Shown one piece after another: positions 1 through 64,000 of a DNA stretch of 64,000 bases. Made by a program: the position numbers and the translations under genes. Source of the stretch: Mycolicibacterium porcinum (GTDB lineage: Bacteria; Actinomycetota; Actinomycetes; Mycobacteriales; Mycobacteriaceae); NCBI GenBank assembly GCA_002086835.1, contig MVIG01000024.1, forward strand, positions 17,349-81,348, read 5' to 3'. Below the pieces are notes generated by a model. That model was given only the letters and a program-made list of their open reading frames with translations. It did no database searches and had not been told where the DNA came from. Positions within the stretch are counted from its first letter, which is position 1. Every line of letters begins with the position of its first letter.

Positions 1-1229
1 AGGCGTACAACGACACCCGGTCGCCGAGATCGTGCAACGCCACCATCAGATGGGCCACCGCCGTGCGCTGCTGTTGGTGCACGGTACGACCGACTGTGCC
101 CGGCTCCGCCGTCGAGCCGGAGACATCCAGCAACAGCAGCACCGACAAGTCCCGCCGGCGCCGCAGGCTGTCCAGGTACACGGACTCGTCGGGCACCGAT
201 CCGGCCCGGACTTCGACCCGGGCCTCCAGCGCGGCGTCGATATCGATGTCGTCGCCCTGCGGTTCGCGGTGGCGCCGGTGCAGCCCCATCCCGAGGCGTG
301 CCAGCGGACGCCGCACGCTGATCGCATCCTCGATCTGCTGGGTGGCGTGCGCCTTGATCTGCGGATCAGCCTCGCGAACAGTGCACCAGTCGAGCCGGTA
401 GACCTTGCGTTCGGCGTTCCATTCCGGGTACTTCACGCCTTCGGTCTTGATGTCGACGACTTCCGCCGACGGCGTGGTGGCCAACGACGAGACGGCGTGC
501 ACGCCACGTTTCGTCGAGTTGGTTCGGTGTGTCGGTGAGTCGGCACCGGGCGGTCCCCCGCCGTTGCCACCGGTCTTGCGCGCCGAGGACAACAGCTTCT
601 TGAGCCATTTGCCGACGGCCCCGCCGCCGCCGACCGGGCTGGAGAACAGATCGGGGTCATCGGAATCGTCGACGTCGCTTTCGTCGAGTTCCTCGAGCTC
701 CTGGTTGCCCTGCCGCCGCGGAATATGGCCGACTGAGCTTTCATCCGTCGGCTTGGCGGCCGCGCATGCCGCCAGGACGTTCTTGGCGCGAATCACACCG
801 AACGCCGTCGGCGGGTCGCTCGGCGCGTCCCGCCCACGGGCGAGCTCCAGAGATGCGGCCGGCGAGTCAGTCTGCTCACCGATGCTCCGGTCGGCCAGGG
901 CACCAAGGGAGTTCGGCAACAGGGCGTGGTTGGCCAGCAACGCGCGGTGGCCTTCGATCGCCAGGTAACGCCTGGCCAGCCGACGATGGCGGACCAAGGC
1001 TCCGACCACCTCGGGGGCAAGGCTGCCCGCAGCGATCAGCGACGCCTGCACCGCCACCGATTCGAGCCGTGAGCGCGCGGGCGCGGCCGGGTCGACGAAC
1101 ACCGTGTCGCCATCGGTCCACGGTCCGCCACCCGCAGCGGCGGCGGCCACCGCGACAGGGCGGGCTGCCAGCGCCGAGGCCAACATGCCCAACCCGGAGA
1201 ACCAGTCGTCGCCACCGCCGTCAGACACC
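1..1229 (-). CDS. NorD-like VWA-domain protein (partial, C-terminus off the window)
   Basis: An open minus-strand frame runs from a GTG at 1229 to the left edge, about 409 codons, with no stop. Around residue 365 it reads LLLLDVSGST, a DxSxS MIDAS metal site of a von Willebrand A domain. Before it lies a very acidic linker (ELEELDESDVDDSDD) and a Lys-rich helix, the layout of NorD/CoxE-type proteins that work with MoxR-family AAA+ ATPases to mature metalloenzymes. The ATPase partner is not in the window. GTG 1247 is an alternative start. The family assignment is fairly secure; the target enzyme is unknown. Confidence 0.8.
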
Positions 1230-1302
1230 CGTACCCCCGCACCGCCCACTCGCGTTGACCAAATATCTGTTCCACCGTAGAGTTCGCTTCCACTGGAAGT
1301 CA

Positions 1303-2271
1303 ATGAACGAACCGGAAACGTCAACTGGTAAGGGCGGCAAAGTGATCGAGTTCAACGACCAGGTCGCTGTCGTGACCGGCGCCGGGCGCGGGCTCGGGCG
1401 GATGTACGCGCTCGAACTGGCGCGGCGGGGAGCGGCGGTCGTGGTGAACGACCTCGGCGGCACGATGGCGGGCCGCGGTTCGGACGTCGCGGTCGCCGAT
1501 CAGGTGGTCGAGGAGATCACGGCGGCCGGCGGCACCGCGGTGGCCTCCTACGATTCGGTCGACAGCCCAGAGGGCGGCGAGGCGATCGTGCGCGCGGCCG
1601 TCGAACAGTTCGGCCGGCTCGACGCGGTGATCAGCAATGCCGGCATCTTCACCAGCATCCCGTTCGACGAGCTGACGGCCGAGGACTGGCGACGCATGTT
1701 GAGCGTCCACCTCGACGGCGGCTTCTATCTTTCCCAGCCCGCCTACCGGGTGATGAAGCGCCAGGGTTACGGCCGGTTCGTCTTCATCGCATCGTCGGCC
1801 GGAATGTTCGGCCAACACCTGGAGGCACATTACGCAGCGGCCAAGGCCGGGCTCATCGGACTGACCAACGTGATCGCACTCGAGGGAGCCCCGCACGGGA
1901 TTCTGGCCAACACCGTCCTCCCCTTCGGCGTCTCACGCATGGTCACCGAGACCCTCGGTGACCCGAAAGTCCTTGAGGACAACGGCTTCTTCAAGGCTAT
2001 CCGTCCGGAGCTCGTCGCACCGTTGGTGGTGTACCTGGCCAGCCGCGACTGCGAGTTCAGCCACCAGAACTTCTCAGCCTGCGCGGGTCGATTCGCCCGC
2101 GTGTTCATCGGCTTGAGCGAGGGTTGGATGGCACCTGCGGACAGCACCCCCAGCGCAGACGACATCGCCGCCCACCTCTCGGAAATCACTGCGACAGAGC
2201 CGTTCACGATTCCCGGTTCGATCTACGACGAAGTGTTCGGGGTGACCGAACGGCTCGGCGTCACCACGTGA
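1303..2271 (+). CDS. SDR family NAD(P)-dependent oxidoreductase
   Basis: A 322-residue short-chain dehydrogenase. The Rossmann motif VTGAGRGLGR is near residue 20, NDLGG follows, NAG sits near residue 110, and the active site is the Ser of SSAGM with YAAAK. The extended loop after NDLGG resembles the dehydrogenase domain of 17beta-HSD type 4/MFE-2 proteins, so a 3-hydroxyacyl-CoA or hydroxysteroid substrate is plausible but inferred. Translation may instead start at GTG 1342, just before the conserved domain and preceded by AGGGCGG. It is divergent from the NorD-like gene across a 73-bp gap and is followed by the double TetR gene. Confidence 0.85.
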   Translation: MNEPETSTGKGGKVIEFNDQVAVVTGAGRGLGRMYALELARRGAAVVVNDLGGTMAGRGSDVAVADQVVEEITAAGGTAVASYDSVDSPEGGEAIVRAAVEQFGRLDAVISNAGIFTSIPFDELTAEDWRRMLSVHLDGGFYLSQPAYRVMKRQGYGRFVFIASSAGMFGQHLEAHYAAAKAGLIGLTNVIALEGAPHGILANTVLPFGVSRMVTETLGDPKVLEDNGFFKAIRPELVAPLVVYLASRDCEFSHQNFSACAGRFARVFIGLSEGWMAPADSTPSADDIAAHLSEITATEPFTIPGSIYDEVFGVTERLGVTT

Positions 2272-2289
2272 GCCCGGCCGTGCGGCGAT

Positions 2290-2344
2290 CTACCAGCGCA
2301 TACGACCGTCCGGGATTCCCGGCGCACCAGCGCTGTTCTGGTAG
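2290..2344. terminator. Nested inverted repeats after the SDR gene
   Basis: CTACCAG at 2290-2296 pairs with CTGGTAG at 2338-2344. Inside is a compact hairpin, CCGGGATTCCCGG (2310-2322). There is no T-tract, so this is a possible actinobacterial-type terminator rather than a classical one. Confidence 0.35.
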
Positions 2345-2358
2345 CCTCTAACCAAATA

Positions 2359-2375
2359 TTGGGTCAGATACCCAA
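2359..2375. promoter_or_regulatory. Probable TetR operator TTGGGT-N5-ACCCAA
   Basis: A perfect 6-bp inverted repeat, TTGGGT CAGAT ACCCAA, ends 5 bases before the ATG of the double TetR gene, where an autorepressor would block transcription or initiation. The flank ACCAAATAT (2351-2359) also occurs at 1259-1267, upstream of the SDR gene, so both genes may share a regulator (inference). Confidence 0.5.
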
Positions 2376-2380
2376 ATCGC

Positions 2381-3733
2381 ATGACGGGAGCCAGCAATCA
2401 TCGTGGAGCCGCTGTGGTCCGTCCCCAGGTAACGCCTGGGGAGCGCAAGACGCTCAAGCGCACCCCAGGTCGCGCAGCTGATGTCGGTGCCGCAGCCGAG
2501 GACCGTACGCGTCGCACCGAGATCCTCGAGACTGCCGCGTCGCTGATCGCCACGTCGGGCCTCCGTACCTCCCTCCAAGAGATCGCGGATTCGGCCGGCA
2601 TCCTGCCCGGCAGTCTGTACCACCATTTCGAATCCAAGGAAGCGATCCTGGTGGAACTGCTCGAGCGGTACCACGAGGATCTCAACCGTATCGCCGAACA
2701 CGCCCAGAGCCGATTGGACGGTTCCGACCCGGCGTCGCCGTTCGACCGCATCGCCGCACTCGGCTCAGATATCGCGCGGTGCGCCGTCGCGCACCGCGCG
2801 GCACTGCAGATGTCCTTCTACGAGAGCCCGAGCTCCAACCCCGACCTCGTCGCCCTGGCGCAGCGCCGGCCGACGGCCACGCTCGATGCCATGCAGCAGA
2901 CCCTGCGGGCCGCCCGCTGGGCAGGCTACCTACGTCAGGACATCGACCTGGCGGTCCTGGCCGACCGGATCTGCCAGACGATGCTGCAGGTCGGGCTCGA
3001 CGTGATGCGCCACAACGCCGCACCGGACAAGCTCGCCACCCTGCTGTGCCGGATTCTGCTGGAAGGCTTGTCCACCGGCCACCCGACCGACGCAGAACTC
3101 GACAAGTCCGTCCCGTTCGCAGCGGCCGATGCCGTGGTGCGCAGCTGGATCGAGGAAGCCCAGTCCGAGGCCGACGACAAGACCGCTCACATCCGGGCCG
3201 TGGCGCGGGCAGAGTTCGGCCGCCGCGGCTATGAGAGCACGACCGTGCGGGACATCGCCTCCGCGGCCGGCATGGGTACCGGAACCGTGTACCGGCTCAT
3301 CGGGTCGAAGGACGAACTGCTCGCAGCGATCATGCAGTCTTTCGGCGAGAAGATCGCGGTGGGCTGGACAGAGGTTCTGGGGTCTCAGGGCACGACGATC
3401 GAGAAACTCGATGCGCTCAGCTGGATCCACACCAACGCGCTCGACCAGTTCGGAGATGAGTTCCGCATCCAGCTGGCCTGGATGCGTCAGTCACCCCCGG
3501 ACACACCCAACCCCGGATGGTTGTTTACCAAGCGCGTCAAGCAGGTGAAATCGCTTCTCGCCGATGGGATCAAGGCCGGTGAAGTCAGCATCGACAGCCC
3601 GTCGAACGAAATGCTGGCCCGGTCGGTGATCTGCGTCGGCTGGATACCGGAGAACATCCTGCGAGAGTTGGGCACGCGCGCATCACAGATTCACGTTCGT
3701 GACACCAGCCTGCGCGGTGTGGTCGCACGCTAG
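2381..3733 (+). CDS. Double-domain TetR/AcrR transcriptional regulator
   Basis: At 450 residues this is about twice the normal TetR length. A complete TetR N-terminal helix-turn-helix region lies at residues 45-92 (ILETAASLIATSG, LYHHFESKEAIL). A second lies at about 265-315 (AEFGRRGYESTTVRDIASAAG, TVYRLIGSKDELL), each followed by a helical ligand-binding region. It looks like a tandem fusion of two TetR proteins, able to contact two half-sites from one chain. An inverted repeat abuts the start codon. Its stop codon overlaps the convergent reductase gene. The ligand is unknown; neighbouring genes suggest an acyl-CoA or hydrophobic catabolite. Confidence 0.88.
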   Translation: MTGASNHRGAAVVRPQVTPGERKTLKRTPGRAADVGAAAEDRTRRTEILETAASLIATSGLRTSLQEIADSAGILPGSLYHHFESKEAILVELLERYHEDLNRIAEHAQSRLDGSDPASPFDRIAALGSDIARCAVAHRAALQMSFYESPSSNPDLVALAQRRPTATLDAMQQTLRAARWAGYLRQDIDLAVLADRICQTMLQVGLDVMRHNAAPDKLATLLCRILLEGLSTGHPTDAELDKSVPFAAADAVVRSWIEEAQSEADDKTAHIRAVARAEFGRRGYESTTVRDIASAAGMGTGTVYRLIGSKDELLAAIMQSFGEKIAVGWTEVLGSQGTTIEKLDALSWIHTNALDQFGDEFRIQLAWMRQSPPDTPNPGWLFTKRVKQVKSLLADGIKAGEVSIDSPSNEMLARSVICVGWIPENILRELGTRASQIHVRDTSLRGVVAR

Positions 3734-4803
3734 TCGAAAACGTATCGCGGCAAGGTATTCGGCATATCGAGCGAGCTCAGCAAGCCGGCCGGAGCAGCGA
3801 CGACATAGGGTATCGCGTTGACCACCCGCATCGCGGTGGCGGCCATCGCGGCCTGCCCGGCACCGTAGCCTGCGGCCTCCCCCAAATTCATCGCGCAGTG
3901 GATGTCGGGATCGCCCTCGATATCCACCCGGTAGGTGGCATCGAATTCTGACGCCGGCCATTCGGGTGCGACGTCGCGCGACATCCGGATGATGTGTTCG
4001 ATGACGATGGCCTCGCGTCCGTTCACCACGCCGGCCGCCCGGGTGCAGACGGCACCACAGGTCCCCGCGGCGATCGTGCCGAACGCGACCTCGATGTCAC
4101 GCTCGGTGATCCGCCGGTCCAGCGAGCCCCGAATCTCGGAAACCTCGGCTCCGAGTGCATCGGCCATCAGGTGAATCGGTGCCTTCCAAGCCATCTCGAC
4201 GAAGCCGGGAGTTTTGAGCATCGGCTCGAATTCCAGCTCACGGCCGAACCCCATACCGTCCATCATCACGTCGGCCACCGGATAGTGGTCGTTGAGGGAC
4301 ACCTCGGTAACCGTCAGACGGTCGATCCTCTTGGACAGTGTCGCCAGCACGAGCGCCAGCTGATCTGAACCGAATCCGGGAAAGACGCCCGACGCGTAGA
4401 ACGAGCAGTTGCCCGCTTTCGCAGCCGCCTCCAATTGGTCGCGCCACTCGGCGGCGTAGTAGGCGGGCGGGTAGACGAGGCCCGTCGATGTCGTCGACAC
4501 CACGTTGATCCCGGCGCTCAGTAGACGCAGGTAGTCCGGCACTGCACCGGCGTCACGGTCTGGACCGCTCGCCGCGTACACCACGCAGTCGGGGGCCGAC
4601 TCGATCAGGACGTCCGCGTCGTTGGTGGCCGCCACGCCGAGCGGGCCGCGCCCGGCCAGCACACCCGCGTCCTGCCCCACCTTCGCCTCCGAATGCACCC
4701 AGACGCCGGCCAGTTCGAGATCCGGACGCCGCGCAACGGCGTCGATCGCCATCGATCCGACGCCGCCGGTCGACCAGACGACTGTTCGCAAAGGTCTTGG
4801 CAC
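3730..4803 (-). CDS. DapB-like NAD(P)H-dependent dehydrogenase
   Basis: A 357-residue protein with an N-terminal Rossmann motif (VWSTGGVGSMAIDAV) and the long C-terminal domain of the mycobacterial dihydrodipicolinate-reductase-like family. That family is related to 2,4-diaminopentanoate dehydrogenase and is not the true lysine-pathway DapB, which is about 245 residues. The tandem GTGs at 4806 and 4803 are preceded by GAGGAG; 4803 has the better spacing. The gene follows the broken luciferase-like gene by 10 bases and converges on the TetR gene with overlapping stop codons. The substrate is unknown. Confidence 0.75.
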   Translation of the reverse strand: MPRPLRTVVWSTGGVGSMAIDAVARRPDLELAGVWVHSEAKVGQDAGVLAGRGPLGVAATNDADVLIESAPDCVVYAASGPDRDAGAVPDYLRLLSAGINVVSTTSTGLVYPPAYYAAEWRDQLEAAAKAGNCSFYASGVFPGFGSDQLALVLATLSKRIDRLTVTEVSLNDHYPVADVMMDGMGFGRELEFEPMLKTPGFVEMAWKAPIHLMADALGAEVSEIRGSLDRRITERDIEVAFGTIAAGTCGAVCTRAAGVVNGREAIVIEHIIRMSRDVAPEWPASEFDATYRVDIEGDPDIHCAMNLGEAAGYGAGQAAMAATAMRVVNAIPYVVAAPAGLLSSLDMPNTLPRYVFD

Positions 4804-4813
4804 CACGCGCTCC

Positions 4814-5209
4814 TCACTGTTTTCGGTCACGTTCGGACGCTGCGACCGCCCGCTCGAGATACGGCCAGGCGACCTCTGGAGGCAGCCCGCCACACAGCGG
4901 GAGCAGCGGCAGCGGCCTGCCACCGCGGGCATAGCCCGCGGCCTCATCGATACTCAGGATCTGATACGCACCGCCGTCCCGCCGCAGTGCTGACACGGTG
5001 TCGGCATGCGAGATGCTGGCGACGGTGTCGTCTCCGTGCCGGTAGGACGCCGGCGCGGCGAGGTGCCCGTCGGCGGTGCCGTGGTGCTCGGACAGCACGG
5101 TCAGTACGGCACCGCGCGTCTCGGCCCATGCGCACATGTCGATGGCGGCGCCGTAGAGGTCGGTGGTCGGGGTGTGCGGTGCACGCATGTCGAATCGCAG
5201 CGTGAACAT
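4814..5209 (-). pseudogene. Internally deleted LLM-class flavin oxidoreductase
   Basis: An open frame of 131 residues joins the two ends of a luciferase-like monooxygenase. The N-terminal strand/helix (FTLRFDMRAP through VLSEHHGTADGHL) runs after about 50 residues straight into the family's C-terminal segment (HADTVSALRRDGGAYQIL, PLLPLCGGLPPEVAW). Complete family members are about 280-320 residues, so roughly 170-200 residues of the TIM barrel are missing without a frameshift. The barrel cannot form, so I call it a remnant. It sits in the same direction just upstream of the DapB-like gene. Confidence 0.7.
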
Positions 5210-5284
5210 CACGCCGACCCTAACCTAAGTTTTGTTCCGCGTCACCCACCCTTGTGCGAGCAGAAGGGAACTCGCGGGCGAAAC

Positions 5285-6460
5285 TCAGCGTCGCGGCAGC
5301 CCCAGCACCTGGGTGGCGATGATGTTGCGCTGGATCTCGGAAGTCCCGCCGGCGATCGTGCCGCCGAAGCTTCTGGCGTAGCGCTCGAACCAGCTCGCGA
5401 AGTAGTGGTCGAGGTTCATGTGCTCGTACGGGCCCGAGGTGGTCGGGTGGATCAGTCCGTCGGGGCCGGCCGCGGTCAGTGCGTTCTCGAACGCGTTGCG
5501 CTCCGCTTCGGATCCGAACAGCTTGAGCACCGACACCGACGCGGTGTCCGCCTCGCCGCGTGACGCCTTGGCCAGCGCCGCAGATCCCATGGCGCGCAAG
5601 GCCTGGTAGTCCATGATCGTGGTGGCGTACTGGTCGCGCTCCAACTCGGTCTTGGGCTGGAAGTCGGCGAGCATGTTGTCGATCCGGTCGGCGAAGCCGA
5701 GCCACATCATGGTGCGTTCGTGGCCGAGCGACCCGTTGGCCACTCCCCAACCACCGTTGAGTGGACCGACCAGGTTCTCGGCGGGGACCCGGGCGTCGGT
5801 GAAGAAGACCTCGTTGAAGTCGAGGTTCTCCTCACCCGTCATGTCGGCGAACGGCCGGCACACCACACCGGGTGTGTCGGTCGGGATGATGAGAACGCTG
5901 ATTCCCTTGTGCTTCGGCGCATCCGGGTCGGTGCGCACGAAGGTCAGCAGGAAGTCGGCGTCATGGGCTCCCGAGGTCCACACCTTCTGCCCGTTGACCA
6001 CGAAGTGGTCGCCGTCGAGCACCGCGCGAGTGCGCAGCGACGCGAGGTCCGAGCCGGCACTCGGCTCGCTCATTCCGAGCGAGGCGGTCTTCTCGCCCCG
6101 CAACACCGGCACCGCCCAGCGATGCTTCTGCTCGTCGGAGCCGAAGGTGAGCAGTGATGCGGCAATGATGTTGACGCCCTGCGGATTGAAGCTGTGGTAG
6201 ATCCGGCGCCGGCAGAGTTCGTCCAGGTGGACGAAGGTCTGCACCACGGTGGCGTTGCGTCCACCGAACTCGGGCGGCTGGGCCGGCAGCAGCCAACCGT
6301 TGTCGAACAGCAGGCGCTGCCAGTCGCGGGCCCACTGCGGCATGTGCGAAACCGATCGAGGCCGCTCCAGCGTCTGCGCCTCCGACGGCAGGTTGGCATC
6401 GAGGAACGCGGAGAACTCGGCGCGGAACTCCTCGACGTCGGAATCGTATGTGAGCTGCAT
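5285..6460 (-). CDS. Acyl-CoA dehydrogenase, FadE type (subunit of a pair)
   Basis: A 391-residue flavoprotein with the full acyl-CoA dehydrogenase fold. The N-terminal helical domain is followed by the FAD-contact segment LGMSEPSAGSDLAS, WTSGAHDAD, and the C-terminal GGTSEIQRNIIA flavin-binding motif. Its ATG directly follows the TAA of the upstream FadE gene (TAAATG), so the two are translationally coupled. Adjacent long and short FadE genes of this type form alpha2beta2 heterotetramers in mycobacterial sterol side-chain oxidation (for example FadE28-FadE29). A branched or ring-bearing acyl-CoA substrate is inferred. Confidence 0.88.
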   Translation of the reverse strand: MQLTYDSDVEEFRAEFSAFLDANLPSEAQTLERPRSVSHMPQWARDWQRLLFDNGWLLPAQPPEFGGRNATVVQTFVHLDELCRRRIYHSFNPQGVNIIAASLLTFGSDEQKHRWAVPVLRGEKTASLGMSEPSAGSDLASLRTRAVLDGDHFVVNGQKVWTSGAHDADFLLTFVRTDPDAPKHKGISVLIIPTDTPGVVCRPFADMTGEENLDFNEVFFTDARVPAENLVGPLNGGWGVANGSLGHERTMMWLGFADRIDNMLADFQPKTELERDQYATTIMDYQALRAMGSAALAKASRGEADTASVSVLKLFGSEAERNAFENALTAAGPDGLIHPTTSGPYEHMNLDHYFASWFERYARSFGGTIAGGTSEIQRNIIATQVLGLPRR

Positions 6461-7465
6461 TTACAGTCCTCTGTAGGTGGTGCGGTATTCGGCGGCGATC
6501 AGCGCGCGGTGCTCGGCGGCGCCGCCCAGCAGCAGCTCGCCGGCCTTGGCCCGTTTGAGGGCGAACTGCACGTCGTTCTCCCAGGTGAATCCCATGGCTC
6601 CGAACAACTGCAGCCCGTGGCGGAACACCACCGCCTGACACTCCCCGGCCGCGGCCTTCGCCATCGCCGATGCCAGCCGCCGGCGCGGGTCGTCGGCGGC
6701 GATGGTCAGCGCGGCGAAATAGGAAAGGGCCCGGGCCCTTTCGATGGCGACGTGCATGTCGACGGCCTTGTGCTGCACGGCCTGGAACGACCCGATCGCC
6801 ACACCGAACTGCTGGCGCTGTTTGACGTGTTCGAGCGCCAGATCGAGAACCCGTTGGCAGGCGCCGACCATTGTGACCGCCATTCCGGTCAGGGCCAGGT
6901 GACGCGCCTTCTCGGTATCGATGTGAACACGGTCCGCGTCATCGACCTGGATGTCGTCGAACGTCACCTCGGCGACGTGCAACACCGGATCGAACACCGC
7001 GCTGCGCTTGACGGAAACCTGGCCCGCGTCGACCAGGAACACGCCGCCGTCGGTCACCACCGCCAGGTTCTGCGCGCGGTCGCCGTCCAGGACGTGCTGG
7101 GCGGTTCCGCTCAGCACCCAGCCGGTGGCATCGCGATTGGCGGTCACGCCGTTGTACACCGCGGCGCCGGCCTTGGCCGGGTCGAAGCGATCTCCCGCCA
7201 GCGGTGCGTACTGCGTCATGGTCGCCAGATAGGGCGTCAGGTCGGTGGCGCGGCCGAGTTCCTCGAGCACGATGGCCAGTTCCACCGCATTCTCCGTGTC
7301 GGTGAGCTCCGTCCAGCCCTGGTCGACGTAGCTCTGCCACAACGGTGTCGGATCGACACCCTGTTCGGCCACTTCGCGGACCAGCGTGGCCGGGCACTGC
7401 TTGGTCACCGCGTCGCGCACGGTTTCCTGCCATAGCCGCTGATCGGCATCGAATTCGAGTAGCAA
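6461..7465 (-). CDS. Acyl-CoA dehydrogenase, FadE type (short partner subunit)
   Basis: A 334-residue acyl-CoA dehydrogenase-like protein, shorter than homotetrameric enzymes because the middle beta-domain is reduced. The flavin/CoA-contact motif QRQQFGVAIGSFQAVQH near residue 225 and the C-terminal helix bundle are present. Translation starts at TTG 7465, with GGAGG six bases upstream. It is the promoter-proximal gene of the pair, and an exact GAGAA-N5-TTCTC palindrome lies 34 bp upstream. It probably forms a heteromer with the next gene, by analogy with FadE28/29-type complexes. Confidence 0.85.
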   Translation of the reverse strand: MLLEFDADQRLWQETVRDAVTKQCPATLVREVAEQGVDPTPLWQSYVDQGWTELTDTENAVELAIVLEELGRATDLTPYLATMTQYAPLAGDRFDPAKAGAAVYNGVTANRDATGWVLSGTAQHVLDGDRAQNLAVVTDGGVFLVDAGQVSVKRSAVFDPVLHVAEVTFDDIQVDDADRVHIDTEKARHLALTGMAVTMVGACQRVLDLALEHVKQRQQFGVAIGSFQAVQHKAVDMHVAIERARALSYFAALTIAADDPRRRLASAMAKAAAGECQAVVFRHGLQLFGAMGFTWENDVQFALKRAKAGELLLGGAAEHRALIAAEYRTTYRGL

Positions 7466-7499
7466 CCGCCGCCTCCTGCCGCACTGTCACGTTCGAAAG

Positions 7500-7514
7500 G
7501 AGAATAGCATTCTC
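7500..7514. promoter_or_regulatory. GAGAA-N5-TTCTC palindrome, copy 1
   Basis: GAGAATAGCATTCTC is an exact copy of the recurrent motif, 34 bp before the TTG start of the short FadE gene. The 278-bp divergent intergenic region 7466-7743 holds this and a second copy and no gene. Confidence 0.65.
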
Positions 7515-7622
7515 ATTCTGTGGTGCGACCTTCTCCTCCAGCAAGTACCGGTTCTCCGGAGCCATCCGCTGTGCGGGTGACCAGCACCAGCGCTTACCTG
7601 CGACAAAGCACCATTGCAATCT

Positions 7623-7637
7623 GAGAACTATGTTCTT
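7623..7637. promoter_or_regulatory. GAGAA-N5-TTCTC palindrome, copy 2
   Basis: GAGAACTATGTTCTT has one mismatch to the recurrent motif and sits 106 bp before the amidohydrolase-like start. With copy 1 it places both divergent operons under the same putative regulator. Confidence 0.55.
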
Positions 7638-7743
7638 GCCATAGAAGAATATGGATCTAGACTGGCTGTAAGATCCGGCGCAGCAGTCACGCCGTCGTCA
7701 GCGCGTGCACAGCTCGTTCCCGGACGGACATCGGAGGACAGCC

Positions 7744-8880
7744 TTGGCTTTGAAAGACCCGGCACAACCCGGCAGTGCGGGAATGCCTGTCAGCACACCG
7801 CTTGTCGATGCGAGCGTGCACGTCTTCTTCGGTTCGAACAAGGATTTGCGGCAGAACTTCCTGAAGGAACCGTTCGCCAGTCGCGGCTTCCCCGATTACG
7901 AGATGAACTGGTATGGCGCCCCTGGCGGCGAGTACGCCAAGGGCACAAAGGGACCCGACCGTCAGTACCCCGGTTCCGATCCCGACATCGCGGCGCAGCA
8001 CCTGTTCGCCGAGCGCGGCGTCGACATTGCGATCCTGCACCCCATGACCCGCGGCATCATGCCCGATCGCCACCTCGGCACCGCGCTGGCCGCCGCTCAC
8101 AACGCGATGATGGTGACGCGGTGGCTCGAACACGAGGAGCACGGCGAGCGGTTCCGCGGCACCATCCGGGTCAATCCGGACGACATCGTCGGCGCCTTGC
8201 GCGAGATCGACAAGTACAAGGACCATCCGCGCGTGGTGCAGATCGGCATCCCGATGCAGTCCCGCGAACTCTATGGCAAGCCGCAGTTCTGGCCGTTGTG
8301 GGACGCCGCCGCCGAGGCCGGCCTGCCGGTGGCCGTGCACATCGAGGGCGGGGCGGGCATCCAATTCGCGCCCACCCCGTCGGGCAAGACCCGGACGTAT
8401 GAGCAGTACCTGGGGTTCATGGCGCTGAATTACATCTATCACCTGATGAACATGATCGCCGAGGGTGTGTTCGAGCGGACTCCCGAGCTGAAGTTCGTCT
8501 GGGCCGACGGCGCCGCGGACATGTTGACCCCGTTCATGTGGCGGATGGACTGCTTCGGCCGTCCGCACCTGGAGCAGACGCCGTGGGCACCCAAGATGCC
8601 TAGCGACTACTTGCCGGGCCACGTCTACTTCGTCCAGGGCGCCCTCGACGGGCCCGGCGACACCGACTTCGCCGGCGAGTGGCTGAGCTTCACCGGCAAG
8701 GAAGACATGGTGATGTTCGGCTCCAGCTATCCGCACTGGCAACTGAACGAACCGGAGATCCCGAGCTCGTTCAGCACCGAACAGCGCGACAAGCTGTTGT
8801 GGCGCAACGCCGCCAAGCTGTACGGCCTGGAGAGCGAATTCGCAACTGCCGGTTCATCGTCCGCAGTAGCGGCGCAGTAG
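7744..8880 (+). CDS. Amidohydrolase-2-like protein lacking metal ligands
   Basis: A 378-residue member of the ACMSD/LigW-type amidohydrolase family. The start is TTG 7744, with GGAGG seven bases upstream. The fold motifs are recognisable (HIEGG near residue 200, MWRMD, SYPHW), but two carboxylate metal ligands present in the next gene are changed. The first-strand DxH is S24-V25-H26, and the last-strand SSDYPHW is GSSYPHW. The EH pair before the MWRMD segment is DG here, although other amidohydrolases in this window also lack that His. I infer a non-catalytic or differently acting partner of the adjacent intact paralogue. Confidence 0.8.
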   Translation: MALKDPAQPGSAGMPVSTPLVDASVHVFFGSNKDLRQNFLKEPFASRGFPDYEMNWYGAPGGEYAKGTKGPDRQYPGSDPDIAAQHLFAERGVDIAILHPMTRGIMPDRHLGTALAAAHNAMMVTRWLEHEEHGERFRGTIRVNPDDIVGALREIDKYKDHPRVVQIGIPMQSRELYGKPQFWPLWDAAAEAGLPVAVHIEGGAGIQFAPTPSGKTRTYEQYLGFMALNYIYHLMNMIAEGVFERTPELKFVWADGAADMLTPFMWRMDCFGRPHLEQTPWAPKMPSDYLPGHVYFVQGALDGPGDTDFAGEWLSFTGKEDMVMFGSSYPHWQLNEPEIPSSFSTEQRDKLLWRNAAKLYGLESEFATAGSSSAVAAQ

Positions 8881-8899
8881 GTATCTGAGGGAGGCCTTC

Positions 8900-10042
8900 A
8901 TGACCATCACCACCAACCCACGGGTACCGGCCGCTGAGCGCATCGCGGTGCGCTGCGTCGACTCCGACGTCCATCCGATGCCGCGGCGCGGCGAGCTGAT
9001 CGAGTACATCCCGGAGCCTTGGCGCAGCAAGTACTTTCTGAGCCACAAGGTCGGCGAGCAGATCTACTATGACGCGCCCGACTATGCGCATGCGTATGCC
9101 ATGCGCGTGGACGCGTTCCCGCCGGACGGCGAGTTCGCCTGCAGCGACCCCGATATGGCGCTGCGCCAGCTCGTCATGGAAGCCGGCTCTGACATCGCCA
9201 TTCTCGAACCGACCCACTCGGAACACAGGCTGGGCGAAGCTACCGCAGCCTATTGCACGGCCACCAATCTGTGGCTGGCCAACCACTGGCTGGACAGCCA
9301 CAACAACTGGCACGAGCGATGGCGGGGTTCGGTCTGCGTGGCGATCGAGGAGCCGCAACTGGCGGTGGCCGAGATCGAGCAATGGGCCGAACACCCTTAC
9401 ATGGCACAGGTTCTGATCAAGGCCGAGCCGCGGCCGTCGTGGGGTGACCCGAAGTACGACCCGATCTGGGCCGCCGCCACCAAGCACGACATCACCGTGA
9501 GCTGTCACCTGTCCCGCGGAGAGTACGAGACCCTCCCGACGCCTCCGGTGGGGCTGCCGAGCTACAACCACGATTTCATGGTCAGCTACTCGCTGTTGGC
9601 GGCCAACCAGGTGATGAGCCTGATCTTCGACGGGGTCTTCGACCGGTTCCCGGCACTGCGCATCGTGTTCGTCGAGCACGCCTTCACCTGGATCCTGCCG
9701 CTGATGTGGCGCATGGACACCATCTACGAAGCGCGCAAGAGCTGGATGGACATCAAGCGCAAGCCGAGCGAATACGTCAAAGACCACATCAAGTTCACCA
9801 CCCAGCCGCTGGACTACCCCGAGGACAAGACCGAACTGTCCCGGGCCTTCGAGTGGATGGAATGCGAGAAGATCCTGCTGTATTCCAGCGACTATCCGCA
9901 CTGGACGTTCGACGATCCGCGCTGGCTCGTCAAGCACCTGCCCGAGCACGCCCGCGAGGCGATCATGTTCCGCAATGGCCTCGAGACCTACAAGCTGCCC
10001 GAGACCGTGCCGGTGCTCGAGGGCCAGGTGCGGGTGTTCTGA
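8900..10042 (+). CDS. Amidohydrolase family protein (intact metal site)
   Basis: A 380-residue TIM-barrel amidohydrolase. The expected ligands are visible: D23-V24-H25 on the first strand, His in SCHLS, His in VEHAF and Asp in SSDYPHW. The family includes ACMSD, LigW and gamma-resorcylate decarboxylase, which decarboxylate or hydrate unsaturated carboxylates, so C-C cleavage or hydrolysis of a ring-derived acid is plausible. A GGGAGG ribosome site precedes the ATG, 19 bases after the degenerate paralogue. Its TGA overlaps the ATG of the Rieske gene (TGATG). It probably acts together with the preceding protein. Confidence 0.85.
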   Translation: MTITTNPRVPAAERIAVRCVDSDVHPMPRRGELIEYIPEPWRSKYFLSHKVGEQIYYDAPDYAHAYAMRVDAFPPDGEFACSDPDMALRQLVMEAGSDIAILEPTHSEHRLGEATAAYCTATNLWLANHWLDSHNNWHERWRGSVCVAIEEPQLAVAEIEQWAEHPYMAQVLIKAEPRPSWGDPKYDPIWAAATKHDITVSCHLSRGEYETLPTPPVGLPSYNHDFMVSYSLLAANQVMSLIFDGVFDRFPALRIVFVEHAFTWILPLMWRMDTIYEARKSWMDIKRKPSEYVKDHIKFTTQPLDYPEDKTELSRAFEWMECEKILLYSSDYPHWTFDDPRWLVKHLPEHAREAIMFRNGLETYKLPETVPVLEGQVRVF

Positions 10043-10434
10043 TGACGGAACCGGACAAGCGCCCCCGGCTCGCTCAGGGACGCGAGCATGTCGTCGCCAC
10101 TGTGGACGAAATCCCGCCCGGTACACACAAACTGGTGCCGATCGGACGCCATGGCGTCGGTGTGTACAACGTCAACGGAACGTTCTATGCGATCGCCAAC
10201 TACTGCCCGCACGAGGGCGGTCCGCTGTGCTCGGGACGTGCCCGGGGTCGCACCGTGGTCGACGACGATGTGCCCGGCGACGCGGTGATGGTGCGCGACA
10301 AGGAGTTCATCTACTGCCCCTGGCACCAGTGGGGTTTCGAGCTGGCAACCGGCACCACTGCGGTGAAGCCGGAATGGAGTATCCGTACCTACCCGGTCCG
10401 CGTGGTTGGAGAAGATGTGTTGGTGATGGCATGA
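10042..10434 (+). CDS. Rieske [2Fe-2S] ferredoxin-like protein
   Basis: A 130-residue single-domain Rieske protein. The cluster ligands are C55-P-H57 and C92-P-W-H95. The spacing between the two boxes (34 residues between H57 and C92) is longer than the usual 15-18, so the loop holds an insertion containing VVDDDVPGD. No catalytic mononuclear-iron domain is present, so it is an electron carrier or an accessory protein. The start overlaps the stop of the amidohydrolase and its own TGA overlaps the next ATG, so all four genes of this operon are tightly coupled. Confidence 0.85.
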   Translation: MTEPDKRPRLAQGREHVVATVDEIPPGTHKLVPIGRHGVGVYNVNGTFYAIANYCPHEGGPLCSGRARGRTVVDDDVPGDAVMVRDKEFIYCPWHQWGFELATGTTAVKPEWSIRTYPVRVVGEDVLVMA

Positions 10435-11339
10435 CCGTGACGTTGGGCACCCCCGAACTCAAGCCGGGCGAGAAGACCATGGAGATCAACGGCGGCAACG
10501 TCGTGTACGAAATCCTGGGCGACAAGGGTGATTTCATCGCCCTCACGCCGGGCGGCCGATTCAGCAAGGACATTCCGGGCCTGCGACCGCTGGCCGAGGC
10601 CCTGGTCGAGGGTGGCTACCGGGTGCTGCTGTGGGACCGGCCCAATTGCGGTAGGTCCGACGTTCAGTTCTATGGCCAGAGCGAATCACATATGCGCGCC
10701 GAGACGCTCTACCGGTTGATCACCGCCCTCGAAATCGGACCGTGCTTCATCCTCGGCGGCTCCGGTGGGGCGCGGGATTCGATGCTGACCACCATGCTCT
10801 ACCCGGAGATCGTGCGAAAGCTGGTGGTGTGGAACATCGTCGGCGGGGTGTACGGGTCGTTCGTGCTCGGCGGCCACTATGTCACGCCGAGCATCCTGGC
10901 TGTCCGCGGGCTCGGTATCGAGGGGTTGTTGAACGTGCCGGAATGGCACGAGCGGATCGCGGAGAACCCCGCGAACCGGCAGCGTCTGCTCGATCTCGAC
11001 GCCGACGAGTTCCTCAAGGTCATGCTGCGCTGGCTCAACGCGTTCGTGTCGAAACCCGGTCAGACGATCCCAGGCGTGCCCGACGAGATGTTCGACAACA
11101 TCACCGTGCCAACCCTGATCATCCGCGGCGGCGAGAACGACTGGGATCATCCCAAGCGCACCTCGCTGGAGGTGAGTTGTCTGATCAAGGGCTCCAAGCT
11201 GATCGATCCCCCTTGGCCCGAGGATGCCTGGGAGCGCGCCGGCGAGAAGTTCGCCCAGAGCGGCGGAAAGACGTTCTGCCTGTTCGACACCTGGGTACAG
11301 GCCGCGCCCGCGATCATCGACTTCCTGAGATCGGCGTGA
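10431..11339 (+). CDS. Alpha/beta hydrolase
   Basis: A 302-residue alpha/beta hydrolase. The nucleophile elbow is GGSGGAR, the strand-turn motif is LWDRPNCGRSD, and the acid candidate lies in RGGENDWDHP. No clear catalytic His-containing GH motif appears near the C-terminus, where the sequence reads LIDPPWPEDAW; the His may be replaced or placed elsewhere. It is the last gene of the amidohydrolase operon (ATGA overlap with the Rieske gene). Hydrolysis of a ring-opened product is a reasonable guess, not shown. Confidence 0.8.
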   Translation: MTVTLGTPELKPGEKTMEINGGNVVYEILGDKGDFIALTPGGRFSKDIPGLRPLAEALVEGGYRVLLWDRPNCGRSDVQFYGQSESHMRAETLYRLITALEIGPCFILGGSGGARDSMLTTMLYPEIVRKLVVWNIVGGVYGSFVLGGHYVTPSILAVRGLGIEGLLNVPEWHERIAENPANRQRLLDLDADEFLKVMLRWLNAFVSKPGQTIPGVPDEMFDNITVPTLIIRGGENDWDHPKRTSLEVSCLIKGSKLIDPPWPEDAWERAGEKFAQSGGKTFCLFDTWVQAAPAIIDFLRSA

Positions 11340-11359
11340 CCACCGTACGGCCGGCGCGC

Positions 11360-11833
11360 TCACACCGTCCGGATGTGCACCTCGCAGTTCAGCGACGCTT
11401 CCAGGGCGGTGTGGATGCGGCTTTCCGGGATGCGTGTCAGGTCCGCCTTCTGCAGGGTCACCGTCACCACATCCCAGCCATCCACGTCGACGGATCGAAC
11501 GATGTCACCCGACACACCGAACCCGGCCAGCACACCGTGGGCGTCCTCATCGGTGCCGCGGCTGACGAAGGTGACCACGCCGGCCGTAGGGGTGGTACCG
11601 AAAGCCTTGGCGCACAGTTCCATCGCGATGGCCTGCAGCTCTGGTGCGTCGTCGCCGGCGATCAGCACCTCGACCTCGCGGCGATGCGCGGGCAGTCCGG
11701 CGAGCTGGTTGTCCAGCACCTCGGCGCCACGCTCGGCCAGCAACCCACGAAGCGTTGCCATGCCGTCGGATAGCTGCTGCTCCCCGAGCTCACCAGCCGG
11801 GTCGACTCCGACGCGCACCACCGCAGTTCTCAT
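11360..11833 (-). CDS. Conserved hypothetical protein, 157 aa
   Basis: A 157-residue protein beginning MRTAVVRVGVDPAGELGE. Two halves alternate hydrophobic strands and helices, and it has no cysteines forming a metal motif, no signal peptide and no membrane segment. I do not recognise its function. It is divergent from the NuoF-like gene (27 bp apart) and convergent with the alpha/beta hydrolase, so it may share a promoter region with the redox operon. Confidence 0.65.
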   Translation of the reverse strand: MRTAVVRVGVDPAGELGEQQLSDGMATLRGLLAERGAEVLDNQLAGLPAHRREVEVLIAGDDAPELQAIAMELCAKAFGTTPTAGVVTFVSRGTDEDAHGVLAGFGVSGDIVRSVDVDGWDVVTVTLQKADLTRIPESRIHTALEASLNCEVHIRTV

Positions 11834-11860
11834 GCCGGTAAGCCTAGCCGGGGACGGGAT

Positions 11861-13156
11861 GTGACCATGACAGCCGAACTGACGGTCGCGGCATGGCCGG
11901 GAATCACGCCGCGCCTGCTGCGCGACGGGCCGGAGGCCCTCGACACCTACCGGCAAGCCGGCGGCTATGCGCCCCTTGCCGATCCGGACCATCTCTTGAC
12001 CGAGGTCGACGCCAGCGGATTGCTCGGCCGGGGCGGCGCGGCGTTCCCGATGGCGGTGAAGCTGCGCACGGTGCGCGACAACGGCAGAGAAGCCGCAGGC
12101 ACCGTGGTGATCGCCAACGGCGAAGAGGGAGAGCCGGCCTCGATCAAGGACCGCTGGTTGCTCCGCAATCGCCCGCATGCGGTGCTGGACGGTCTGCGGC
12201 TGGCCGCCGAGATCGTCGGGGCCGACCGCGCCGTGGTGTACGTGTCGGATCCCCTTGCCGCCGAGCGCGTCGGGCACGCGATCGCCGAATTGTCCGGCGA
12301 TACGGACGGCGTGGCGGTTGAATTGCTCACCGTCACTCCGGGTTACGTCGCGGGTGAGGAGACCGCCGCGGTACACGTGGTCAACGGTGGACCGGCGAAA
12401 CCCACCGACAAGCCGCCGCGCCCGTTCGAAGAGGGGGTGGCCGGGAAACCGACGCTGATCAGCAATGTCGAGACGCTGGCCCACCTGGCCTACCTCCACC
12501 AGCACAGCGCACAAGCGTTCCGGGAACTGGGCACCGACTCCTCCCCCGGCACCTTCCTCGCCACGATCACCGGGGCCGGACGCGTGCCCGCGCTGTACGA
12601 ACTGCCGCACGGGATCGCGTTCGCCGATCTGCTCACCCTGCACGGGGTATCCTCCGACAGCGTCCGCGGGGCGCTGATGGGCGGTTACTTCGCCGGACTG
12701 GTCAACCGCGACATCGTCGGGGCCACACTGGATCACGAGTCCGTTCGGGCGCTGGGCAGCGGCCTGGGGTGCGGTGCGATCGGCATCCTCACCGACGACT
12801 GCCCGGTGGCGGTCGCGGCGTCGGTATTGGCCTATTTCGACCGCGAGAACGCCGGCCAGTGCGGGTCCTGCTTCAACGGGACAGCCGCGATGGCGGCGGT
12901 GGCCGTCGGGCTGCGTGACGGCAACGCCTGCCAGGAGGATCTGGACCGGCTCAAGCGCTGGTCGGTGGTACTGCGCGGCCGCGGTGCCTGCGCCACCCTC
13001 GACGGCGCGGCCAACGTGGCGGCGAGCCTACTGGCCCAATTCCCCGATCTGGTGCAGCGCCACCTCGAAAATGGCTGTCAGAACTGCCGTTCCGGCGCAT
13101 TCGCCGCGGCACGGCCGTACGAAGTGGAGCCCCTGGAGGCGGTGGTGACGGTATGA
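11861..13156 (+). CDS. NuoF-like NADH-binding flavoprotein (stand-alone)
   Basis: A 431-residue homologue of the complex I 51-kDa subunit outside any nuo operon. It keeps the FMN/NADH glycine-rich loop LLGRGGAAFP and the ANGEEGEPASIKDR motif, then an SLBB-like region. The Fe-S site is altered: where NuoF has CGxCxPCREGT, this protein reads QCGSCFNGT, missing the third Cys. The later Cys (GACATLD) is present, and an extra CQNC lies near the C-terminus. Its stop overlaps the start of a ferredoxin gene. It therefore probably transfers NADH electrons to ferredoxin(s) serving the P450s. ATG 11867 is an alternative start. Confidence 0.85.
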   Translation: MTMTAELTVAAWPGITPRLLRDGPEALDTYRQAGGYAPLADPDHLLTEVDASGLLGRGGAAFPMAVKLRTVRDNGREAAGTVVIANGEEGEPASIKDRWLLRNRPHAVLDGLRLAAEIVGADRAVVYVSDPLAAERVGHAIAELSGDTDGVAVELLTVTPGYVAGEETAAVHVVNGGPAKPTDKPPRPFEEGVAGKPTLISNVETLAHLAYLHQHSAQAFRELGTDSSPGTFLATITGAGRVPALYELPHGIAFADLLTLHGVSSDSVRGALMGGYFAGLVNRDIVGATLDHESVRALGSGLGCGAIGILTDDCPVAVAASVLAYFDRENAGQCGSCFNGTAAMAAVAVGLRDGNACQEDLDRLKRWSVVLRGRGACATLDGAANVAASLLAQFPDLVQRHLENGCQNCRSGAFAAARPYEVEPLEAVVTV

Positions 13157-13374
13157 AGATCAAGCTCGATCGCACGTTGTGCGATGGCTTCGGATTGTGC
13201 GCCAAACACGCACCGGAGTACTTCCCGCTCGATGACTGGGGCTACGCCTCGCTGCAGGGCGACGGCAACATCCCCGAGGCCGACGAGGACGCGGTCCGGC
13301 GCGCCCTGCTGGACTGCCCCGTGCACGCGATCATCGAGCTCAAGGAGGCGCACACCCATCAGGGGGCCGGGTGA
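13153..13374 (+). CDS. Small 3Fe-4S/4Fe-4S-type ferredoxin (CxxFxxC)
   Basis: A 73-residue ferredoxin with CDGFGLC near residue 10 and CPVHAI near residue 55, the CxxXxxC(X)nCP pattern of mycobacterial P450-associated ferredoxins. Here the variable position X is Phe; His or Cys there would influence cluster type and potential. ATG 13153 overlaps the TGA of the NuoF-like gene, which suggests the flavoprotein is its direct reductase. Confidence 0.9.
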   Translation: MKIKLDRTLCDGFGLCAKHAPEYFPLDDWGYASLQGDGNIPEADEDAVRRALLDCPVHAIIELKEAHTHQGAG

Positions 13375-13467
13375 GGCCGGCATTGACCCTTAGGGCTGGA
13401 TCACCGATCCCGGACACTGGTAACGTGATTCTCCACACAGAATAATTTGCTTACCACCGGAGTCGAG

Positions 13468-15123
13468 TTGTCACAGATACCGGGACGTCCGCTCCCGACG
13501 GTCACCACGCTCAACGAGTACTTCTGGACCGCGGGCGCCGACGGGGTGCTGCGAATCCAGGAGTGTCGGGACTGCAGCGCCCTCATCCATCCGCCGCAGC
13601 CGATCTGCCGGTACTGCCGCAGCCACAACATGGGTGTGCGCGACGTGTCCGGGCGTGCATCGCTGGCCGGGTTCACGGTCAACCACCGGTTCGGGTTCCC
13701 CGACTTGCCACCGCCGTACGTGGTCGCCGAGGTCGCCATCGCCGAGGATCCCCGGGTCCGGCTGACGACCAACATCGTGGACTGCGATTTCGACGACCTC
13801 AAACTCGGGATGCCGGTCGAGGTCGACTTCCAGCACATCGAGGACGTCTGGCTGCCGGTGTTCAAGCCCTCCGCCGACACCACGGCAACCCCGCCGGTCG
13901 CCGAACCGGTCGCCCCCCAGGAGGTTGCCAAGTACGTCCGGCCGATGCTCACCAAGCAGAAGTTCGAGGACCACTCGGCCATCACCGGTATCGGGATGTC
14001 CAAGATCGGCCGTCGGCAGATGGTGCCGCCGCTGGCACTCACCATCGATGCGGCCGAAAAGGCAGTCGCCGACGCCGGTTTGACGTTCGACGACATCGAC
14101 GGCCTGTCCACCTACCCCGGGCTGGCCATCGCAGGCATGGGCGAGGGCGGTGTCAGTGCCCTGGAGGGTGCGCTCGGGCTCCGGCCGACCTGGATCAACG
14201 GCGGCATGGACACGTTCGGCCCCGGCGGCTCGGTGATCGCGGCGATGATGGCCGTGGCCACCGGCATGGCGCGACACGTGCTGTGCTTCCGCACGCTGTG
14301 GGAAGCGACGTTCGGCCAGCTGGTCAAGGAGGGCAAGATGTCCCCTCCGATGGGCGGCCGCAGCGACAACTGGCAGCACCCGTTCGGGTCCACCTCGGCG
14401 GCACACACGTTGGCGCAGAACGCCGGCCGTCACTTCGATCGGTACGGCACCACGCGGGAGACCCTCGGCTGGATCGCCCTCAACCAGCGCGCCAACGCCG
14501 CGCTGAACCCGACCGCCATCTACCGCGATCCGCTGACCATGGACGACTACCTGTCGGCCCGCATGATCACCACCCCGTTCGGCCTCTACGACTGCGATGT
14601 GCCGTGCGACGGCGCGGTGGCCGTCATCGTCTCGGCGGTCGACGCCGCGCGCGACCTGCCCAAGCCGCCGATCCTGTTCGAGGCTGTCGGCACCCAGATC
14701 ATCGAACGGCTCGACTGGGACCAGACCACACTGACCCACGAACCTCAGGTGCTCGGCCAGAGCGCACACATGTGGTCGCGAACCTCGCTGCGCCCCAGCG
14801 ACGTCGACGTCGCCGAGCTGTATGACGGGTTCAGCTTCAACTGCCTGTCGTGGCTTGAGGGTCTCGGCTTCTGCGGCATCGGAGAAGCCAAGGACTTCCT
14901 CGACGGCGGCCACAACATCGCCCGCGACGGCATCATCCCGCTCAACACCCACGGCGGGCAGCTCTCGCACGGTCGCACCCATGGGATGGGTCTGATCCAC
15001 GAGGCCGTCACACAGTTGCGCGGCGAGGCCGGCGAGCGCCAGGTCAAGGACGCCCGCGTCGCGGTGGCCAGCAGCGGCGGCCTGACCCCGAGCGGCGTGT
15101 TACTGATGCGCAGGGACGACTGA
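13468..15123 (+). CDS. DUF35 OB-fold/zinc-ribbon fused to thiolase-like (Ltp2-type) protein
   Basis: A 551-residue two-domain protein. Residues 1-140 carry a rubredoxin-like zinc ribbon (CRDC and CRYC, 16 residues between the pairs) and an OB fold of the DUF35 type. Residues 165-551 form a thiolase-superfamily domain with the HGGQLSHGRTHG active-site loop and no standard thiolase CxS/G nucleophile motif. In sterol side-chain catabolism separate DUF35 (ChsH2) and Ltp2 chains form a retro-aldolase. A natural fusion suggests carbon-carbon cleavage of a hydroxyacyl-CoA. TTG 13468, preceded by GGAG, is preferred over TTG 13447. A short inverted repeat, ATTCT-N6-AGAAT, lies at 13428-13443. Confidence 0.85.
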   Translation: MSQIPGRPLPTVTTLNEYFWTAGADGVLRIQECRDCSALIHPPQPICRYCRSHNMGVRDVSGRASLAGFTVNHRFGFPDLPPPYVVAEVAIAEDPRVRLTTNIVDCDFDDLKLGMPVEVDFQHIEDVWLPVFKPSADTTATPPVAEPVAPQEVAKYVRPMLTKQKFEDHSAITGIGMSKIGRRQMVPPLALTIDAAEKAVADAGLTFDDIDGLSTYPGLAIAGMGEGGVSALEGALGLRPTWINGGMDTFGPGGSVIAAMMAVATGMARHVLCFRTLWEATFGQLVKEGKMSPPMGGRSDNWQHPFGSTSAAHTLAQNAGRHFDRYGTTRETLGWIALNQRANAALNPTAIYRDPLTMDDYLSARMITTPFGLYDCDVPCDGAVAVIVSAVDAARDLPKPPILFEAVGTQIIERLDWDQTTLTHEPQVLGQSAHMWSRTSLRPSDVDVAELYDGFSFNCLSWLEGLGFCGIGEAKDFLDGGHNIARDGIIPLNTHGGQLSHGRTHGMGLIHEAVTQLRGEAGERQVKDARVAVASSGGLTPSGVLLMRRDD

Positions 15124-15139
15124 AGCATGCACGTATCCC

Positions 15140-16012
15140 ATGAGTAGGACAGCCCCACACCCCAGGGTGGTGATGGTCGACGGCGTACCGATGTCGGCTC
15201 TGGTCGCCGAGGCTGCCGACCCACGCGCAGTCGTCGTCGCGCTGCACGGCGGAGCCACCACGTCGGCGTACTTCGACTGCCCCGGCCACCCGGAGCTCTC
15301 GCTGCTGCGCATCGCGGTCGACCAGGGGTACACCGTGGTCGCGCTGGACCGTCCCGGCTACGGAGCGTCGGCGGCCTACCCGGATGCCATGGCGCGCCCG
15401 GAACAGCGGGTCGCCTTGGCGGTCGGCGCAATCCAGCGCATCGCCGGCACGGCCGGCCTTTTCGTCGTCGGCCATTCGCTGGGCTGCGAGCTGGCATTGC
15501 ACCTCGCCGTCCAGCGGCCCGAGGTGCTCGGCGTGTCGCTGGCCGGAACCGGCCGCCGGTATCACCCGAGCGCACAGCAGCTGCTGAAGGACGCCTCCCC
15601 GGCGAATCGGCCGCGCGGTCTGCGTGAGCTGTTGTGGGAGCCGGCCCGGCTCTACCCCACCGATGTGATCGGCGCCGGACTGTCCGCGGGCGGCACCGCA
15701 TACGAGGGCGACGTCGTCAAAAGCTGGTCAAGGCAGGACTTTCCGGCGCTGGCCGGGCAGACGAAAGTGCCGGTGCAGTTTCTCGCGGGCGAGTACGAGA
15801 ACGTCTGGGAATCCGATCCCGAGGCGTTGGCCGCTATCGGTGCGATGTTCACCGCCTCGCCCCGGGTCCAGACCGGTGAGCTCGCCGACAGCGGGCACAA
15901 CCTCAGCGTGGGGTTGACCGCCGAGATCTATCACCGCAAGGTGCTGTCATTCGTCGACGAATGCGTGGCAAGCGGCACCCCGAAAACCGAAGTGGAAGTG
16001 GAGGCAGGTTGA
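15140..16012 (+). CDS. Alpha/beta hydrolase
   Basis: A 290-residue hydrolase with the oxyanion strand ALHGG, nucleophile elbow GHSLG near residue 115, acidic candidates in AGEYENVWESD and the catalytic His in DSGHNLS. It lies 16 bases after the thiolase fusion, and its TGA overlaps the next ATG. The sequence is typical of small-molecule esterases or C-C hydrolases; the substrate is unknown. Confidence 0.85.
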   Translation: MSRTAPHPRVVMVDGVPMSALVAEAADPRAVVVALHGGATTSAYFDCPGHPELSLLRIAVDQGYTVVALDRPGYGASAAYPDAMARPEQRVALAVGAIQRIAGTAGLFVVGHSLGCELALHLAVQRPEVLGVSLAGTGRRYHPSAQQLLKDASPANRPRGLRELLWEPARLYPTDVIGAGLSAGGTAYEGDVVKSWSRQDFPALAGQTKVPVQFLAGEYENVWESDPEALAAIGAMFTASPRVQTGELADSGHNLSVGLTAEIYHRKVLSFVDECVASGTPKTEVEVEAG

Positions 16013-16830
16013 TGCGAGTCGGATTCATCGGACTGGGCAGCCAGGGGGCGCCGATGGCGCGACGAATCGTCGAGGGTGGCTTCGAGACCACGCTGTGGGC
16101 TCGCCGCCCGGCGTCACTGGAACCCTTCGCCGACACCGGGGCCAAAACCGCGGGCTCCCCCGCCGAGCTGGCGGCGGCCAGCGACCTGGTCTGCCTGTGT
16201 GTGGTCGGCGACGACGACGTTCGCCAGGTGCTCGATGGCGAGACCGGCGTGCTGGCCGGACTGGCGCCCGGCGGCGTCATCGCCATCCACTCCACGGTGC
16301 ACCCGGACACCTGTCGCGAGATCGCGGAAAAGGCTGCTGCCCAGGGTGTTTCGGTCGTCGATGCGCCGGTGAGCGGCGGTCAGCCCGCCGCCTCGGCCGG
16401 TACCCTGCTGGTGATGGTCGGCGGCGACGAGGAGATTGTCGAGCGGGTGCGGCCCGTGTTCGCCACCTATGCCGACCCGATCGTGCACCTGGGCGGAGTC
16501 GGCGCGGGCCAGGTCGCGAAGATCCTGAACAACCTGCTGTTCAGCGCCAACCTGGGGGCCGCCATGAGTGCGCTGGAACTCGGTGAGGCGCTGGGTGTTC
16601 CGCGTCAGGCGTTGTGCGAGGTGATCACGCGCGGTTCGGCCACCAGCAAGGCACTCAACAGCATCGCTATGTTCGGCGGGACACTGGACAACCTGGCGCC
16701 GATAGCCGGTGCGCTGCTGCAGAAGGACTGCCGGCACGCCGCCAGCCTGGCCGATGACGCCTCGGCTCCCCAGGGAGCAGTGTTTGATGCCGCCGACAAT
16801 GCCCTCGCCATCATGAATCATCCCCGCTGA
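16012..16830 (+). CDS. 3-Hydroxyisobutyrate dehydrogenase-like NAD(P)-dependent oxidoreductase (copy 1)
   Basis: A 272-residue beta-hydroxyacid dehydrogenase. The N-terminal GFIGLGSQGAPMA binds the dinucleotide, DAPVSGG is the substrate-binding box, and GAGQVAKILNN carries the catalytic Lys. Length and motifs match the family. It is coupled to the alpha/beta hydrolase upstream and to a paralogue downstream by TGATG overlaps. It probably oxidises a 3-hydroxy acid or branched alcohol intermediate, or reduces the reverse. Confidence 0.88.
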   Translation: MRVGFIGLGSQGAPMARRIVEGGFETTLWARRPASLEPFADTGAKTAGSPAELAAASDLVCLCVVGDDDVRQVLDGETGVLAGLAPGGVIAIHSTVHPDTCREIAEKAAAQGVSVVDAPVSGGQPAASAGTLLVMVGGDEEIVERVRPVFATYADPIVHLGGVGAGQVAKILNNLLFSANLGAAMSALELGEALGVPRQALCEVITRGSATSKALNSIAMFGGTLDNLAPIAGALLQKDCRHAASLADDASAPQGAVFDAADNALAIMNHPR

Positions 16831-17618
16831 TGCGCATCGGTTTCCTCGGGGCCGGCCGGATGGGTGCGCCGATGGTGCGCCGCCTGGCCGATGCCGGACA
16901 CCAGGTGCGAGTCCTCGGCCGCGACGACGAAAAGCGCGCTGCGGTAGCCGAGCTCGGGGCCACACCGGTGAGTTCACCACGCGAGGCCGTCGAGGGTGTC
17001 GACGTGGCGATCGTCTGCGTGTTCACCGACGGGCAGGTGCGCGAGCTCTGCCCGGATCTGCTCGACGCGTTGCCCGAAGGCTCGATTCTGGTGCTGCACA
17101 CCACCGGCAGCCCCCGCACCGCCGAGGCCCTCGCCGAGCGCGGGGCCGCGCGCGGTATCGCTGTCATCGACGCCCCGGTCAGCGGCGGACCGCACGACAT
17201 CGCAGCCGGGACCATCACGGTGTTCGCGGGTGGCCCGGACGACGCGGTGGCCCGTGCCCACGAGGCGCTGGCCGCCTACGCCGATCCGGTGCTGCACGTC
17301 GGCCCGGTCGGCGCCGGACAACGGGTGAAGCTGGTCAACAACGCGCTGTTCGCCGCGCAGATCGGCGTGGTCGCCGAGGGCGTACGCCTGGGCGACCGGC
17401 TGGGTATCGACGAGGCGACGCTGCTCAGCGCGCTCACCCATGGCAGCGCGGCGAGCCGCGCACTGGGCGGTATCGCCGCCACCGGGTCTGCCGACGCCTT
17501 CATCGCGCGGGTCGGCGAATTCATCGGCAAAGACGTGGCCGTGGTTCGCCGCACCGCGTCTGAGCTGGACAGCGACCTCGGCCGACTCGAGGGACTGCTC
17601 GACGTCGCGGTCAACTGA
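16830..17618 (+). CDS. 3-Hydroxyisobutyrate dehydrogenase-like oxidoreductase (copy 2)
   Basis: A 262-residue tandem paralogue of the preceding gene. The Rossmann motif is GFLGAGRMGAPM, the substrate box DAPVSGG, and the catalytic Lys lies in GAGQRVKLVNN. The two copies are clearly divergent, so they may act on different stereoisomers or form a heteromer. It is the last gene of the block that starts with the NuoF-like protein; a 149-bp gap with an operator-like palindrome follows. Confidence 0.88.
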   Translation: MRIGFLGAGRMGAPMVRRLADAGHQVRVLGRDDEKRAAVAELGATPVSSPREAVEGVDVAIVCVFTDGQVRELCPDLLDALPEGSILVLHTTGSPRTAEALAERGAARGIAVIDAPVSGGPHDIAAGTITVFAGGPDDAVARAHEALAAYADPVLHVGPVGAGQRVKLVNNALFAAQIGVVAEGVRLGDRLGIDEATLLSALTHGSAASRALGGIAATGSADAFIARVGEFIGKDVAVVRRTASELDSDLGRLEGLLDVAVN

Positions 17619-17683
17619 CCCAAACGGACACCACGACCTGATCAGCACCCATTTTGCGCTTTTCAAACACTCTCAACAGGATT

Positions 17684-17700
17684 ACTGTTAGCGTTACAGT
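17684..17700. promoter_or_regulatory. Near-palindrome ACTGT-N7-ACAGT upstream of a P450
   Basis: ACTGTTAGCGTTACAGT has five perfect outer pairs and one more inside, 67 bp before the P450 start. Related TTACAG/CTGTAA half-sites precede the TetR gene at 58043 and the P450 at 27544, suggesting a shared regulator. Confidence 0.4.
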
Positions 17701-17767
17701 TCAACAGTTTCCCGTAACGTGTCACGACACTTCCGGCCCAGCCCGCCGCGAAGGAGGAGCCAGCCAA

Positions 17768-18970
17768 ATGACCAAGGCCCAGGTGATCTTCGATCCGTTC
17801 TCCGAGGAGTTCTTCAACAACCCATTCGACATGTACCGCCGGATGCGCCAGGACGCACCGCTGTACTACAACGAGGACTCCGACTTCTATGCCCTGACCC
17901 GGCACGAGGACGTCGCCGCGGCGTTGAAGGATCACGAGGCGTTCTCCTCGTCGCGTGGCTGCGACCTGGCCATGGTGCAGAGCGACGAGCCACCGCAGAA
18001 ATCGATCATCTTCATGGACCCGCCCGATCACCGGCACATGCGCAGCCTGCTGAACAAGGCGTTCACCCCGCGCATGATCCAGTCCCAGCGCGACACCGTC
18101 GTCGAGCAGATCGATCACTTCCTCGGGAAGATCGACTCCGACGAATTCGATGTGGTGCAGGATTTCTCGGGCCCGTTCCCGGTCGAGGTCATCACGCGGA
18201 TGGCCGGCGTCGACCCCGAGTACCGCCAGCAGGTCCGGCACTGGATCGACACCAGCCTCTCGCGTGAACCGGGGCAGGTCGGCTACTCCGAGGCCGGCAT
18301 GCAGGCCAACATCGACACCGGCATCTACTACTACGGGCTGGTGCAGAAGCGCCGGGAAGACCCGCAGGACGACATGATCAGCCGTCTGATCGCCGCGGAG
18401 ATCCCCGGAGAGGACGGCCAGATGCGCCGTCTCGACGACATCGAGATCACCGGATTCGCCACCCTTCTCGGCGGGGCGGGCGCCGAAACCGTCACCAAAC
18501 TCGTAGGCACCGCGATGGTGCTCTTCGCCCGTAACCCCGAGCAGTGGCAGAAGCTGCTCGACGACCGCGAGAAGATTCCGGCCGCGGTCGAAGAGCTGCT
18601 GCGCTACGAAGGCCCGGTGCAGTACAACGTCCGCTACACGCTCAAGGACGCCCACGTGCCGAGCGGCACCATTCCGGCGGGCAAGGCGGTGTTCCTGATC
18701 AGCGCCGCGGCCAACCGCGATCCCGACGCGTTCACCGATGCCGACACCTTCGACATCGAACGTGACCGCACGGAGGCGCAGAACCTGGGCCTGGGTTACG
18801 GCATCCACAGCTGTCTGGGAGCCGCGCTGGCCCGCATGGAGAGCGCCATCGCCTTGGAGAAGCTGCTCGACTTCATGCCCCGCTACGAAGTGAAATGGGA
18901 TCAGCTGCAACGGGTTCACATGCAGAACGTGGCGGGGTATTCGCACGTGCCGGTAAGGGTGTTGAGGTGA
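17768..18970 (+). CDS. Cytochrome P450
   Basis: A 400-residue soluble bacterial P450. The I-helix GGAGAET, the ExxR motif (EELLR) and the heme loop LGYGIHSCLG with the Cys thiolate are all present. A strong GAAGGAGGA ribosome site precedes ATG 17768. The stop overlaps the start of its own ferredoxin (TGATG). The CYP family was not assigned. Several long aromatic/hydrophobic segments are consistent with a large lipophilic substrate, but that is inference. Confidence 0.93.
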   Translation: MTKAQVIFDPFSEEFFNNPFDMYRRMRQDAPLYYNEDSDFYALTRHEDVAAALKDHEAFSSSRGCDLAMVQSDEPPQKSIIFMDPPDHRHMRSLLNKAFTPRMIQSQRDTVVEQIDHFLGKIDSDEFDVVQDFSGPFPVEVITRMAGVDPEYRQQVRHWIDTSLSREPGQVGYSEAGMQANIDTGIYYYGLVQKRREDPQDDMISRLIAAEIPGEDGQMRRLDDIEITGFATLLGGAGAETVTKLVGTAMVLFARNPEQWQKLLDDREKIPAAVEELLRYEGPVQYNVRYTLKDAHVPSGTIPAGKAVFLISAAANRDPDAFTDADTFDIERDRTEAQNLGLGYGIHSCLGAALARMESAIALEKLLDFMPRYEVKWDQLQRVHMQNVAGYSHVPVRVLR

Positions 18971-19170
18971 TGGCGAAAAAGGTCCACGTCGATTTCGAGA
19001 TCTGTGAGAGCAACGCGGTCTGCATGGGGATCATCCCCGAGGTGTTCGACCTCGACGATCAGGACTACCTGCACATCCTGCAGGAAGACGTGACGCCGGA
19101 GAACGAGGCGCTGATTCGCGAAGCCGTGCGTCAATGCCCACGACAGGCCATCTCGATCAAGGACGAGTAG
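18970..19170 (+). CDS. Small P450-associated ferredoxin (CxxNxxC)
   Basis: A 66-residue ferredoxin with CESNAVC and CPRQAI. The variable residue is Asn, which cannot act as a fourth Cys ligand, so a 3Fe-4S or unusual 4Fe-4S cluster is expected. It is translationally coupled to the P450 and presumably its direct electron donor. No dedicated reductase gene adjoins it; the NuoF-like protein is the only candidate in the window. Confidence 0.92.
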   Translation: MAKKVHVDFEICESNAVCMGIIPEVFDLDDQDYLHILQEDVTPENEALIREAVRQCPRQAISIKDE

Positions 19171-19177
19171 CCCGCGC

Positions 19178-19945
19178 ATGCGGTTCGTCTTCGTGCACGG
19201 TGGTTTTCATGCCGGCTGGTGTTGGGAACGCACCATCGCCGAATTGCAGGGCCTGGGTCATGACAGTGTCGCCGTAGACCTGCCCGGGCACGGCGCCCGG
19301 GTTGCCGAGGAGTCGACACTGGCCAACCGGCGGGCCGCGATCGTCGACGTGATGCGGCCCGGGGATGTCCTGGTGGGACACTCCGGCGGCGGATTCGACG
19401 CCACCCTCGCCGCCGACGCAGCACCGGACCTGGTGGGCCACATCGTGTATCTGGCCGCCGCACTGCCCCGGGAGGGCCGGACGTACCCCGAGGCCATGGC
19501 CATGCGGTCAGCCGACGATGAGTTGGGTGGCGAATTCGACGGGGATGTCGGCGAGATGCTGGGCTATCTGCATTTCGACGAGGAAGGTGCCATGCACTTC
19601 GCCGACTTCGATGGAGCCTGGCGGTACTTCTACCACGACTGCGACGAGGCCACGGCGCGTTGGGCTTTCGACCGGCTAGGCCCCGAGCGGTTCGGCGACA
19701 CCACGGTGACACCGGTGTCGGTGCCGCAGTTCTGGGCGGCCGATCTGCCTCGCAGTTTCATCCGCTGCACCCAGGACCGGTCGATGCCGCAGTGGCTGGC
19801 CGACACCGTCACCCAGCGTCTCGGCGTCGAGCAGCTGACCATCGACACGTCGCACTCACCGTTCCTGAGCCGTCCGCGCGAGCTGGCCGAGTTGCTGGTA
19901 CACGCCACGACGACCACGCCGATCGCAGCGCTGACGCCGGCCTGA
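19178..19945 (+). CDS. Alpha/beta hydrolase (MES/HNL-like)
   Basis: A 255-residue hydrolase beginning MRFVFVHGGFHAGWCW, the layout of plant methylesterase/hydroxynitrile-lyase-like proteins common in actinobacteria. The nucleophile is in GHSGGG, the acid in CTQDRSMP and the His in DTSHSPFLS. It follows the ferredoxin by seven bases and closes the P450 operon. Probably an esterase or lactonase acting on the hydroxylated product (inference). Confidence 0.85.
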   Translation: MRFVFVHGGFHAGWCWERTIAELQGLGHDSVAVDLPGHGARVAEESTLANRRAAIVDVMRPGDVLVGHSGGGFDATLAADAAPDLVGHIVYLAAALPREGRTYPEAMAMRSADDELGGEFDGDVGEMLGYLHFDEEGAMHFADFDGAWRYFYHDCDEATARWAFDRLGPERFGDTTVTPVSVPQFWAADLPRSFIRCTQDRSMPQWLADTVTQRLGVEQLTIDTSHSPFLSRPRELAELLVHATTTTPIAALTPA

Positions 19946-20043
19946 CTCCGTTTCGCTGCGCCGTTTTCGACGCCCGGGTCGCTTCGGGCGAGGTGGTTTC
20001 AAGCGACGGAGCACGACCCAGACGTCGAAGTCGGTGTCGCAGG

Positions 20044-20961
20044 CTAGGCAGCGATGACCGTCTCACCGAATTTCTCGATGGCCTCCAGCGCGTGAGCCAG
20101 GCTGTCCCCGGGAAGGGTGACGTGCAGCCAGGTCACCCCCAACGCGGCGAGCTTGTCGACCCCAGCCAGGTACGCGCCGGCGTTGAAATCGTCGCCACCG
20201 GGGTTGCCGCCCTCAAAGTTGTTGAACACGATGTCGATTCCGCCGGGATCTCGACCAGCCGCGCTGAGGCGCGCCCGCAGATCCTCGATGCCGGCAGCCA
20301 GGGCGTCCACTGAATCCATCGCCGCCGTTCCCGCGGTCTTGGCCAGACCGGCAGGCGCGGCGAACGGGCACCAGCCGTCGCCGTGCTTGGCCACCCGCGC
20401 CCGTGCGGCCGACGTGTTGCCGCCGATCCAGATCGGCGGATGTGGGCTCGCCGCAGGCCGGGGGTGCGCGGTGATACCGCGGGCGCTGAAGTTCGTGCCC
20501 TCGAAGGAGTAATCATCGGTGGTCCAGATACCGCGGATCACCTCAAGCGCCTCGTCGAACAGCGCGGCACGCTCGTCGTAGGACACCCCCAGAGCGGCGA
20601 ATTCCCGCTTGAGATAACCGACTCCGACGGCCAGCGTGAACCGGCCGGCCGACAGCAGGTCGAGGCTGGCGCCGGATTTCGCCACCACGAAGGGATTCCG
20701 GTACGGCAGCACCACGATATTGGGCACCAGCCGCAGCGTCGTGGTGTGCGCGGCAGCAAAAGCCATGGCCACGAAGGGGTCCAGCGCATCGTGACCGCCG
20801 GCATCGAGCCAGCGCTGGGACGGGGCGGGATGATCGGTGAAACCGAAGCCGTCGAATCCCGCCGCCTCGGCCGCAGCGGCTATCGCGGCAACCCCGCTGC
20901 CACTCACCAGATCCGGGTGGTAGGGGTGGGTGTGCATCGGGTAGGTGATGCTGTACCGCAC
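20044..20961 (-). CDS. LLM-class F420-dependent oxidoreductase
   Basis: A 305-residue luciferase-like TIM-barrel protein. Typical segments are GFTDHPAP, LRLVPNIVVLPYRNPF, LSAGRFTLAVGVGYLKREF and IWIGGNTSAARARVAKHGDGW, closest to the F420-dependent branch. Length is normal, in contrast with the deleted relative at 4814-5209. GTG 20961 is chosen because upstream codons lie outside the fold; no clear ribosome site is seen. It is the last gene of a minus-strand block headed by a P450. Confidence 0.82.
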   Translation of the reverse strand: MRYSITYPMHTHPYHPDLVSGSGVAAIAAAAEAAGFDGFGFTDHPAPSQRWLDAGGHDALDPFVAMAFAAAHTTTLRLVPNIVVLPYRNPFVVAKSGASLDLLSAGRFTLAVGVGYLKREFAALGVSYDERAALFDEALEVIRGIWTTDDYSFEGTNFSARGITAHPRPAASPHPPIWIGGNTSAARARVAKHGDGWCPFAAPAGLAKTAGTAAMDSVDALAAGIEDLRARLSAAGRDPGGIDIVFNNFEGGNPGGDDFNAGAYLAGVDKLAALGVTWLHVTLPGDSLAHALEAIEKFGETVIAA

Positions 20962-20975
20962 TGCGGCCGGCCCGG

Positions 20976-21272
20976 TCAGGAGGGAAAGCCGGAGAGGATC
21001 ACGCCGTTGCACTCCGCGGCGCCTTGGCGAACCTTGGCGGCCGCCTGATAGGCGTCGGAGTAGTACCACTCCCGCGCGGCGTCGACGGACTCGAACTCCA
21101 GCACCACGGTCTGGGTGCCGTGCCAGGCGCCTTCGATCACCTCGGGCTTCTGATCGACGGCCACGATGGTGGCCCCGCCCATCGCCTTGGATGCCAGCTT
21201 CGCGTACTCGCCCATGCCGGCCGGATCCTTGATGTCCTCGGTGATGATGACGTAGCCCTTGGCAGATGCCAT
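20976..21272 (-). CDS. DUF1330 family protein
   Basis: A 98-residue ferredoxin-fold (dimeric alpha/beta barrel) protein. It shows GYVIITEDIKDPAGMGEYAK, VVLEFESVDAAREWYYSDAYQAA and a C-terminal strand, diagnostic of DUF1330. The biochemical role of the family is not established; such proteins often accompany catabolic operons. It lies between the F420-type oxidoreductase and a ferredoxin. Confidence 0.85.
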   Translation of the reverse strand: MASAKGYVIITEDIKDPAGMGEYAKLASKAMGGATIVAVDQKPEVIEGAWHGTQTVVLEFESVDAAREWYYSDAYQAAAKVRQGAAECNGVILSGFPS

Positions 21273-21287
21273 TACGAAACTCTTTCT

Positions 21288-21482
21288 CTAGTCGTTGATT
21301 TCACTGATCGCCCGTTCCGGGCAGTTGTCTATGGCCTCGCGCGCCGCGTCCTCGAGCCCGGCGGGAACGTCTTCCGGGTCTGCCACCGCCCAGCCGTCAT
21401 CCGACATCTCGAAGACCTCGGGGCACAACGTCAGGCACATGCCGTGTCCGGCACACCGGTCCTCGTCAACCCTGACCCGCAT
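21288..21482 (-). CDS. Small P450-associated ferredoxin (CxxHxxC)
   Basis: A 64-residue ferredoxin with CAGHGMC and CPERAI, the CxxHxxC variant. The ATG overlaps the stop codon of the upstream P450 (TGATG), so the two are cotranslated partners. Confidence 0.93.
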   Translation of the reverse strand: MRVRVDEDRCAGHGMCLTLCPEVFEMSDDGWAVADPEDVPAGLEDAAREAIDNCPERAISEIND

Positions 21483-22762
21483 CAGCTGTCGAACTCCAGA
21501 TGCAGCTCGGTCAGCCCACGGAGGATGAAGGTGGGGATGTAGTTGTAGCGACGATCGCCGTCCGACCCGTGTTGGGCCTCGGAGATCCGGATGTCGTTGG
21601 TCCGGTCCAGCAATCGCTCGATGCCGACCCGGGTTTCGGCACGCGCCAACGGGGCCCCCGGGCAGCTGTGGATACCGCGGCCGAAAGCCAGGTGCTGACG
21701 GGCGTTCTTGCGTGCCGGGTCGAAGGTGTCCGGGTCCTCGAAGCGCCGCGGATCGCGGTTGGCCGCCCCGTTGAGCACCATCACCGTCGTGCCGGCGTTC
21801 AACTCGGTCTCGCCGATGGTCACCGGGCAGCGCGACAACCGGAAATCGCCCTTGACCGGGCTCTCGATCCGCAACGCCTCCTCGATGAAGTTCGGGATGA
21901 GGCTGCGGTCGGCCCGTAGCCGCTGCTGGATCTCGGGTTGTTCGCCAAGGACCTTCAAGGCGGTGCTGAGCAGACGCACCGTGGTCTCCTGCCCGGCCGA
22001 GAAGACGTTGGTCGCCACCCGCGCCACATCGCCGACATCGGGGATGCTGCCGTCGGGGAACGTAGCCTCGGCCAGGCCGGTCAGTACGTCGTCGCGCGGA
22101 TTGGCCCGACGATCCGACACATAGTCGGCGAACTGGCCGTAGAGGAACTCAAGCGGGCTGTGGGACAGCGACTCCTTGCTCGTGCTACCGATGCCACCGC
22201 CCGAATTCTGCTTGATGCCGTTGACGAAAGCTTCGCGATCCTCGTCCGGGATACCCAGCAGGTCGGCGATCACCAGCAGCGTGAACGGACCGGCGAAGCC
22301 CTTGATGAACTCGCCCCTGCCGGGCGCGAGATAGCTGTCGAGGACTTCGTCGGCCAACTGCCACATCGCGTCCTCGTTCTCCTTGAGTCGCTTGGGCGTG
22401 ATCAACCGCATCAACAGCGAGCGATGGTCGGTGTGGGTGGGCGGGTCAAGGGTCGGCAGCTGATCGCTGAACGGCAGTTCGTCGCGGTGCTTGTCGATCA
22501 GCGCGGTCACCTCCTCGGCACTGCGCCCCTCCAGCGGCACCGGAAATCCCGGGAACGGCCCGGTGACCGACAGGCAGGACGAGAAGGTTTCCTCATCGTT
22601 GTAGACCTGCACGGCCTCGTCCCAGCCGGTCACCATCGTGACGTTGTAGTGGTCTTCACGCGTGACCGGGCACTTGTTCCGCAGCGCCTCGAAAAATGGG
22701 TACGGGTCGTCGACCAATCGTTCATCGCGGAAAAAATCGATACCGGTTGGGTCGATCGCCAT
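21482..22762 (-). CDS. Cytochrome P450
   Basis: A 426-residue P450 with the I-helix SAGQETTV, ExxR in EEALR and the heme-binding loop FGRGIHSCPG. Its Pro after the Cys and its N-terminal layout differ from the other three P450s, so it belongs to a different CYP family. It heads a minus-strand operon (P450, ferredoxin, DUF1330, F420-type oxidoreductase). A one-mismatch GAGAA-N5-TTCTC palindrome lies 28 bp upstream and a second 117 bp upstream. Confidence 0.93.
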   Translation of the reverse strand: MAIDPTGIDFFRDERLVDDPYPFFEALRNKCPVTREDHYNVTMVTGWDEAVQVYNDEETFSSCLSVTGPFPGFPVPLEGRSAEEVTALIDKHRDELPFSDQLPTLDPPTHTDHRSLLMRLITPKRLKENEDAMWQLADEVLDSYLAPGRGEFIKGFAGPFTLLVIADLLGIPDEDREAFVNGIKQNSGGGIGSTSKESLSHSPLEFLYGQFADYVSDRRANPRDDVLTGLAEATFPDGSIPDVGDVARVATNVFSAGQETTVRLLSTALKVLGEQPEIQQRLRADRSLIPNFIEEALRIESPVKGDFRLSRCPVTIGETELNAGTTVMVLNGAANRDPRRFEDPDTFDPARKNARQHLAFGRGIHSCPGAPLARAETRVGIERLLDRTNDIRISEAQHGSDGDRRYNYIPTFILRGLTELHLEFDS

Positions 22763-22790
22763 CAGCTACTCCCGTTCCAGCCGCACATAT

Positions 22791-22805
22791 GAGAATGCGG
22801 CTCTC
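22791..22805. promoter_or_regulatory. GAGAA-N5-TTCTC palindrome, copy 3
   Basis: GAGAATGCGGCTCTC has one mismatch to the consensus; with its flanks it forms a perfect 6-bp repeat, ATGAGA-N7-TCTCAT (22789-22807). It sits 28 bp before the P450 ATG. Confidence 0.55.
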
Positions 22806-22879
22806 ATCTATGAACAATAGATTTCCACAGCCCCGGTGGCCCGTCAACGCCGGACCCTCACCTATCAGCAGCAAGCAGC

Positions 22880-22894
22880 AAGAATAGGATTCTC
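22880..22894. promoter_or_regulatory. GAGAA-N5-TTCTC palindrome, copy 4
   Basis: AAGAATAGGATTCTC has one mismatch, in the first base. It lies in the middle of the divergent P450/TetR region, 117 bp from the P450 start. Confidence 0.5.
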
Positions 22895-23029
22895 TTCCTC
22901 GACTGCCCGGCCGGACCGTCACCTTCCCCTGCCGGTCGACCAGATGCACCGACTCCCAGGCCCAGGAATTCCGCAACCGGCCACCGGCGGCCGGCGACCA
23001 CCGACCTGGAGCGCCGCGCGCTCTGGGAG

Positions 23030-23052
23030 ATAGTTAGACAAACGTCAACTAT
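23030..23052. promoter_or_regulatory. Probable operator ATAGTT-N11-AACTAT
   Basis: A perfect 6-bp inverted repeat, centred 47 bp before the TetR ATG at 23088, with an inner GAC/GTC pair. It differs from the GAGAA motif, so it is a candidate autoregulatory site for this TetR. Confidence 0.5.
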
Positions 23053-23087
23053 TTCCAACCGGCCAATCCGTTGTTAAAGTGCCGAAT

Positions 23088-23744
23088 ATGCCCAAAGAAA
23101 CCGCGACAGATGCTGCTGACAGCAGTCAACGTCGTGCGTCATTCCAGCGGGCCCGATCGCACCGGACCAAGCGTGATCTGGTCCAGGCCGCGATGGCGCT
23201 GTGGCGCACGAACGGCTACGCGAAGACCACGGTCGCCGACATCTGCCGCGCCGCGGGAGTGTCCCGCGCTCTCTTCTACTTCTATTTCCCGGCCAAGGAA
23301 GACGTGCTGTTCGAGGTGGGTCTGACGTCCACCCGACTGGCACAGAAGCGCGTGAAATCGCTGCTGGTGGGCGATTACGACATGATGGCCGTGATCACCG
23401 AGGCGCTGCGCAGCCTGGAGCGGTCGATGGCGCGCAACCCGCCTGACCTGATCATCGAGACGATCCTGGAGGGGTACCGGCACGAGCACCGGATCCTGGC
23501 CGGCGACGTCGAGCCGGATACCCAGGACGCCGACATGTTCGGCGAGTTGTTCCGCCGGGCCCAGGCCGACGGCAAGCTCGGTTCCCACGTCGACGTGGAA
23601 CACCTGTCCCGGCTGGCGCAGGTCCTGGTCAGCGAGGGCGTCCGGCACTGGGCCGGCGGCAGTTTCGGCAACCGCTCGTTCACCGACCTCGTGGCACGCG
23701 ATATCGGCGCGATGATCAGCGGCTTCAACAACATCGACAACTAG
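23088..23744 (+). CDS. TetR/AcrR family transcriptional regulator
   Basis: A 218-residue regulator. The TetR DNA-binding domain spans about residues 25-75 (TKRDLVQAAMALW, TVADICRAAGVSRALFYFYFPAKEDVLFEV), followed by a helical ligand domain. ATG 23088 is preferred over GTG 23079 because it fits the usual spacing before the domain. It is divergent from the P450 operon and 16 bp upstream of the FadE/kinase operon, so it probably controls one or both. The ligand may be an acyl-CoA. Confidence 0.88.
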   Translation: MPKETATDAADSSQRRASFQRARSHRTKRDLVQAAMALWRTNGYAKTTVADICRAAGVSRALFYFYFPAKEDVLFEVGLTSTRLAQKRVKSLLVGDYDMMAVITEALRSLERSMARNPPDLIIETILEGYRHEHRILAGDVEPDTQDADMFGELFRRAQADGKLGSHVDVEHLSRLAQVLVSEGVRHWAGGSFGNRSFTDLVARDIGAMISGFNNIDN

Positions 23745-23760
23745 ATTCGGAGGACCCCCG

Positions 23761-25062
23761 ATGGCGTGGGATTTCGAGACCGACCCCCAGTATCAGGAAT
23801 TGCTGGACTGGGCCGACGAATTCGTGACCGAACAGGTCGAGCCGCTCGATCTGGCCTTTCCGCACCTGCAGTTCACCCAACTGGAGGGCAAGCGCCGCGA
23901 AGCGATCGACCCACTCAAGGCACAGGTGCGCGAAAAGGGCTTGTGGGCCACGCATCTCGGTCCGGACCTCGGTGGTCAAGGCTACGGACAGCTCAAGCTG
24001 GCCCTGCTCAACGAGATCCTCGGGCGCTCGCAGTGGGCTCCGATCGTGTTCGGCTGTCAGGCCCCGGACACCGGAAACGCCGAGATCATCGCGCACTACG
24101 GCACCGAGGAGCAGAAGAAGCGGTACCTGCATCCGCTGCTCGATGGTGAGCTGTTCTCCTGTTATTCGATGACCGAACCGCATGCCGGTGCGGACCCGAC
24201 GCTGTTCACCACCAGTGCGGTGCGCGACGGGGACGACTGGGTGATAAACGGCTGGAAGTTCTTCTCCTCCAACGCCGCAACCGCGTCGTTCCTGATCGTC
24301 ATGGTGGTGACCAATCCCGAGGTCAGCGCCTACCAGGGCATGTCGATGTTCCTGGTGCCCACCGACACTCCCGGCGTCAAGATCGTCCGCAACGTGGGGC
24401 TGTACGGCGAGGCGGACAACCAAGGCAGCCATGCGTTGATCCACTACGACAACGTCCGGGTACCGGCCGAGGCCCTGCTGGGCGGCGAGGGACAGGCCTT
24501 CGTGATCGCCCAGACCCGGTTGGGCGGCGGCCGGATTCACCACGCGATGCGCACCATCGGCCTGGCCCAGAAGGCACTGGACATGATGTGCGAACGCGCG
24601 CTGAGCCGGGAGACCCAGGGCAGCCGCCTGTCCGACAAGCAGTTCGTCCAGGGTTACATCGCCGATTCCTATGCCCAGCTGCTGCAGTTCCGGCTGATGG
24701 TTCTCTACACCGCGTGGGAGATCGACAAGTACAACGACTACAAGAAGGTCCGCAAGGACATCGCCGCGGTCAAGGTCGCGATGCCCACCGTCCTGCACGA
24801 CATCGCCTGGCGCGCAATGCAGGTCCACGGCGCACTGGGCGTCACCAACGAGATGCCGTTCTTGGGCATGGTCACCGGTGCCGCGGTCATGGGCCTGGCC
24901 GACGGGCCTACGGAGGTGCACAAGACCACTGTCGCCCGGCAGGTGTTGCGCGACTACCAGCCGACCACCGACACCTGGCCCACCGAGTGGATTCCGCGCA
25001 AGCGCGAGGCCGCGAAGGCGAAGTTCGCCGAGTACCTCGAAGCCGAGGTGGGAAACCTGTGA
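23761..25062 (+). CDS. Acyl-CoA dehydrogenase, ACAD10/11-like
   Basis: A 433-residue acyl-CoA dehydrogenase with the flavin motifs CYSMTEPHAGADPT and GWKFFSSNA and the C-terminal MGLADGPTEVHKTTVARQVL. It resembles the dehydrogenase half of mammalian ACAD10/11. The next gene, overlapping by four bases, encodes the phosphotransferase half. In ACAD11 and in the bacterial levulinate pathway (LvaA/LvaC) a 4-hydroxyacyl-CoA is phosphorylated and then rearranged to a 3-hydroxy product. The same chemistry is inferred here. A GGAGG site precedes the ATG. Confidence 0.85.
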   Translation: MAWDFETDPQYQELLDWADEFVTEQVEPLDLAFPHLQFTQLEGKRREAIDPLKAQVREKGLWATHLGPDLGGQGYGQLKLALLNEILGRSQWAPIVFGCQAPDTGNAEIIAHYGTEEQKKRYLHPLLDGELFSCYSMTEPHAGADPTLFTTSAVRDGDDWVINGWKFFSSNAATASFLIVMVVTNPEVSAYQGMSMFLVPTDTPGVKIVRNVGLYGEADNQGSHALIHYDNVRVPAEALLGGEGQAFVIAQTRLGGGRIHHAMRTIGLAQKALDMMCERALSRETQGSRLSDKQFVQGYIADSYAQLLQFRLMVLYTAWEIDKYNDYKKVRKDIAAVKVAMPTVLHDIAWRAMQVHGALGVTNEMPFLGMVTGAAVMGLADGPTEVHKTTVARQVLRDYQPTTDTWPTEWIPRKREAAKAKFAEYLEAEVGNL

Positions 25063-26084
25063 GCGAGATAGATACTGCGCGCCTGGCCGATTGGATGGAC
25101 AACGCCGGGCTGCCCGGCAAAGGTGAGCCGCTTGAGGCCCGTTTCCTGTCCGGCGGCACCCAGAACGTCATCTACGCGATCCGCCGTGGCGAGCACACCT
25201 GCGTGCTGCGGATGCCGCCGGCGGGCGCTCCACCGGATCGGGACAAAGGCATTCTGCGGGAATGGCGCATCATCGAGGCACTCGACGGCACGGATGTGCC
25301 GCACACGGCTGCGGTCGGTGTGTGCGGCGATCCGGCGGTGCTGGGCCGGCCGTTCTATCTGATGGGCTTCGTCGACGGCTGGTCGCCGATGGATACCCAC
25401 GGACGCTGGCCCGAGCCGTTCGACACCGACCTGAGCGCCCGTCCCGGGTTGAGTTATCAACTGGCCGAAGGTATTGCGCTGCTGTCCAAGGTCGACTGGC
25501 AGGCGAAGGGACTGGGTGACCTCGGTCGGCCGGACGGCTTCCACGAACGCCAGGTGTCCCGCTGGATCGGCTTCCTCGACCGCATCAAGAACCGTGACCT
25601 GCCCGGGCTCGACGTGGCCACGGAATGGCTTCGGGCCCACAAGCCGCTCGACTTCATCCCCGGCCTGATGCACGGGGACTACCAATTCGCCAACGTCATG
25701 TACCGCCACGGCGCCCCCGCCACGATGGCCGCCATCGTGGACTGGGAGATGGGCACCGTCGGCGACCCGAAACTGGACCTGGCCTGGATGGTGCAGAGCT
25801 GGCCGGCCGACACCGAGCACCCGGAGCCGTCCGAGATGGGCTATGTCGACATGCGCGGGATGCCTTCGCGTGACGACGTCGTCGCCCACTACGCGAAGAT
25901 CTCCGGACGGCAGATCGACGACCTGGACTACTACCTGGTGCTGGCGAAGTGGAAGCTGGCGATCGTCTTGGAACAGGGCTTTCAGCGAGCGGGCGACGAC
26001 GAGAAACTGCTGGCCTTCGGACCGGTGGTCACCGAGCTGATGCGATCCGCCGCCGAACTCGCCGAATCCACCGACTACCGGTGA
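25059..26084 (+). CDS. APH-type phosphotransferase (ACAD11 kinase-like)
   Basis: A 341-residue aminoglycoside-phosphotransferase-fold kinase. Nucleotide-binding N-lobe FLSGGTQNVIYAI, catalytic loop MHGDYQFANVMY (HGDxxxxN) and the metal-binding IVDWEMGTVGDP. GTG 25059 overlaps the TGA of the FadE gene. Together the two genes look like a split version of the ACAD10/11 kinase-dehydrogenase fusion. The role is therefore more likely phosphorylation of a gamma- or delta-hydroxyacyl-CoA than antibiotic resistance. Its own TGA overlaps the next GTG. Confidence 0.85.
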   Translation: MSEIDTARLADWMDNAGLPGKGEPLEARFLSGGTQNVIYAIRRGEHTCVLRMPPAGAPPDRDKGILREWRIIEALDGTDVPHTAAVGVCGDPAVLGRPFYLMGFVDGWSPMDTHGRWPEPFDTDLSARPGLSYQLAEGIALLSKVDWQAKGLGDLGRPDGFHERQVSRWIGFLDRIKNRDLPGLDVATEWLRAHKPLDFIPGLMHGDYQFANVMYRHGAPATMAAIVDWEMGTVGDPKLDLAWMVQSWPADTEHPEPSEMGYVDMRGMPSRDDVVAHYAKISGRQIDDLDYYLVLAKWKLAIVLEQGFQRAGDDEKLLAFGPVVTELMRSAAELAESTDYR

Positions 26085-27082
26085 AGGCCGCCGTCTGCCC
26101 CGAGTACGGGCCTCCGGATGTCGTTCGCCTCGAAGACGTCCCCGCTCCCCCACTGGATTCCGGGCAGGTACGGGTCCAGGTCGGCGCTGCCGCGGTGAAC
26201 TTCCCCGATGTGTTGCTGGTCGCCGGCAAGTACCAGATCCATGTTCCGGTGCCGTTCATCCCCGGTAGTGAGTTCGCCGGCGAGGTCACCGAAGTTGCCG
26301 CGGGCACTGAGGGTTTCGCTGTCGGCGACCGGGTGACCGGCACCGGGCTGTTCGGCGCGTTCGCCGAGCAGGTGTGTGTCCCGACGGCGGGGTTGGCCCC
26401 GATTCCCGACGGTGTCGACGACGGCACCGCGGCCGCCTTCGGGGTAGCTCACCGCACCGCGTACCACACGTTGCGCTCGGTGGCCCGGATCCAACCGGGT
26501 GACGACGTGATCGTGCTGGGAGCCGGCGGCGGCGTGGGCCTGGCGGCCGTGCAGCTCGCAACGACACTCGGCGCGCGGGTCACGGCGGTCGCCTCGTCGG
26601 ACGAAAAGCTCTCCATTGCAGCGCAATACGGGGCGGTCTCGCTCGTCAATCACACGCGTGGAGACTTGCGCGCCGAATTGCGGGAGGTGCTACCCGACGG
26701 CGCGCATGCCGTGCTCGACCCCGTCGGCGGCGATCTGTCCGAGCCGGCGTTACGGTCGCTGGGTCGCGGCGGCCGATTCGTCACGATCGGCTACGCCTCC
26801 GGTGTCATCCCCCGCATCCCACTGAACCTGGTGCTGGTCAAGGGAATTCACATCTTAGGTTTTCAGTTCCAGGACATCACCCCGGACGAGTTCACCCGCA
26901 ACGAGGCCGAACTGCGGGATCTGCTGGCCACCGGTGCGGTTCGGCCACACATCGGTGCGGTCTATCCGTTGAGCGAGGCCACCGCGGCACTACGCGAGGT
27001 GGCCTCGGGGAAAGCCGTCGGCAAGGTCGTGATCGACCTCAGGACTCCTTCGGCGGATAGAAGTACTCCCGCCACGCCGTGA
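26081..27082 (+). CDS. Zinc-independent MDR / quinone oxidoreductase family protein
   Basis: A 333-residue medium-chain dehydrogenase/reductase of the NADPH:quinone reductase type. GroES-like N-domain (PGSEFAGEVTEV), NADPH loop VLGAGGGVGLAAVQLA and no structural or catalytic zinc cysteines. GTG 26081 overlaps the kinase stop. It probably reduces an enone or enoyl thioester. Its last 44 bases overlap the 3' end of the convergent SnoaL-like gene. Confidence 0.85.
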   Translation: MKAAVCPEYGPPDVVRLEDVPAPPLDSGQVRVQVGAAAVNFPDVLLVAGKYQIHVPVPFIPGSEFAGEVTEVAAGTEGFAVGDRVTGTGLFGAFAEQVCVPTAGLAPIPDGVDDGTAAAFGVAHRTAYHTLRSVARIQPGDDVIVLGAGGGVGLAAVQLATTLGARVTAVASSDEKLSIAAQYGAVSLVNHTRGDLRAELREVLPDGAHAVLDPVGGDLSEPALRSLGRGGRFVTIGYASGVIPRIPLNLVLVKGIHILGFQFQDITPDEFTRNEAELRDLLATGAVRPHIGAVYPLSEATAALREVASGKAVGKVVIDLRTPSADRSTPATP

Positions 27083-27395
27083 TCTTCTCGTCCTTCACCT
27101 CATACGCCCCCATCACGGGCCAGCTCATCTGCTTACCGTTCACAATCCAGTGATCGCGCCGCTCCATCAACACGACGTCTCCGTCGACGGCGAGATACAG
27201 GATCTCCAGGTCGACGCATTTCCCGCCGGCGAAGAACACCTTCATCATCTCGTGGATCGCGTCACGCCCGGCGAGCTTCGGCCACTCGGGCCCGATGTCG
27301 AAAGTGGCGTCGTCGGCGAAATGACACATGACTTCGTCGATGTCGTTGCTTCCCCATGCGGCGATCTCGGCGCGCACGATCTGCTCAGCAGTCAT
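27039..27395 (-). CDS. Limonene-1,2-epoxide hydrolase/SnoaL-like protein
   Basis: A 118-residue NTF2-fold protein. The limonene-epoxide-hydrolase-type residues are partly visible: ERRDHW supplies the Arg-x-Asp pair and AWREYF is the position where the family usually has WRDYF. Epoxide opening is therefore possible but the third acid is Glu. ATG 27395 is preferred over the adjacent GTG 27398. It is divergent from the third P450 (148 bp) and overlaps the quinone oxidoreductase tail-to-tail. Confidence 0.75.
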   Translation of the reverse strand: MTAEQIVRAEIAAWGSNDIDEVMCHFADDATFDIGPEWPKLAGRDAIHEMMKVFFAGGKCVDLEILYLAVDGDVVLMERRDHWIVNGKQMSWPVMGAYEVKDEKITAWREYFYPPKES

Positions 27396-27425
27396 CACAT
27401 TCCCTCGGTCCGTAACGGCACTTAT

Positions 27426-27449
27426 TTACACTTTAGCTATCAACTGTAA
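27426..27449. promoter_or_regulatory. Inverted repeat TTACA-N14-TGTAA upstream of a P450
   Basis: A 5-bp perfect inverted repeat about 94 bp before the P450 ATG at 27544. Its half-sites match those before the TetR at 58043 (TTACAG-N12-CTGTAA). Confidence 0.3.
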
Positions 27450-27543
27450 TGATGGTGCGATCCTGCTATGCAAGTGCTCAGGAGAACCGGGCCCCGCTGA
27501 ACCCAGCCCGCTTCAGCACTCCCGCTACCCCGATGGAGGCCTT

Positions 27544-28731
27544 ATGACAGTGCCCACCGCACCAGCCGAACCGGATCTGTACTACGACCCGTACAGCGTC
27601 GAGCTCAACATGGATCCCTATTCGGTGTTCGCCCGGATCAGGGAAGCGGCCCCGCTCTACTACAACGAACAGCACGACTTCTACGCGCTGAGCCGCTACG
27701 ACGACGTGAACAAGGCCGTCATCGACCATGACACGTTCATCTCCGGACGCGGAGCACTGCTCGAGATCATCAAGTCCGGCATGGAAATACCGCCGGGAAC
27801 GCTGATCTTCGAGGATCCGCCGATCCACAACATCCACCGCAACCTGCTGTCGCGGGTGTTCACCCCGCGCAAGGTGCTGGCGCTGGAGCCGCAGATCCGC
27901 GAGTTCACCGCACGCTGCCTGGATCCGCTGGTCGGATCGGACCGCTTCGACTTCGTCAACGACCTCGGGGAGCAGATGCCGATGCGCGTCATCGGCATGC
28001 TGCTGGGTATCCCCGAGGACCGGCAGCGCGCCATCACCGACCACGGCGAGGAGACCCTGCAAGGGCAGACGGTCGACGCGCTGGCCACGGGTGAGGTGTT
28101 CGCGGAGTTCATCGACTGGCGCACCCAGCACCCGTCCGATGACATCATGACCGATCTGCTCAACGCCGAGTTCACCGACGAAACCGGTACGGTGCGCACG
28201 CTGCGCCGTGACGAACTGCTGCTGTATCTGACCGTGATCGCGACAGCGGGCTCCGAGACCACCACGCGGCTGATCGGCTGGGCCGGCAAGACCTTGGCCG
28301 ACGTACCGGACCAACGCCGCGAGCTGGTGGAAAACCCAGAACTCATTCCGCAAGCGATCGAGGAGATCCTGCGCTGGGAGCCGCCGGCCCTGCAGATCGC
28401 GCGCTATGTCACCCGCGATGTCGAGTACTACGGCCAGACCGTACCCGAGGGGTCGGCGATGCTGATGCTGGTCGGCGCGGCCAACCGCGACCATCGTCGG
28501 TTCGCCCCTGACGGAGACGTCTTCGACATTCACCGGGAACAGAAGTCCCACATGACTTTCGGGGCCGGAACCCATTTCTGCATGGGCAACGCGCTGGCCC
28601 GGCTGGAAGGTCGTATCGCCCTGGAGGAGATCCTCAAACGCTTCCCGGAGTGGGAGGTCGACTGGGCCAACGCCAAGCCGTCGGAAACCGCCGCGGTGCG
28701 CGGGTGGGCCGCGATGCCCACGTTCGTCTAG
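27544..28731 (+). CDS. Cytochrome P450
   Basis: A 395-residue P450 with I-helix TAGSETTT, ExxR in EEILR and heme loop FGAGTHFCMG. Its N-terminal part (DPYSVFARIREAAPLYYNEQHDFYAL) closely resembles the P450 at 17768, suggesting related families or an old duplication. GGAGG lies four bases before the ATG. Unlike the other three P450s it has no ferredoxin gene beside it, so it must borrow one. A large hairpin follows the stop codon. Confidence 0.93.
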   Translation: MTVPTAPAEPDLYYDPYSVELNMDPYSVFARIREAAPLYYNEQHDFYALSRYDDVNKAVIDHDTFISGRGALLEIIKSGMEIPPGTLIFEDPPIHNIHRNLLSRVFTPRKVLALEPQIREFTARCLDPLVGSDRFDFVNDLGEQMPMRVIGMLLGIPEDRQRAITDHGEETLQGQTVDALATGEVFAEFIDWRTQHPSDDIMTDLLNAEFTDETGTVRTLRRDELLLYLTVIATAGSETTTRLIGWAGKTLADVPDQRRELVENPELIPQAIEEILRWEPPALQIARYVTRDVEYYGQTVPEGSAMLMLVGAANRDHRRFAPDGDVFDIHREQKSHMTFGAGTHFCMGNALARLEGRIALEEILKRFPEWEVDWANAKPSETAAVRGWAAMPTFV

Positions 28732-28749
28732 TGCCCGTTTGACATCGAG

Positions 28750-28797
28750 ACTGCGTACAGATCGCGAATTTGGCGATTTTCGCGATCTGTACGCAGT
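28750..28797. terminator. Long perfect hairpin, probable bidirectional terminator
   Basis: Arms of 19 bp (28750-28768 and 28779-28797) are exact reverse complements around a 10-base loop, TTTGGCGATT. A third, 14-of-16 copy of the right arm follows at 28801-28816 and could form an alternative stem. It lies between convergent genes (P450 and the small secreted protein), so termination in both directions is likely; no T-tract is present. Confidence 0.6.
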
Positions 28798-28841
28798 GTC
28801 GGCGATCTGTTCGCAGGGTCGACGGATCAGCATGAAGCGGA

Positions 28842-29012
28842 TCAGAAAGGCAGATCCACAAAGCCGTTGGTGGTATTGACCTGATCGTGGTTATCGACGC
28901 TGTAATGCGGCCCCACCGGGGTGACAGGCTCGGCCGAGGCGGGTGCGGCCAAGCCGAGAACCGCTGCGCTCAGTCCGCCGGCAATCAGGGTGGCGAATCC
29001 GATCTTCTTCAT
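28842..29012 (-). CDS. Small secreted peptide, 56 aa
   Basis: A minus-strand frame of 57 codons. Its N-terminus MKKIGFATLIAGG, a hydrophobic Ala/Leu-rich stretch and APASAEP give a textbook Sec signal peptide with likely cleavage after ASA. The mature part is about 29 residues (PVTPVGPHYSVDNHDQVN then TTNGFVDLPF). An AGAGGG sequence is upstream of the ATG. Such short Ala-rich exported peptides are common and mostly uncharacterised in mycobacteria. No function is proposed. Confidence 0.7.
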   Translation of the reverse strand: MKKIGFATLIAGGLSAAVLGLAAPASAEPVTPVGPHYSVDNHDQVNTTNGFVDLPF

Positions 29013-29179
29013 TGTGGTGCCCTCTTCCGATGAGTTGAAGGTGGCGTCGAGCGTCGCGCTACGGCTCCACAGGCCGACGATCTGGTGTAGCCATTTCGTC
29101 GATCTGAATCATCAAACATCGAGTTCAGAGGGTTAATTCCGGTGGCAGAAATTGATCTGCGGTTGGCAGCAACGCTCCC

Positions 29180-29683
29180 TCAGCTGGCGGGAATCAGATC
29201 CGCGGGCACCGAGCGGCTGATCATCGTGCCGCAGCGGAATGCCTCGGTGTTGCCGACCACCTTGGCTTCGGGGTCGTTGACCGCCGCGAGCGCCTGGGCC
29301 TTGAAAGCGCGTGCGGCAGCGGATAGTTCGTGACGTACCGGATCAACCCGCAGGTCTGCCGGACACTCGTCACCCCACAGCGTCACCTCGGTGTGGCCCT
29401 GCTCCAGCGCACCCAGCACGCCACGTCGCACCCGCTCGTCGGTGTTGAACAGATCGGCGGCCACCGCGACGGTTTGCGGATGGGGGCGGTCCTCCCATGA
29501 CTCCAATACCGACTCCAGGGCAATGGTCTCGACCCCGAGGATCGCCAGCGGCCGGACATCCTCGTCGGCACCGATCAGCACCGTGACATCCCAACCCGCC
29601 ATCACCCGGTCGACCAGCCAGCCGCCGGCGAACCGGACCGCGTCGACCACACAGGGGGCGACCACATCAAGCCGATACCGCAT
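29180..29683 (-). CDS. Conserved hypothetical protein, 167 aa
   Basis: A 167-residue soluble protein starting MRYRLDVVAPCVVDAV, with GGAGG five bases before the ATG. It has an alternating strand-helix pattern (DVTVLIGAD, LAILGVETI, EVTLWGDECP) suggesting a Rossmann-like or flavodoxin-like fold, but no cofactor motif is complete. It starts 14 bases after the stop of the TetR gene at 29698, so it is in the same operon. Function unknown. Confidence 0.65.
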   Translation of the reverse strand: MRYRLDVVAPCVVDAVRFAGGWLVDRVMAGWDVTVLIGADEDVRPLAILGVETIALESVLESWEDRPHPQTVAVAADLFNTDERVRRGVLGALEQGHTEVTLWGDECPADLRVDPVRHELSAAARAFKAQALAAVNDPEAKVVGNTEAFRCGTMISRSVPADLIPAS

Positions 29684-29697
29684 GTCGTCCTCCAATC

Positions 29698-30363
29698 TCA
29701 CTGGACGGCCGCCCCGTTGCGGCCACCCGGCTGCTCTGTCCCGCGCTCCAAGTCCCTGGCCAGCATCTCCGCGTAGCTCGTGAACACGTCCGTCAACGGG
29801 AGCGAGGGATCGAGTAGCCATGAGGTCTCCATTCCATTGATGAATGCCAGGATTTCCACGGCCTTGGTGGCCGCGTCGAAGTCGGTGCGATAGCGGCCGC
29901 TGAGCTGGCCGCGGGTGATGATGTCGGTGACGATGTCGCGCGCCGCCTGCTGTCGTTTCAGCAAACGATCGTGCAGTGGGGCGTCCGGTTGGATGTTCTC
30001 GACCAGCAGCACCGTGAACGTGCCGACCAACTCGGGCGCCCGGACGAACCGCTCGGCCACCCGCTTGATCTCCTCAGCGAGGTCACCGGAGCGGTCGGCG
30101 TGGGTGTCATCGTCGTGATCGCGCGCATCGAGCACCGCGTTGAGCAGCTGCTCCTTGGACTCGAAATGGTGCAGCAGGCCGGCCGGAGTGACGCCGACCT
30201 CCCTGGCGATCTGGGCCAGGGACGTATTGCGCCAACCGTTGCGGGCCAGCAGCTTCTCGGCCACGGAAAGTATCCGCTGCCTGCGGTCTTCCCCCTTGGC
30301 CAGGAGCGTCTCATAGGGTCGTGCGCCCCCAGAAGACACCTCTGCCCCTGCCACTGAAGCCAC
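29698..30363 (-). CDS. TetR/AcrR family transcriptional regulator
   Basis: A 221-residue TetR protein. DNA-binding domain at about residues 30-80 (RILSVAEKLLARNGW, LAQIAREVGVTPAGLLHHFESKEQLL). GTG 30363 is preceded by AAGGAG; an upstream GTG at 30396 lies inside the operator and is less likely. A 10-bp perfect inverted repeat overlaps the promoter region. The hypothetical 167-aa gene follows in the operon; a FadE-thiolase operon begins further downstream in the same direction. Confidence 0.88.
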   Translation of the reverse strand: MASVAGAEVSSGGARPYETLLAKGEDRRQRILSVAEKLLARNGWRNTSLAQIAREVGVTPAGLLHHFESKEQLLNAVLDARDHDDDTHADRSGDLAEEIKRVAERFVRAPELVGTFTVLLVENIQPDAPLHDRLLKRQQAARDIVTDIITRGQLSGRYRTDFDAATKAVEILAFINGMETSWLLDPSLPLTDVFTSYAEMLARDLERGTEQPGGRNGAAVQ

Positions 30364-30378
30364 CGGACTCCTTCGTCG

Positions 30379-30410
30379 AACCAACCTAGTGAACACACAG
30401 TAGGTTGGTT
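30379..30410. promoter_or_regulatory. Probable TetR operator AACCAACCTA-N12-TAGGTTGGTT
   Basis: A perfect 10-bp inverted repeat lies directly upstream of the TetR start at 30363. The arms contain the CTAGGTTGG-like sequence typical of TetR autoregulatory sites. It is distinct from the GAGAA-N5-TTCTC motif. Confidence 0.65.
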
Positions 30411-30479
30411 TGACAGCTGTGACAAGCGTCTCAGGGAAACAATTTACCGACGGTCGTCACAACCGCCGGATATGCCCGG

Positions 30480-31628
30480 TCAGAGCCCCAGCGACTTGGC
30501 GATGATCACCTTCATGACCTCGCTGGTGCCGGCGTAGATGCGGGCCACCCGGGCGTCCGTGTACAGCCGCGCGATGGGGTACTCCATCATGTAGCCGTAC
30601 CCGCCGAACAGCTGCAGGCAACGATCGATCACCCGCGCCTGCATCTCGGTGCAGAACAGTTTCACCCTGGCCGCGTCGGCGCCGGACAGCTCGCCGTCGA
30701 CATGAAGCGCCACCGCCCGATCGAGCATGGCTTGGGCCGCTTCGACCTCCGTCGAGCACGCCGCGAGTTCGAACTTGGTGTTCTGGAACGATGCCACCGG
30801 CTGGCCGAATGCCTTGCGATCTTTGGTGTAGTCGATCGCCGCGGCGATCGCCGAGCGGGCCTGCGCCACCGACCCCACCGCCACGGTGAGCCGCTCCTGG
30901 GCCAGGTTGTGGCCCAGGTAGCTGAACGCCTCGCCCTCCTCCCCCAGCACGTTGGCCACCGGCACCCGCACGTCGGTGAACGACAGCTCCGCGGTGTCCT
31001 GCACCTTGCAACCCATCTTCTCCAGCTCGCGGCCCCGCTCGAAGCCCGCCATCCCATCCTCGACCACCAGCAGGGTCAACCCCTTACGCCGGTTCTCCGG
31101 GTCGGTGGAGGTCCGCGCCACCACGACCACCAGGTCGGCCTGGATGCCACCGGTGATGAATGTCTTGGCACCGTTGAGTACGTACTCGTCGCCGTCCCGC
31201 ACCGCGGTGGTGCGCATGCCGGCCAGGTCCGATCCGGTGCCGGGCTCGGTCATCGCCACGGCGGTCAGCAGCGTGCCCGCCGCCAGCCCGGGGAACCAGC
31301 GCTGCCGCTGCTCGTCGTTCGCGTAGTGCAGGAAGTACGGCAGGATCACCTCGAGCTGGGTCCGCACCGTCGACAGCGTGACCAGCGCGCGGGCGGCCTC
31401 CTCCTGCAGCACCACGTTGTAGCGATAGTCCGCGATGCCCGCGCCGCCGTACTCCTCGGGAATCGCCATCCCGAGCATGCCGAGTTCACCCATCTGCTTG
31501 AAGACATCGCGCGGCATCCGGCCGCCCTTTTCCCACTCGGGATAGGCAGGGACGACTTCTTTTTCGATGAAGTCGCGCGCAAGCGCGCGGAAAGCCTCGT
31601 GGTCCTCGGTGAACAGATTGCGTTGCAC
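30480..31628 (-). CDS. Acyl-CoA dehydrogenase, FadE type
   Basis: A 382-residue enzyme with all family segments: AMTEPGTGSDLAGM, FITGGIQADL, QERLTVAVGSVAQAR, YTKDRKAFGQPVASFQ and the C-terminal RIYAGTSEVMKVIIAKS, the layout of long-chain or citronellyl-CoA-type dehydrogenases. Start GTG 31628 has GGGAGAAG upstream. It follows the thiolase gene by 15 bp, so it is the distal member of a minus-strand beta-oxidation operon. Confidence 0.92.
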   Translation of the reverse strand: MQRNLFTEDHEAFRALARDFIEKEVVPAYPEWEKGGRMPRDVFKQMGELGMLGMAIPEEYGGAGIADYRYNVVLQEEAARALVTLSTVRTQLEVILPYFLHYANDEQRQRWFPGLAAGTLLTAVAMTEPGTGSDLAGMRTTAVRDGDEYVLNGAKTFITGGIQADLVVVVARTSTDPENRRKGLTLLVVEDGMAGFERGRELEKMGCKVQDTAELSFTDVRVPVANVLGEEGEAFSYLGHNLAQERLTVAVGSVAQARSAIAAAIDYTKDRKAFGQPVASFQNTKFELAACSTEVEAAQAMLDRAVALHVDGELSGADAARVKLFCTEMQARVIDRCLQLFGGYGYMMEYPIARLYTDARVARIYAGTSEVMKVIIAKSLGL

Positions 31629-31643
31629 TACTTCTCCCTAGCG

Positions 31644-32801
31644 TCAGTCGATGAGCTCGACCAGCGTGGCGTTGGCGGTGCCGCCGCCCTCACACATGGT
31701 CTGCAGGCCGTAACGAATTCCGTTGTCGCGCATGTGGTTGATCATCCGGGTCATCAGTACCGCGCCCGACGCGCCGAGCGGGTGACCCAATGCGATGGCG
31801 CCGCCGAGCGGGTTCAGCTTCGCCTCGTCCGCACCGGTCTCGGCCAGCCAGGCCAGGGGCACCGGGGCGAAGGCCTCGTTCACCTCGAACACGCCGACCT
31901 CGTCGAGGCGCACGCCGGCCTTGTGCAGCACCTTCTCGGTGGCCGGGATCGGCCCGGTCAGCATCTGCACCGGGTCGGCTCCCGTCACCGCGCCGGCGCG
32001 GTAGCGCGCGATCGGTGAAAGACCCATGGCGACAGCGGCTTCCGCGGTCATCACCAGTAGGGCGGCGGCTCCGTCGGAGATCTGTGAGGAGTTGCCTGCA
32101 TGGATCACCCCGTCCTCGGCGAAGGCAGGCTTGAGACCGGCCAGCTTCTCCACCGTGGTACCCCGACGCACCCCCTCGTCGGCGACCACCGGATCGACCT
32201 GATCCGCCGGGTCGGGAAACACTGTGATCATCTGGTTCTCGAACGCGCCGCGATCCTGGGCGGCCGCGGCCCGCTCATGCGAGGCAACGGAATACTCGTC
32301 CAGCTGAGTCCGGCTGAAACCCCACTTCTGCGCGATCATCTCGGCCGAGATGCCCTGGTTGAACCCGAAGTCCTTATACCGCTGGAACACTTTCGGGCCG
32401 TAGGGAGTTCCGGTGGCCCGAGCCGCCCCGAGCGGCACCTTGCTCATCACCTCTACTCCGCCCGCGACCACTACATCCTGTTGTCCCGACATCACGGCCT
32501 GAACCGCGAAATCCAGTGCCTGCTGGCTGGATCCGCAGGCCCGGTTGACCGTGGTGCCCGGGATGTGTTCGGGCCAGCCGGCGGCCAGCACCGAGTAGCG
32601 GCCGATGTTGCTGGACTGATCCCCGACCTGGGAGACGCAGCCCCAGACCACGTCGTCGATGATGTCGGGGCTGATCCCCGCCCGCTCCACCAGCGCGTTG
32701 AGCACCAGTGCGGACAGGTCGGCGGCGTGGAACCCGGACAGGCCGCCGTTGCGCTTGCCGACCGGGGTGCGGACGGCCTCGACGATGACGGTTTCGCGCA
32801 T
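31644..32801 (-). CDS. Acetyl-CoA C-acyltransferase (thiolase, FadA type)
   Basis: A 385-residue degradative thiolase. The nucleophile C89 is in NRACGSSQQA, NEAFAP and GHPLGASG form the active-site loops, and the second catalytic Cys lies in MCEGGGTANA. Unlike the fusion at 13468 it is fully equipped for thiolytic cleavage of 3-ketoacyl-CoA. It lies between the CoA-transferase and a FadE gene in one minus-strand operon. Confidence 0.94.
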   Translation of the reverse strand: MRETVIVEAVRTPVGKRNGGLSGFHAADLSALVLNALVERAGISPDIIDDVVWGCVSQVGDQSSNIGRYSVLAAGWPEHIPGTTVNRACGSSQQALDFAVQAVMSGQQDVVVAGGVEVMSKVPLGAARATGTPYGPKVFQRYKDFGFNQGISAEMIAQKWGFSRTQLDEYSVASHERAAAAQDRGAFENQMITVFPDPADQVDPVVADEGVRRGTTVEKLAGLKPAFAEDGVIHAGNSSQISDGAAALLVMTAEAAVAMGLSPIARYRAGAVTGADPVQMLTGPIPATEKVLHKAGVRLDEVGVFEVNEAFAPVPLAWLAETGADEAKLNPLGGAIALGHPLGASGAVLMTRMINHMRDNGIRYGLQTMCEGGGTANATLVELID

Positions 32802-32823
32802 TGGAATTCTCCGCTTCTGTTGA

Positions 32824-34077
32824 TTAGGACTGCGGGTAGGCCGGGCCGATGGCGCCCTGCTCGCGTAGGGCGGCGATCTGCTCGACGCTCAGGCCGATCC
32901 GGCCGAGGACCGCATCGGTGTGCTCACCGAGACCCGGAACCGCACCCATGCCCAACTCCATACCGCTGATCACCGGCGGCGGCAACAGGGCCGAGATCTC
33001 TCCGCTGGGGGTGTCCACCCGGCGCCACCGGTCCCGCGCCTGCAAGTGCGGATGCGAGATGACCTCGCTGGGTCGGTTGTAGCGCGAGTTGCCGATCCCG
33101 GCGTCGTCGGCGGTCTGCTGAATGTCATCGAGATCGTGTTCGGCACACCAGGATTCGATGGCCTTGTTCAGCTCGTCCCGATGCGCGCAGCGGTCGGAGT
33201 TGGTGGCGAAACGCGGGTCGTCGGCGAGATCGGGGCGCTCGATGATCTCGCGGGCCAGCCGCTGCCATTCCCGGTCGTTGGTGGTCCCCAGCACCACGGT
33301 CTGTCCGTCGCGGGTGTCGAACGCGCCGTACGGCGCCACTGCCGGTGAACTCATGCCCAGCGGAACCTGGTCGATCCCGGAGTGCTGGGTGTAGGTCAGC
33401 TGGTACCCCATGATGTCGGTCATGGTGTCGAACAGACTGACCGCCACCGCGGGTGCGGCACCGGTGTCGCCGTTGCGTGCCCGGCCGAGCAGCAGCGCCA
33501 TGATGGACAGTGCCGAATACAGCCCGGTGGTGATATCGGCTACTGCCGCACCAGGTTTGGCCGGCATCCCGGCGTAGCCGGTCGACGCGCAGGAACCGGA
33601 CTCGGCCTGCACCAGCAGGTCGTAGGCGCGCTTGTGCGACAGGGGTCCACCTGGGCCGTATCCGTCGATCTCCAGCGGGATCACCTGGGGATGACGCACC
33701 TTGAGATCGTCTGGACCCAGCCCCAGCCGTGCGGTGGCCCCGGGGGCGAGGTTGGACACGAACGCGTCGGCACCGTCGAGCAACCGGTGCAGCACCGCCA
33801 TCCCCTCGGGCGACTTCAGATTGAGCGTGACCGACTCCTTGCCCCGGTTGGCCCAGACGAAATGGGCCGCCTGGCCCAGCACGACGTCGTCGTAGTCGCG
33901 GGCGAAGTCGCCGCCCTTCGGGTTCTCGATCTTGATCACTCTGGCGCCGAAGTCGGCGAGCACCCGGGTGCACATCGGCGCGGACACCGCCTGTTCCATC
34001 GCGATGACGGTGATACCGGCCAGCGGCAACGAGGATTCAGCCGCTGTGCTTGATGGTCCGCTCGTAAACTCGCTCAC
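32824..34077 (-). CDS. CaiB/BaiF (family III) CoA-transferase
   Basis: A 417-residue family III CoA-transferase. It begins LPLAGITVIAMEQAVSAPMCTRVLADFGARVIKIE, then shows GKESVTLNLKSPEG and the catalytic-Asp region SLFDTMTDIMGYQ near residue 185. It moves CoA from an acyl-CoA donor to a carboxylic acid. GTG 34077 starts five bases after the stop of the SDR. With no acyl-CoA ligase in the window, such transferases may be the entry route to CoA thioesters here (inference). Confidence 0.9.
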   Translation of the reverse strand: MSEFTSGPSSTAAESSLPLAGITVIAMEQAVSAPMCTRVLADFGARVIKIENPKGGDFARDYDDVVLGQAAHFVWANRGKESVTLNLKSPEGMAVLHRLLDGADAFVSNLAPGATARLGLGPDDLKVRHPQVIPLEIDGYGPGGPLSHKRAYDLLVQAESGSCASTGYAGMPAKPGAAVADITTGLYSALSIMALLLGRARNGDTGAAPAVAVSLFDTMTDIMGYQLTYTQHSGIDQVPLGMSSPAVAPYGAFDTRDGQTVVLGTTNDREWQRLAREIIERPDLADDPRFATNSDRCAHRDELNKAIESWCAEHDLDDIQQTADDAGIGNSRYNRPSEVISHPHLQARDRWRRVDTPSGEISALLPPPVISGMELGMGAVPGLGEHTDAVLGRIGLSVEQIAALREQGAIGPAYPQS

Positions 34078-34081
34078 AGGG

Positions 34082-34840
34082 TCACATAACCATGCCGCCA
34101 TCGACCGGCAGTACCTGCCCGGTGATGTACGACGCGGCGTCAGAGGCCAGGAAGACGAAGGCGCCCGCGACCTCATCGGCCTCGGCCCACCGCTTGAGCG
34201 GGATACGGTTCATCATGTTGGCCGCGAACTTCTCGTTGGTACGGATGGTTTCCGTCATCGGCGTCGCCGCCAGCGGCGCCAGGGCGTTGACCATGATGTT
34301 CTTGCTGGCCAGCTCACGGGCCAGTGACTTGGTGAACCCGATCAGGCCGGCCTTGGCGGCCGAGTAGTTGACCTGACCGAGGGTGCCGGTGATACCCGCC
34401 GAAGAGGTGACGTTGATGACGCGGCCGGTCCCGTCGGTCGGTATGTGCGGCAGTGCCGCCTGGGTGACGTGGAAAGTGCCCATGACGTGGATGTCGAAGG
34501 TGACCCGGAACGTCTCGTCGGTCAGCTTGGGGAACATCGCCGGCGACGTGACGCCCGCGTTGTTCACCACGATGTGCAGATCGCCCTGACCGAGCGCCGC
34601 GGCCTGTGCCGCTGCGGCCTCCGCCGCGGCCCGGTCACTGACGTCCAGCGCGGCGCTGTCCGCCTTCCCCCCGGCGGCATTGATCCGCTCGGCGACCCGT
34701 GCGGCCGCCTCACCGCTGATGTCGGTCACCAGTACCGACGCACCGGCGGCGGCCAGCGCCTCGGACACCGCCGCGCCGATCCCGGCGCCGGCCCCCGTCA
34801 CCAACGCCGAACGTCCGGTCAGGTCGAAATAGGTCCTCAT
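34082..34840 (-). CDS. SDR family oxidoreductase (FabG-like)
   Basis: A 252-residue classical SDR: VTGAGAGIGAAV, NNAGVTSP, catalytic Ser in VTSSAGI, YSAAK and PVDGG at the C-terminus. It is probably a 3-hydroxyacyl-CoA or alcohol dehydrogenase. It lies between FadE (16 bp upstream) and the CoA-transferase (four bases downstream) in a single operon, where it could supply the dehydrogenation step of beta-oxidation. Confidence 0.9.
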   Translation of the reverse strand: MRTYFDLTGRSALVTGAGAGIGAAVSEALAAAGASVLVTDISGEAAARVAERINAAGGKADSAALDVSDRAAAEAAAAQAAALGQGDLHIVVNNAGVTSPAMFPKLTDETFRVTFDIHVMGTFHVTQAALPHIPTDGTGRVINVTSSAGITGTLGQVNYSAAKAGLIGFTKSLARELASKNIMVNALAPLAATPMTETIRTNEKFAANMMNRIPLKRWAEADEVAGAFVFLASDAASYITGQVLPVDGGMVM

Positions 34841-34855
34841 AGGTCTGGATATCTC

Positions 34856-36046
34856 CTAGTAGCTCTTGGGCAGGCCGAGAACGTTCGCGCTGAGGAAGTT
34901 CAGGATCATCTCCTGGCTCACCGGTGCGATCTTCATCAGTCGGGACTCCCGGAAGAACCGGGAGATGTTGTATTCCTCGGAGTAACCCATCCCGCCGTGG
35001 GTCTGCAGTGCGCGGTCGGCCGCGCCGAACCCGGCGTCGGCACAAAGGTATTTGGCCATGTTGGCCTCGCGACCACACGGCTTGCCGTTGTCGTAGAGCC
35101 ACGTCGCCTTGCGCAGGATCAGTTCGGCGGCATCCAGGCGGGCCAGTGAGTCGGCGAGCGGAAACTGGATGCCCTGGTTCATGCCGATCGGCCGGTCGAA
35201 CACCACGCGTTCGTTGGCGTATTTGACCGCGCGGTCCAGCGCCACCCGGCCGATGCCGAGGGCCTCGGCGGCGATCAGCATCCGCTCCGGGTTGAGCCCG
35301 TGCAGGATGTACTTGAACCCGTTGCCCTCCTCGCCGATCCGGTGCTCGGCAGGCACTCGCAGGTCGTCGATGAACAACTCGTTGGAGCTCACCGCATTCC
35401 GTCCCATCTTGTTGATGGGACGGATCTCGACGTGGTCGCGGTCGAGGTCGGTCAGGAACAGCGTGAGCCCCTCGGTCGGCTTGCCACCGCGCTTCTCCAC
35501 GTCCTCACGGGACTCCGTGCGGGTGAGCAGCAGGATCTTCTCGGACTCAAGCGCCTTGGAGATCCACACCTTGCGGCCGTTGACCACATAACTGTCGCCA
35601 TCCTTCTTGGCGAAGGTGGTGATGCGCGAGGTGTCCAGGCCTGCGCCCGGTTCCGTGACGCCGAAGCACACATGCAGGTCGCCGTTGACGATGCGCGGGA
35701 GCGTCGCCTGCTTCATCTCCTCGGAGCCGAACACCACCACCGGCTGCATCCCGAAGATCGACATGTGGATCGCGCTGGCGGCATTCATGGCTCCGCCGGA
35801 GCGGGCCACTTCCTCGGCCAGGATGGTGGCCTCGGTGATGCCGAGGCCGTGGCCCCCGTACTCCTCGGGAATGGTCATCCCGAGCCAGCCCCCGCCTGCG
35901 ATGGCGTCGTAGAACTCCTGCGGGAACTCGTGGGCCTGGTCCTTGGTCATCCAATAGTGATCGTCGAACTTGCCCGCCAGCTCCGCCACCGAACTGCGGA
36001 TCAGCTGCTGGTCCTCGGTCAACTCGAAGTTCATACCGCCCGACAC
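34856..36046 (-). CDS. Acyl-CoA dehydrogenase, FadE type
   Basis: A 396-residue acyl-CoA dehydrogenase. FAD/substrate segments are CFGVTEPGAGLDTS, WISKALESE, NERVVFDRPIGMNQGIQFPLADS and the C-terminal QEMILNFLSANVLGLPKS. Start GTG 36046 has AGGAG nine bases upstream. Between this gene and the upstream amidohydrolase is a 42-bp gap containing the perfect 12-bp palindrome TCTCGGCCGAGA. Confidence 0.9.
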   Translation of the reverse strand: MSGGMNFELTEDQQLIRSSVAELAGKFDDHYWMTKDQAHEFPQEFYDAIAGGGWLGMTIPEEYGGHGLGITEATILAEEVARSGGAMNAASAIHMSIFGMQPVVVFGSEEMKQATLPRIVNGDLHVCFGVTEPGAGLDTSRITTFAKKDGDSYVVNGRKVWISKALESEKILLLTRTESREDVEKRGGKPTEGLTLFLTDLDRDHVEIRPINKMGRNAVSSNELFIDDLRVPAEHRIGEEGNGFKYILHGLNPERMLIAAEALGIGRVALDRAVKYANERVVFDRPIGMNQGIQFPLADSLARLDAAELILRKATWLYDNGKPCGREANMAKYLCADAGFGAADRALQTHGGMGYSEEYNISRFFRESRLMKIAPVSQEMILNFLSANVLGLPKSY

Positions 36047-36088
36047 GTGTGTGCTCTCCTATTTTTCTCGGCCGAGATGTCTCGGCGT

Positions 36089-37411
36089 TCAGTCTCGCGC
36101 GCCGGCAACGGCTTTGGCGTTCGCCTGGAAGTCGGCGAACGTGGTACCGGTCTTCTCCTTGTGACTCAGCGCGCGGATCGCCACGTCGTGCCCCTCGGCG
36201 GCCTTGCGCAGCGCTCCGACGGTGGCCTGGTCCTTGGGTACGTGTGCGAACGGCTCGAAGTGGTAGAGCCGCATCGCGTTTTCGTGGGTGATCTTGTTGA
36301 TCTCGTCGTCAGGGACGTCGTAGGTCTCGAACACGGCGTGCAGTTCTTCGGGGGCGCCCGGCCACATCGAGTCCGAGTGCGGGTAGTCCATCTCCCAGCA
36401 GATGTTGTCGACGCCGATCTCATGCCGGTTCTTCACCCCGACCGGGTCGGAGATGAAGCAGGTCATGAAGTGCTCCCGGAAGACCTCGGAGGGCAGCTTG
36501 CCGCCGAAGTCCTGATGGGTCCACGTCGAGTGCATGTCGTAGGTGCGGTCCACCCGGTCCAGGAAGTACGGAATCCACCCGGTGCCCCCCTCGGACAGCG
36601 CGATCTTGAGACCGGGGTACGCCTTGATCGGCGCCGACCACAACAGGTCCGCCGCGGCCTGGACGATGTTCATCGGCTGCAGCGTGATCATCACGTCCAT
36701 CGGCGCGTCCGGTGCCGTGATCGCCAACTTGCCCGACGACCCGATGTGCACGTTCATCACCGTGTCCGTGTCGACCAGGGCCTCCCACAACGGCTTCCAG
36801 TACTCCAGGTCGTGGAATGACGGGTAACCCAATGTTGACGGGTTCTCGGTGAAGGTCAGCGAGTGCACGCCCTTCTTCGATACCCGACGCACTTCGTCGG
36901 CGCACAGCTGCGGGTCCCAGATCGCCGGGATGGCCATCGGGATGAACCGCCCCGGATTCGACCCGCACCACTCGTCGATGTGCCAGTCGTTGTAGGCCTG
37001 TACCAATGCCAACGAGAACTCGTCGTCGTCGGTGGCGAACAACCGGGCGGCGAACCCGGGGAAGGAGGGGAAGTTCATGGTCGCCAGCACACCGCCGGCG
37101 TTCATGTCCTTGACCCGTTCGTCCGGGTCGTAACAGCCCTTACGGATCTCATCCAGCCCCTGCGGCTCCAGGCCGTACTCCTCCTTGGGGCGGCCGGCCA
37201 CCGCGTTGAGTGCCACGTTCGGGATCACGGTGTCCCGGAACTGCCAGGTGTCGCTGCCGTCCGGGTTGTGCACCAGCCGCGGTGCCTCGTCACGGTATTT
37301 GGCCGGCAGATGGTTCTTGAACATGTTCGGCGGTTCGATGATGTGGTCGTCGACGCTGATCAAGATCATGTCGTCTTTGCGCACTGTCTCGCTCCGTTCC
37401 TCGGCCGTCAC
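36089..37411 (-). CDS. Amidohydrolase family protein
   Basis: A 440-residue ACMSD/LigW-type amidohydrolase. Metal ligands seen: D21-D22-H23 in VDDHIIEPP, His in MNVHIGSSG and Asp in EMDYPHSDS. The sixth-strand His is replaced (SEGGTGW), as in one other amidohydrolase in this window. It is longer than the others because of a C-terminal helical tail. It heads the 30480-37411 operon. GTG 37411 is taken as start; ATG 37369 is possible and would leave more room for the TTCTC/GAGAA cluster upstream. Confidence 0.85.
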   Translation of the reverse strand: MTAEERSETVRKDDMILISVDDHIIEPPNMFKNHLPAKYRDEAPRLVHNPDGSDTWQFRDTVIPNVALNAVAGRPKEEYGLEPQGLDEIRKGCYDPDERVKDMNAGGVLATMNFPSFPGFAARLFATDDDEFSLALVQAYNDWHIDEWCGSNPGRFIPMAIPAIWDPQLCADEVRRVSKKGVHSLTFTENPSTLGYPSFHDLEYWKPLWEALVDTDTVMNVHIGSSGKLAITAPDAPMDVMITLQPMNIVQAAADLLWSAPIKAYPGLKIALSEGGTGWIPYFLDRVDRTYDMHSTWTHQDFGGKLPSEVFREHFMTCFISDPVGVKNRHEIGVDNICWEMDYPHSDSMWPGAPEELHAVFETYDVPDDEINKITHENAMRLYHFEPFAHVPKDQATVGALRKAAEGHDVAIRALSHKEKTGTTFADFQANAKAVAGARD

Positions 37412-37416
37412 ATTGG

Positions 37417-37455
37417 TTCTCTATGAGAGAAAACTAGCTTCTCCATTCGAGAGAA
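37417..37455. promoter_or_regulatory. Cluster of TTCTC/GAGAA half-sites
   Basis: TTCTC (37417-37421), GAGAA (37427-37431), TTCTC (37439-37443) and GAGAA (37451-37455) alternate directly upstream of the amidohydrolase start. The first pair forms a perfect everted repeat with 5-bp spacing, related to but not the same as the inverted GAGAA-N5-TTCTC sites. Confidence 0.45.
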
Positions 37456-37561
37456 TCAATGTCTGAGCCCGCTGACATGGAGATTTAGCCAGGTCACCAC
37501 ACAACCTGGCGCGTTCTTGTTGACCATCGCGGCAAAAGATGGAAACCTCTTAGTCGGAAAT

Positions 37562-37576
37562 GAGAACCCGATTCTC
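37562..37576. promoter_or_regulatory. GAGAA-N5-TTCTC palindrome, copy 5
   Basis: GAGAACCCGATTCTC is an exact copy of the recurrent motif, 44 bp upstream of the GTG of the CMD-family gene that heads the Rieske oxygenase operon. Confidence 0.65.
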
Positions 37577-37620
37577 GCAACCGAGAGTCAGTGATGGGTC
37601 ATCGAGAGGAGAACCGCCCC

Positions 37621-38151
37621 GTGCGCTTGGCCCCCTTGCCCGCCGAGGAGTGGGACGACGACGTGCGACGCGCACTGTCGGTGATGCTTCCGGAGGAGCG
37701 GCTCAATCCCGAGGGAGCGGGAACCGCGCTGTCGACGCTGGCCCGCCACCCCGCGCTGACAAAGGCATTCCTGCGGTTCAGCAATCATCTGCTGTTCCGT
37801 TCCACGCTGGACCCACAGATGCGTGAGCTCGCCATCCTGCGGATCGCCCACCGTAAGCAATGCGAGTACGAGTGGACCCACCACGCTTTCATCGGCAAGT
37901 CAGAAGGACTCACCGATGAACAGATCGCGAGCAGCACGAGCGGCGAAGGCTCCAGCGCGCTCGACCAACTGGTGCTCGACTCCGTCGACGAACTCGATGG
38001 GCAATCGGAGATCTCGGACGGCACCTGGGCCGCCCTGAGCGAGCACCTCGACGAACGCCAGCGCATGGACCTGGTCTTCACAATCGGCGGCTACGGCCTG
38101 ATGGCCATGGCCTACAACACCTTTGGAATCGCGCCGGAATCCGGCCACTAA
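37621..38151 (+). CDS. Carboxymuconolactone decarboxylase (CMD) family protein
   Basis: A 176-residue all-helical CMD/AhpD-fold protein. RELAILRIAHRKQCEYEWTHHAFIGKSEG is split over the conserved helix pair (RELAILR and EYEWTHH), with no redox CxxC. It therefore belongs to the decarboxylase-like rather than the alkylhydroperoxidase branch. GTG 37621 with GAGGAG nine bases upstream is favoured; ATG 37594 is in frame. It heads an operon with the Rieske oxygenase, 25 bp downstream. Confidence 0.83.
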   Translation: MRLAPLPAEEWDDDVRRALSVMLPEERLNPEGAGTALSTLARHPALTKAFLRFSNHLLFRSTLDPQMRELAILRIAHRKQCEYEWTHHAFIGKSEGLTDEQIASSTSGEGSSALDQLVLDSVDELDGQSEISDGTWAALSEHLDERQRMDLVFTIGGYGLMAMAYNTFGIAPESGH

Positions 38152-38176
38152 CTCAAGAAGAAAGTAGAGGTAGATG

Positions 38177-39556
38177 ATGGCGTTCTTCCCGAAGCCGGCT
38201 GCCGGCAGCTGGACCGAGAACTGGCCCGAACTGGGCACCGGCCCGGTCAACTACGAGGATTCGATCGATCCCGAGCACTGGAAACTGGAGCAGCAGGCCA
38301 TCTTCCGCAAGACCTGGCTGCAGATGGGCCGGGTGGAGCTGATTCCCAAGAAGGGCCGGTACATCACCCGCGAACTGCCGTCGGTCGGGCCAGGCACCTC
38401 GATCATCATCGTCAACGACGGCGAGCAGATCCGCGCCTTCTACAACCTGTGCCGCCACCGCGGTAACAAGCTGGTGTGGAACGACTACCCGGGCGAAGAG
38501 GTCTCCGGCAGCTGCCGGCAGTTCGTCTGCAAGTACCACGCCTGGCGTTACGACCTCAAGGGCGATCTGACGTTCATCCAGCAGGAGCAGGAGTTCTTCG
38601 ACGTCGACAAGGCCGACTACCCGCTCAAGCCGGTGCGCTGCGAAGTGTGGGAGGGCTTCATCTTCGTCAACTTCGACGACGACGCGGTCTCACTCGAGGA
38701 GTACCTGGGCGAATTCGCCGAGGGCCTCAAGGGTTATCCCTTCCACGAGATGACCGAGCACTACAGCTACCGCTCGGAGATCAAGGCCAACTGGAAGCTG
38801 TTCATCGACGCGTTCGTCGAGTTCTACCACGCGCCGATCCTGCACATGAAGCAGGCGGAGAAGGAGGAAGCCGAGAAGCTGGCCAAGTTCGGATTCGAGG
38901 CGCTGCACTACGACATCAAGGGCGATCACTCGATGATCTCGTCCTGGGGTGGCATGAGCCCGCCCAAGGATCTGAAGATGGTCAAGCCCATCGAGCGCAT
39001 CCTGCACAGTGGTCTGTTCGGGCCGTGGGATCGCCCCGACATCAAGGGCATCCTGCCCGACGAGCTGCCGCCTGCGATCAATCCGGGCCGGCACTCGACG
39101 TGGGGCCAGGACTCTTTCGAGTTCTTCCCGAACTTCACCCTGCTCTTCTGGGCGCCGGGCTGGTACCTCACCTACAACTACTGGCCCACCGGGGTGGACA
39201 GCCACATCTTCGAGGCCGACTTGTACTTCGTGCCGCCGAAGAACCTGCGCGAGCGGCTGTCCCAGGAACTGGCCGCTGTGACGTTCAAGGAGTACGCATT
39301 CCAGGACGCCAACACGCTGGAAGCCACCCAGACGCAGATCGGCACCCGCGCCGTACTCGACTTCCCGCTCTGCGATCAGGAAATCCTGCTGCGCCACCTG
39401 CACCACACCGCACACAAGTACGTCGACCGGTACAAAGCGACCAAGGCCGCCGGGGCGAGCGCAGCGACGGGGAATGATGACGGGAATGGCTCGACCAACG
39501 GCAAGCACGCCGCCCAGAGCGAGAAGGCCGCAGAGAAGGATGCCGCAAATGTCTAA
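38177..39556 (+). CDS. Rieske non-heme iron oxygenase, alpha subunit
   Basis: A 459-residue ring-hydroxylating oxygenase. The Rieske ligands are CRHRGN and CKYHAW (about residues 94-120), and the catalytic iron site is in DAFVEFYHAPILH. The last 40 residues are a low-complexity Lys/Ala/Gly/Asn tail, unusual for the family. There is no beta-subunit gene; a 109-residue protein overlaps its 3' end by eight bases. It probably hydroxylates or demethylates an aromatic or terpenoid/steroid-like substrate. ATG 38177 gives better spacing to AGAGG than ATG 38174. Confidence 0.9.
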   Translation: MAFFPKPAAGSWTENWPELGTGPVNYEDSIDPEHWKLEQQAIFRKTWLQMGRVELIPKKGRYITRELPSVGPGTSIIIVNDGEQIRAFYNLCRHRGNKLVWNDYPGEEVSGSCRQFVCKYHAWRYDLKGDLTFIQQEQEFFDVDKADYPLKPVRCEVWEGFIFVNFDDDAVSLEEYLGEFAEGLKGYPFHEMTEHYSYRSEIKANWKLFIDAFVEFYHAPILHMKQAEKEEAEKLAKFGFEALHYDIKGDHSMISSWGGMSPPKDLKMVKPIERILHSGLFGPWDRPDIKGILPDELPPAINPGRHSTWGQDSFEFFPNFTLLFWAPGWYLTYNYWPTGVDSHIFEADLYFVPPKNLRERLSQELAAVTFKEYAFQDANTLEATQTQIGTRAVLDFPLCDQEILLRHLHHTAHKYVDRYKATKAAGASAATGNDDGNGSTNGKHAAQSEKAAEKDAANV

Positions 39557-39878
39557 GTTGCCTGAAGAATTCGCCGACCTGGAGCGGTTCAGCGACTGGT
39601 GCCTGCCCACCGAGGGGGAGCGCTATCAGAAGCGTCTCAACTCGTCGATGGAAGAGATGCAGGAGCTCTACGACGCCGGTATGGCCCGCCTCGAGGACAT
39701 CATGGTCTACGTCGATGCCCGCTTCCCGCTGGCGGGCATGCCGGACGACGCCAAGGCGCTGGTGCATCTGGGCCAGTCGATCGTCCAGGTCAGCTTCCCG
39801 GTCGAGGTGTGGAAGCAACCGAGGGTGCTCGACAGCGGTGCTGCCTACATCAACCTCATCAAGGAGCCGGTGGTTTAG
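39549..39878 (+). CDS. Small conserved protein overlapping a Rieske oxygenase gene
   Basis: A 109-residue acidic, mostly helical protein (FADLERFSDWCLPTEGER, then SMEEMQELYDAGMARLEDIM). No known domain is recognised. Its start overlaps the Rieske oxygenase by eight bases and it is 2 bp from the amidohydrolase gene. A structural or regulatory partner of the oxygenase that replaces the missing beta subunit is possible but unproven. Confidence 0.7.
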   Translation: MSKLPEEFADLERFSDWCLPTEGERYQKRLNSSMEEMQELYDAGMARLEDIMVYVDARFPLAGMPDDAKALVHLGQSIVQVSFPVEVWKQPRVLDSGAAYINLIKEPVV

Positions 39879-39880
39879 TC

Positions 39881-41110
39881 GTGTTGACCCTCAAGGCTGC
39901 GGGTCTTGTCGACGTCGATGCCGGGACGATCATTCGTCCCGGCATTGTCCGTGTCGATGGAGACCGAATTGTCGGCGTCGGAGAACGCGCGGCAGGCGAG
40001 AGCGACGAAATCATCGATCTGGGCGACTCCTACCTCCTGCCCGGCCTGATGGACATGGAAGTCAACCTGCTGATGGGCGGCCGGGGCGAGAACCCGGGTC
40101 TGTCCCAGGTGCAGGACGATCCCCCGACCCGGGTGCTGCGGGCAGTGGGCAATGCGCGCCGCACCCTGCGCGCGGGGTTCACCACCGTCCGCAACCTCGG
40201 ATTGTTCGTCAAGACCGGCGGATACCTGCTCGACGTCGCCCTGGGTAAGGCCATCGATGCCGGCTGGATCGACGGCCCCCGCATCATCCCGGCCGGCCAC
40301 GCCATCACCCCCACCGGCGGACACCTGGATCCGACCATGTTCGCGGCGTTCATGCCGGGCGTGCTGGAGCTGACCATCGAGGAGGGAATCGCCAACGGGG
40401 TCGACGAGATCCGCAAGGCGGTGCGCTACCAGATCAAGCACGGCGCCCAGCTGATCAAGGTCTGCTGCTCGGGCGGCGTCATGTCGCTCACCGGCGAGGC
40501 CGGGGCACAACATTATTCGGACGAAGAACTGCGCGTCATCGTCGACGAGGCACACCGGCGCGGGCTGCGCGTGGCGGCCCACACCCACGGTGCCGAGGCC
40601 GTCAAGCACGCGGTGGACTGCGGTATCGACTGCATCGAACACGGCTTCCTGATGGACGACGAAGCGATCCAGATGCTCGTCGACAACGACCGGTTCCTGG
40701 TCACCACGCGCCGCCTGGCCCAGGCCATGGACGTGTCGAAGGCACCGAAGGTGCTGCAGGACAAAGCTGCCGAGATGTTCCCGAAGGCCGAGACGTCGAT
40801 CAAGGCGGCGTACGAGGCCGGGGTGAAGATCGCGGTCGGCACCGACGCCCCGGCCATCCCGCACGGCAAGAACGCCGACGAGCTCGTCACGCTGGTCGAA
40901 TGGGGCATGCCACCGGCAGCGGTACTGCGCTCGGCCACCACCATCGCCGCGGATCTGATCAACGTCACCGACCGCGGCCGGCTCGCCGAAGGCCTCCTCG
41001 CCGACATCATCGCGGTGCCCGGTAACCCACTTGAGGACATCAGCGTTACACAGAATGTAGATTTTGTAATGAAAGGCGGTAAGGTCTTCCGCAATGAGCA
41101 CATCAACTGA
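39881..41110 (+). CDS. Amidohydrolase (imidazolonepropionase/prolidase-like) with altered HxH motif
   Basis: A 409-residue metal-dependent hydrolase of the amidohydrolase-1 type. The first-strand HxH metal motif, normally PGxIDxHxH, reads PGLMDMEVN: E60-V61-N62 replaces both His. The other elements look intact: Lys in LIKVCCSGG (carboxylation site), AAHTHG, IEHGF and GTDAP. It may use a single metal or different chemistry. Start GTG 39881 lies two bases after the small protein. Its 3' end overlaps the SnoaL-like gene by 17 bases. Confidence 0.82.
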   Translation: MLTLKAAGLVDVDAGTIIRPGIVRVDGDRIVGVGERAAGESDEIIDLGDSYLLPGLMDMEVNLLMGGRGENPGLSQVQDDPPTRVLRAVGNARRTLRAGFTTVRNLGLFVKTGGYLLDVALGKAIDAGWIDGPRIIPAGHAITPTGGHLDPTMFAAFMPGVLELTIEEGIANGVDEIRKAVRYQIKHGAQLIKVCCSGGVMSLTGEAGAQHYSDEELRVIVDEAHRRGLRVAAHTHGAEAVKHAVDCGIDCIEHGFLMDDEAIQMLVDNDRFLVTTRRLAQAMDVSKAPKVLQDKAAEMFPKAETSIKAAYEAGVKIAVGTDAPAIPHGKNADELVTLVEWGMPPAAVLRSATTIAADLINVTDRGRLAEGLLADIIAVPGNPLEDISVTQNVDFVMKGGKVFRNEHIN

Positions 41111-41540
41111 TTCCCCGACGCGGACCGAGGATCTGATCGAGATCCAGCAGGTGCTCGCCAAATACGCGGTGACCATCACCCAGGGCGACATCGACGGCTT
41201 GATCAGTGTTTTCACTCCTGACGGCACGTACAGCGCATTCGGCGAGACCTACACGCTCAATCGCTTCCCGGTACTCGTGGATGCCGCCCCCAAGGGACTG
41301 TTCATGACCGGCACCGCCCTCATCGACCTGGTCGAGGGGGCTGATACCGCGTCAGGCACCCAGCCGCTGTGCTTCATCGAGCACTCCAAGCACGACATGC
41401 GGATCGGCTACTACCGCGACACCTACGAGCGCACCGCCGAGGGCTGGCGGCTGAAAACACGTGCAATGACGTTCATCCGGCGCAGTGGCGACCACGACCA
41501 CGGCCGGCCCCACGCGATCGGCAGGCCGGAAGCCGGATGA
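41094..41540 (+). CDS. SnoaL-like (NTF2-fold) protein
   Basis: A 148-residue NTF2-fold protein (DLIEIQQVLAKYAVTITQGD, FTPDGTYSAFGE, then RIGYYRDTYERTAEGWRL), the layout of SnoaL/scytalone-dehydratase-like proteins. Possible roles are dehydration, isomerisation or hydration of a cyclic ketone; the catalytic residues cannot be assigned from sequence alone. Both ends overlap neighbouring genes (17 bp upstream, ATGA downstream), so it belongs to the Rieske operon. Confidence 0.8.
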   Translation: MSTSTDSPTRTEDLIEIQQVLAKYAVTITQGDIDGLISVFTPDGTYSAFGETYTLNRFPVLVDAAPKGLFMTGTALIDLVEGADTASGTQPLCFIEHSKHDMRIGYYRDTYERTAEGWRLKTRAMTFIRRSGDHDHGRPHAIGRPEAG

Positions 41541-42682
41541 GCGAGCGAACGGCAGATCGGAACGCCCTGTTCGATACCGCGACTTTCCGCGCGGCACTAC
41601 AGGATTGGCTCGCCGAGAATGACCTGACGCCGCCGGACGACCATTCTCTGGAAGGACACATCCGGCAGTTCGCCCGCGTGCAGAAGGCGCTGTACGCCGG
41701 CGGCTGGAGCCGCTACGGCTGGCCCGAGCACGCCGGCGGGCTGGGCGGTCCGGAGATGCTCCGCGCCATCGTCGGCGAGGAGGTCGTGGGCCGCAGGCTG
41801 GCCGAACCCGGCCCGTATTCGATGCTGGAAGTGCTGGCACCGACGATGATCGACTATGCGCCAAAGGAACTGGCCGCCGAGATGGTGCCGAAATTGCTGT
41901 CCGGCGAAGAGCAGTGGTGCCAAGGGTTCTCCGAGCCCGGCTCGGGCAGTGACCTGGCCTCGCTGACCACCCGCGCAGTCCAGCGCGAGGACGGCAAGTG
42001 GATCGTCAACGGTCAGAAGGTCTGGACCAGCTTCGCGCAGTACTCGCACCGCTGCATCCTGCTGACCCGCACCGGTGATGCGGACACTCCCAACCACCAG
42101 GCGATCACGGCGTTCTTCGTCGACACCGACTCCCCCGGCATCACCATCCGGCCACTGCGCACCATGCACGACGTCGACGAGTTCTGCGAGGTGTACTTCG
42201 ACGACGTCGAGGTCGACGCGAGCCGGATGCTCGGCAAGCCGGGCGACGGCTGGCAGCTGGCGATGGACCTGCTGCCGTACGAGCGTTCGACGTGTTTCTG
42301 GCAGCGCATCGCGTACCTGTACTCACGGTTCGACGCCCTCGTCGAAGCGGTGAAACGGCAAGGGCAGGTGGTGGATCCAGACCTCGGCGAGGCCTACCTG
42401 GCCCTGCACACGCTGCGCTGCCGTTCGGCGGCGACTCAGCACCGGCTGGCCGAGGGTCAGAAGCTCGGTCCGGACACCTCGATCGACAAAGTGCTGCTGG
42501 CGAGTGCCGAACAGCTGCTGTATGACACCGCGCGCAATCTGATGCCCGGCGTCATCGAGCTCGAGGACTCCGAATGGCGCACCGAGTACCTGTATTCGCG
42601 GGCGTCGACCATCTACGGTGGCACGGCCGAAGTGCAGCGCAACATCATCGCGCGCCGGCTGCTCGATCTCGGGAAGGAGTGA
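41537..42682 (+). CDS. Acyl-CoA dehydrogenase, FadE type (long subunit)
   Basis: A 381-residue acyl-CoA dehydrogenase with GFSEPGSGSDLAS, WTSFAQYSHR and the C-terminal YGGTAEVQRNIIARRLL motif. It overlaps the SnoaL-like gene by ATGA and is followed three bases later by a short FadE-like gene, so the two probably form a heteromeric enzyme like the pair at 5285-7465. Confidence 0.9.
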   Translation: MSERTADRNALFDTATFRAALQDWLAENDLTPPDDHSLEGHIRQFARVQKALYAGGWSRYGWPEHAGGLGGPEMLRAIVGEEVVGRRLAEPGPYSMLEVLAPTMIDYAPKELAAEMVPKLLSGEEQWCQGFSEPGSGSDLASLTTRAVQREDGKWIVNGQKVWTSFAQYSHRCILLTRTGDADTPNHQAITAFFVDTDSPGITIRPLRTMHDVDEFCEVYFDDVEVDASRMLGKPGDGWQLAMDLLPYERSTCFWQRIAYLYSRFDALVEAVKRQGQVVDPDLGEAYLALHTLRCRSAATQHRLAEGQKLGPDTSIDKVLLASAEQLLYDTARNLMPGVIELEDSEWRTEYLYSRASTIYGGTAEVQRNIIARRLLDLGKE

Positions 42683-42685
42683 GGC

Positions 42686-43492
42686 GTGACCGATTTGGAT
42701 ACCGAATCGCTGGGCCTGCTCGAAGAAGCGCTCCGCAAGACCATGCTGTCGACCTCGGGCGCCAAGCTGGACGCCGCCCTGGCCGAGCTCGGCTGGAGCG
42801 AGATGCTCTCCGACATGCCGGAGGTCGCGCTGCCGCTGGTGTTCCGGCTGCTGGGCGAAACAGGCTCGCACGCGTCGATTCTCAACGACGTGCTGCTCGA
42901 GACCATCGGCGGGCTACCCGGCGGCACCCCGCCCATGCCCTATGCCGGCGGCACCTGGGTGGTGTGGGAACGCGAGGATCGGTCGGACGGCGCCAACCAG
43001 ACAATGGGCGGCCTACCCCTGCGGCAGGTGCCCGACGGCCAGCTGCTGCGCATCTCGGAGGCACGCCGCGCCCTGGGCTGGTGGCTGGTCGGGTCCGCCC
43101 GCGCGATGCTGGCCCTGGCTCGACAGCATGCCCTCGACCGGGTCCAGTTCGGCAAGCCCATCTCGTCCTTCCAGGCCGTACGGCACCGGCTGGCCGAGAC
43201 ACTGGTGGCCATCGAAGGTGCCGAGGCCACGCTGAGCCTGCCTGGCGCGGACAATGTCGACCTCAACTCGCTGCTGGCCAAGGCCGCCGCGGGCAGGGCC
43301 GCGCTGACCGCGGCCAAGCATTGCCAACAGGTGCTCGGCGGCATCGGCTTCACCGAAGAGCACGAGCTGCACCACCACGTGAAGCGGGTACTCGTCCTCG
43401 ACGGGCTGTTGGGCAGCTCAAGGGAACTCACCCGCAAGGCCGGCGCCGGTCTCCGCGCCCGAGGGACCGTCCCCCGCCTGGCCCAGCTGTAG
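42686..43492 (+). CDS. Acyl-CoA dehydrogenase, FadE type (very short partner)
   Basis: Only 268 residues: the N-terminal helical domain and the beta-domain are strongly reduced, while the C-terminal domain is complete, including HALDRVQFGKPISSFQAVRH. The protein cannot be a stand-alone dehydrogenase and probably complements the long subunit upstream, as in FadE28/29-type alpha2beta2 complexes. Start GTG 42686. It is the last gene of the Rieske operon and is followed by a nested hairpin. Confidence 0.85.
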   Translation: MTDLDTESLGLLEEALRKTMLSTSGAKLDAALAELGWSEMLSDMPEVALPLVFRLLGETGSHASILNDVLLETIGGLPGGTPPMPYAGGTWVVWEREDRSDGANQTMGGLPLRQVPDGQLLRISEARRALGWWLVGSARAMLALARQHALDRVQFGKPISSFQAVRHRLAETLVAIEGAEATLSLPGADNVDLNSLLAKAAAGRAALTAAKHCQQVLGGIGFTEEHELHHHVKRVLVLDGLLGSSRELTRKAGAGLRARGTVPRLAQL

Positions 43493-43501
43493 GCTTTCCC
43501 A

Positions 43502-43632
43502 CCGCGAGCGTGCGGGTCTGCTGCCCGACACGCCGCGGTGGGGCGGCAGTGAGTGCACGCTCGTACCGATCGAGCGTGCACGAAGTACGGACATTTGTCG
43601 GTGTGTCGGCCGGCAGACCCGCACGCTCGCGG
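43502..43632. terminator. Nested hairpins between convergent genes
   Basis: An outer perfect 20-bp inverted repeat (43502-43521 and 43613-43632, CCGCGAGCGTGCGGGTCTGC and its complement) extends imperfectly inwards. It encloses an 11-bp perfect hairpin (43553-43563/43571-43581, GTGCACGCTCG). The element CGAGCGTGC recurs in all four arms. It lies between the FadE stop (43492) and the cyclase stop (43649), so it probably terminates both, and may be a dispersed intergenic repeat. Confidence 0.6.
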
Positions 43633-43648
43633 AGAACGACGCTCGCCG

Positions 43649-45136
43649 CTACGACGAGTCCGCAACAGGTTCGGCGAAGACGGTGGCCGTCGAGCGGCCG
43701 CGCAGCACCGTCGAGCCGCGGACCACCCAGTGCTGCCCTTCGTCGGCATCGGCACAGGCCAGCGCGCTTCCCGAACACAACACGGTCGATTCGCGGTCCT
43801 TCGCGTGGTCGGCCAGCCGCGCCGCCTCGTTGACGGCGTCGCCGATCACGGTGTACTCGTACCGGTTCTCGGCACCGATGTTGCCGGCGAACACCGAGCC
43901 GCAGGAAATGCCCACGCCGAACTCCACATCCGGCAGTTGATGCAGCCGTGGCACCAGCGCCCGGGCCGTGGCCAGGGCCGAGGAGGCCGGGTTGTCCAGC
44001 CGCAGCGGCGCACCGAAGACGGCGAGCACCGCGTCACCCTCGAACTTGTTGATCAGGCCGTGATGCCACTCGACGGTGTCCACCACGATCTTGAAGAACC
44101 CGTTGAGCAACTGCGCGACTTCCTGGGGTGGGCGCGATGCGCCCAGGGCCGTGGAGCCGACCAGATCGACATAGAGAACCGCTGCCTCCCGGACGTCACC
44201 GGTGACCGCTCCGCCCTGCTGCAGCGCATGGCGGGCCACGTCGACCCCCACGTAGCGACCGAACAGGTCCCGCAACCGATTCCGCTCGGCGAGGCCGGCC
44301 AGCATCCGGTTGAAACCAGACTGGAGCCGGCCGATCTCCGACGACTCGTACACCTTGACCGAGACGCCGGACCAGCCCCGTTCGACGGCTTTCATGGCCA
44401 GCACGACCTCGCCGACCGGGTCCGACACCGACCGCGCCACCAGCACCATCGACCGAAGTCCGAAGACCAGCGAGATGACGGCCACCACCAGCACCGGCGC
44501 CTCGACCGGCGCCGTCTCCTGTACGAACCAGCCATTGGAGCGCGCCAGGACGATCAAGGCGATACCGGCCAGGGGCAGCCCGCTGAACAGGGTCCAGATG
44601 GTGACCAGCCGGGCGAGCACGCCGGGCATCCGCACGATCGTGGACGAGGATGCGGTCAGCGACGCGGCCACGATCGGTCGCAACATCCGTTGCGTCACCA
44701 GGAATCCCATGCAGGCCGCCGCGATTCCGCCGAAGAGAATCGCGCCGCCCATCACGTACGCGACGCCTCCCCCGACGTCGAGGTTCAGCAGCGTGTACAC
44801 GAGCGCGCTCACCGCCCAGGTGGTGAACTGGATGATGGTCTGACGAGGCGCGATTCGCATGGCGGCGCGCTGCTGTTGCGGCGTCGGATTCTCCCCCGCG
44901 GCAAACCATTTGAACGTCGGATGGACGTTCACCCACCCCACGATCGTGTCGACGATCGCCGCCGCGACCATCAGTGCGATCAGCGCGACCAGATTCGCCT
45001 GCGTCATCAGCTGACGCGCGTCGCCTACCGTGTTGCGGCTCAGCGCCAGTACGACGAGCGTCACGGCGGCCGCCGCGGTGGTCTGCGCGTAGATCTGCCT
45101 GGCCGCGTAACTGACGCTGAGCCGGATCGCCCCCAT
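43649..45136 (-). CDS. Membrane class III adenylate/guanylate cyclase with HAMP
   Basis: A 495-residue cyclase. About six hydrophobic helices fill residues 15-240, a HAMP linker follows (RSVSDPVGEVVLAMKAVERG), and the class III catalytic domain occupies residues 320-490. Metal-binding Asp lies in LYVDLVGST, the substrate-selecting Lys and second Asp in KFEGDAVLAV, and the transition-state Asn/Arg in VNEAARL. The architecture matches the mycobacterial Rv1318c-Rv1320c/Rv3645 group. It ends tail-to-tail with the FadE pair and is followed upstream by an enoyl-CoA hydratase, 16 bp away. Confidence 0.92.
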   Translation of the reverse strand: MGAIRLSVSYAARQIYAQTTAAAAVTLVVLALSRNTVGDARQLMTQANLVALIALMVAAAIVDTIVGWVNVHPTFKWFAAGENPTPQQQRAAMRIAPRQTIIQFTTWAVSALVYTLLNLDVGGGVAYVMGGAILFGGIAAACMGFLVTQRMLRPIVAASLTASSSTIVRMPGVLARLVTIWTLFSGLPLAGIALIVLARSNGWFVQETAPVEAPVLVVAVISLVFGLRSMVLVARSVSDPVGEVVLAMKAVERGWSGVSVKVYESSEIGRLQSGFNRMLAGLAERNRLRDLFGRYVGVDVARHALQQGGAVTGDVREAAVLYVDLVGSTALGASRPPQEVAQLLNGFFKIVVDTVEWHHGLINKFEGDAVLAVFGAPLRLDNPASSALATARALVPRLHQLPDVEFGVGISCGSVFAGNIGAENRYEYTVIGDAVNEAARLADHAKDRESTVLCSGSALACADADEGQHWVVRGSTVLRGRSTATVFAEPVADSS

Positions 45137-45152
45137 CTTCAGAGGCCCGGGC

Positions 45153-45935
45153 CTACTTGATGTTCTGCTTCATTCCGTCGATATCCATCAGTACCGGCCA
45201 TCCGCTGACGCTAAGCGCATTGCCGTGCCCGGTCTGGTGAATGTCGAACACCGATTGGATCGCGGCGTAGAAACCCTGTACGTCGAGGGTCTGATTGACG
45301 GCCCGCTTGGCCTGGCGGAGCGCGAACGCCGGCATCTGCGCGATCTGCGCGGCCAGCTCGGCCGTCTGGGCATCGAGTTCGTCGCGCGGCACCACCCGGT
45401 TGACCATGCCGGTGCGCTCGGCTTCCTCCGCGGTCAGCGCCCGGCCGGTGAACAGGATCTCCTTGGCCTTGCGGGCACCGAGCTCCCAGGTGTGGCCGTG
45501 ATACTCGACACCGCCGATGCCCATCAGCGCCACCGGGTCGGAGAACAGCGCGTCGTCGGCGGCCAGAATGAGATCGCACGGCCAGCAGAGCAGCAGGCCG
45601 CCGGAGATGCAGCGCCCCTGGACCGCCGCGATCGACGGTTTGGGCACGTTGCGCCACCTCAGCGTGTACTCGAGATAGCGCCGCGACTCGTGCTCGATGA
45701 GGAATTCCAGCGTGATCTTGTCCGGCACCGGCCCACCACCGCGCAGGTCATGCCCCGCGGAGAAGTGCTTGCCGTTGGCGCGCAGCACGATCACCTTCAC
45801 CTCGCGGTCGTCGGCAGCCCTGGTCCAGGCGGCGTCGAGCTCATCGAGTAGTTCCGGGTTCTGGGCATTGGCCGCTTCCGGCCGGTTGAGCGTGATCGTG
45901 GCGACCGAATCGGCGACGTCGTAGTCGATGTACAC
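45153..45935 (-). CDS. Enoyl-CoA hydratase/isomerase family protein
   Basis: A 260-residue crotonase. NGKHFSAGHDL forms the first oxyanion-hole strand and GRCISGGLLL the second, with SDPVALMGIGGVE at the catalytic region. Start GTG 45935 has AGGGA five bases before it. Double-bond hydration or isomerisation of an enoyl-CoA is the likely reaction. It precedes the adenylate cyclase by 16 bp and may be cotranscribed with it. It is divergent from the TetR gene at 46207. Confidence 0.88.
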   Translation of the reverse strand: MYIDYDVADSVATITLNRPEAANAQNPELLDELDAAWTRAADDREVKVIVLRANGKHFSAGHDLRGGGPVPDKITLEFLIEHESRRYLEYTLRWRNVPKPSIAAVQGRCISGGLLLCWPCDLILAADDALFSDPVALMGIGGVEYHGHTWELGARKAKEILFTGRALTAEEAERTGMVNRVVPRDELDAQTAELAAQIAQMPAFALRQAKRAVNQTLDVQGFYAAIQSVFDIHQTGHGNALSVSGWPVLMDIDGMKQNIK

Positions 45936-46069
45936 GTGTGTCCCTCTGTTCAGAGCTGCCCCGTGATGCGGGCCCTCGGAGCCGCGGCAGCGACGCGAAA
46001 CAACGTCCCGGCGGCGCCAAATTTGATGTGAAACCCTTCTTCTCAAAGGACTTCTATAATTCCCCTCAT

Positions 46070-46084
46070 GAGAATACTATTCTC
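46070..46084. promoter_or_regulatory. GAGAA-N5-TTCTC palindrome, copy 6
   Basis: GAGAATACTATTCTC is an exact copy; with its flanks it reads TGAGAA-N5-TTCTCA, the longest perfect version. It lies between the divergent enoyl-CoA hydratase and TetR genes (134 and 122 bp from their starts). Confidence 0.65.
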
Positions 46085-46206
46085 ACAGTACGAAAGTTAC
46101 AATCTCCGACACGTTGGCCGCGAGGGGGTCTGGCACCACAATGGCAAGGCGTTCTCCGGTACAGTCAGTTCATGTTCTCCCCACTCGACAAGCGTCGGAG
46201 CAGCCA

Positions 46207-46860
46207 GTGACCACCGCTGGCGAAGAACCCGCGTGGAAGCAACGAGCTGTCGAGCGGTCGATCAAAACCGCCAAGTTGCGCGCCGCCCAGCGGGTGCAAC
46301 GGTTCCTGGACGCAGCCCAGGCGATCATCATCGAAAAGGGCAGCACCGACTTCACGGTGCAAGAGGTCGTTGACCGCTCTCGCCAGTCTCTCCGCAGCTT
46401 CTACCTGCAGTTCGACGGTAAGCACGAGCTCCTGCTGGCGTTGTTCGAGGACGCCCTGAGCCGCTCGGCGGATCAGATCAGGGCTGCCACCTCGACGCAG
46501 GGCGAGCCGATCGAGCGTCTCAAGGTGGCCATTCAGCTGCTCTTCGAATCGTCGCGGCCCGATCCGGCCGCCAAGCGTCCGCTGTTCACCGACTTTGCGC
46601 CCCGTTTGCTGGTTTCGCATCCGTCTGAGGTCAAGGTGGCGCATGCGCCGCTGCTGGCACTGCTCACCGAGCTCATGGAAGAAGCCTCCGAGGCCGGCCA
46701 GCTGCGGCCCGGGATCAACCCCCGACGGATGGCCGCGATGACGATGCAGACGGTGATGTTCGTCGCCCAGTCCAGCGGCGGCGCCGACGAGGCATCGGTC
46801 CATCCGATCACCGCCGACGAGGTCTGGGACTTCGTGGCCAACGGATTCGCCGCCAGCTAG
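46207..46860 (+). CDS. TetR/AcrR regulator, candidate regulator of the GAGAA-N5-TTCTC sites
   Basis: A 217-residue TetR protein. HTH region about residues 28-75 (RFLDAAQAIIIEKGSTDF, VQEVVDRSRQSLRSFYLQFDGKHELLLALF). Its helical regulatory domain has several Met/Ala-rich helices. GTG 46207 is preceded by GGAG; an ATG at 46141 lacks one. Exact copies of GAGAA-N5-TTCTC occur upstream (46070) and two bases after its stop (46863), and a near copy at 47115. This makes it the best candidate for the regulator reading the motif (inference). Confidence 0.88.
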   Translation: MTTAGEEPAWKQRAVERSIKTAKLRAAQRVQRFLDAAQAIIIEKGSTDFTVQEVVDRSRQSLRSFYLQFDGKHELLLALFEDALSRSADQIRAATSTQGEPIERLKVAIQLLFESSRPDPAAKRPLFTDFAPRLLVSHPSEVKVAHAPLLALLTELMEEASEAGQLRPGINPRRMAAMTMQTVMFVAQSSGGADEASVHPITADEVWDFVANGFAAS

Positions 46861-46862
46861 TT

Positions 46863-46877
46863 GAGAATTTCGTTCTC
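46863..46877. promoter_or_regulatory. GAGAA-N5-TTCTC palindrome, copy 7
   Basis: GAGAATTTCGTTCTC is an exact copy, two bases past the TetR stop codon and followed by the related AGGAAAGAATTTTCCT. Confidence 0.6.
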
Positions 46878-47114
46878 CTAAGGAAAGAATTTTCCTCACA
46901 CTCAAGCGGGTGCCCGATCTCCGGACTCACCGCCATCGCGTCGCGCGATGGGCGACCGGCACCACCGGAACCCACGCCCTGTGCTCCACCGTCGAGTATC
47001 GTCACGCGAAACGGAGCGCTGTTCATGTCTTCGGCGCCGACAGAATCGGCGCCGCCGCGCCCGGGATCCGCTCGGCCCCGTCCCGCCTGAAGATTGTCGC
47101 CCCTACCGGCACTT

Positions 47115-47129
47115 GAGAATTCGATTCTT
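47115..47129. promoter_or_regulatory. GAGAA-N5-TTCTC palindrome, copy 8
   Basis: GAGAATTCGATTCTT has one mismatch, 134 bp upstream of the mycofactocin-type SDR gene; the core AGAATTCGATTCT is itself an inverted repeat. Confidence 0.55.
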
Positions 47130-47263
47130 CTAAGCGGAGAGTACAAATTGCCGAAATCGTATCTGTCGTTGACACGATGGGCACGCCGGTGACAGAGTTG
47201 CTGAGCAGGTGCTCAGAATTTCACCGGGCATGCGGCAGAGACGAAACAGAACTGGGGTAATCA

Positions 47264-48109
47264 ATGACTGGACGGGTGGAAGGCAAGGTTGCGTTCGTCA
47301 CCGGCGCGGCCCGCGGCCAGGGACGTAGCCACGCGGTACGGCTGGCTCAAGAGGGCGCCGACATCATCGCGATCGACATCTGTGGACCGATCCGGCCCGG
47401 TGTGGAGACCGCCATCCCGGCCTCCACCTCCGATGACCTGGCCGAAACCGCGAACCTCATCAAGGGACTCAACCGTCGCGTCGTGACCGCCGAAGTCGAC
47501 GTACGCGATGCGGACGCGATCAAGGCCGCCGTGGACAGCGGCGTCGAGCAGCTCGGCCGCCTCGACATCATCGTGGCCAACGCGGGTATCGGCAACGGCG
47601 GTGACGTGCTGCACGAGACCAGCCAGCTCGACTGGGACGAGATGATCGACATCAACCTGTCGGGCGTCTGGAAGTCGGTCAAAGCCGGTGTGCCGCACCT
47701 GATCGAAGGCGGCCGCGGCGGCTCGATCATCCTGACCAGCTCGGTCGGCGGGCTCAAGGCCTACCCGCACTGCGGAAACTACGTCGCCGCCAAGCACGGT
47801 GTCGTCGGGCTGATGCGCGGCTTCGCCGTGGAGCTGGGGCAGCACAACATCCGTTGCAACAGTGTGCATCCCACACATGTGGCGACCCCGATGCTGCACA
47901 ACGACGGCACGTTCAAGATGTTCCGGCCCGACCTGGAGAATCCGGGTCCCGACGACATGGCGCCGATCTGCCAGTTGTTCCACACCCTGCCGATCCCCTG
48001 GGTCGAGGCCGTGGACATCAGCAACGCCGTGCTGTTCCTGGCCTCCGACGAGGCCCGCTACGTCACCGGCGTGACACTGCCGGTCGACGCGGGAAGCTGC
48101 CTCAAGTAG
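47264..48109 (+). CDS. Mycofactocin-coupled SDR family oxidoreductase
   Basis: A 281-residue SDR with the signature of the mycofactocin-dependent subfamily: GRVEGKVAFVTGAARGQGRSHAVRLAQEGAD, split here into VTGAARGQGRSHA and the long insertion after DICGP (residues 38-70). Active site Ser in TSSVGG and YVAAK; C-terminal PVDAGSCLK. Members such as carveol dehydrogenase keep NAD bound and pass electrons to mycofactocin. It is probably an alcohol dehydrogenase for a terpenoid- or steroid-like alcohol. The mycofactocin genes are not in this window. Confidence 0.88.
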   Translation: MTGRVEGKVAFVTGAARGQGRSHAVRLAQEGADIIAIDICGPIRPGVETAIPASTSDDLAETANLIKGLNRRVVTAEVDVRDADAIKAAVDSGVEQLGRLDIIVANAGIGNGGDVLHETSQLDWDEMIDINLSGVWKSVKAGVPHLIEGGRGGSIILTSSVGGLKAYPHCGNYVAAKHGVVGLMRGFAVELGQHNIRCNSVHPTHVATPMLHNDGTFKMFRPDLENPGPDDMAPICQLFHTLPIPWVEAVDISNAVLFLASDEARYVTGVTLPVDAGSCLK

Positions 48110-48120
48110 GTCCGGGACCC

Positions 48121-48927
48121 CTAGCCCGGACCGAGTGTTGCGGCGCCGGTCTGCGGGTGGCGATACCAGCCACCCGCAGCCCGTGTGCCACCGTCGACGT
48201 GAATCGTCTGCCCGGTGATATAGCCCGACAGACCCGAGGCCAGAAAGACTGCTGCCCCGGCGATTTCGTCGACATGCCCGGCCCGCCCCAGCGGGATGGA
48301 TCCAGCGATGCCCGCAGGCGGACCGTCGGGTGACAGCGCCATGAGCCCCTCGGTGAGGGTGAGGTCCGGAGCGATCGCGTTGACCCGGATGTCGTGCGGC
48401 GCAAGCTCGAACGACGCGGTCCGGGTGTAGTTGATGACGCCGGCCTTCGCCGCCGCGTACGCGGCATAGCCGGGCGCCGCCCGTACTCCCTCGATCGACG
48501 TGAGGTTGATGATGCTGCCCGGCAGTTCATCGGCGACCAGCCGCCGCGCCACCCGCTGCGTACACAGCAGGACGTGGCGCAGATTGCTCTTGTACAGTGC
48601 GTCCCAACCATTCTCGCTCGTTTCCAGCAGCGGAGATGCGAATACGCCGCCTGCGTTGTTGACCAGGATGCGCACCGGCCCGAGCTCGGAAGCGGTCTGC
48701 GCCAGCGCGGCATCCACCTGCTCGGCGTCGCGGACATCGGTGACGACACCCAGCGCTCCGATCGACTCAGCGGCATCCGCACAGGTGTCCCCGTTGCGTT
48801 CCCAGATCGCCACCGAGGCACCGAAGGCGGCCAGCCCGGCGGCGATCCCCCGGCCGATGCCGGTGCCACCGCCGGTGACTACCGCCACCTGTCCGGTGAG
48901 CAGAATGTCAGAAGGATTGATAGCCAT
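48121..48927 (-). CDS. SDR family oxidoreductase
   Basis: A 268-residue classical SDR: VTGGGTGIGRGIA, NNAGGVFA, Ser in NLTSIEG, YAAAK and HVDGG. The C-terminal tail (GGWYRHPQTGAATLGPG) is longer than usual. It converges on the mycofactocin-type SDR with only 11 bp between stops and follows the double CoA-transferase gene by 29 bp. It may be the last gene of the 48957-58043 operon. Confidence 0.88.
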   Translation of the reverse strand: MAINPSDILLTGQVAVVTGGGTGIGRGIAAGLAAFGASVAIWERNGDTCADAAESIGALGVVTDVRDAEQVDAALAQTASELGPVRILVNNAGGVFASPLLETSENGWDALYKSNLRHVLLCTQRVARRLVADELPGSIINLTSIEGVRAAPGYAAYAAAKAGVINYTRTASFELAPHDIRVNAIAPDLTLTEGLMALSPDGPPAGIAGSIPLGRAGHVDEIAGAAVFLASGLSGYITGQTIHVDGGTRAAGGWYRHPQTGAATLGPG

Positions 48928-48956
48928 GGTTATTCAGGCTAGTAGGTAAACCCGGC

Positions 48957-51374
48957 TCAGCGAGCCGCCTTGCGCCGCCCGCCCACGCCGGGTTCGGTGC
49001 CGATCACGCCATCTTCGGCCAGTGCGGTGATCTCGTCGTCGGACAACCCCAGCTCGGCCAGCAGTTCGTAATTGTGCTCGCCGAGCAGCGGCGCCGGCTG
49101 CCGGTGCAGTGCCCGTGGCCCGTCGGCCAGCGAGACGGGCAGGGTGCTGTGCGGAGCGGGACTGTTGACGGGGTGCCCGACATGCTCGAAGAAGCGCCGG
49201 AATCGCAGCTGCGGCAACTGCAGCTGACGGTGCGGCTGCATCACCTTGGCCACGGGAACACCCGCCGGCCAGAGCGTTTCGACGATTTCGTCGCCGCTGC
49301 GCGGCAGACACCAGGCGGCCAGTTCCTCGTCGATCAGGTCGTGGCTCGCCCGGCGCCCGTCGGCGGTGTCCAGCGTCGGGTCCATCGCCCAGTCCGGTTC
49401 TCCGAGCACCGAGCGGAGGGCGGCCCACTGGGCATCGGTGCTGACCGCGATCGCCACCCAACTGTCGGCGCGGCCGAACTCGTCGATCTCGGCGCTCCGG
49501 TAGATGTTCTGCGGCGCCGCTGCCGGACCCCGGTTGCCGTCGCGCTGCAGCAGCGTGCCGTATGCCGAGTACTCGATGACCTGCTCGGCCGCCACGTTGA
49601 GCGCAGCGTCGACCATCGCGGCCTCGACGAGGACCCCTTGCCCGGTTCGGCGACGGTGCTCGAGCGCGAGCATCAACCCCGACAGCGCGTGTACCCCCGC
49701 GTTGGGGTCACCGATCGAATACGGTTCGAACGGAGCGCGATCCGGGTAACCGGTGAGCCAGCTCAACCCGGAAGCATCCTCGATGATATAGGCGAACGCC
49801 GGATTGTCCCGCCACGGCCCGTCGAGCCCGAAGCCGGGCATGCGCACCATGATGATGTCCTCGCGCAACTCCCGGAGCGATTCGAAGTCGAGCCCGATCT
49901 GTTCGATCACTCTGGGGGTGAAGTTCTCCACCACCACATCGCAGGTGGCGATCAGCCGGCGCAACAGATCCCGGCCCTGCTCGGTCTGGAAGTCCAGGGT
50001 CAGGCTCTTCTTGTTGGTGTTGAGCGCACTGAAGATGGGCGAGCGCTCCCACCACTGCTCGACGGCGGCCGGGATACCGGCGATCAACCTGGTGCCGTCG
50101 GGGCGCGGGGTCGACTCCAGATGGATCACCTCGGCGCCGAGCATGCCCAACGGATGGGTGCACGACGGCCCCGCCCAGAACGTGGTCATGTCGAGCACCC
50201 GTAAACCGCTGAACGGCAACCGGTCCCCTCGAGGTACGCCGGCAGGGGCGGCGTGCGGGGGCAGCTCCATGGCCCGGACCTCTTCGGTGTGCTCCCCCAG
50301 CCGCGGAGCCGGCGCCGCGTCACGCAACGCGGCACCGGACAGCCGGTACGGCGGGGCGGGCTGGGTGAACCCGCGTTGCGGATTGCGGACGAACGCCTGC
50401 CGCTGCACGAAATGGTCCATGGCGGTGACGTTCTCACCGTTGCCGACCGGTGAGTTCGGAATCCGGAAAGCCGACGCAAGATCGCGTACGTCGTCGACGT
50501 TCTGGTCACGCACCCACGCGTAGAGCTCCTCGGCGTGCAGATTGGCCTGCTCGGTGATCGTGAGTTCCGAGGTCTCGTCGATCCATTCGTCATGCCCCGA
50601 CATCGCACACAGGTCCCACCACTGCTGAGCGGTACCGCATCCGAGCGCGACCAAGCCGTCGGCCGCCTCAGCGACCCCGGGAACAGTGGGCCTGCGCGCG
50701 TCACGCCATGGGCGACCCAGCATCTCGAAGTAGGTGACCGGGTAGTACGTCAACCCCAGGACTTGTGCCTCCAGCGCCGACAGGTCCACCAGCTCACCGT
50801 GGCCGTCCCGGATCGCCCGGGCCCGGAACGCCAGCGTCATGGCCGCGGCGTACGCACCGGCGAGCCACTCGCCCACCTGGCCGCCGATCGACACCGGTGC
50901 CCGGTCCTGCACGCCGCGCCCGATCCCGATCGCGCCACCCGACCACGCCTGCAGGGTGAACTCGGTGGCGGCCCGCCCGCTCCACGGACCGTCCAGCCCG
51001 AACGGCGTGATCGTGGTGACGATCAGATGCGGATACCGGCGGAACAGATCCTCCGGTGCGAGCGACTGAGCGACCGGCGATTCGGGAGACCAGATCACGG
51101 CGTCGGCCGCCGCCACCAGCCGGTCCAGCAGTCGCGAGTCGTCGGGACTGACGACCGCACTGCGCTTACCGCCCGAGAGGAAGGTGAACAGGGCGCCGTC
51201 TTCATCGGGGTCGATCTGTGCCCCTGACGCCGACCACCGGCGCAGCGGATCACCCTCGGGAGCCTCGACTTTGATCACGTCGGCGCCGCCGTCGGCGAGG
51301 ATCTTCGTGGCGTACGCTCCGGCGATCCCGCTGGACAGGTCGACGACGGTGTAGCCGTCAAGTGGTGCGCTCAT
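48957..51374 (-). CDS. Tandem CaiB/BaiF CoA-transferase fusion
   Basis: An 805-residue chain made of two family III CoA-transferase domains. Residues 5-370 begin LDGYTVVDLSSGIAGAYATKILADGGADVIKVE; residues 390-790 begin LPFSGLRVLDMTTFWAGPS, followed by GAEVIHLES. Family III enzymes work as interlocked dimers, so this is a covalent heterodimer; the two halves are diverged and only one may be catalytic. It follows the crotonase gene by three bases and probably loads or unloads CoA on the pathway acid. Confidence 0.9.
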   Translation of the reverse strand: MSAPLDGYTVVDLSSGIAGAYATKILADGGADVIKVEAPEGDPLRRWSASGAQIDPDEDGALFTFLSGGKRSAVVSPDDSRLLDRLVAAADAVIWSPESPVAQSLAPEDLFRRYPHLIVTTITPFGLDGPWSGRAATEFTLQAWSGGAIGIGRGVQDRAPVSIGGQVGEWLAGAYAAAMTLAFRARAIRDGHGELVDLSALEAQVLGLTYYPVTYFEMLGRPWRDARRPTVPGVAEAADGLVALGCGTAQQWWDLCAMSGHDEWIDETSELTITEQANLHAEELYAWVRDQNVDDVRDLASAFRIPNSPVGNGENVTAMDHFVQRQAFVRNPQRGFTQPAPPYRLSGAALRDAAPAPRLGEHTEEVRAMELPPHAAPAGVPRGDRLPFSGLRVLDMTTFWAGPSCTHPLGMLGAEVIHLESTPRPDGTRLIAGIPAAVEQWWERSPIFSALNTNKKSLTLDFQTEQGRDLLRRLIATCDVVVENFTPRVIEQIGLDFESLRELREDIIMVRMPGFGLDGPWRDNPAFAYIIEDASGLSWLTGYPDRAPFEPYSIGDPNAGVHALSGLMLALEHRRRTGQGVLVEAAMVDAALNVAAEQVIEYSAYGTLLQRDGNRGPAAAPQNIYRSAEIDEFGRADSWVAIAVSTDAQWAALRSVLGEPDWAMDPTLDTADGRRASHDLIDEELAAWCLPRSGDEIVETLWPAGVPVAKVMQPHRQLQLPQLRFRRFFEHVGHPVNSPAPHSTLPVSLADGPRALHRQPAPLLGEHNYELLAELGLSDDEITALAEDGVIGTEPGVGGRRKAAR

Positions 51375-51377
51375 GTG

Positions 51378-52361
51378 CTATTCGGGTTTCGCCCTGTTCT
51401 TCTTGGACAGCCGGAAGTCGGGTGGGAACTTGCTGTCGTTGTCGTTGACCGCGGCCGACAGCCCCGAATCGATCGACTCGAACATGTCCAGGTCGTCATC
51501 GCTGTCGTTGGCCACCCCGTTGCCCATCGACTCGAAGAATGCGCTCAGCAGGCTGCCCATGTACTCGCCCTGCTGCTGCTTGAAGATCTCGAAGAACATC
51601 TTCTGCTGGAAGACGGTGTCCACCGGGCGGTTCCGGGTGCAGGCCAGCGCGTACTTCTGCACCTCGGCTTCCAATTGGTCGCGAGGCACCACCTTGTTGA
51701 GGAAGTTGCAGTCGTACATCTCCGCGGCGGTGAAGGGCCGTCCGGTGAAGACCATCTCCTGGAACTTCCGCAGGCCCATCATCTGGACCCACGTCCACAT
51801 CCGCGGGCCCCAACCGTGATACCGGAACGACGGATGACCGAACAGGGCGTCATCCGACGAGATCACCAGATCGGCGTCCGCGCACTGGTAGAAGTGCCAG
51901 CCGTAGCAGTAACCCTTGGCCTCGACGATGCTGATCTTCTTGAAGTCCTGCAACGCGCGGTTGCCGGCCTGGGAGTTGGCGTACCAGGAGCTGATCGTGG
52001 CACCGTTGCGGAAGGTGCCCTTGGGCGGGTAGGTCACTTCTCCGACGCCGTCGTCCTCCAGGCGCAGTTCCGCCAGGCGCGCCGCCGGATTGTCGTTGCC
52101 CTCCATGAACTCCGGCAGGTCTGCCCCGCTGCCCAGGTTGTCCCCGACGCCGCGGATGATCACCACCTTGACGTCGTTGTCGGCGTTGGCCGCTCGCAGC
52201 ACGTCGGCATAGCGCAGCCGCGCCATCGAGGTCGGTGCGTTGAGGAACTCCGGCCGGTTGAACGTGATGGTGGCGATCTTGGTCTTCGGGTCCTTGTCGT
52301 AGAGGATGATATTTTCGGGCTTGGGCCGCTCTGCGGCAGAGGGCTGGAGTTGCTCAGGCAT
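51378..52361 (-). CDS. Atypical enoyl-CoA hydratase/isomerase (crotonase) family protein
   Basis: A 327-residue crotonase-fold protein, longer than normal because of an acidic C-terminal tail (SDDDLDMFESIDSG, ending KKNRAKPE). The first oxyanion strand is GVGDNLGSGADLPEF. The second, usually GxxxGGG, reads GYCYGWHFYQ, so the active-site geometry is unusual. ATG 52361 overlaps the end of the degenerate M24 gene by eight bases. A specialised lyase or hydratase role in the operon is inferred. Confidence 0.82.
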   Translation of the reverse strand: MPEQLQPSAAERPKPENIILYDKDPKTKIATITFNRPEFLNAPTSMARLRYADVLRAANADNDVKVVIIRGVGDNLGSGADLPEFMEGNDNPAARLAELRLEDDGVGEVTYPPKGTFRNGATISSWYANSQAGNRALQDFKKISIVEAKGYCYGWHFYQCADADLVISSDDALFGHPSFRYHGWGPRMWTWVQMMGLRKFQEMVFTGRPFTAAEMYDCNFLNKVVPRDQLEAEVQKYALACTRNRPVDTVFQQKMFFEIFKQQQGEYMGSLLSAFFESMGNGVANDSDDDLDMFESIDSGLSAAVNDNDSKFPPDFRLSKKNRAKPE

Positions 52362-53499
52362 GGGCCGCCTCACTGTGTGACGGGGCCTGGGTCAGCACCT
52401 CGGGGCCGTTGGCGCCGACGACGACGGCATCGCGGGTGAACACCGCGCCGACGCCCTGCTCCCAGACGTAGGCCGTAATGGCAAGGACCATACCCTCTTC
52501 GAGGAGATCGGCCTCGGCGGTCGCCCGCAGATTCGGCGCCACCACCGGCGGGTCGAATCCCAGGCCGAGCCCATGTGCCACGGGCATCGCCGGCAGCGGT
52601 TCCCCGGCCTGCTCGTAGGCATCCAGCAACGCGCTCGTGGGATTGCCGACGCGGCACGCATCGATCAGCCTGTCCCACAGGTGATCTCGGCGCCGGTACA
52701 GTGACCGGACCGCATCCGTCGGTTCGCCCACGGATACGGTGCGGGCGACTTCGGCGACGTAACCGTCGGCGAGCACACCCGCCGACAGAGCGACCAGGTC
52801 GCCCTCGCTGACGCGACCGTCTCCCTGCGCACGGCGCCACGGGTGGTCCTTCGACGTGACCCACGCGGCGTCCTGCGTGGCCGGGGTGCTCACCCCACCT
52901 GCGGCCTCGGCCTCCAATATGGCACCGGCAAGCCTCTTCTCCGTGGTGCCCGCAACCAGCTCGGAGACGCCTCGTGCCAGCCCCTCCTCTGCGACTGTCA
53001 GCGCACGTCGCAGCGCCTGGATCTCCTCAGCGGTCTTCACTCGGCGCGCCGCCCGCATCGCCTCCTCGCCGTCGACCAGCTCGGCGTTCGGGAAAGCCAT
53101 CGGCAGCAGCTTGGCGAATGTCGGTGTCAAGGCATCTGTTCCGATCCGCCACGCCGAATCGGAACCCTTGATGCCGCGCAGCACATCGACCAGAGTCATC
53201 GGGTTCCACGCGAAGCCGTACAGATTCTCGTGCGGGATCTCCTCGGGGATGCCCTCGTCCCACGTGCTGTTCAGGTGAATCTCACCCGTGGCGCGGACGA
53301 ATGTGCAGATCGGGCCGAACGGCCGGGTACCCACCACCCACAGCTGCGGGGCGCCGGAGATGTACCGGACGTTGGCCTGCCTGCCGAGTACCAGCGCGTC
53401 GAGGTCATGGGCCTCCATCTGAGCGACGGCGCGCTCTCTGCGGCTGACGCGCAATGCCAGGGCGTCGGCCTCGATCTCAGTTCCCACGGGCCACCTCAT
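52354..53499 (-). CDS. M24 (Xaa-Pro peptidase/creatinase-like) protein with degenerate metal site
   Basis: A 381-residue pita-bread-fold protein. Compared with its upstream neighbour, four of five metal ligands are replaced. The first Asp becomes Ser (VALSAGV), the second becomes Glu (GYVAEVART), the Glu of FEP becomes Thr (AITAYVW) and the last Glu becomes Arg (FTRDAV). Only the His of VAHGLGLG remains. It is therefore probably a non-catalytic partner. ATG 53499 overlaps the upstream gene; GTG 53487 has a better-spaced AGG and may be the true start. Confidence 0.8.
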   Translation of the reverse strand: MRWPVGTEIEADALALRVSRRERAVAQMEAHDLDALVLGRQANVRYISGAPQLWVVGTRPFGPICTFVRATGEIHLNSTWDEGIPEEIPHENLYGFAWNPMTLVDVLRGIKGSDSAWRIGTDALTPTFAKLLPMAFPNAELVDGEEAMRAARRVKTAEEIQALRRALTVAEEGLARGVSELVAGTTEKRLAGAILEAEAAGGVSTPATQDAAWVTSKDHPWRRAQGDGRVSEGDLVALSAGVLADGYVAEVARTVSVGEPTDAVRSLYRRRDHLWDRLIDACRVGNPTSALLDAYEQAGEPLPAMPVAHGLGLGFDPPVVAPNLRATAEADLLEEGMVLAITAYVWEQGVGAVFTRDAVVVGANGPEVLTQAPSHSEAAHA

Positions 53500-54745
53500 A
53501 CGGGTCGTACGGATATGCGGTCAGCGGCATCCAGCCGCCCTCGGTTACCACCACGATCTCCTCGCCGCGATAGCCGCCGGTGCCGTCCTCCCAGACCACC
53601 GGCTCGAACACCAGCAGCATGCCTTCCGGGAAGACGAAGTTGTCGTCCCACTCCTGGCCGAGATCGGTTCCGATCATCGGCATTTCAGCTGCGCTGGTGC
53701 CGATGCCGTGTCCCAGGTAGAAGTGCGGCAGCCACGGTTTCGTGCCACCGCCTGCTGCGGTGGCCGCCCGGCCGAGGTCACCACAGGTGGCACCGGCCTT
53801 GGTCACCGAGAGCACGGCGTCGACGATGCGACTCCACTTGTCGAACTGCGCCTGCTGGGCCGCGGTGGGGTCCTGACCGACGATCCAGGTGCGCCCGTGG
53901 TCGGAGCAGTAGCCGTGGTAGGCGATCGACACGTCGGTCCACAACACATCGCCCTGCTGCAGTTCGCGCTCGGTGGTGAGCAAGGGTAGGGCGAGATCAC
54001 CGGTGGTGGTCCAGGTGCCCTCTGCCTTCGACGCCGGCATGACCTGCCAGATCGAGTCGAACATGTTGGTCGTGGCGCCCAGTTCGAAAGTGCGGCGCAC
54101 GAATTCGCCGGACAGGTCGATCTGGCGCACGCCGGGTGCCAGCGACTTGTGGATCTCGGCGACAGCCTCTTCGGTGATCTGACAGGCTCGTCGGATACAG
54201 GCGATCTGGTCGATCGTCTTGACGATCTTCGCGGCGCCGATCACCGGCGCGGCATCCACGGGCGCGCTCGGGAACAGTGCGCTGCCGGCCAGTCGCATCG
54301 CCCCGGTCAACTCGTCGGTGGCGACCGTCGCACCGGCCGGAACCAAGCCGGCCAGGATCTTCGCGAATTCAGCGACGCCCTCGTCGAATTCGAGATAGAC
54401 CGGCCCGTGCAGGTGATCGTCGGGCAGCCCGGTTTCCATCGCCGCACCCTCACGGAACGGCAGGAACAGGTGCGGGTGCTCATCGTCGGCCAGCACGACC
54501 GCGATCGGCCGCTCGACATGCGACAGTCCCGCGTCGGCCAGCGGCCAGGCGATGCCGGTGGCGTACATGACGTTGCCGTTGCCGAGCAGCACGAGCGCGT
54601 CCACCCCCTGGTCCGCCATCGCCGCGTGCAGACGCGCGCCGACCTCTCGGCGCATCCGGGCCAGGTCGGGCTCGGCGGGAATGTCGAGCGGGGTGAAACC
54701 GGTGCGGGCGATCTGGGTGACTCCGGCTCTGGTGGCCGTACTCAT
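53477..54745 (-). CDS. M24 family (Xaa-Pro aminopeptidase/creatinase-like) hydrolase, intact
   Basis: A 422-residue protein with all five dinuclear metal ligands of the M24 fold: Asp in LWTDVSIAY, Asp in CSDHGRTW, His in LGHGIGTS, Glu in VFEPVVW and Glu in YRGEEIVV. The N-terminal domain resembles creatinase/prolidase. In a catabolic operon it more likely hydrolyses an amide or C-N bond, or performs a related lyase reaction, than digests peptides. ATGA overlap with the amidohydrolase upstream; its 3' end overlaps the degenerate paralogue. Confidence 0.87.
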   Translation of the reverse strand: MSTATRAGVTQIARTGFTPLDIPAEPDLARMRREVGARLHAAMADQGVDALVLLGNGNVMYATGIAWPLADAGLSHVERPIAVVLADDEHPHLFLPFREGAAMETGLPDDHLHGPVYLEFDEGVAEFAKILAGLVPAGATVATDELTGAMRLAGSALFPSAPVDAAPVIGAAKIVKTIDQIACIRRACQITEEAVAEIHKSLAPGVRQIDLSGEFVRRTFELGATTNMFDSIWQVMPASKAEGTWTTTGDLALPLLTTERELQQGDVLWTDVSIAYHGYCSDHGRTWIVGQDPTAAQQAQFDKWSRIVDAVLSVTKAGATCGDLGRAATAAGGGTKPWLPHFYLGHGIGTSAAEMPMIGTDLGQEWDDNFVFPEGMLLVFEPVVWEDGTGGYRGEEIVVVTEGGWMPLTAYPYDPYEVARGN

Positions 54746-55905
54746 TGAAGCCCCAGGAACTTCTGGATGTTGCTCGACACGATCTTGGTCGCGTTCTGCG
54801 GGCCGACCGCCTCGACCACCGTGGCCAGCGACTTCTCCGAGTACCCGAATGTGCTCTCGTTGTGCGGGTAGTCGCTGGACCACATCACGTTGTCGACACC
54901 GATCTCGTCGATCAGCCGCAGCCCCAGCGGGTCGACCATGAACGACGCGGCCATGTGCTTGTCCCAGTAGTGCCGGACATCGTGCTGCAGCTCGTGGTTG
55001 AACATGTGGCGGTAAGAGGCCAGCATGTGCTCGGCGTCCTGCAATGCGGTGGGCACCCAGGCGATTCCGCCCTCGAACCAACCGATCTTCAGCTTGGGGT
55101 GCCGGTCGAGGATCCCCGAGAACACGTACTTGGCGAACTGCTCGCGGAAGGAGTCGACGTTGACCATCATGCCGACCACGACGCTGTTGTTCTCGCACGG
55201 CGTCTTGGGCGGCGTCTCGCCGATGTGGTGGCTGACCGGGATTCCGGACGCCTCGATCTCGTCCCATACCGCGTCCATCGCGGTGCTGCCGTAGTCGTAG
55301 ATGTTGCCCTCGTCGTCCTTACCCGGGTTCAGCGGGAGCAGGAACGTCTTGAGTCCCAGCGCCTTGAGCTCCTCGAGCGTGCTGCGGGCCCCCTTGGGAT
55401 CCCACCAGTTGATCAGCCCCACACCGTAGAAGTGCCCGCCTGACTGCTCCTGCAGCGCGGCAATGTGCTCGTTGTAGATCCGGAACACCCGCTCGCGCAA
55501 CGCCTTGTCCGGGTAGTGGAACAGGGCCAGCACCGCGTTCGGGAACGCCAGCTCCTTGTCGATACCGTCCTCTTTGAGCTCGCGGATGCGGGCGGCGATG
55601 TTGTTCGACGCGGCACCGGCGAGGTCGTCGTACTGCATCAGCACTCGGCCGAAATCGCCTCCGGTCCAGGCCTTGCCCTTCATACCGACCATGTAGGCGC
55701 CGTCCTCGTACCAGATGCGCGGCGCGGCACCCTTGAGCTCCTCGGGGAAACGCTCGTAGAAGATGTCGTCGGCCACCGAGATGTGGTTGTCGGCCGAGAA
55801 GATCTCAGTGCCGGCAGGTAAACCGAGGTCACCGGTGGCATGCCCCTTGCGGTTCTTCGGTGCGCCAAAGCCTTCCGGTGGATAGAGGGTCGTCGAAGCA
55901 GTCAT
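54742..55905 (-). CDS. Amidohydrolase family protein
   Basis: A 387-residue ACMSD/LigW-type amidohydrolase with D-N-H in FSADNHISV, His in SHHIGETPP and Asp in SSDYPHNES. The sixth-strand EH is FEGG, as in the 36089 homologue. It sits between the P450 (49 bp) and the intact M24 gene (ATGA overlap). A hydrolytic or decarboxylating step on a P450 product is plausible. Confidence 0.87.
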   Translation of the reverse strand: MTASTTLYPPEGFGAPKNRKGHATGDLGLPAGTEIFSADNHISVADDIFYERFPEELKGAAPRIWYEDGAYMVGMKGKAWTGGDFGRVLMQYDDLAGAASNNIAARIRELKEDGIDKELAFPNAVLALFHYPDKALRERVFRIYNEHIAALQEQSGGHFYGVGLINWWDPKGARSTLEELKALGLKTFLLPLNPGKDDEGNIYDYGSTAMDAVWDEIEASGIPVSHHIGETPPKTPCENNSVVVGMMVNVDSFREQFAKYVFSGILDRHPKLKIGWFEGGIAWVPTALQDAEHMLASYRHMFNHELQHDVRHYWDKHMAASFMVDPLGLRLIDEIGVDNVMWSSDYPHNESTFGYSEKSLATVVEAVGPQNATKIVSSNIQKFLGLQ

Positions 55906-55954
55906 GTGCGGTACTCCAATCGGACTGTGGGGCTGAGGATCGGCATGCCCGCAA

Positions 55955-57172
55955 CTACCAGTTGACGGGGAGTTCGTAGACGCCGTAGGCGAGCCGGTCG
56001 TGCTTGAACGGCACCTCGTCGAGCGGAATGGCCAGGCGCAGGGTCGGGATCCGGCGCAGCAGGGTGTGGAAGACGATCTGCAGTTCGGCGCGTGCCAGCT
56101 GCTGACCGACGCACTGGTGGCGGCCGTAGCCGAAGCCGAGCTGCTGGCTGGCGTCGCGACTGAGGTCGAGCTTGTCGGGCTCCGGGTAGGCCTTCGCATC
56201 CCAGTTGGCCGGGGACAGATCGATGATGACGCCGTCACCGGCGCGGATGGTCTCACCGCTGATCTCGATGTCCTCCAATGCCACCCGGCGCTGCCCGGTC
56301 TGGATGATGGACAGATAGCGCATCAGTTCCTCGACCGCGTTGGCGATCACCTTCGGATCGTCTGCGGCACGCAGGAAGTCGGCCTGGTCGGGGTTCTCCA
56401 GAAGGGCCAGGATGCCGATGCCGATCATGTTGGCGGTGGTCTCGTGTCCGGCGATCAGCAGACCGGTGCCCAGCTGCGCGGCTTCCTTGACGCTGATCTC
56501 ACCGGCGGTCACGCGCTCGGCCAGATCGGACACCGCGTCCTCGGACGGGTTGGCCTGCTTTTCCTCGACCAGGTTGATCAGGTACTGATGCAGGCTCATC
56601 GCGCCCTTCTGCATGGCGTCCGCCGCGGCGTAGCGGGCCAGCCCGGCGTTGGCGTGCTCCTGGAAGAATTCATGGTCTTCGTAAGGGACACCGAGCATCT
56701 CGCTGATCACCACCGTGGGCACCGGCAAGGCCAGCTTGGCGACGAGGTCGGCGGGCTGCGGGCCGGCCAGGATCTTGTCGATGCACTCATCGGTGATCTT
56801 CTGGATCGCCGTGCGCAGTCCCTCGACACGACGGAACGTGAATGGCTTGGACAGCATTCGGCGGAACCGGGTGTGCTCCTCGGCGTCGGAGGTGAACACC
56901 GACCGCGGCCGCTTGTCGACGGTGGAGAGCATGTGCTCGTTCCAATGCGGGAAACCCGCGATCCGGTCGTCCACACTTATGCGGGAGTCCGCAAAGAGCG
57001 TCCGGGCCTCTTCGTGACCGGTGATCAACCACGGGGTGCTGCCGTTCCAGATCTTCACGCGGAACAGGCCTTTGGGGTTGCCCAGCATCGGCGGTGGCGG
57101 CGCGAACGGGCACGCCGCGGCGCGCTCCATCGGGTATTCGGGGATGTCTACTTCGGTAACGGTTTCGGACAC
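55955..57172 (-). CDS. Cytochrome P450 (CYP105-like)
   Basis: A 405-residue P450 with N-terminal ACPFAPPP, I-helix LIAGHETTANM, ExxR in EELMR and heme loop FGYGRHQCVGQQLARAELQ, the pattern of the CYP105/CYP107 group. GTG 57172 has GAGGA five bases upstream and is preferred to TTG 57184. It follows a ferredoxin gene by 14 bp. Members of this group are often promiscuous toward terpenoids, steroids and drugs, so the substrate is not predictable. Confidence 0.93.
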   Translation of the reverse strand: MSETVTEVDIPEYPMERAAACPFAPPPPMLGNPKGLFRVKIWNGSTPWLITGHEEARTLFADSRISVDDRIAGFPHWNEHMLSTVDKRPRSVFTSDAEEHTRFRRMLSKPFTFRRVEGLRTAIQKITDECIDKILAGPQPADLVAKLALPVPTVVISEMLGVPYEDHEFFQEHANAGLARYAAADAMQKGAMSLHQYLINLVEEKQANPSEDAVSDLAERVTAGEISVKEAAQLGTGLLIAGHETTANMIGIGILALLENPDQADFLRAADDPKVIANAVEELMRYLSIIQTGQRRVALEDIEISGETIRAGDGVIIDLSPANWDAKAYPEPDKLDLSRDASQQLGFGYGRHQCVGQQLARAELQIVFHTLLRRIPTLRLAIPLDEVPFKHDRLAYGVYELPVNW

Positions 57173-57186
57173 GTCATTCCTCAAGG

Positions 57187-57381
57187 TCAGTCGTGAATCT
57201 CGATGGCTAGGGCTGGGCAGGCCGCCGCGGCGCGGCGGGCATTGTCGATCTGGTCCGGACCGGGTTCGGATTCGAGCAGCACCACGACGCCGTCCTCGTC
57301 ACGCTGGTCGAACACCTCACTGGCGTTGAGCACGCACTGCCCCGAGGAGACGCACTTGTCCTGGTCGACAGTGACTTTCAT
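57187..57381 (-). CDS. Small P450-associated ferredoxin (CxxSxxC)
   Basis: A 64-residue ferredoxin with CVSSGQC and CPALAI; the variable residue is Ser. It starts inside the stop codon of the TetR gene (ATGA overlap) and precedes the P450, so all three are cotranslated. Confidence 0.93.
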   Translation of the reverse strand: MKVTVDQDKCVSSGQCVLNASEVFDQRDEDGVVVLLESEPGPDQIDNARRAAAACPALAIEIHD

Positions 57382-58043
57382 ATGACGTCGCTTTCTCGTG
57401 TCACCGGGGCCATCCACAGACCGACGATCGCGTCGATCAATCCCGACGCCGCGCCCTGCCAGGACGCCCGCGGCACGTTGCCGCCCTGCGCCATCGCGCG
57501 CTCGCGGTCGGCACAGCTGTGCATCAACAGGTTGCGCGCCATGATGTTGCGTTCCGCGCGGACCTCTGCGGGCAGTTCGGGCAGGCAGTTCTTCATCCCC
57601 TCGATGACCTGCACCAGCGACGGCGAACTCAACGCGTCACGGACCACGATGTTGTGGTAGGCCGGATCGGTCATCACCTGGGCGGCGAACCTGGCGTACC
57701 AGGTCGGGTTCCCCAACGCCGCAAGGTGATCGGTGAGCGGCTGGACCAGGCAGGACACCCAGTCCCGCAGGTTGGACGATGATCCGGTGTCGGCGACCAT
57801 CTGCTCGCGCAGGCACTCGATCGGACCGCGGTGCTTGTGTTCGATCGCGCGCACCAGGTCGGTCTTGGTGCCGAAGTGGTAACCGACGGCGGCGTTGTTA
57901 CCCTGACCGGCCGCCTCACTCACCTGACGGTTGGACACCGCGAACACGCCGTGCTCGGCATAGAGCCGCTCAGCCGCCTTGAGGATCGCCTCCTGGGTAC
58001 TGCTCGCCCGGTCGGCACGGGCGGTCCGGTTGGCTGTTGTCAC
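57378..58043 (-). CDS. TetR/AcrR family transcriptional regulator
   Basis: A 221-residue TetR protein. HTH about residues 18-65 (AILKAAERLYAEHGVFAV, VSEAAGQGNNAAVGYHFGTKTDLVRAI). GTG 58043 is placed after the two palindromes that probably control it; TTG 58055 or GTG 58100 are alternatives. It is the first gene of a nine-kilobase minus-strand operon that ends with the double CoA-transferase, so it likely autoregulates the whole operon. Confidence 0.85.
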   Translation of the reverse strand: MTTANRTARADRASSTQEAILKAAERLYAEHGVFAVSNRQVSEAAGQGNNAAVGYHFGTKTDLVRAIEHKHRGPIECLREQMVADTGSSSNLRDWVSCLVQPLTDHLAALGNPTWYARFAAQVMTDPAYHNIVVRDALSSPSLVQVIEGMKNCLPELPAEVRAERNIMARNLLMHSCADRERAMAQGGNVPRASWQGAASGLIDAIVGLWMAPVTRESDVI

Positions 58044-58045
58044 CG

Positions 58046-58069
58046 TTACAGTCAACGCCTCACCTGTAA
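58046..58069. promoter_or_regulatory. Inverted repeat TTACAG-N12-CTGTAA
   Basis: Perfect 6-bp inverted repeat adjoining the proposed TetR start. The same half-sites appear before the P450 genes at 17768 and 27544. Confidence 0.45.
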
Positions 58070-58091
58070 TTAAGTCAAGCACTTGATTTAA
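58070..58091. promoter_or_regulatory. Palindrome TTAAGTCAAG-CA-CTTGATTTAA
   Basis: Nine of ten positions pair across a 2-base centre, a strong operator candidate directly upstream of the TetR-led operon. Confidence 0.55.
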
Positions 58092-58184
58092 TCCTCCCAC
58101 GAGCCCGCCGACAGCACGGCTTTTGCCGGAAGTACCCTGGTTATCGAGGCAAGAACCGTAGTCGCGGCGGGGTTGGCTGGTGGG

Positions 58185-58988
58185 CTATTTCGGCTTCCTC
58201 GCGATCACCTTGCCCGCGACCGTGCCCCCATCGATAGGCAACACTGTTCCGGTCACATAGCGCGAGCGGTCGGTCGCGAAGTAGAGCGCCGCCTCGGCGA
58301 CATCCTCGACCGTGCCCTCCCGCTTGAGCGGACGGTCGTTGCGCATCTGGGCCCGGATCCCCGCCTCGAACTCCTCGATGCGTTCGCGTTCCTCCGGCGA
58401 CGCCGACTTGGCCACGATCGCGGTGCGGATGTTGCCAGGGGCGATGGCGTTGACCCGGATCTCGTAGTGGGCCAACTCGATCGCCGCCGACTTGGTGAAC
58501 TGGATGACCGCGGCCTTGGATGCGCGGTACGTCATCACCCCGCCGCCGGCCTGGATCCCGCCGATCGAGGTCAGGTTGAGGATCGAACCACCGCCATGCT
58601 CGGACATGTACCGGGCGGCATCGCGAGTGCCGGCCATCACGGCCCGGACATTGACCCGCATCACGGAATCGAAGTCGGCGAGATCGTCATCCATGAACCG
58701 CCGGTGCATCCGACCAGAGACGCCTGCGTTGTTGACCATGACGTCCAGGCCGCCGAAGGTGTCTACCGCTGCCGACACCAGGCGGCCCACCTGCTCGATG
58801 TCGCTGACATCGGTGAGCAGGAACCGGGCGTTCTCGCCGAGTTCGGCGGCCAAGGCCGAGCCGCGGCCCTCGTCGACGTCGCCGATCACCACCTTGGCGC
58901 CCTCGGCGGCGAACCGGCGTACCAGTCCTTCACCGAGACCCGACGCACCGCCGGTGACGACCGTGACTTTTCCGGCCAGCTCGTTCAT
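58185..58988 (-). CDS. SDR family oxidoreductase
   Basis: A 267-residue classical SDR: VTGGASGLGEGL, NNAGVSGR, Ser in NLTSIGG, YRASK and PIDGG. ATG 58988 overlaps the stop of the hydrolase gene upstream (ATGA). Motifs match dehydrogenases of cyclic or secondary alcohols; the product may feed the upstream hydrolase. Confidence 0.88.
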   Translation of the reverse strand: MNELAGKVTVVTGGASGLGEGLVRRFAAEGAKVVIGDVDEGRGSALAAELGENARFLLTDVSDIEQVGRLVSAAVDTFGGLDVMVNNAGVSGRMHRRFMDDDLADFDSVMRVNVRAVMAGTRDAARYMSEHGGGSILNLTSIGGIQAGGGVMTYRASKAAVIQFTKSAAIELAHYEIRVNAIAPGNIRTAIVAKSASPEERERIEEFEAGIRAQMRNDRPLKREGTVEDVAEAALYFATDRSRYVTGTVLPIDGGTVAGKVIARKPK

Positions 58989-59815
58989 CGCACCTCTTTC
59001 AGGAATTCCAGCAATACCGCCGTCAGCGCGGCGGGCTGTTCGATCTGTGGGCAGTGCCCGGCACCGGGGATCACCGCACTGCGGGCATCGGCGATCCGGC
59101 CGGCGATGTCGGCGGCCCAACCGGACGGCAGCAGCTTGTCACGATCTCCCTCGATGACCATGGTCGGCACACCGATGCGGTCATAGGCCCGTTGCGCCGA
59201 CGGCATCGCCGGCGCCTCGAGTCCGGGCCGCCGAAACCTGGCCGCGGCCAAGGACTCCCAGGCTCCCGGGGCGATGCTCGCCTCGTACCGCCGTTGCACG
59301 TAGGCCTCATCTGCCGGGTAGGACGGATCGGCGAACAATGCGGTGACGATGCGTCGCATCCCGTCCAGTGTGGCGTCGTAGTCGTACAACGCCGCTGAAT
59401 GTTCGTTGCGTTGGATCTCCCCTCCCCCGCAGATCGCGGTGAGCGATCGCACCGGGAGCCGCGGGGCATCCGAGGTGGCATCGACCAGTAGGTTGACCGC
59501 TCCCATCGAGTTGCCGACGAAATGTGCTGCATCGACGCCGAGTTCGGCGCAGAAGCGGGCGATATGCCGGATCCGCAGGCCCCGCCCGTCGTTGAAGTCG
59601 ATGACCTTGGCACTCTCACCGAAGCCCAGCATGTCCGGGGCGAGCACCCGGTAGTGCTCGGCGAGCACGCCGATGGCACGCTCCCAACCCAATTCGGCCC
59701 CGGCGCCGAACTCGCCGCCGTGCAACAGAACGACCGGGTCCCCGACGCCGGCCTCCAGGTAGCCGGTGGTCAAACCGTCGACGTCGATGGTCTTGCGTAC
59801 GAAGTCCACGGCCAC
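58985..59815 (-). CDS. Alpha/beta hydrolase (MhpC/HsaD-like)
   Basis: A 276-residue hydrolase resembling meta-cleavage product C-C hydrolases: VVLLHGGEFGAGAELGW, nucleophile GNSMGAVN, Asp in GDRDKLLP and His in GAGHCPQIEQP. A role in opening a diketone or meta-fission product is plausible. An exact GAGAA-N5-TTCTC palindrome lies 24 bp upstream of ATG 59815, and the gene is coupled to the SDR downstream. Confidence 0.88.
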   Translation of the reverse strand: MAVDFVRKTIDVDGLTTGYLEAGVGDPVVLLHGGEFGAGAELGWERAIGVLAEHYRVLAPDMLGFGESAKVIDFNDGRGLRIRHIARFCAELGVDAAHFVGNSMGAVNLLVDATSDAPRLPVRSLTAICGGGEIQRNEHSAALYDYDATLDGMRRIVTALFADPSYPADEAYVQRRYEASIAPGAWESLAAARFRRPGLEAPAMPSAQRAYDRIGVPTMVIEGDRDKLLPSGWAADIAGRIADARSAVIPGAGHCPQIEQPAALTAVLLEFLKEVR

Positions 59816-59839
59816 ACGATACTGATGTTTTCTGAATTG

Positions 59840-59854
59840 GAGAACATCATTCTC
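59840..59854. promoter_or_regulatory. GAGAA-N5-TTCTC palindrome, copy 9
   Basis: GAGAACATCATTCTC is an exact copy, extended to GGAGAA-N5-TTCTCC. It lies in the 82-bp gap between the C-C-type hydrolase and the divergent hydrolase-LuxR gene. Confidence 0.65.
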
Positions 59855-59897
59855 CAGATTGCAAGATGACCAGACTGCTTAATCATGCGTCCCAATC

Positions 59898-60959
59898 ATG
59901 CGTAGCGTCATGGCTGTGCTGGAGAAATCGGAGATCCGGTTCCTTCCCCTCGGTGACCGCCGCATGGCCTACGAGATACGTGGGGACGGCCCACCGCTGG
60001 TGGCTCCGGCCTGGTGGGTGAGCCACCTCGAACTCGACTGGCGGAGCGAGGGCTTTCGTCGATTCTGGGAAAGAGTCGCGGACGGCTACCAGCTGATCCG
60101 CTATGACCGACTCGGGGTCGGTATGTCGGACCGGACTCTACGAGATACGGATCTGAGCCTTGATGCGGAAGTCGCGACGCTGCGCGCACTTCTCGACGAG
60201 CTCGAACTCGAACGCGTGTCGCTCATCGGGGGCTCATCGGGGAGTTGCACCGCGATCGCTTTTGCCGCTGCGTTTCCGGAGCGCGTCGAGCACCTGGTGC
60301 TGTACGGGTCGTACCCCGACGGCACGGCGCTCACCGATCCCGGTGTCGGCGACGCGATTCTTGCTGCGGTACGCGCACATTGGGGACTCGGCTCACGTCT
60401 GCTCACCGGTCTGTTCCTCGGCACTGTCGACTCCGCGGAACAAGAGCGTTTTGCCTGGTTTCAGCGAGAGTCGGCCACCTCCGAGACCGCTGCCGCGTTG
60501 TTGGATCTGGTCTATCGCCTCGATGTGCGGAAGTACCTTCCCCTCGTTCGCCGGCCGGTGCTGGTCGTGCATCGCCGTGACGACCGCGCTGTGCCTTCCC
60601 GACTGGGCCGTGAGGTCGCGGCATCGATTCCCGGCGCGACGTTCGTCCCCCTGCAGGGCAACGCGCACTTCCCCTGGCACGGTGATACCGATTCCGTGGT
60701 CCGCGCGTGCCGCCAGGCCCTGGCGCCGGCGAAGCCGTCGCCGGCTGTTGCCGGCGAGCCGGAGTCGGTCGTGCTGTCCGCTCGGGAACGTGAGATCCTC
60801 GCCTGCGTCGCCCGCGGTCTCAGCGATCGCGAGATCGCAGAGCAACTGGTGCTGAGCCCGCACACGGTTCACCGCCACGTCGCAAATATCCGCCGCAAGC
60901 TGGGCCGCACCTCACGGAGCGCCGCCGTTGCGGAGGCAGCGCGTCTCGGCCTCCTGTGA
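59898..60959 (+). CDS. Alpha/beta hydrolase fused to LuxR-type HTH
   Basis: A 353-residue two-domain protein. Residues 12-270 are an alpha/beta hydrolase (GGSSGS nucleophile, HRRDDRAVP acid, GNAHFPWHGD His). Residues 285-350 are a LuxR/GerE DNA-binding domain (LSAREREILACVARGLSDREIAEQL, split as LSAREREILACVA and SPHTVHRHVANIRRKLG). It could be a regulator that senses a hydrolysable ligand. ATG 59910 is an alternative start; no clear ribosome site. A shared palindrome lies between it and the divergent hydrolase. Confidence 0.85.
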   Translation: MRSVMAVLEKSEIRFLPLGDRRMAYEIRGDGPPLVAPAWWVSHLELDWRSEGFRRFWERVADGYQLIRYDRLGVGMSDRTLRDTDLSLDAEVATLRALLDELELERVSLIGGSSGSCTAIAFAAAFPERVEHLVLYGSYPDGTALTDPGVGDAILAAVRAHWGLGSRLLTGLFLGTVDSAEQERFAWFQRESATSETAAALLDLVYRLDVRKYLPLVRRPVLVVHRRDDRAVPSRLGREVAASIPGATFVPLQGNAHFPWHGDTDSVVRACRQALAPAKPSPAVAGEPESVVLSAREREILACVARGLSDREIAEQLVLSPHTVHRHVANIRRKLGRTSRSAAVAEAARLGLL

Positions 60960-61039
60960 GATGGCCGGAACGGGTCATCGGCACAAGATGGCCGCGCTGA
61001 GCGATGCGCACCCGGTGCGGCCACTCCTACGTTCGGGGC

Positions 61040-61723
61040 ATGACAGACATCATCAGCACCGAGCTTCAACCGAGCCCGCCATCCAAGGCGTGGCTGCGCA
61101 TCATGGCCCTGGTGTACGACCCGTTCCTCTGCGTGGGTGAGATCGCCGGAATGCGTCGCCGGAGAAGCACGCTCCTGGGTGGCGCCCACGGTCGCGTCGT
61201 CGAGATCGGCGCCGGGACGGGGCTGAATCTCACACACTATCCCGACGAAGTCGCCGAGCTCGTACTCACCGAGCCCGAGCCGGGCATGCGCCGACGGCTT
61301 GCGCGCCGCCTGCAACGACACGGCCGCGTCGCCCGAATCGTCGATGCGCCCGCGGAGCAACTACCGCTCGCCGATGGATCCGTGGACACCGTCGTTTCGA
61401 CGCTCGCGCTGTGTACCGTCGGCGACCCCGAACGTGCGCTGCGCGAGATCGCCCGCATGCTCCGCCCCGACGGGCAGTTCCTGTTCATCGAACATGTGCG
61501 GGCAAACTCACGGCTCCTCGCCGCGTGCCAGGACAAGCTGGTTGAACCGTGGCGACACTTCGCGGGCGGCTGCCGATGCAACCGCGCGACCGTGGAGCTC
61601 ATCCGCTCGTGTGGATTCGCCGTCACAGCCGACGAAGCCGTCTGGCGCGGCATGCCTGCGATTGTCCATCCGCTCGTCGTGGGGCGGGCTACCCGGCGAT
61701 CCGGGGTGGGCTGTCAGCCCTGA
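61040..61723 (+). CDS. Class I SAM-dependent methyltransferase
   Basis: A 227-residue methyltransferase. Motif I is VVEIGAGTGLNL, followed by LTEPEPGMRRRL, the motif II-like STLALCTV and a C-terminal METTL7/UbiE-like GGCRCNRATVELI. ATG 61040 is preferred because the upstream in-frame codons add no conserved sequence. It overlaps the FMN reductase gene tail-to-tail by ten bases. Substrate unknown; it may be unrelated to the catabolic operons. Confidence 0.85.
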   Translation: MTDIISTELQPSPPSKAWLRIMALVYDPFLCVGEIAGMRRRRSTLLGGAHGRVVEIGAGTGLNLTHYPDEVAELVLTEPEPGMRRRLARRLQRHGRVARIVDAPAEQLPLADGSVDTVVSTLALCTVGDPERALREIARMLRPDGQFLFIEHVRANSRLLAACQDKLVEPWRHFAGGCRCNRATVELIRSCGFAVTADEAVWRGMPAIVHPLVVGRATRRSGVGCQP

Positions 61724-62301
61724 CCGGCCGCACCTTCGGACCGACCGAAATTCAGCAACTGCGTCGCCAGCATGTCGAGCTGGCCACGTACCGTCCCGTC
61801 GGCCAATTCACCTGTCTCAGACCAGATCTTGTCGGCGGAGTTGATCGCCACCCCAAGTGGGGTGGGCCAGGCCCGCAACGCATGGCCGATGGACCGCAGT
61901 TGCCCCAAGGTGCCCACGGCCGCCTGCCAGCCGTATGCGCAGCTGATACAGCCCCACGGCGTGTTGTCCAGGTAGACGCGCGGGTCCTCCCGTAGATCCT
62001 CGATGTAGTCCAGCGCGTTCTTGACCAGCCCCGAGATCGCACCGTGATAGCCGGGCGAGCCCACCACCACAGCGTCGGCGTCACGGAGTGCGGACACGAA
62101 CTCCAGAGCTGCCGGCGTTCGCTCCAACGAATGGGGCGCATACATCGGCAACTCGAGGTCCGGCCCGGCGAACATCCGGGTGCGGCCGCCTTGCCGCTCC
62201 ACGGCTTCCAGGCAGTACCGCACGGCCCGTTCGGTCGAGGAGTCGGCGCGCAAGGTACCGCCCATCCCGACCACGAACGGCACTTTGTCAGTTGACGTCA
62301 T
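61714..62301 (-). CDS. NADPH-dependent FMN reductase family protein
   Basis: A 195-residue flavodoxin-fold reductase. MGGTLRADSSTERAV binds the FMN phosphate and GSPGYHGAISGLVKNALDYIE contacts the isoalloxazine. It supplies reduced FMN or acts on quinones. It lies six bases after the cyclase gene in the same operon. No two-component monooxygenase is adjacent, so its partner is unknown. Confidence 0.87.
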   Translation of the reverse strand: MTSTDKVPFVVGMGGTLRADSSTERAVRYCLEAVERQGGRTRMFAGPDLELPMYAPHSLERTPAALEFVSALRDADAVVVGSPGYHGAISGLVKNALDYIEDLREDPRVYLDNTPWGCISCAYGWQAAVGTLGQLRSIGHALRAWPTPLGVAINSADKIWSETGELADGTVRGQLDMLATQLLNFGRSEGAAGQG

Positions 62302-62307
62302 GTTTCC

Positions 62308-63306
62308 TCACTTGATCGCAATGGGATTCACCGGCGAACCGACCGCACCGGTGACCCGCAGGGGCGGGGCGATGAGCTGGAACTCGTAGACACCGTCGGT
62401 CGCGCAGTCGGCAGCCAGCGCGCCCAGATCCCAGTATTCGCCGAGCATCAGACCCATGTCGCGCAGGCACAGCATGTGCATCGGCAGGAATGTGCCCTCG
62501 ACGCCATTTGCCGGGTCGGGATCCTCGACCATCAGATTGTCGGCGGCCACCGCGGCTACCTGGTGGTCGTGCAGCCACGAGGCACAGCGCCAGTCCAGAC
62601 CGGAACCGGGTTCGGCCCCGTCACCGTTGGCCAAAAACCGTGTCCACCAACCGGTGTGCACCACCACGATGTCGCCGGGCGTGATGGATATCCCTTGCGC
62701 CTTGGCGACGTCGTCGAGTTCGGCCGGGGTGATCGGATCGCCGGGTTCCAGGAACTGCTCGGCACCCCGGTGGCGCACCACGTCGAGCAGTACCCCGCGC
62801 GAGGTGATGCCCTTGCCGTCCACCTTGTCGATTCCGCAGTGGAAGGCGCCGAAGCTGGTGACCGAATCGGCCGGGAATCCGTTGTAGAGCTTGTCCTCAT
62901 AGTAGACGTGCGACAACGCATCCCATTGTGTGGCGGCCTGCAGCGGCATGACGATCATGTCGTCGTTGAAGCGGAACGGGTTGTCCACGAAGAACCCACT
63001 GACCTCATGAGCCACCGAGTTGCGCAGCCATTGCGGGCCGTACTGCGCCAGCGTGTTGGCGTCACCTCCGTCCACCGTCATCACGTGGGTCGGGTTCTGC
63101 CGGAACTGGAACGCCCCTTGCGGTCCGGCCGAGGAGAAGTCACCGCCGAGGGCGAAAACCTTGCCCTGCTTCGCGAGTGACGCGCCCTCGGCCACCTTGC
63201 CCGGGGTGATCAGGTTGAGGGTGCCGAGCTCGTCGTCGGCTCCCCAGCGGCCCCAGTTGCGTACGTCGTCGGCGACCTTGCGAAAGTCGCTCATCGTCCC
63301 GGCCAA
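62308..63306 (-). CDS. Cyclase family protein (kynurenine formamidase-like)
   Basis: A 332-residue PF04199-type metal hydrolase. It has the WGADDELGTLNLITP N-terminus of the bacterial long branch and QWDALSHVYY in place of the HxGTHxDxxxH motif, as is usual in that branch; His in SFGAFHCGID and MHMLCL also fit. Hydrolysis of a cyclic amide, lactone or acyl-kynurenine-type bond is inferred. ATG 63294 is an alternative start. It lies between an SDR and an FMN reductase gene. Confidence 0.83.
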   Translation of the reverse strand: MAGTMSDFRKVADDVRNWGRWGADDELGTLNLITPGKVAEGASLAKQGKVFALGGDFSSAGPQGAFQFRQNPTHVMTVDGGDANTLAQYGPQWLRNSVAHEVSGFFVDNPFRFNDDMIVMPLQAATQWDALSHVYYEDKLYNGFPADSVTSFGAFHCGIDKVDGKGITSRGVLLDVVRHRGAEQFLEPGDPITPAELDDVAKAQGISITPGDIVVVHTGWWTRFLANGDGAEPGSGLDWRCASWLHDHQVAAVAADNLMVEDPDPANGVEGTFLPMHMLCLRDMGLMLGEYWDLGALAADCATDGVYEFQLIAPPLRVTGAVGSPVNPIAIK

Positions 63307-63308
63307 TC

Positions 63309-63923
63309 TCAGCTCCTCTGGTCAACGTCGTCTACAGCATCGACCAGGGACGCCTCACGCTGGGCCAGAATGCCGCCATCGGCCCAGATCACCTGCCCGG
63401 TCACATAACTGGCCGCCGGGCTACCCAGGAACGTAAGCAGCGCCGCCTGTTCGGCAGCCTCAGAGTTCCGGCCGAGCGGGGTGGTGAACGCATCGAGGTA
63501 CCGCTGACCGTAGGCCGAGCGCAACTGGTCCAGGATCGGCGTGTCGGTCACCCCCGGTGCGGTGCAGTTGATCCGGATCCCGCGAGCACCGAGTTCGGTG
63601 ACCCGGGACATCCCATAGAGAATCGTCGCTTCCTTGGACAACCGGTAGCCGCCGTCAGCCAGCGCCTCGGGATGGTCGGCGCACCACTGCAACCCCTCGT
63701 CGACCGACCGGGTCCGGATCAGACCCGCTGTGGTGGACCGGTTTTCCCGGTACCCCGATGCGGCCAGCGACGACACCGAGGTGATTGACCCGCCTGTACC
63801 GATGCGGCCCTCCACCGCCTCGGTGAACTGTCGCGTGCCCAGGAAGTTGATCCGCACCACCAGCAGTGGATTGCCGATCCCCGAGGACACACCGGCCACG
63901 TTGAACAGGGCGTCCACCGGGCC
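63309..63923 (-). CDS. SDR family oxidoreductase, 5' end cut by poly-G
   Basis: The C-terminal part (about 204 residues) of an SDR. FNVAGVSSG corresponds to the NAG motif, Ser lies in SVSSLAAS, YRLSK is the Tyr/Lys pair, and VIWADGG is the C-terminal loop. The segment before FNVAG, including the Rossmann glycine motif, is missing because the sequence turns into poly-G at 63924. Between the Ser and Tyr motifs is an insertion of about 30 residues, as in 3alpha-hydroxysteroid-dehydrogenase-like SDRs. Confidence 0.8.
   Translation of the reverse strand, partial: GPVDALFNVAGVSSGIGNPLLVVRINFLGTRQFTEAVEGRIGTGGSITSVSSLAASGYRENRSTTAGLIRTRSVDEGLQWCADHPEALADGGYRLSKEATILYGMSRVTELGARGIRINCTAPGVTDTPILDQLRSAYGQRYLDAFTTPLGRNSEAAEQAALLTFLGSPAASYVTGQVIWADGGILAQREASLVDAVDDVDQRS

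Positions 63924-64000
<77 letters not shown>

Follow-up and report, generated by a model that had tools for sequence, protein, structure and literature searches.

The palindrome GAGAA-N5-TTCTC, which recurs across a catabolic island in the window (the whole stretch of 64,000 nucleotides analyzed here), very probably serves as the binding site for a single repressor that switches many oxygen-using breakdown genes, and the regulator we propose for it is TetR1, a TetR-family protein encoded centrally in this region, beside one of the sites. The motif can be refined to GAGAAY-N3-RTTCTC, and the site-bearing gene set is conserved in many mycobacteria. The initial annotation had proposed a single catabolic regulon behind the palindrome; checks against coding DNA and orthologous promoters, described below, support this proposal and failed to refute it, and we add to it the candidate regulator, the refined motif, and a korA-like candidate target outside the island.

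Exact copies of the palindrome are located at positions 7500, 37562, 46070, 46863, and 59840 of the window and one-mismatch copies at 7623, 22791, 22880, and 47115; thus, all nine copies reported initially are present, and two further one-mismatch matches, at 3545 and 37429, lie beyond that list. The resulting 11 matches with at most one mismatch far exceed the average of 0.92 obtained when the dinucleotides were shuffled 100 times (maximum 3), and the earlier expectation of approximately 0.02 exact copies agrees with our recalculated value of 0.018 at the same composition. Ten of the 11 matches are outside called genes, the exception being the coding one at 3545. A motif matrix built from 38 exact sites of four other genomes (score cut-off ≥14) retrieved from the contig exactly the nine window sites and one site elsewhere, all 10 intergenic, against 0.3 matches per contig in Markov sequences (mean of three resamples), the training genomes being relatives of the genome under study and therefore not statistically independent. 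Gene calls and the matrix scan agree with the initial view that all nine copies are intergenic. We rejected 3545 (coding) and 37429 (intergenic) as sites, neither being recovered by the matrix.

Genome-wide, the exact palindrome occurs 16 times (5 of them in the window) versus once for the reversed pattern, and with Y and R fixed at positions 6 and 10, the counts are 11 versus 0. The five exact copies that do not have Y and R at these positions include four inside genes and one intergenic copy on another contig (C1). Among 80 named mycobacterial loci, 199 of 221 exact sites are intergenic, with intergenic DNA representing 7.4% of bases and the reversed control yielding 0. On the basis of the shuffles, the reversed-pattern control, and the matrix scan, we reject a chance origin.

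Gene annotation bears out that the sites adjoin FadE, amidohydrolase, P450, CMD/Rieske, crotonase/TetR, SDR, and hydrolase genes, as described initially, and seven of the nine lie between divergent genes. The putative operator GAGAATAGCATTCTC (7500–7514) and a second one with one mismatch, GAGAACTATGTTCTT (7623–7637), share the intergenic region between a FadE-type operon on the minus strand, with two acyl-CoA dehydrogenase-type genes (5285–7420; 5285–6460 and 6461–7420), and a PF04909 operon on the plus strand. Two putative one-mismatch operators are found upstream of a CYP150-like P450 (22791–22805) and in the intergenic region between this P450 (21482–22762, minus strand; CYP150A6-like, 6dcd, E 9e-150) and TetR2 (22880–22894; TetR2, 23193–23744). 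The putative operator GAGAACCCGATTCTC (37562–37576) separates a PF04909 gene (36089–37411, minus strand), whose product matches 8uyr (E 5e-107), a PDB chain named DitZ that we take to be linked to diterpenoids, from an operon encoding a carboxymuconolactone decarboxylase-family protein (CMD; 37591–38151, plus strand) and a Rieske oxygenase alpha subunit (38174–39556, plus strand). The putative autoregulatory operator GAGAATACTATTCTC (46070–46084) is between TetR1 and a divergent enoyl-CoA hydratase (crotonase) gene of the PRK08290 subfamily (45153–45935, minus strand). Upstream of a mycofactocin-coupled, carveol dehydrogenase-like SDR (47276–48109, plus strand; 3uve, E 4.5e-162) are a putative operator right after the TetR1 stop codon (46863–46877) and one with a single mismatch (47115–47129), which ends in TTCTT; this variant was found again in many relatives. 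Finally, the putative operator GAGAACATCATTCTC (59840–59854) lies between a hydrolase operon, headed by an alpha/beta hydrolase (58985–59815, minus strand) in a run with an SDR, TetR3 (57378–58043), a ferredoxin, and a CYP105Q4-like P450, and a gene for an alpha/beta hydrolase fused to a LuxR-type HTH (59898–60959, plus strand).

The proposed cognate repressor, TetR1 (217 aa; 46207–46860, plus strand), matches the TetR_N helix-turn-helix domain above the Pfam gathering score (PF00440, 31.0 bits; cut-off 24). Although the reading frame extends back to TTG 46114, translation more likely begins at GTG 46207, because in-frame stops of relatives precede residue 28 of the longer frame. Thirteen base pairs beyond the operator, and part of a conserved block, TACAAT (46098–46103, plus strand) is the putative −10 element of tetR1. 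An exact site lies in the 150 bp that precede the TetR1 match at all 80 named mycobacterial loci (the 80 best among 464 found), at 30 of 30 close same-genus loci, our own genome included, and at 22 of 25 further loci, including all five of those outside the genus (three other genera), the three sets sharing some genomes. At the 80 loci, positions 6 and 10 of the site are invariably T and A, and the preceding 70 bases agree at 49% on average. Among 19 more divergent or paralogous loci, the upstream site is exact in nine, has one mismatch in three, and is neither in seven, and the 3.6-kb locus of a 36% identical paralogue on another contig of the same genome (C81) has no motif nearby. A TetR1 paralogue carries a related palindrome, GAGAAG-N3-CTTCTC, at its promoter, and since this palindrome occurs once per genome (G101, G022, G073, and G016), we see no second regulon.

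TetR1 and the sites co-occur across genomes. Within the genus, a strong TetR1 match (E < 1e-80) was obtained in 163 genomes, which have a median of 9 sites, with at least four sites in 158, versus a median of 0 in the 35 genomes with no TetR1 or only a weak relative, with at least four sites in two. Exceptions to the pattern are G147, a fragmented and 93% complete assembly with nine sites where TetR1 was not found, and G155, with four sites and weak relatives only. Of the 31 genera of the family that were sampled, 9 have TetR1. Outside the genus, the medians are 8 sites in 49 genomes with TetR1 and 1 in 223 genomes without it; 11 of the former have fewer than four sites and 18 of the latter, nine of them in a single genus (g6), have at least four. 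Five same-genus genomes (G026, G056, G063, G089, and G177) keep TetR1 but have 0 to 2 sites, and only in G056 is an exact site found upstream of TetR1; in G063, no site within three mismatches is present there, and the HTH segment is unchanged. Part of the co-occurrence is due to the island having been lost or gained as a unit; the island belongs to a cluster whose extent in two relatives is roughly 100 and 185 kb.

By co-occurrence, TetR3 performs about as well as TetR1 (E ≤ 1e-40 matches in 154 of 198 same-genus genomes): it is absent from four of the five TetR1 genomes with 0 to 2 sites and present in G147. That TetR3 binds the palindrome, with TetR1 merely a target, is nevertheless unlikely, as six genomes that possess TetR1 but lack a TetR3 match (G137, G139, G148, G153, G156, and G162) have 4 to 11 sites, the 11 being in G156, a 100% complete assembly of two contigs. 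Position also separates the two proteins: the 457 bp upstream of TetR3 in the window contain no motif match within two mismatches, and in the five genomes with full exact-site lists (G020, G034, G150, G101, and G086; a partial-form pattern was used solely to complete G034), the exact site nearest to the best TetR3 match is 7 to 44 kb away, whereas the site adjoins the TetR1 start at each of the 80 best loci. Still less probable is control by another protein, be it TetR2, an IclR- or LuxR-type protein, or a regulator encoded beyond the window. TetR2, the IclR-type gene, and the LuxR-HTH gene each adjoin sites, the one next to the IclR-type gene is found again in G020 and, carrying one mismatch, in G150, and some genomes without TetR1 have 4 to 9 sites; however, TetR dimers suit short symmetric palindromes such as this one, and TetR2 is excluded because 92 genomes with TetR1 and without TetR2 hold a median of 9 sites. 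The disfavored and least probable reading, that the palindromes are RNA hairpins or terminators, mobile repeats, or chance occurrences, could draw on the contig C1 copy, with its longer hairpin-like context directly after a gene, and on the 46863 site, which directly follows a stop codon, but it is at odds with the divergent placement of most window sites, the count of 11 to 0 for the refined pattern over its reversed form in the own genome, and the conservation of promoter position with varying spacer bases.

Most sites are kept at the same promoters in the comparison genomes. With gaps, most of the four retain them upstream of P450, Rieske oxygenase, acyl-CoA dehydrogenase, thiolase, and CoA ligase/ferredoxin genes. 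A candidate regulon target outside the island is an unlinked korA-like gene (2-oxoacid:ferredoxin oxidoreductase), which has an exact site in 15 of 25 TetR1 genomes and none in the other 10, in 0 of 4 genomes without TetR1, and in the one genome with only a weak relative.

Several of the regulon "amidohydrolases" look like dinuclear monooxygenases. Ligand positions were inferred by alignment to DitZ and to PtmU3, using SfbO ligand types (PMC10811679); four of the five PF04909 proteins compared, including those at 8900–10042 and 36089–37411, keep D-x-H, H, E, and D-x-P-H, that is, the set of three histidine and three carboxylate ligands, whereas the 7705–8880 protein does not. The regulon proteins share the PF04909 fold, and these four the six-ligand pattern, with DitZ and with the amidohydrolase-related dinuclear oxygenases AibH1H2-AibG, PtmU3, and SfbO (PMC10401708, PMC10811679). 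One window operon follows the order of AibH1H2-AibG on the plus strand: a PF04909 protein with degenerate ligands in an AibH1-like position (7705–8880; the start may be 7816), one with the full six-ligand set (8900–10042), and a small Rieske protein in an AibG-like position (10042–10434); the finding of an adjacent Rieske partner applies to this operon only.

The sites, their placement, their conservation, and their co-occurrence with TetR1 lead us to favor, with good confidence, a model in which binding, repression, ligand, and substrate are inferred. A TetR1 dimer would occupy GAGAAY-N3-RTTCTC at the tetR1 promoter and about a dozen others and keep them repressed until freed from the DNA by a small ligand, for which an acyl-CoA intermediate is the most likely candidate. 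An oxidative catabolic program would thereby be derepressed, comprising P450s with ferredoxins, the Rieske oxygenase, the amidohydrolase-fold oxygenase-like enzymes, the mycofactocin-coupled alcohol dehydrogenase, and CoA ligation with beta-oxidation, acting on an alicyclic, perhaps terpenoid, substrate. Remote PDB matches of TetR1 include lipid-sensing TetRs (KstR2, E 0.004; a fatty acid regulator, E 0.003), a weak hint of an acyl-CoA ligand. More tentatively, this may be an undescribed TetR regulon for oxygenolysis of terpenoid-like compounds by P450s, Rieske enzymes, and dinuclear monooxygenases, with ferredoxin supplied in part by a korA-type enzyme. Environmental mycobacteria carry large P450/"amidohydrolase"/acyl-CoA dehydrogenase/SDR clusters of unassigned substrate; one operator with a candidate repressor unites about a dozen scattered promoters into a testable pathway, flags a group of "amidohydrolases" that are probably oxygenases, and would offer derepression as a read-out for inducer discovery. 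If true, the korA link would be new physiology, a tie to central metabolism at a distance from the cluster.

Among the open-licence literature matches listed, we recognized no description of the motif or regulator; the excerpted text of PMC4881515 holds nothing relevant to either, and the 8-base Rv0081 sites predicted in the excerpt of PMC4757040, GAGAATTC and GAGAATTT, differ from the palindrome. TetR1 is not FasR, scoring 29.8 bits against NF053731 (NCBIfam; cut-off 330). The TetR repressor MftR, which responds to long-chain acyl-CoA effectors (PMC8728441), resembles TetR1 in its tie to mycofactocin-dependent oxidation and in the acyl-CoA ligand proposed for TetR1, but it governs cofactor biosynthesis genes through another palindrome, T-N2-GGCA-N5-TGCC-N2-A (PMC8728441); the different operator and the absence of TIGR03968 (MftR) from TetR1's family matches argue against identity. 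The closest parallel is KstR, the TetR-family protein that represses genes of mycobacterial lipid catabolism, with the consensus operator TnnAACnnGTTnnA, palindrome TAGAAC-N2-GTTCTA (PMC1995591). Both systems combine a TetR autorepressor with a large dispersed catabolic regulon, as proposed for TetR1, and a palindromic operator conserved in the repressor's own promoter. The initial impression of an unfamiliar motif stands insofar as the site is distinct from that of KstR, but the motif is less alien than first thought, because the half-sites are nearly alike (AGAAC in KstR, AGAAC/T here). The spacer is two bases in KstR and three in the TetR1 motif, which has G/C as its outer base, and TetR1 scores 19.1 bits against NF033703 (NCBIfam, KstR; cut-off 280), which excludes KstR identity. 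Judged from these sequence comparisons, the TetR1 regulon appears to work like that of KstR, autorepressed but distinct from it.

All nine sites listed in the initial annotation for the palindrome GAGAA-N5-TTCTC are present and, by our own gene calls, intergenic. With up to 1 mismatch allowed, the window holds 11 matches versus 0.92 expected. The exact palindrome occurs 16 times in the M. porcinum genome (6.96 Mb, 102 contigs) versus once for the reversed pattern, and the sequence context of all 16 copies was examined. In eleven, position 6 is Y and position 10 is R: 5 on C20, the contig carrying the window, all within the window, 2 on C23, 3 on C24, and 1 on C37. Ten of these 11 are intergenic by the same calls, the remaining copy (C24:6899) lying within a hydrolase gene as called, 33 bases from its 5′ end; 4 of the 5 exact copies without Y and R are within genes. 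The pattern GAGAAYNNNRTTCTC has 11 copies in this genome versus none for its reversal. A matrix built from 38 exact sites of 4 other genomes (G034, G020, G150, and G101), with the M. porcinum genome left out, yielded 10 matches on C20 at a score of at least 14, all intergenic, namely the 9 listed sites and one outside the window, between aldehyde dehydrogenase and SDR genes. It found 3 matches on C24 and 5 on C23, all intergenic, and Markov nulls gave 0.3 matches per contig (mean of three resamples); since the training genomes are relatives, this test shows conservation as much as independence.

Three TetR genes were recognized by Pfam (TetR) among the window genes submitted to it: TetR1 (46114 or 46207 to 46860), TetR2 (23193–23744), and TetR3 (57378–58043). 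Sites at 46070 and 46863 flank TetR1, which is 98% to 99% identical to proteins of Mycolicibacterium peregrinum, houstonense, setense, and senegalense among the matches listed. When the best 80 of 464 TetR1 relatives in named genomes were kept, every locus had an exact copy of the motif no more than 150 bp upstream of the TetR1 match. These best 80 of 464 loci (1.57 Mb) contain 221 exact sites versus 0 reversed ones, and 199 of the 221 are intergenic, intergenic sequence making up 7.4% of bases; the motif is thus not equally common in coding DNA, as anticipated. Lined up on the upstream site, the 80 loci always have T at position 6 and A at position 10, and 2 of the 3 spacer bases are constant; agreement at the other arm positions simply follows from aligning the loci on the motif. 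The 70 bases before the site agree at 49% on average. A conserved block beginning 13 bp beyond the operator includes TACAAT, so the putative operator may cover the −35 region.

In locus sets that overlap, some species being represented among both the genus genomes and the named loci, exact sites accompany TetR1 at 30/30 close same-genus loci (M. porcinum counted), 22/25 further loci (1 with one mismatch, 2 with neither), including 5/5 from three other genera, and 9/19 more divergent or paralogous loci (3 with one mismatch, 7 with neither). Four of the last 7 have GAGAAG-N3-CTTCTC. A paralogue clade (L117, L123, and L125) carries this variant at its own promoter, together with Asp-to-Glu and Asp-to-Asn changes near the HTH, and its operator specificity has possibly shifted; L121, which also has the variant, was left out of that alignment. 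Among 13 relatives flagged for stops, 10 have in-frame stops at residues 6–27 of the 248-residue TetR1 frame, 3 have none within the aligned part, and none has one in the HTH; GTG 46207 (residue 32) appears the likelier start.

TetR1 (E ≤ 1e-20) was found in 167 of 198 same-genus genomes, four of them with only weak relatives. The 163 genomes with a strong orthologue have a median of 9 sites (at least 4 in 158) versus a median of 0 in the other 35 (at least 4 in 2: G147, a fragmented assembly, with 9 sites, and G155, with 4). Among 272 family genomes outside the genus (E ≤ 1e-30), those with TetR1 (n = 49) have a median of 8 sites (at least 4 in 38) and those without (n = 223) a median of 1 (at least 4 in 18, of which 9 belong to a single genus). 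Five genomes of that genus (G444, G461, G467, G232, and G251) carry 5 to 8 exact motif copies but no TetR1 orthologue; the TetR1 search there gave a best E of 2e-7 (G461) and nothing at 1e-6 in the other four. Nine of the 31 sampled genera contain TetR1.

Binding of the sites by TetR3 is the harder reading to tell apart. TetR3 is present in 154 of the 198 same-genus genomes, 153 of which also have TetR1; the only one with TetR3 alone, G147, has its 9 sites, and 34 genomes with neither TetR3 nor a strong TetR1 have a median of 0. Ten genomes carry TetR1 without TetR3, and six of them keep 4 to 11 sites. Genome distribution does not separate the two well. Promoter evidence does, as a site is nearly always beside TetR1. 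The 457 bp upstream of TetR3 in the window, where it is the third gene in a run starting at the site at 59840, contain no match within two mismatches, and in G020, G034, G150, G101, and G086, the five genomes for which every exact site is listed, the nearest one is 7 to 44 kb from the best TetR3 match. TetR2 (E ≤ 1e-30; 71/198 genomes) was rejected, as the 92 genomes with TetR1 but without TetR2 keep a median of 9 sites, with at least 4 in 87. We consider it highly probable that TetR1 is the regulator of the sites.

Most sites recur at orthologous promoters in the genomes compared, a comparison that the initial annotation had proposed. In fetched stretches of G034, G020, G150, and G101 (≤1 mismatch), six promoters keep a site in all four genomes, and others in three or two. 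The six are those of tetR1, the PF04909 ("amidohydrolase") gene 36089–37411, the PF04909 operon 7705–10434 with its acyl-CoA dehydrogenase pair, the aldehyde dehydrogenase/SDR genes (always in one-mismatch form), the CoA ligase/ferredoxin genes of C24, and a PF04909 gene of C23. Divergent from 36089–37411 lies a CMD gene in G020, G150, and G101 and another cluster gene in G034. Three genomes keep the site at a CYP150-like P450 (all but G150), and three at the C24 thiolase/SDR genes, where the stretches of G101 showed none and the gene called on the thiolase side in G150 is the thiolase's neighbour. G034, G020, and G150 have it at a C23 gene without assigned function and at the korA-like 2-oxoacid:ferredoxin oxidoreductase gene of C37, where only these three were compared. 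Two genomes each keep it at a mycofactocin-coupled SDR (G034, G020) and at the C24 hydrolase/IclR pair (G020, G150). The M. porcinum sites 59840 and C23:29729 have no counterpart in the fetched stretches of the four genomes. The region occupied by sites measures about 100 kb in G034 and about 185 kb in G020; korA lies some 140 kb beyond it. The korA-like gene is present in 60/60 genomes searched, and among the 30 loci returned, an exact site lies 245 to 314 bp upstream in 15/25 genomes with TetR1, 0/4 without, and 1/1 with only a weak relative.

The product of 36089–37411 matches DitZ (8uyr, E 5e-107) and PtmU3 (E 5e-33). PtmU3 and AibH2 are described as amidohydrolase-related dinuclear oxygenases, and the small Rieske protein AibG is thought to partner AibH1H2 (PMC10811679, PMC10401708). 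Four of five aligned PF04909 proteins have three His and three carboxylates at positions aligned with those of PtmU3; in the fifth (7705–8880), Ser replaces two of the six ligands. A small Rieske gene (10042–10434) was found, when looked for, adjoining the PF04909 pair 7705–10042. With a degenerate and a full-ligand PF04909 protein followed by a small Rieske protein, in the same order, 7705–10434 resembles the AibH1-AibH2-AibG set, and dinuclear oxygenase activity is predicted from sequence. P450 genes at 17768–19170 and 55955–57381 each adjoin a 64–67 aa single-cluster ferredoxin (Fer4_15/Fer4_13), like the P450/ferredoxin pairs reported in PMC6237146; 55955–57172 is CYP105Q4-like (8swl, E 9e-201). 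At 11861–13374 lie genes for a NuoF-like FMN/4Fe-4S protein and, next, a ferredoxin of 73 aa, a possible ferredoxin reductase for the oxygenases. A 558 aa frame (13447–15123) combines a thiolase-like domain at its C terminus with a zinc ribbon and OB-fold domain of the ChsH2 type. The stretch 43649–45136, adjoining the crotonase gene, encodes an adenylate/guanylate cyclase catalytic domain with a HAMP domain, and the 805 aa protein of 48957–51374 has two CoA-transferase family III stretches.

DitZ and PtmU3 have a role in diterpenoids, and homology to these proteins, to carveol dehydrogenase, and to the CYP150A5 system hints at a terpenoid substrate; the CYP150A5 system is described as oxidising beta-ionone (PMC6237146). 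A TetR1 dimer would sit on the 15-bp palindrome and repress, and an acyl-CoA intermediate might release it, a tentative ligand assignment prompted by remote PDB hits and the acyl-CoA effectors reported for MftR (PMC8728441). The motif had been held to differ from that of KstR, TAGAAC-N2-GTTCTA (PMC1995591), and its spacing does differ; the half-site is nevertheless common to both. The KstR motif was reported from an own-promoter footprint, the method used here for TetR1, followed by gel shift (PMC1995591). By analogy, the TetR1 system would work like KstR yet is distinct from it.
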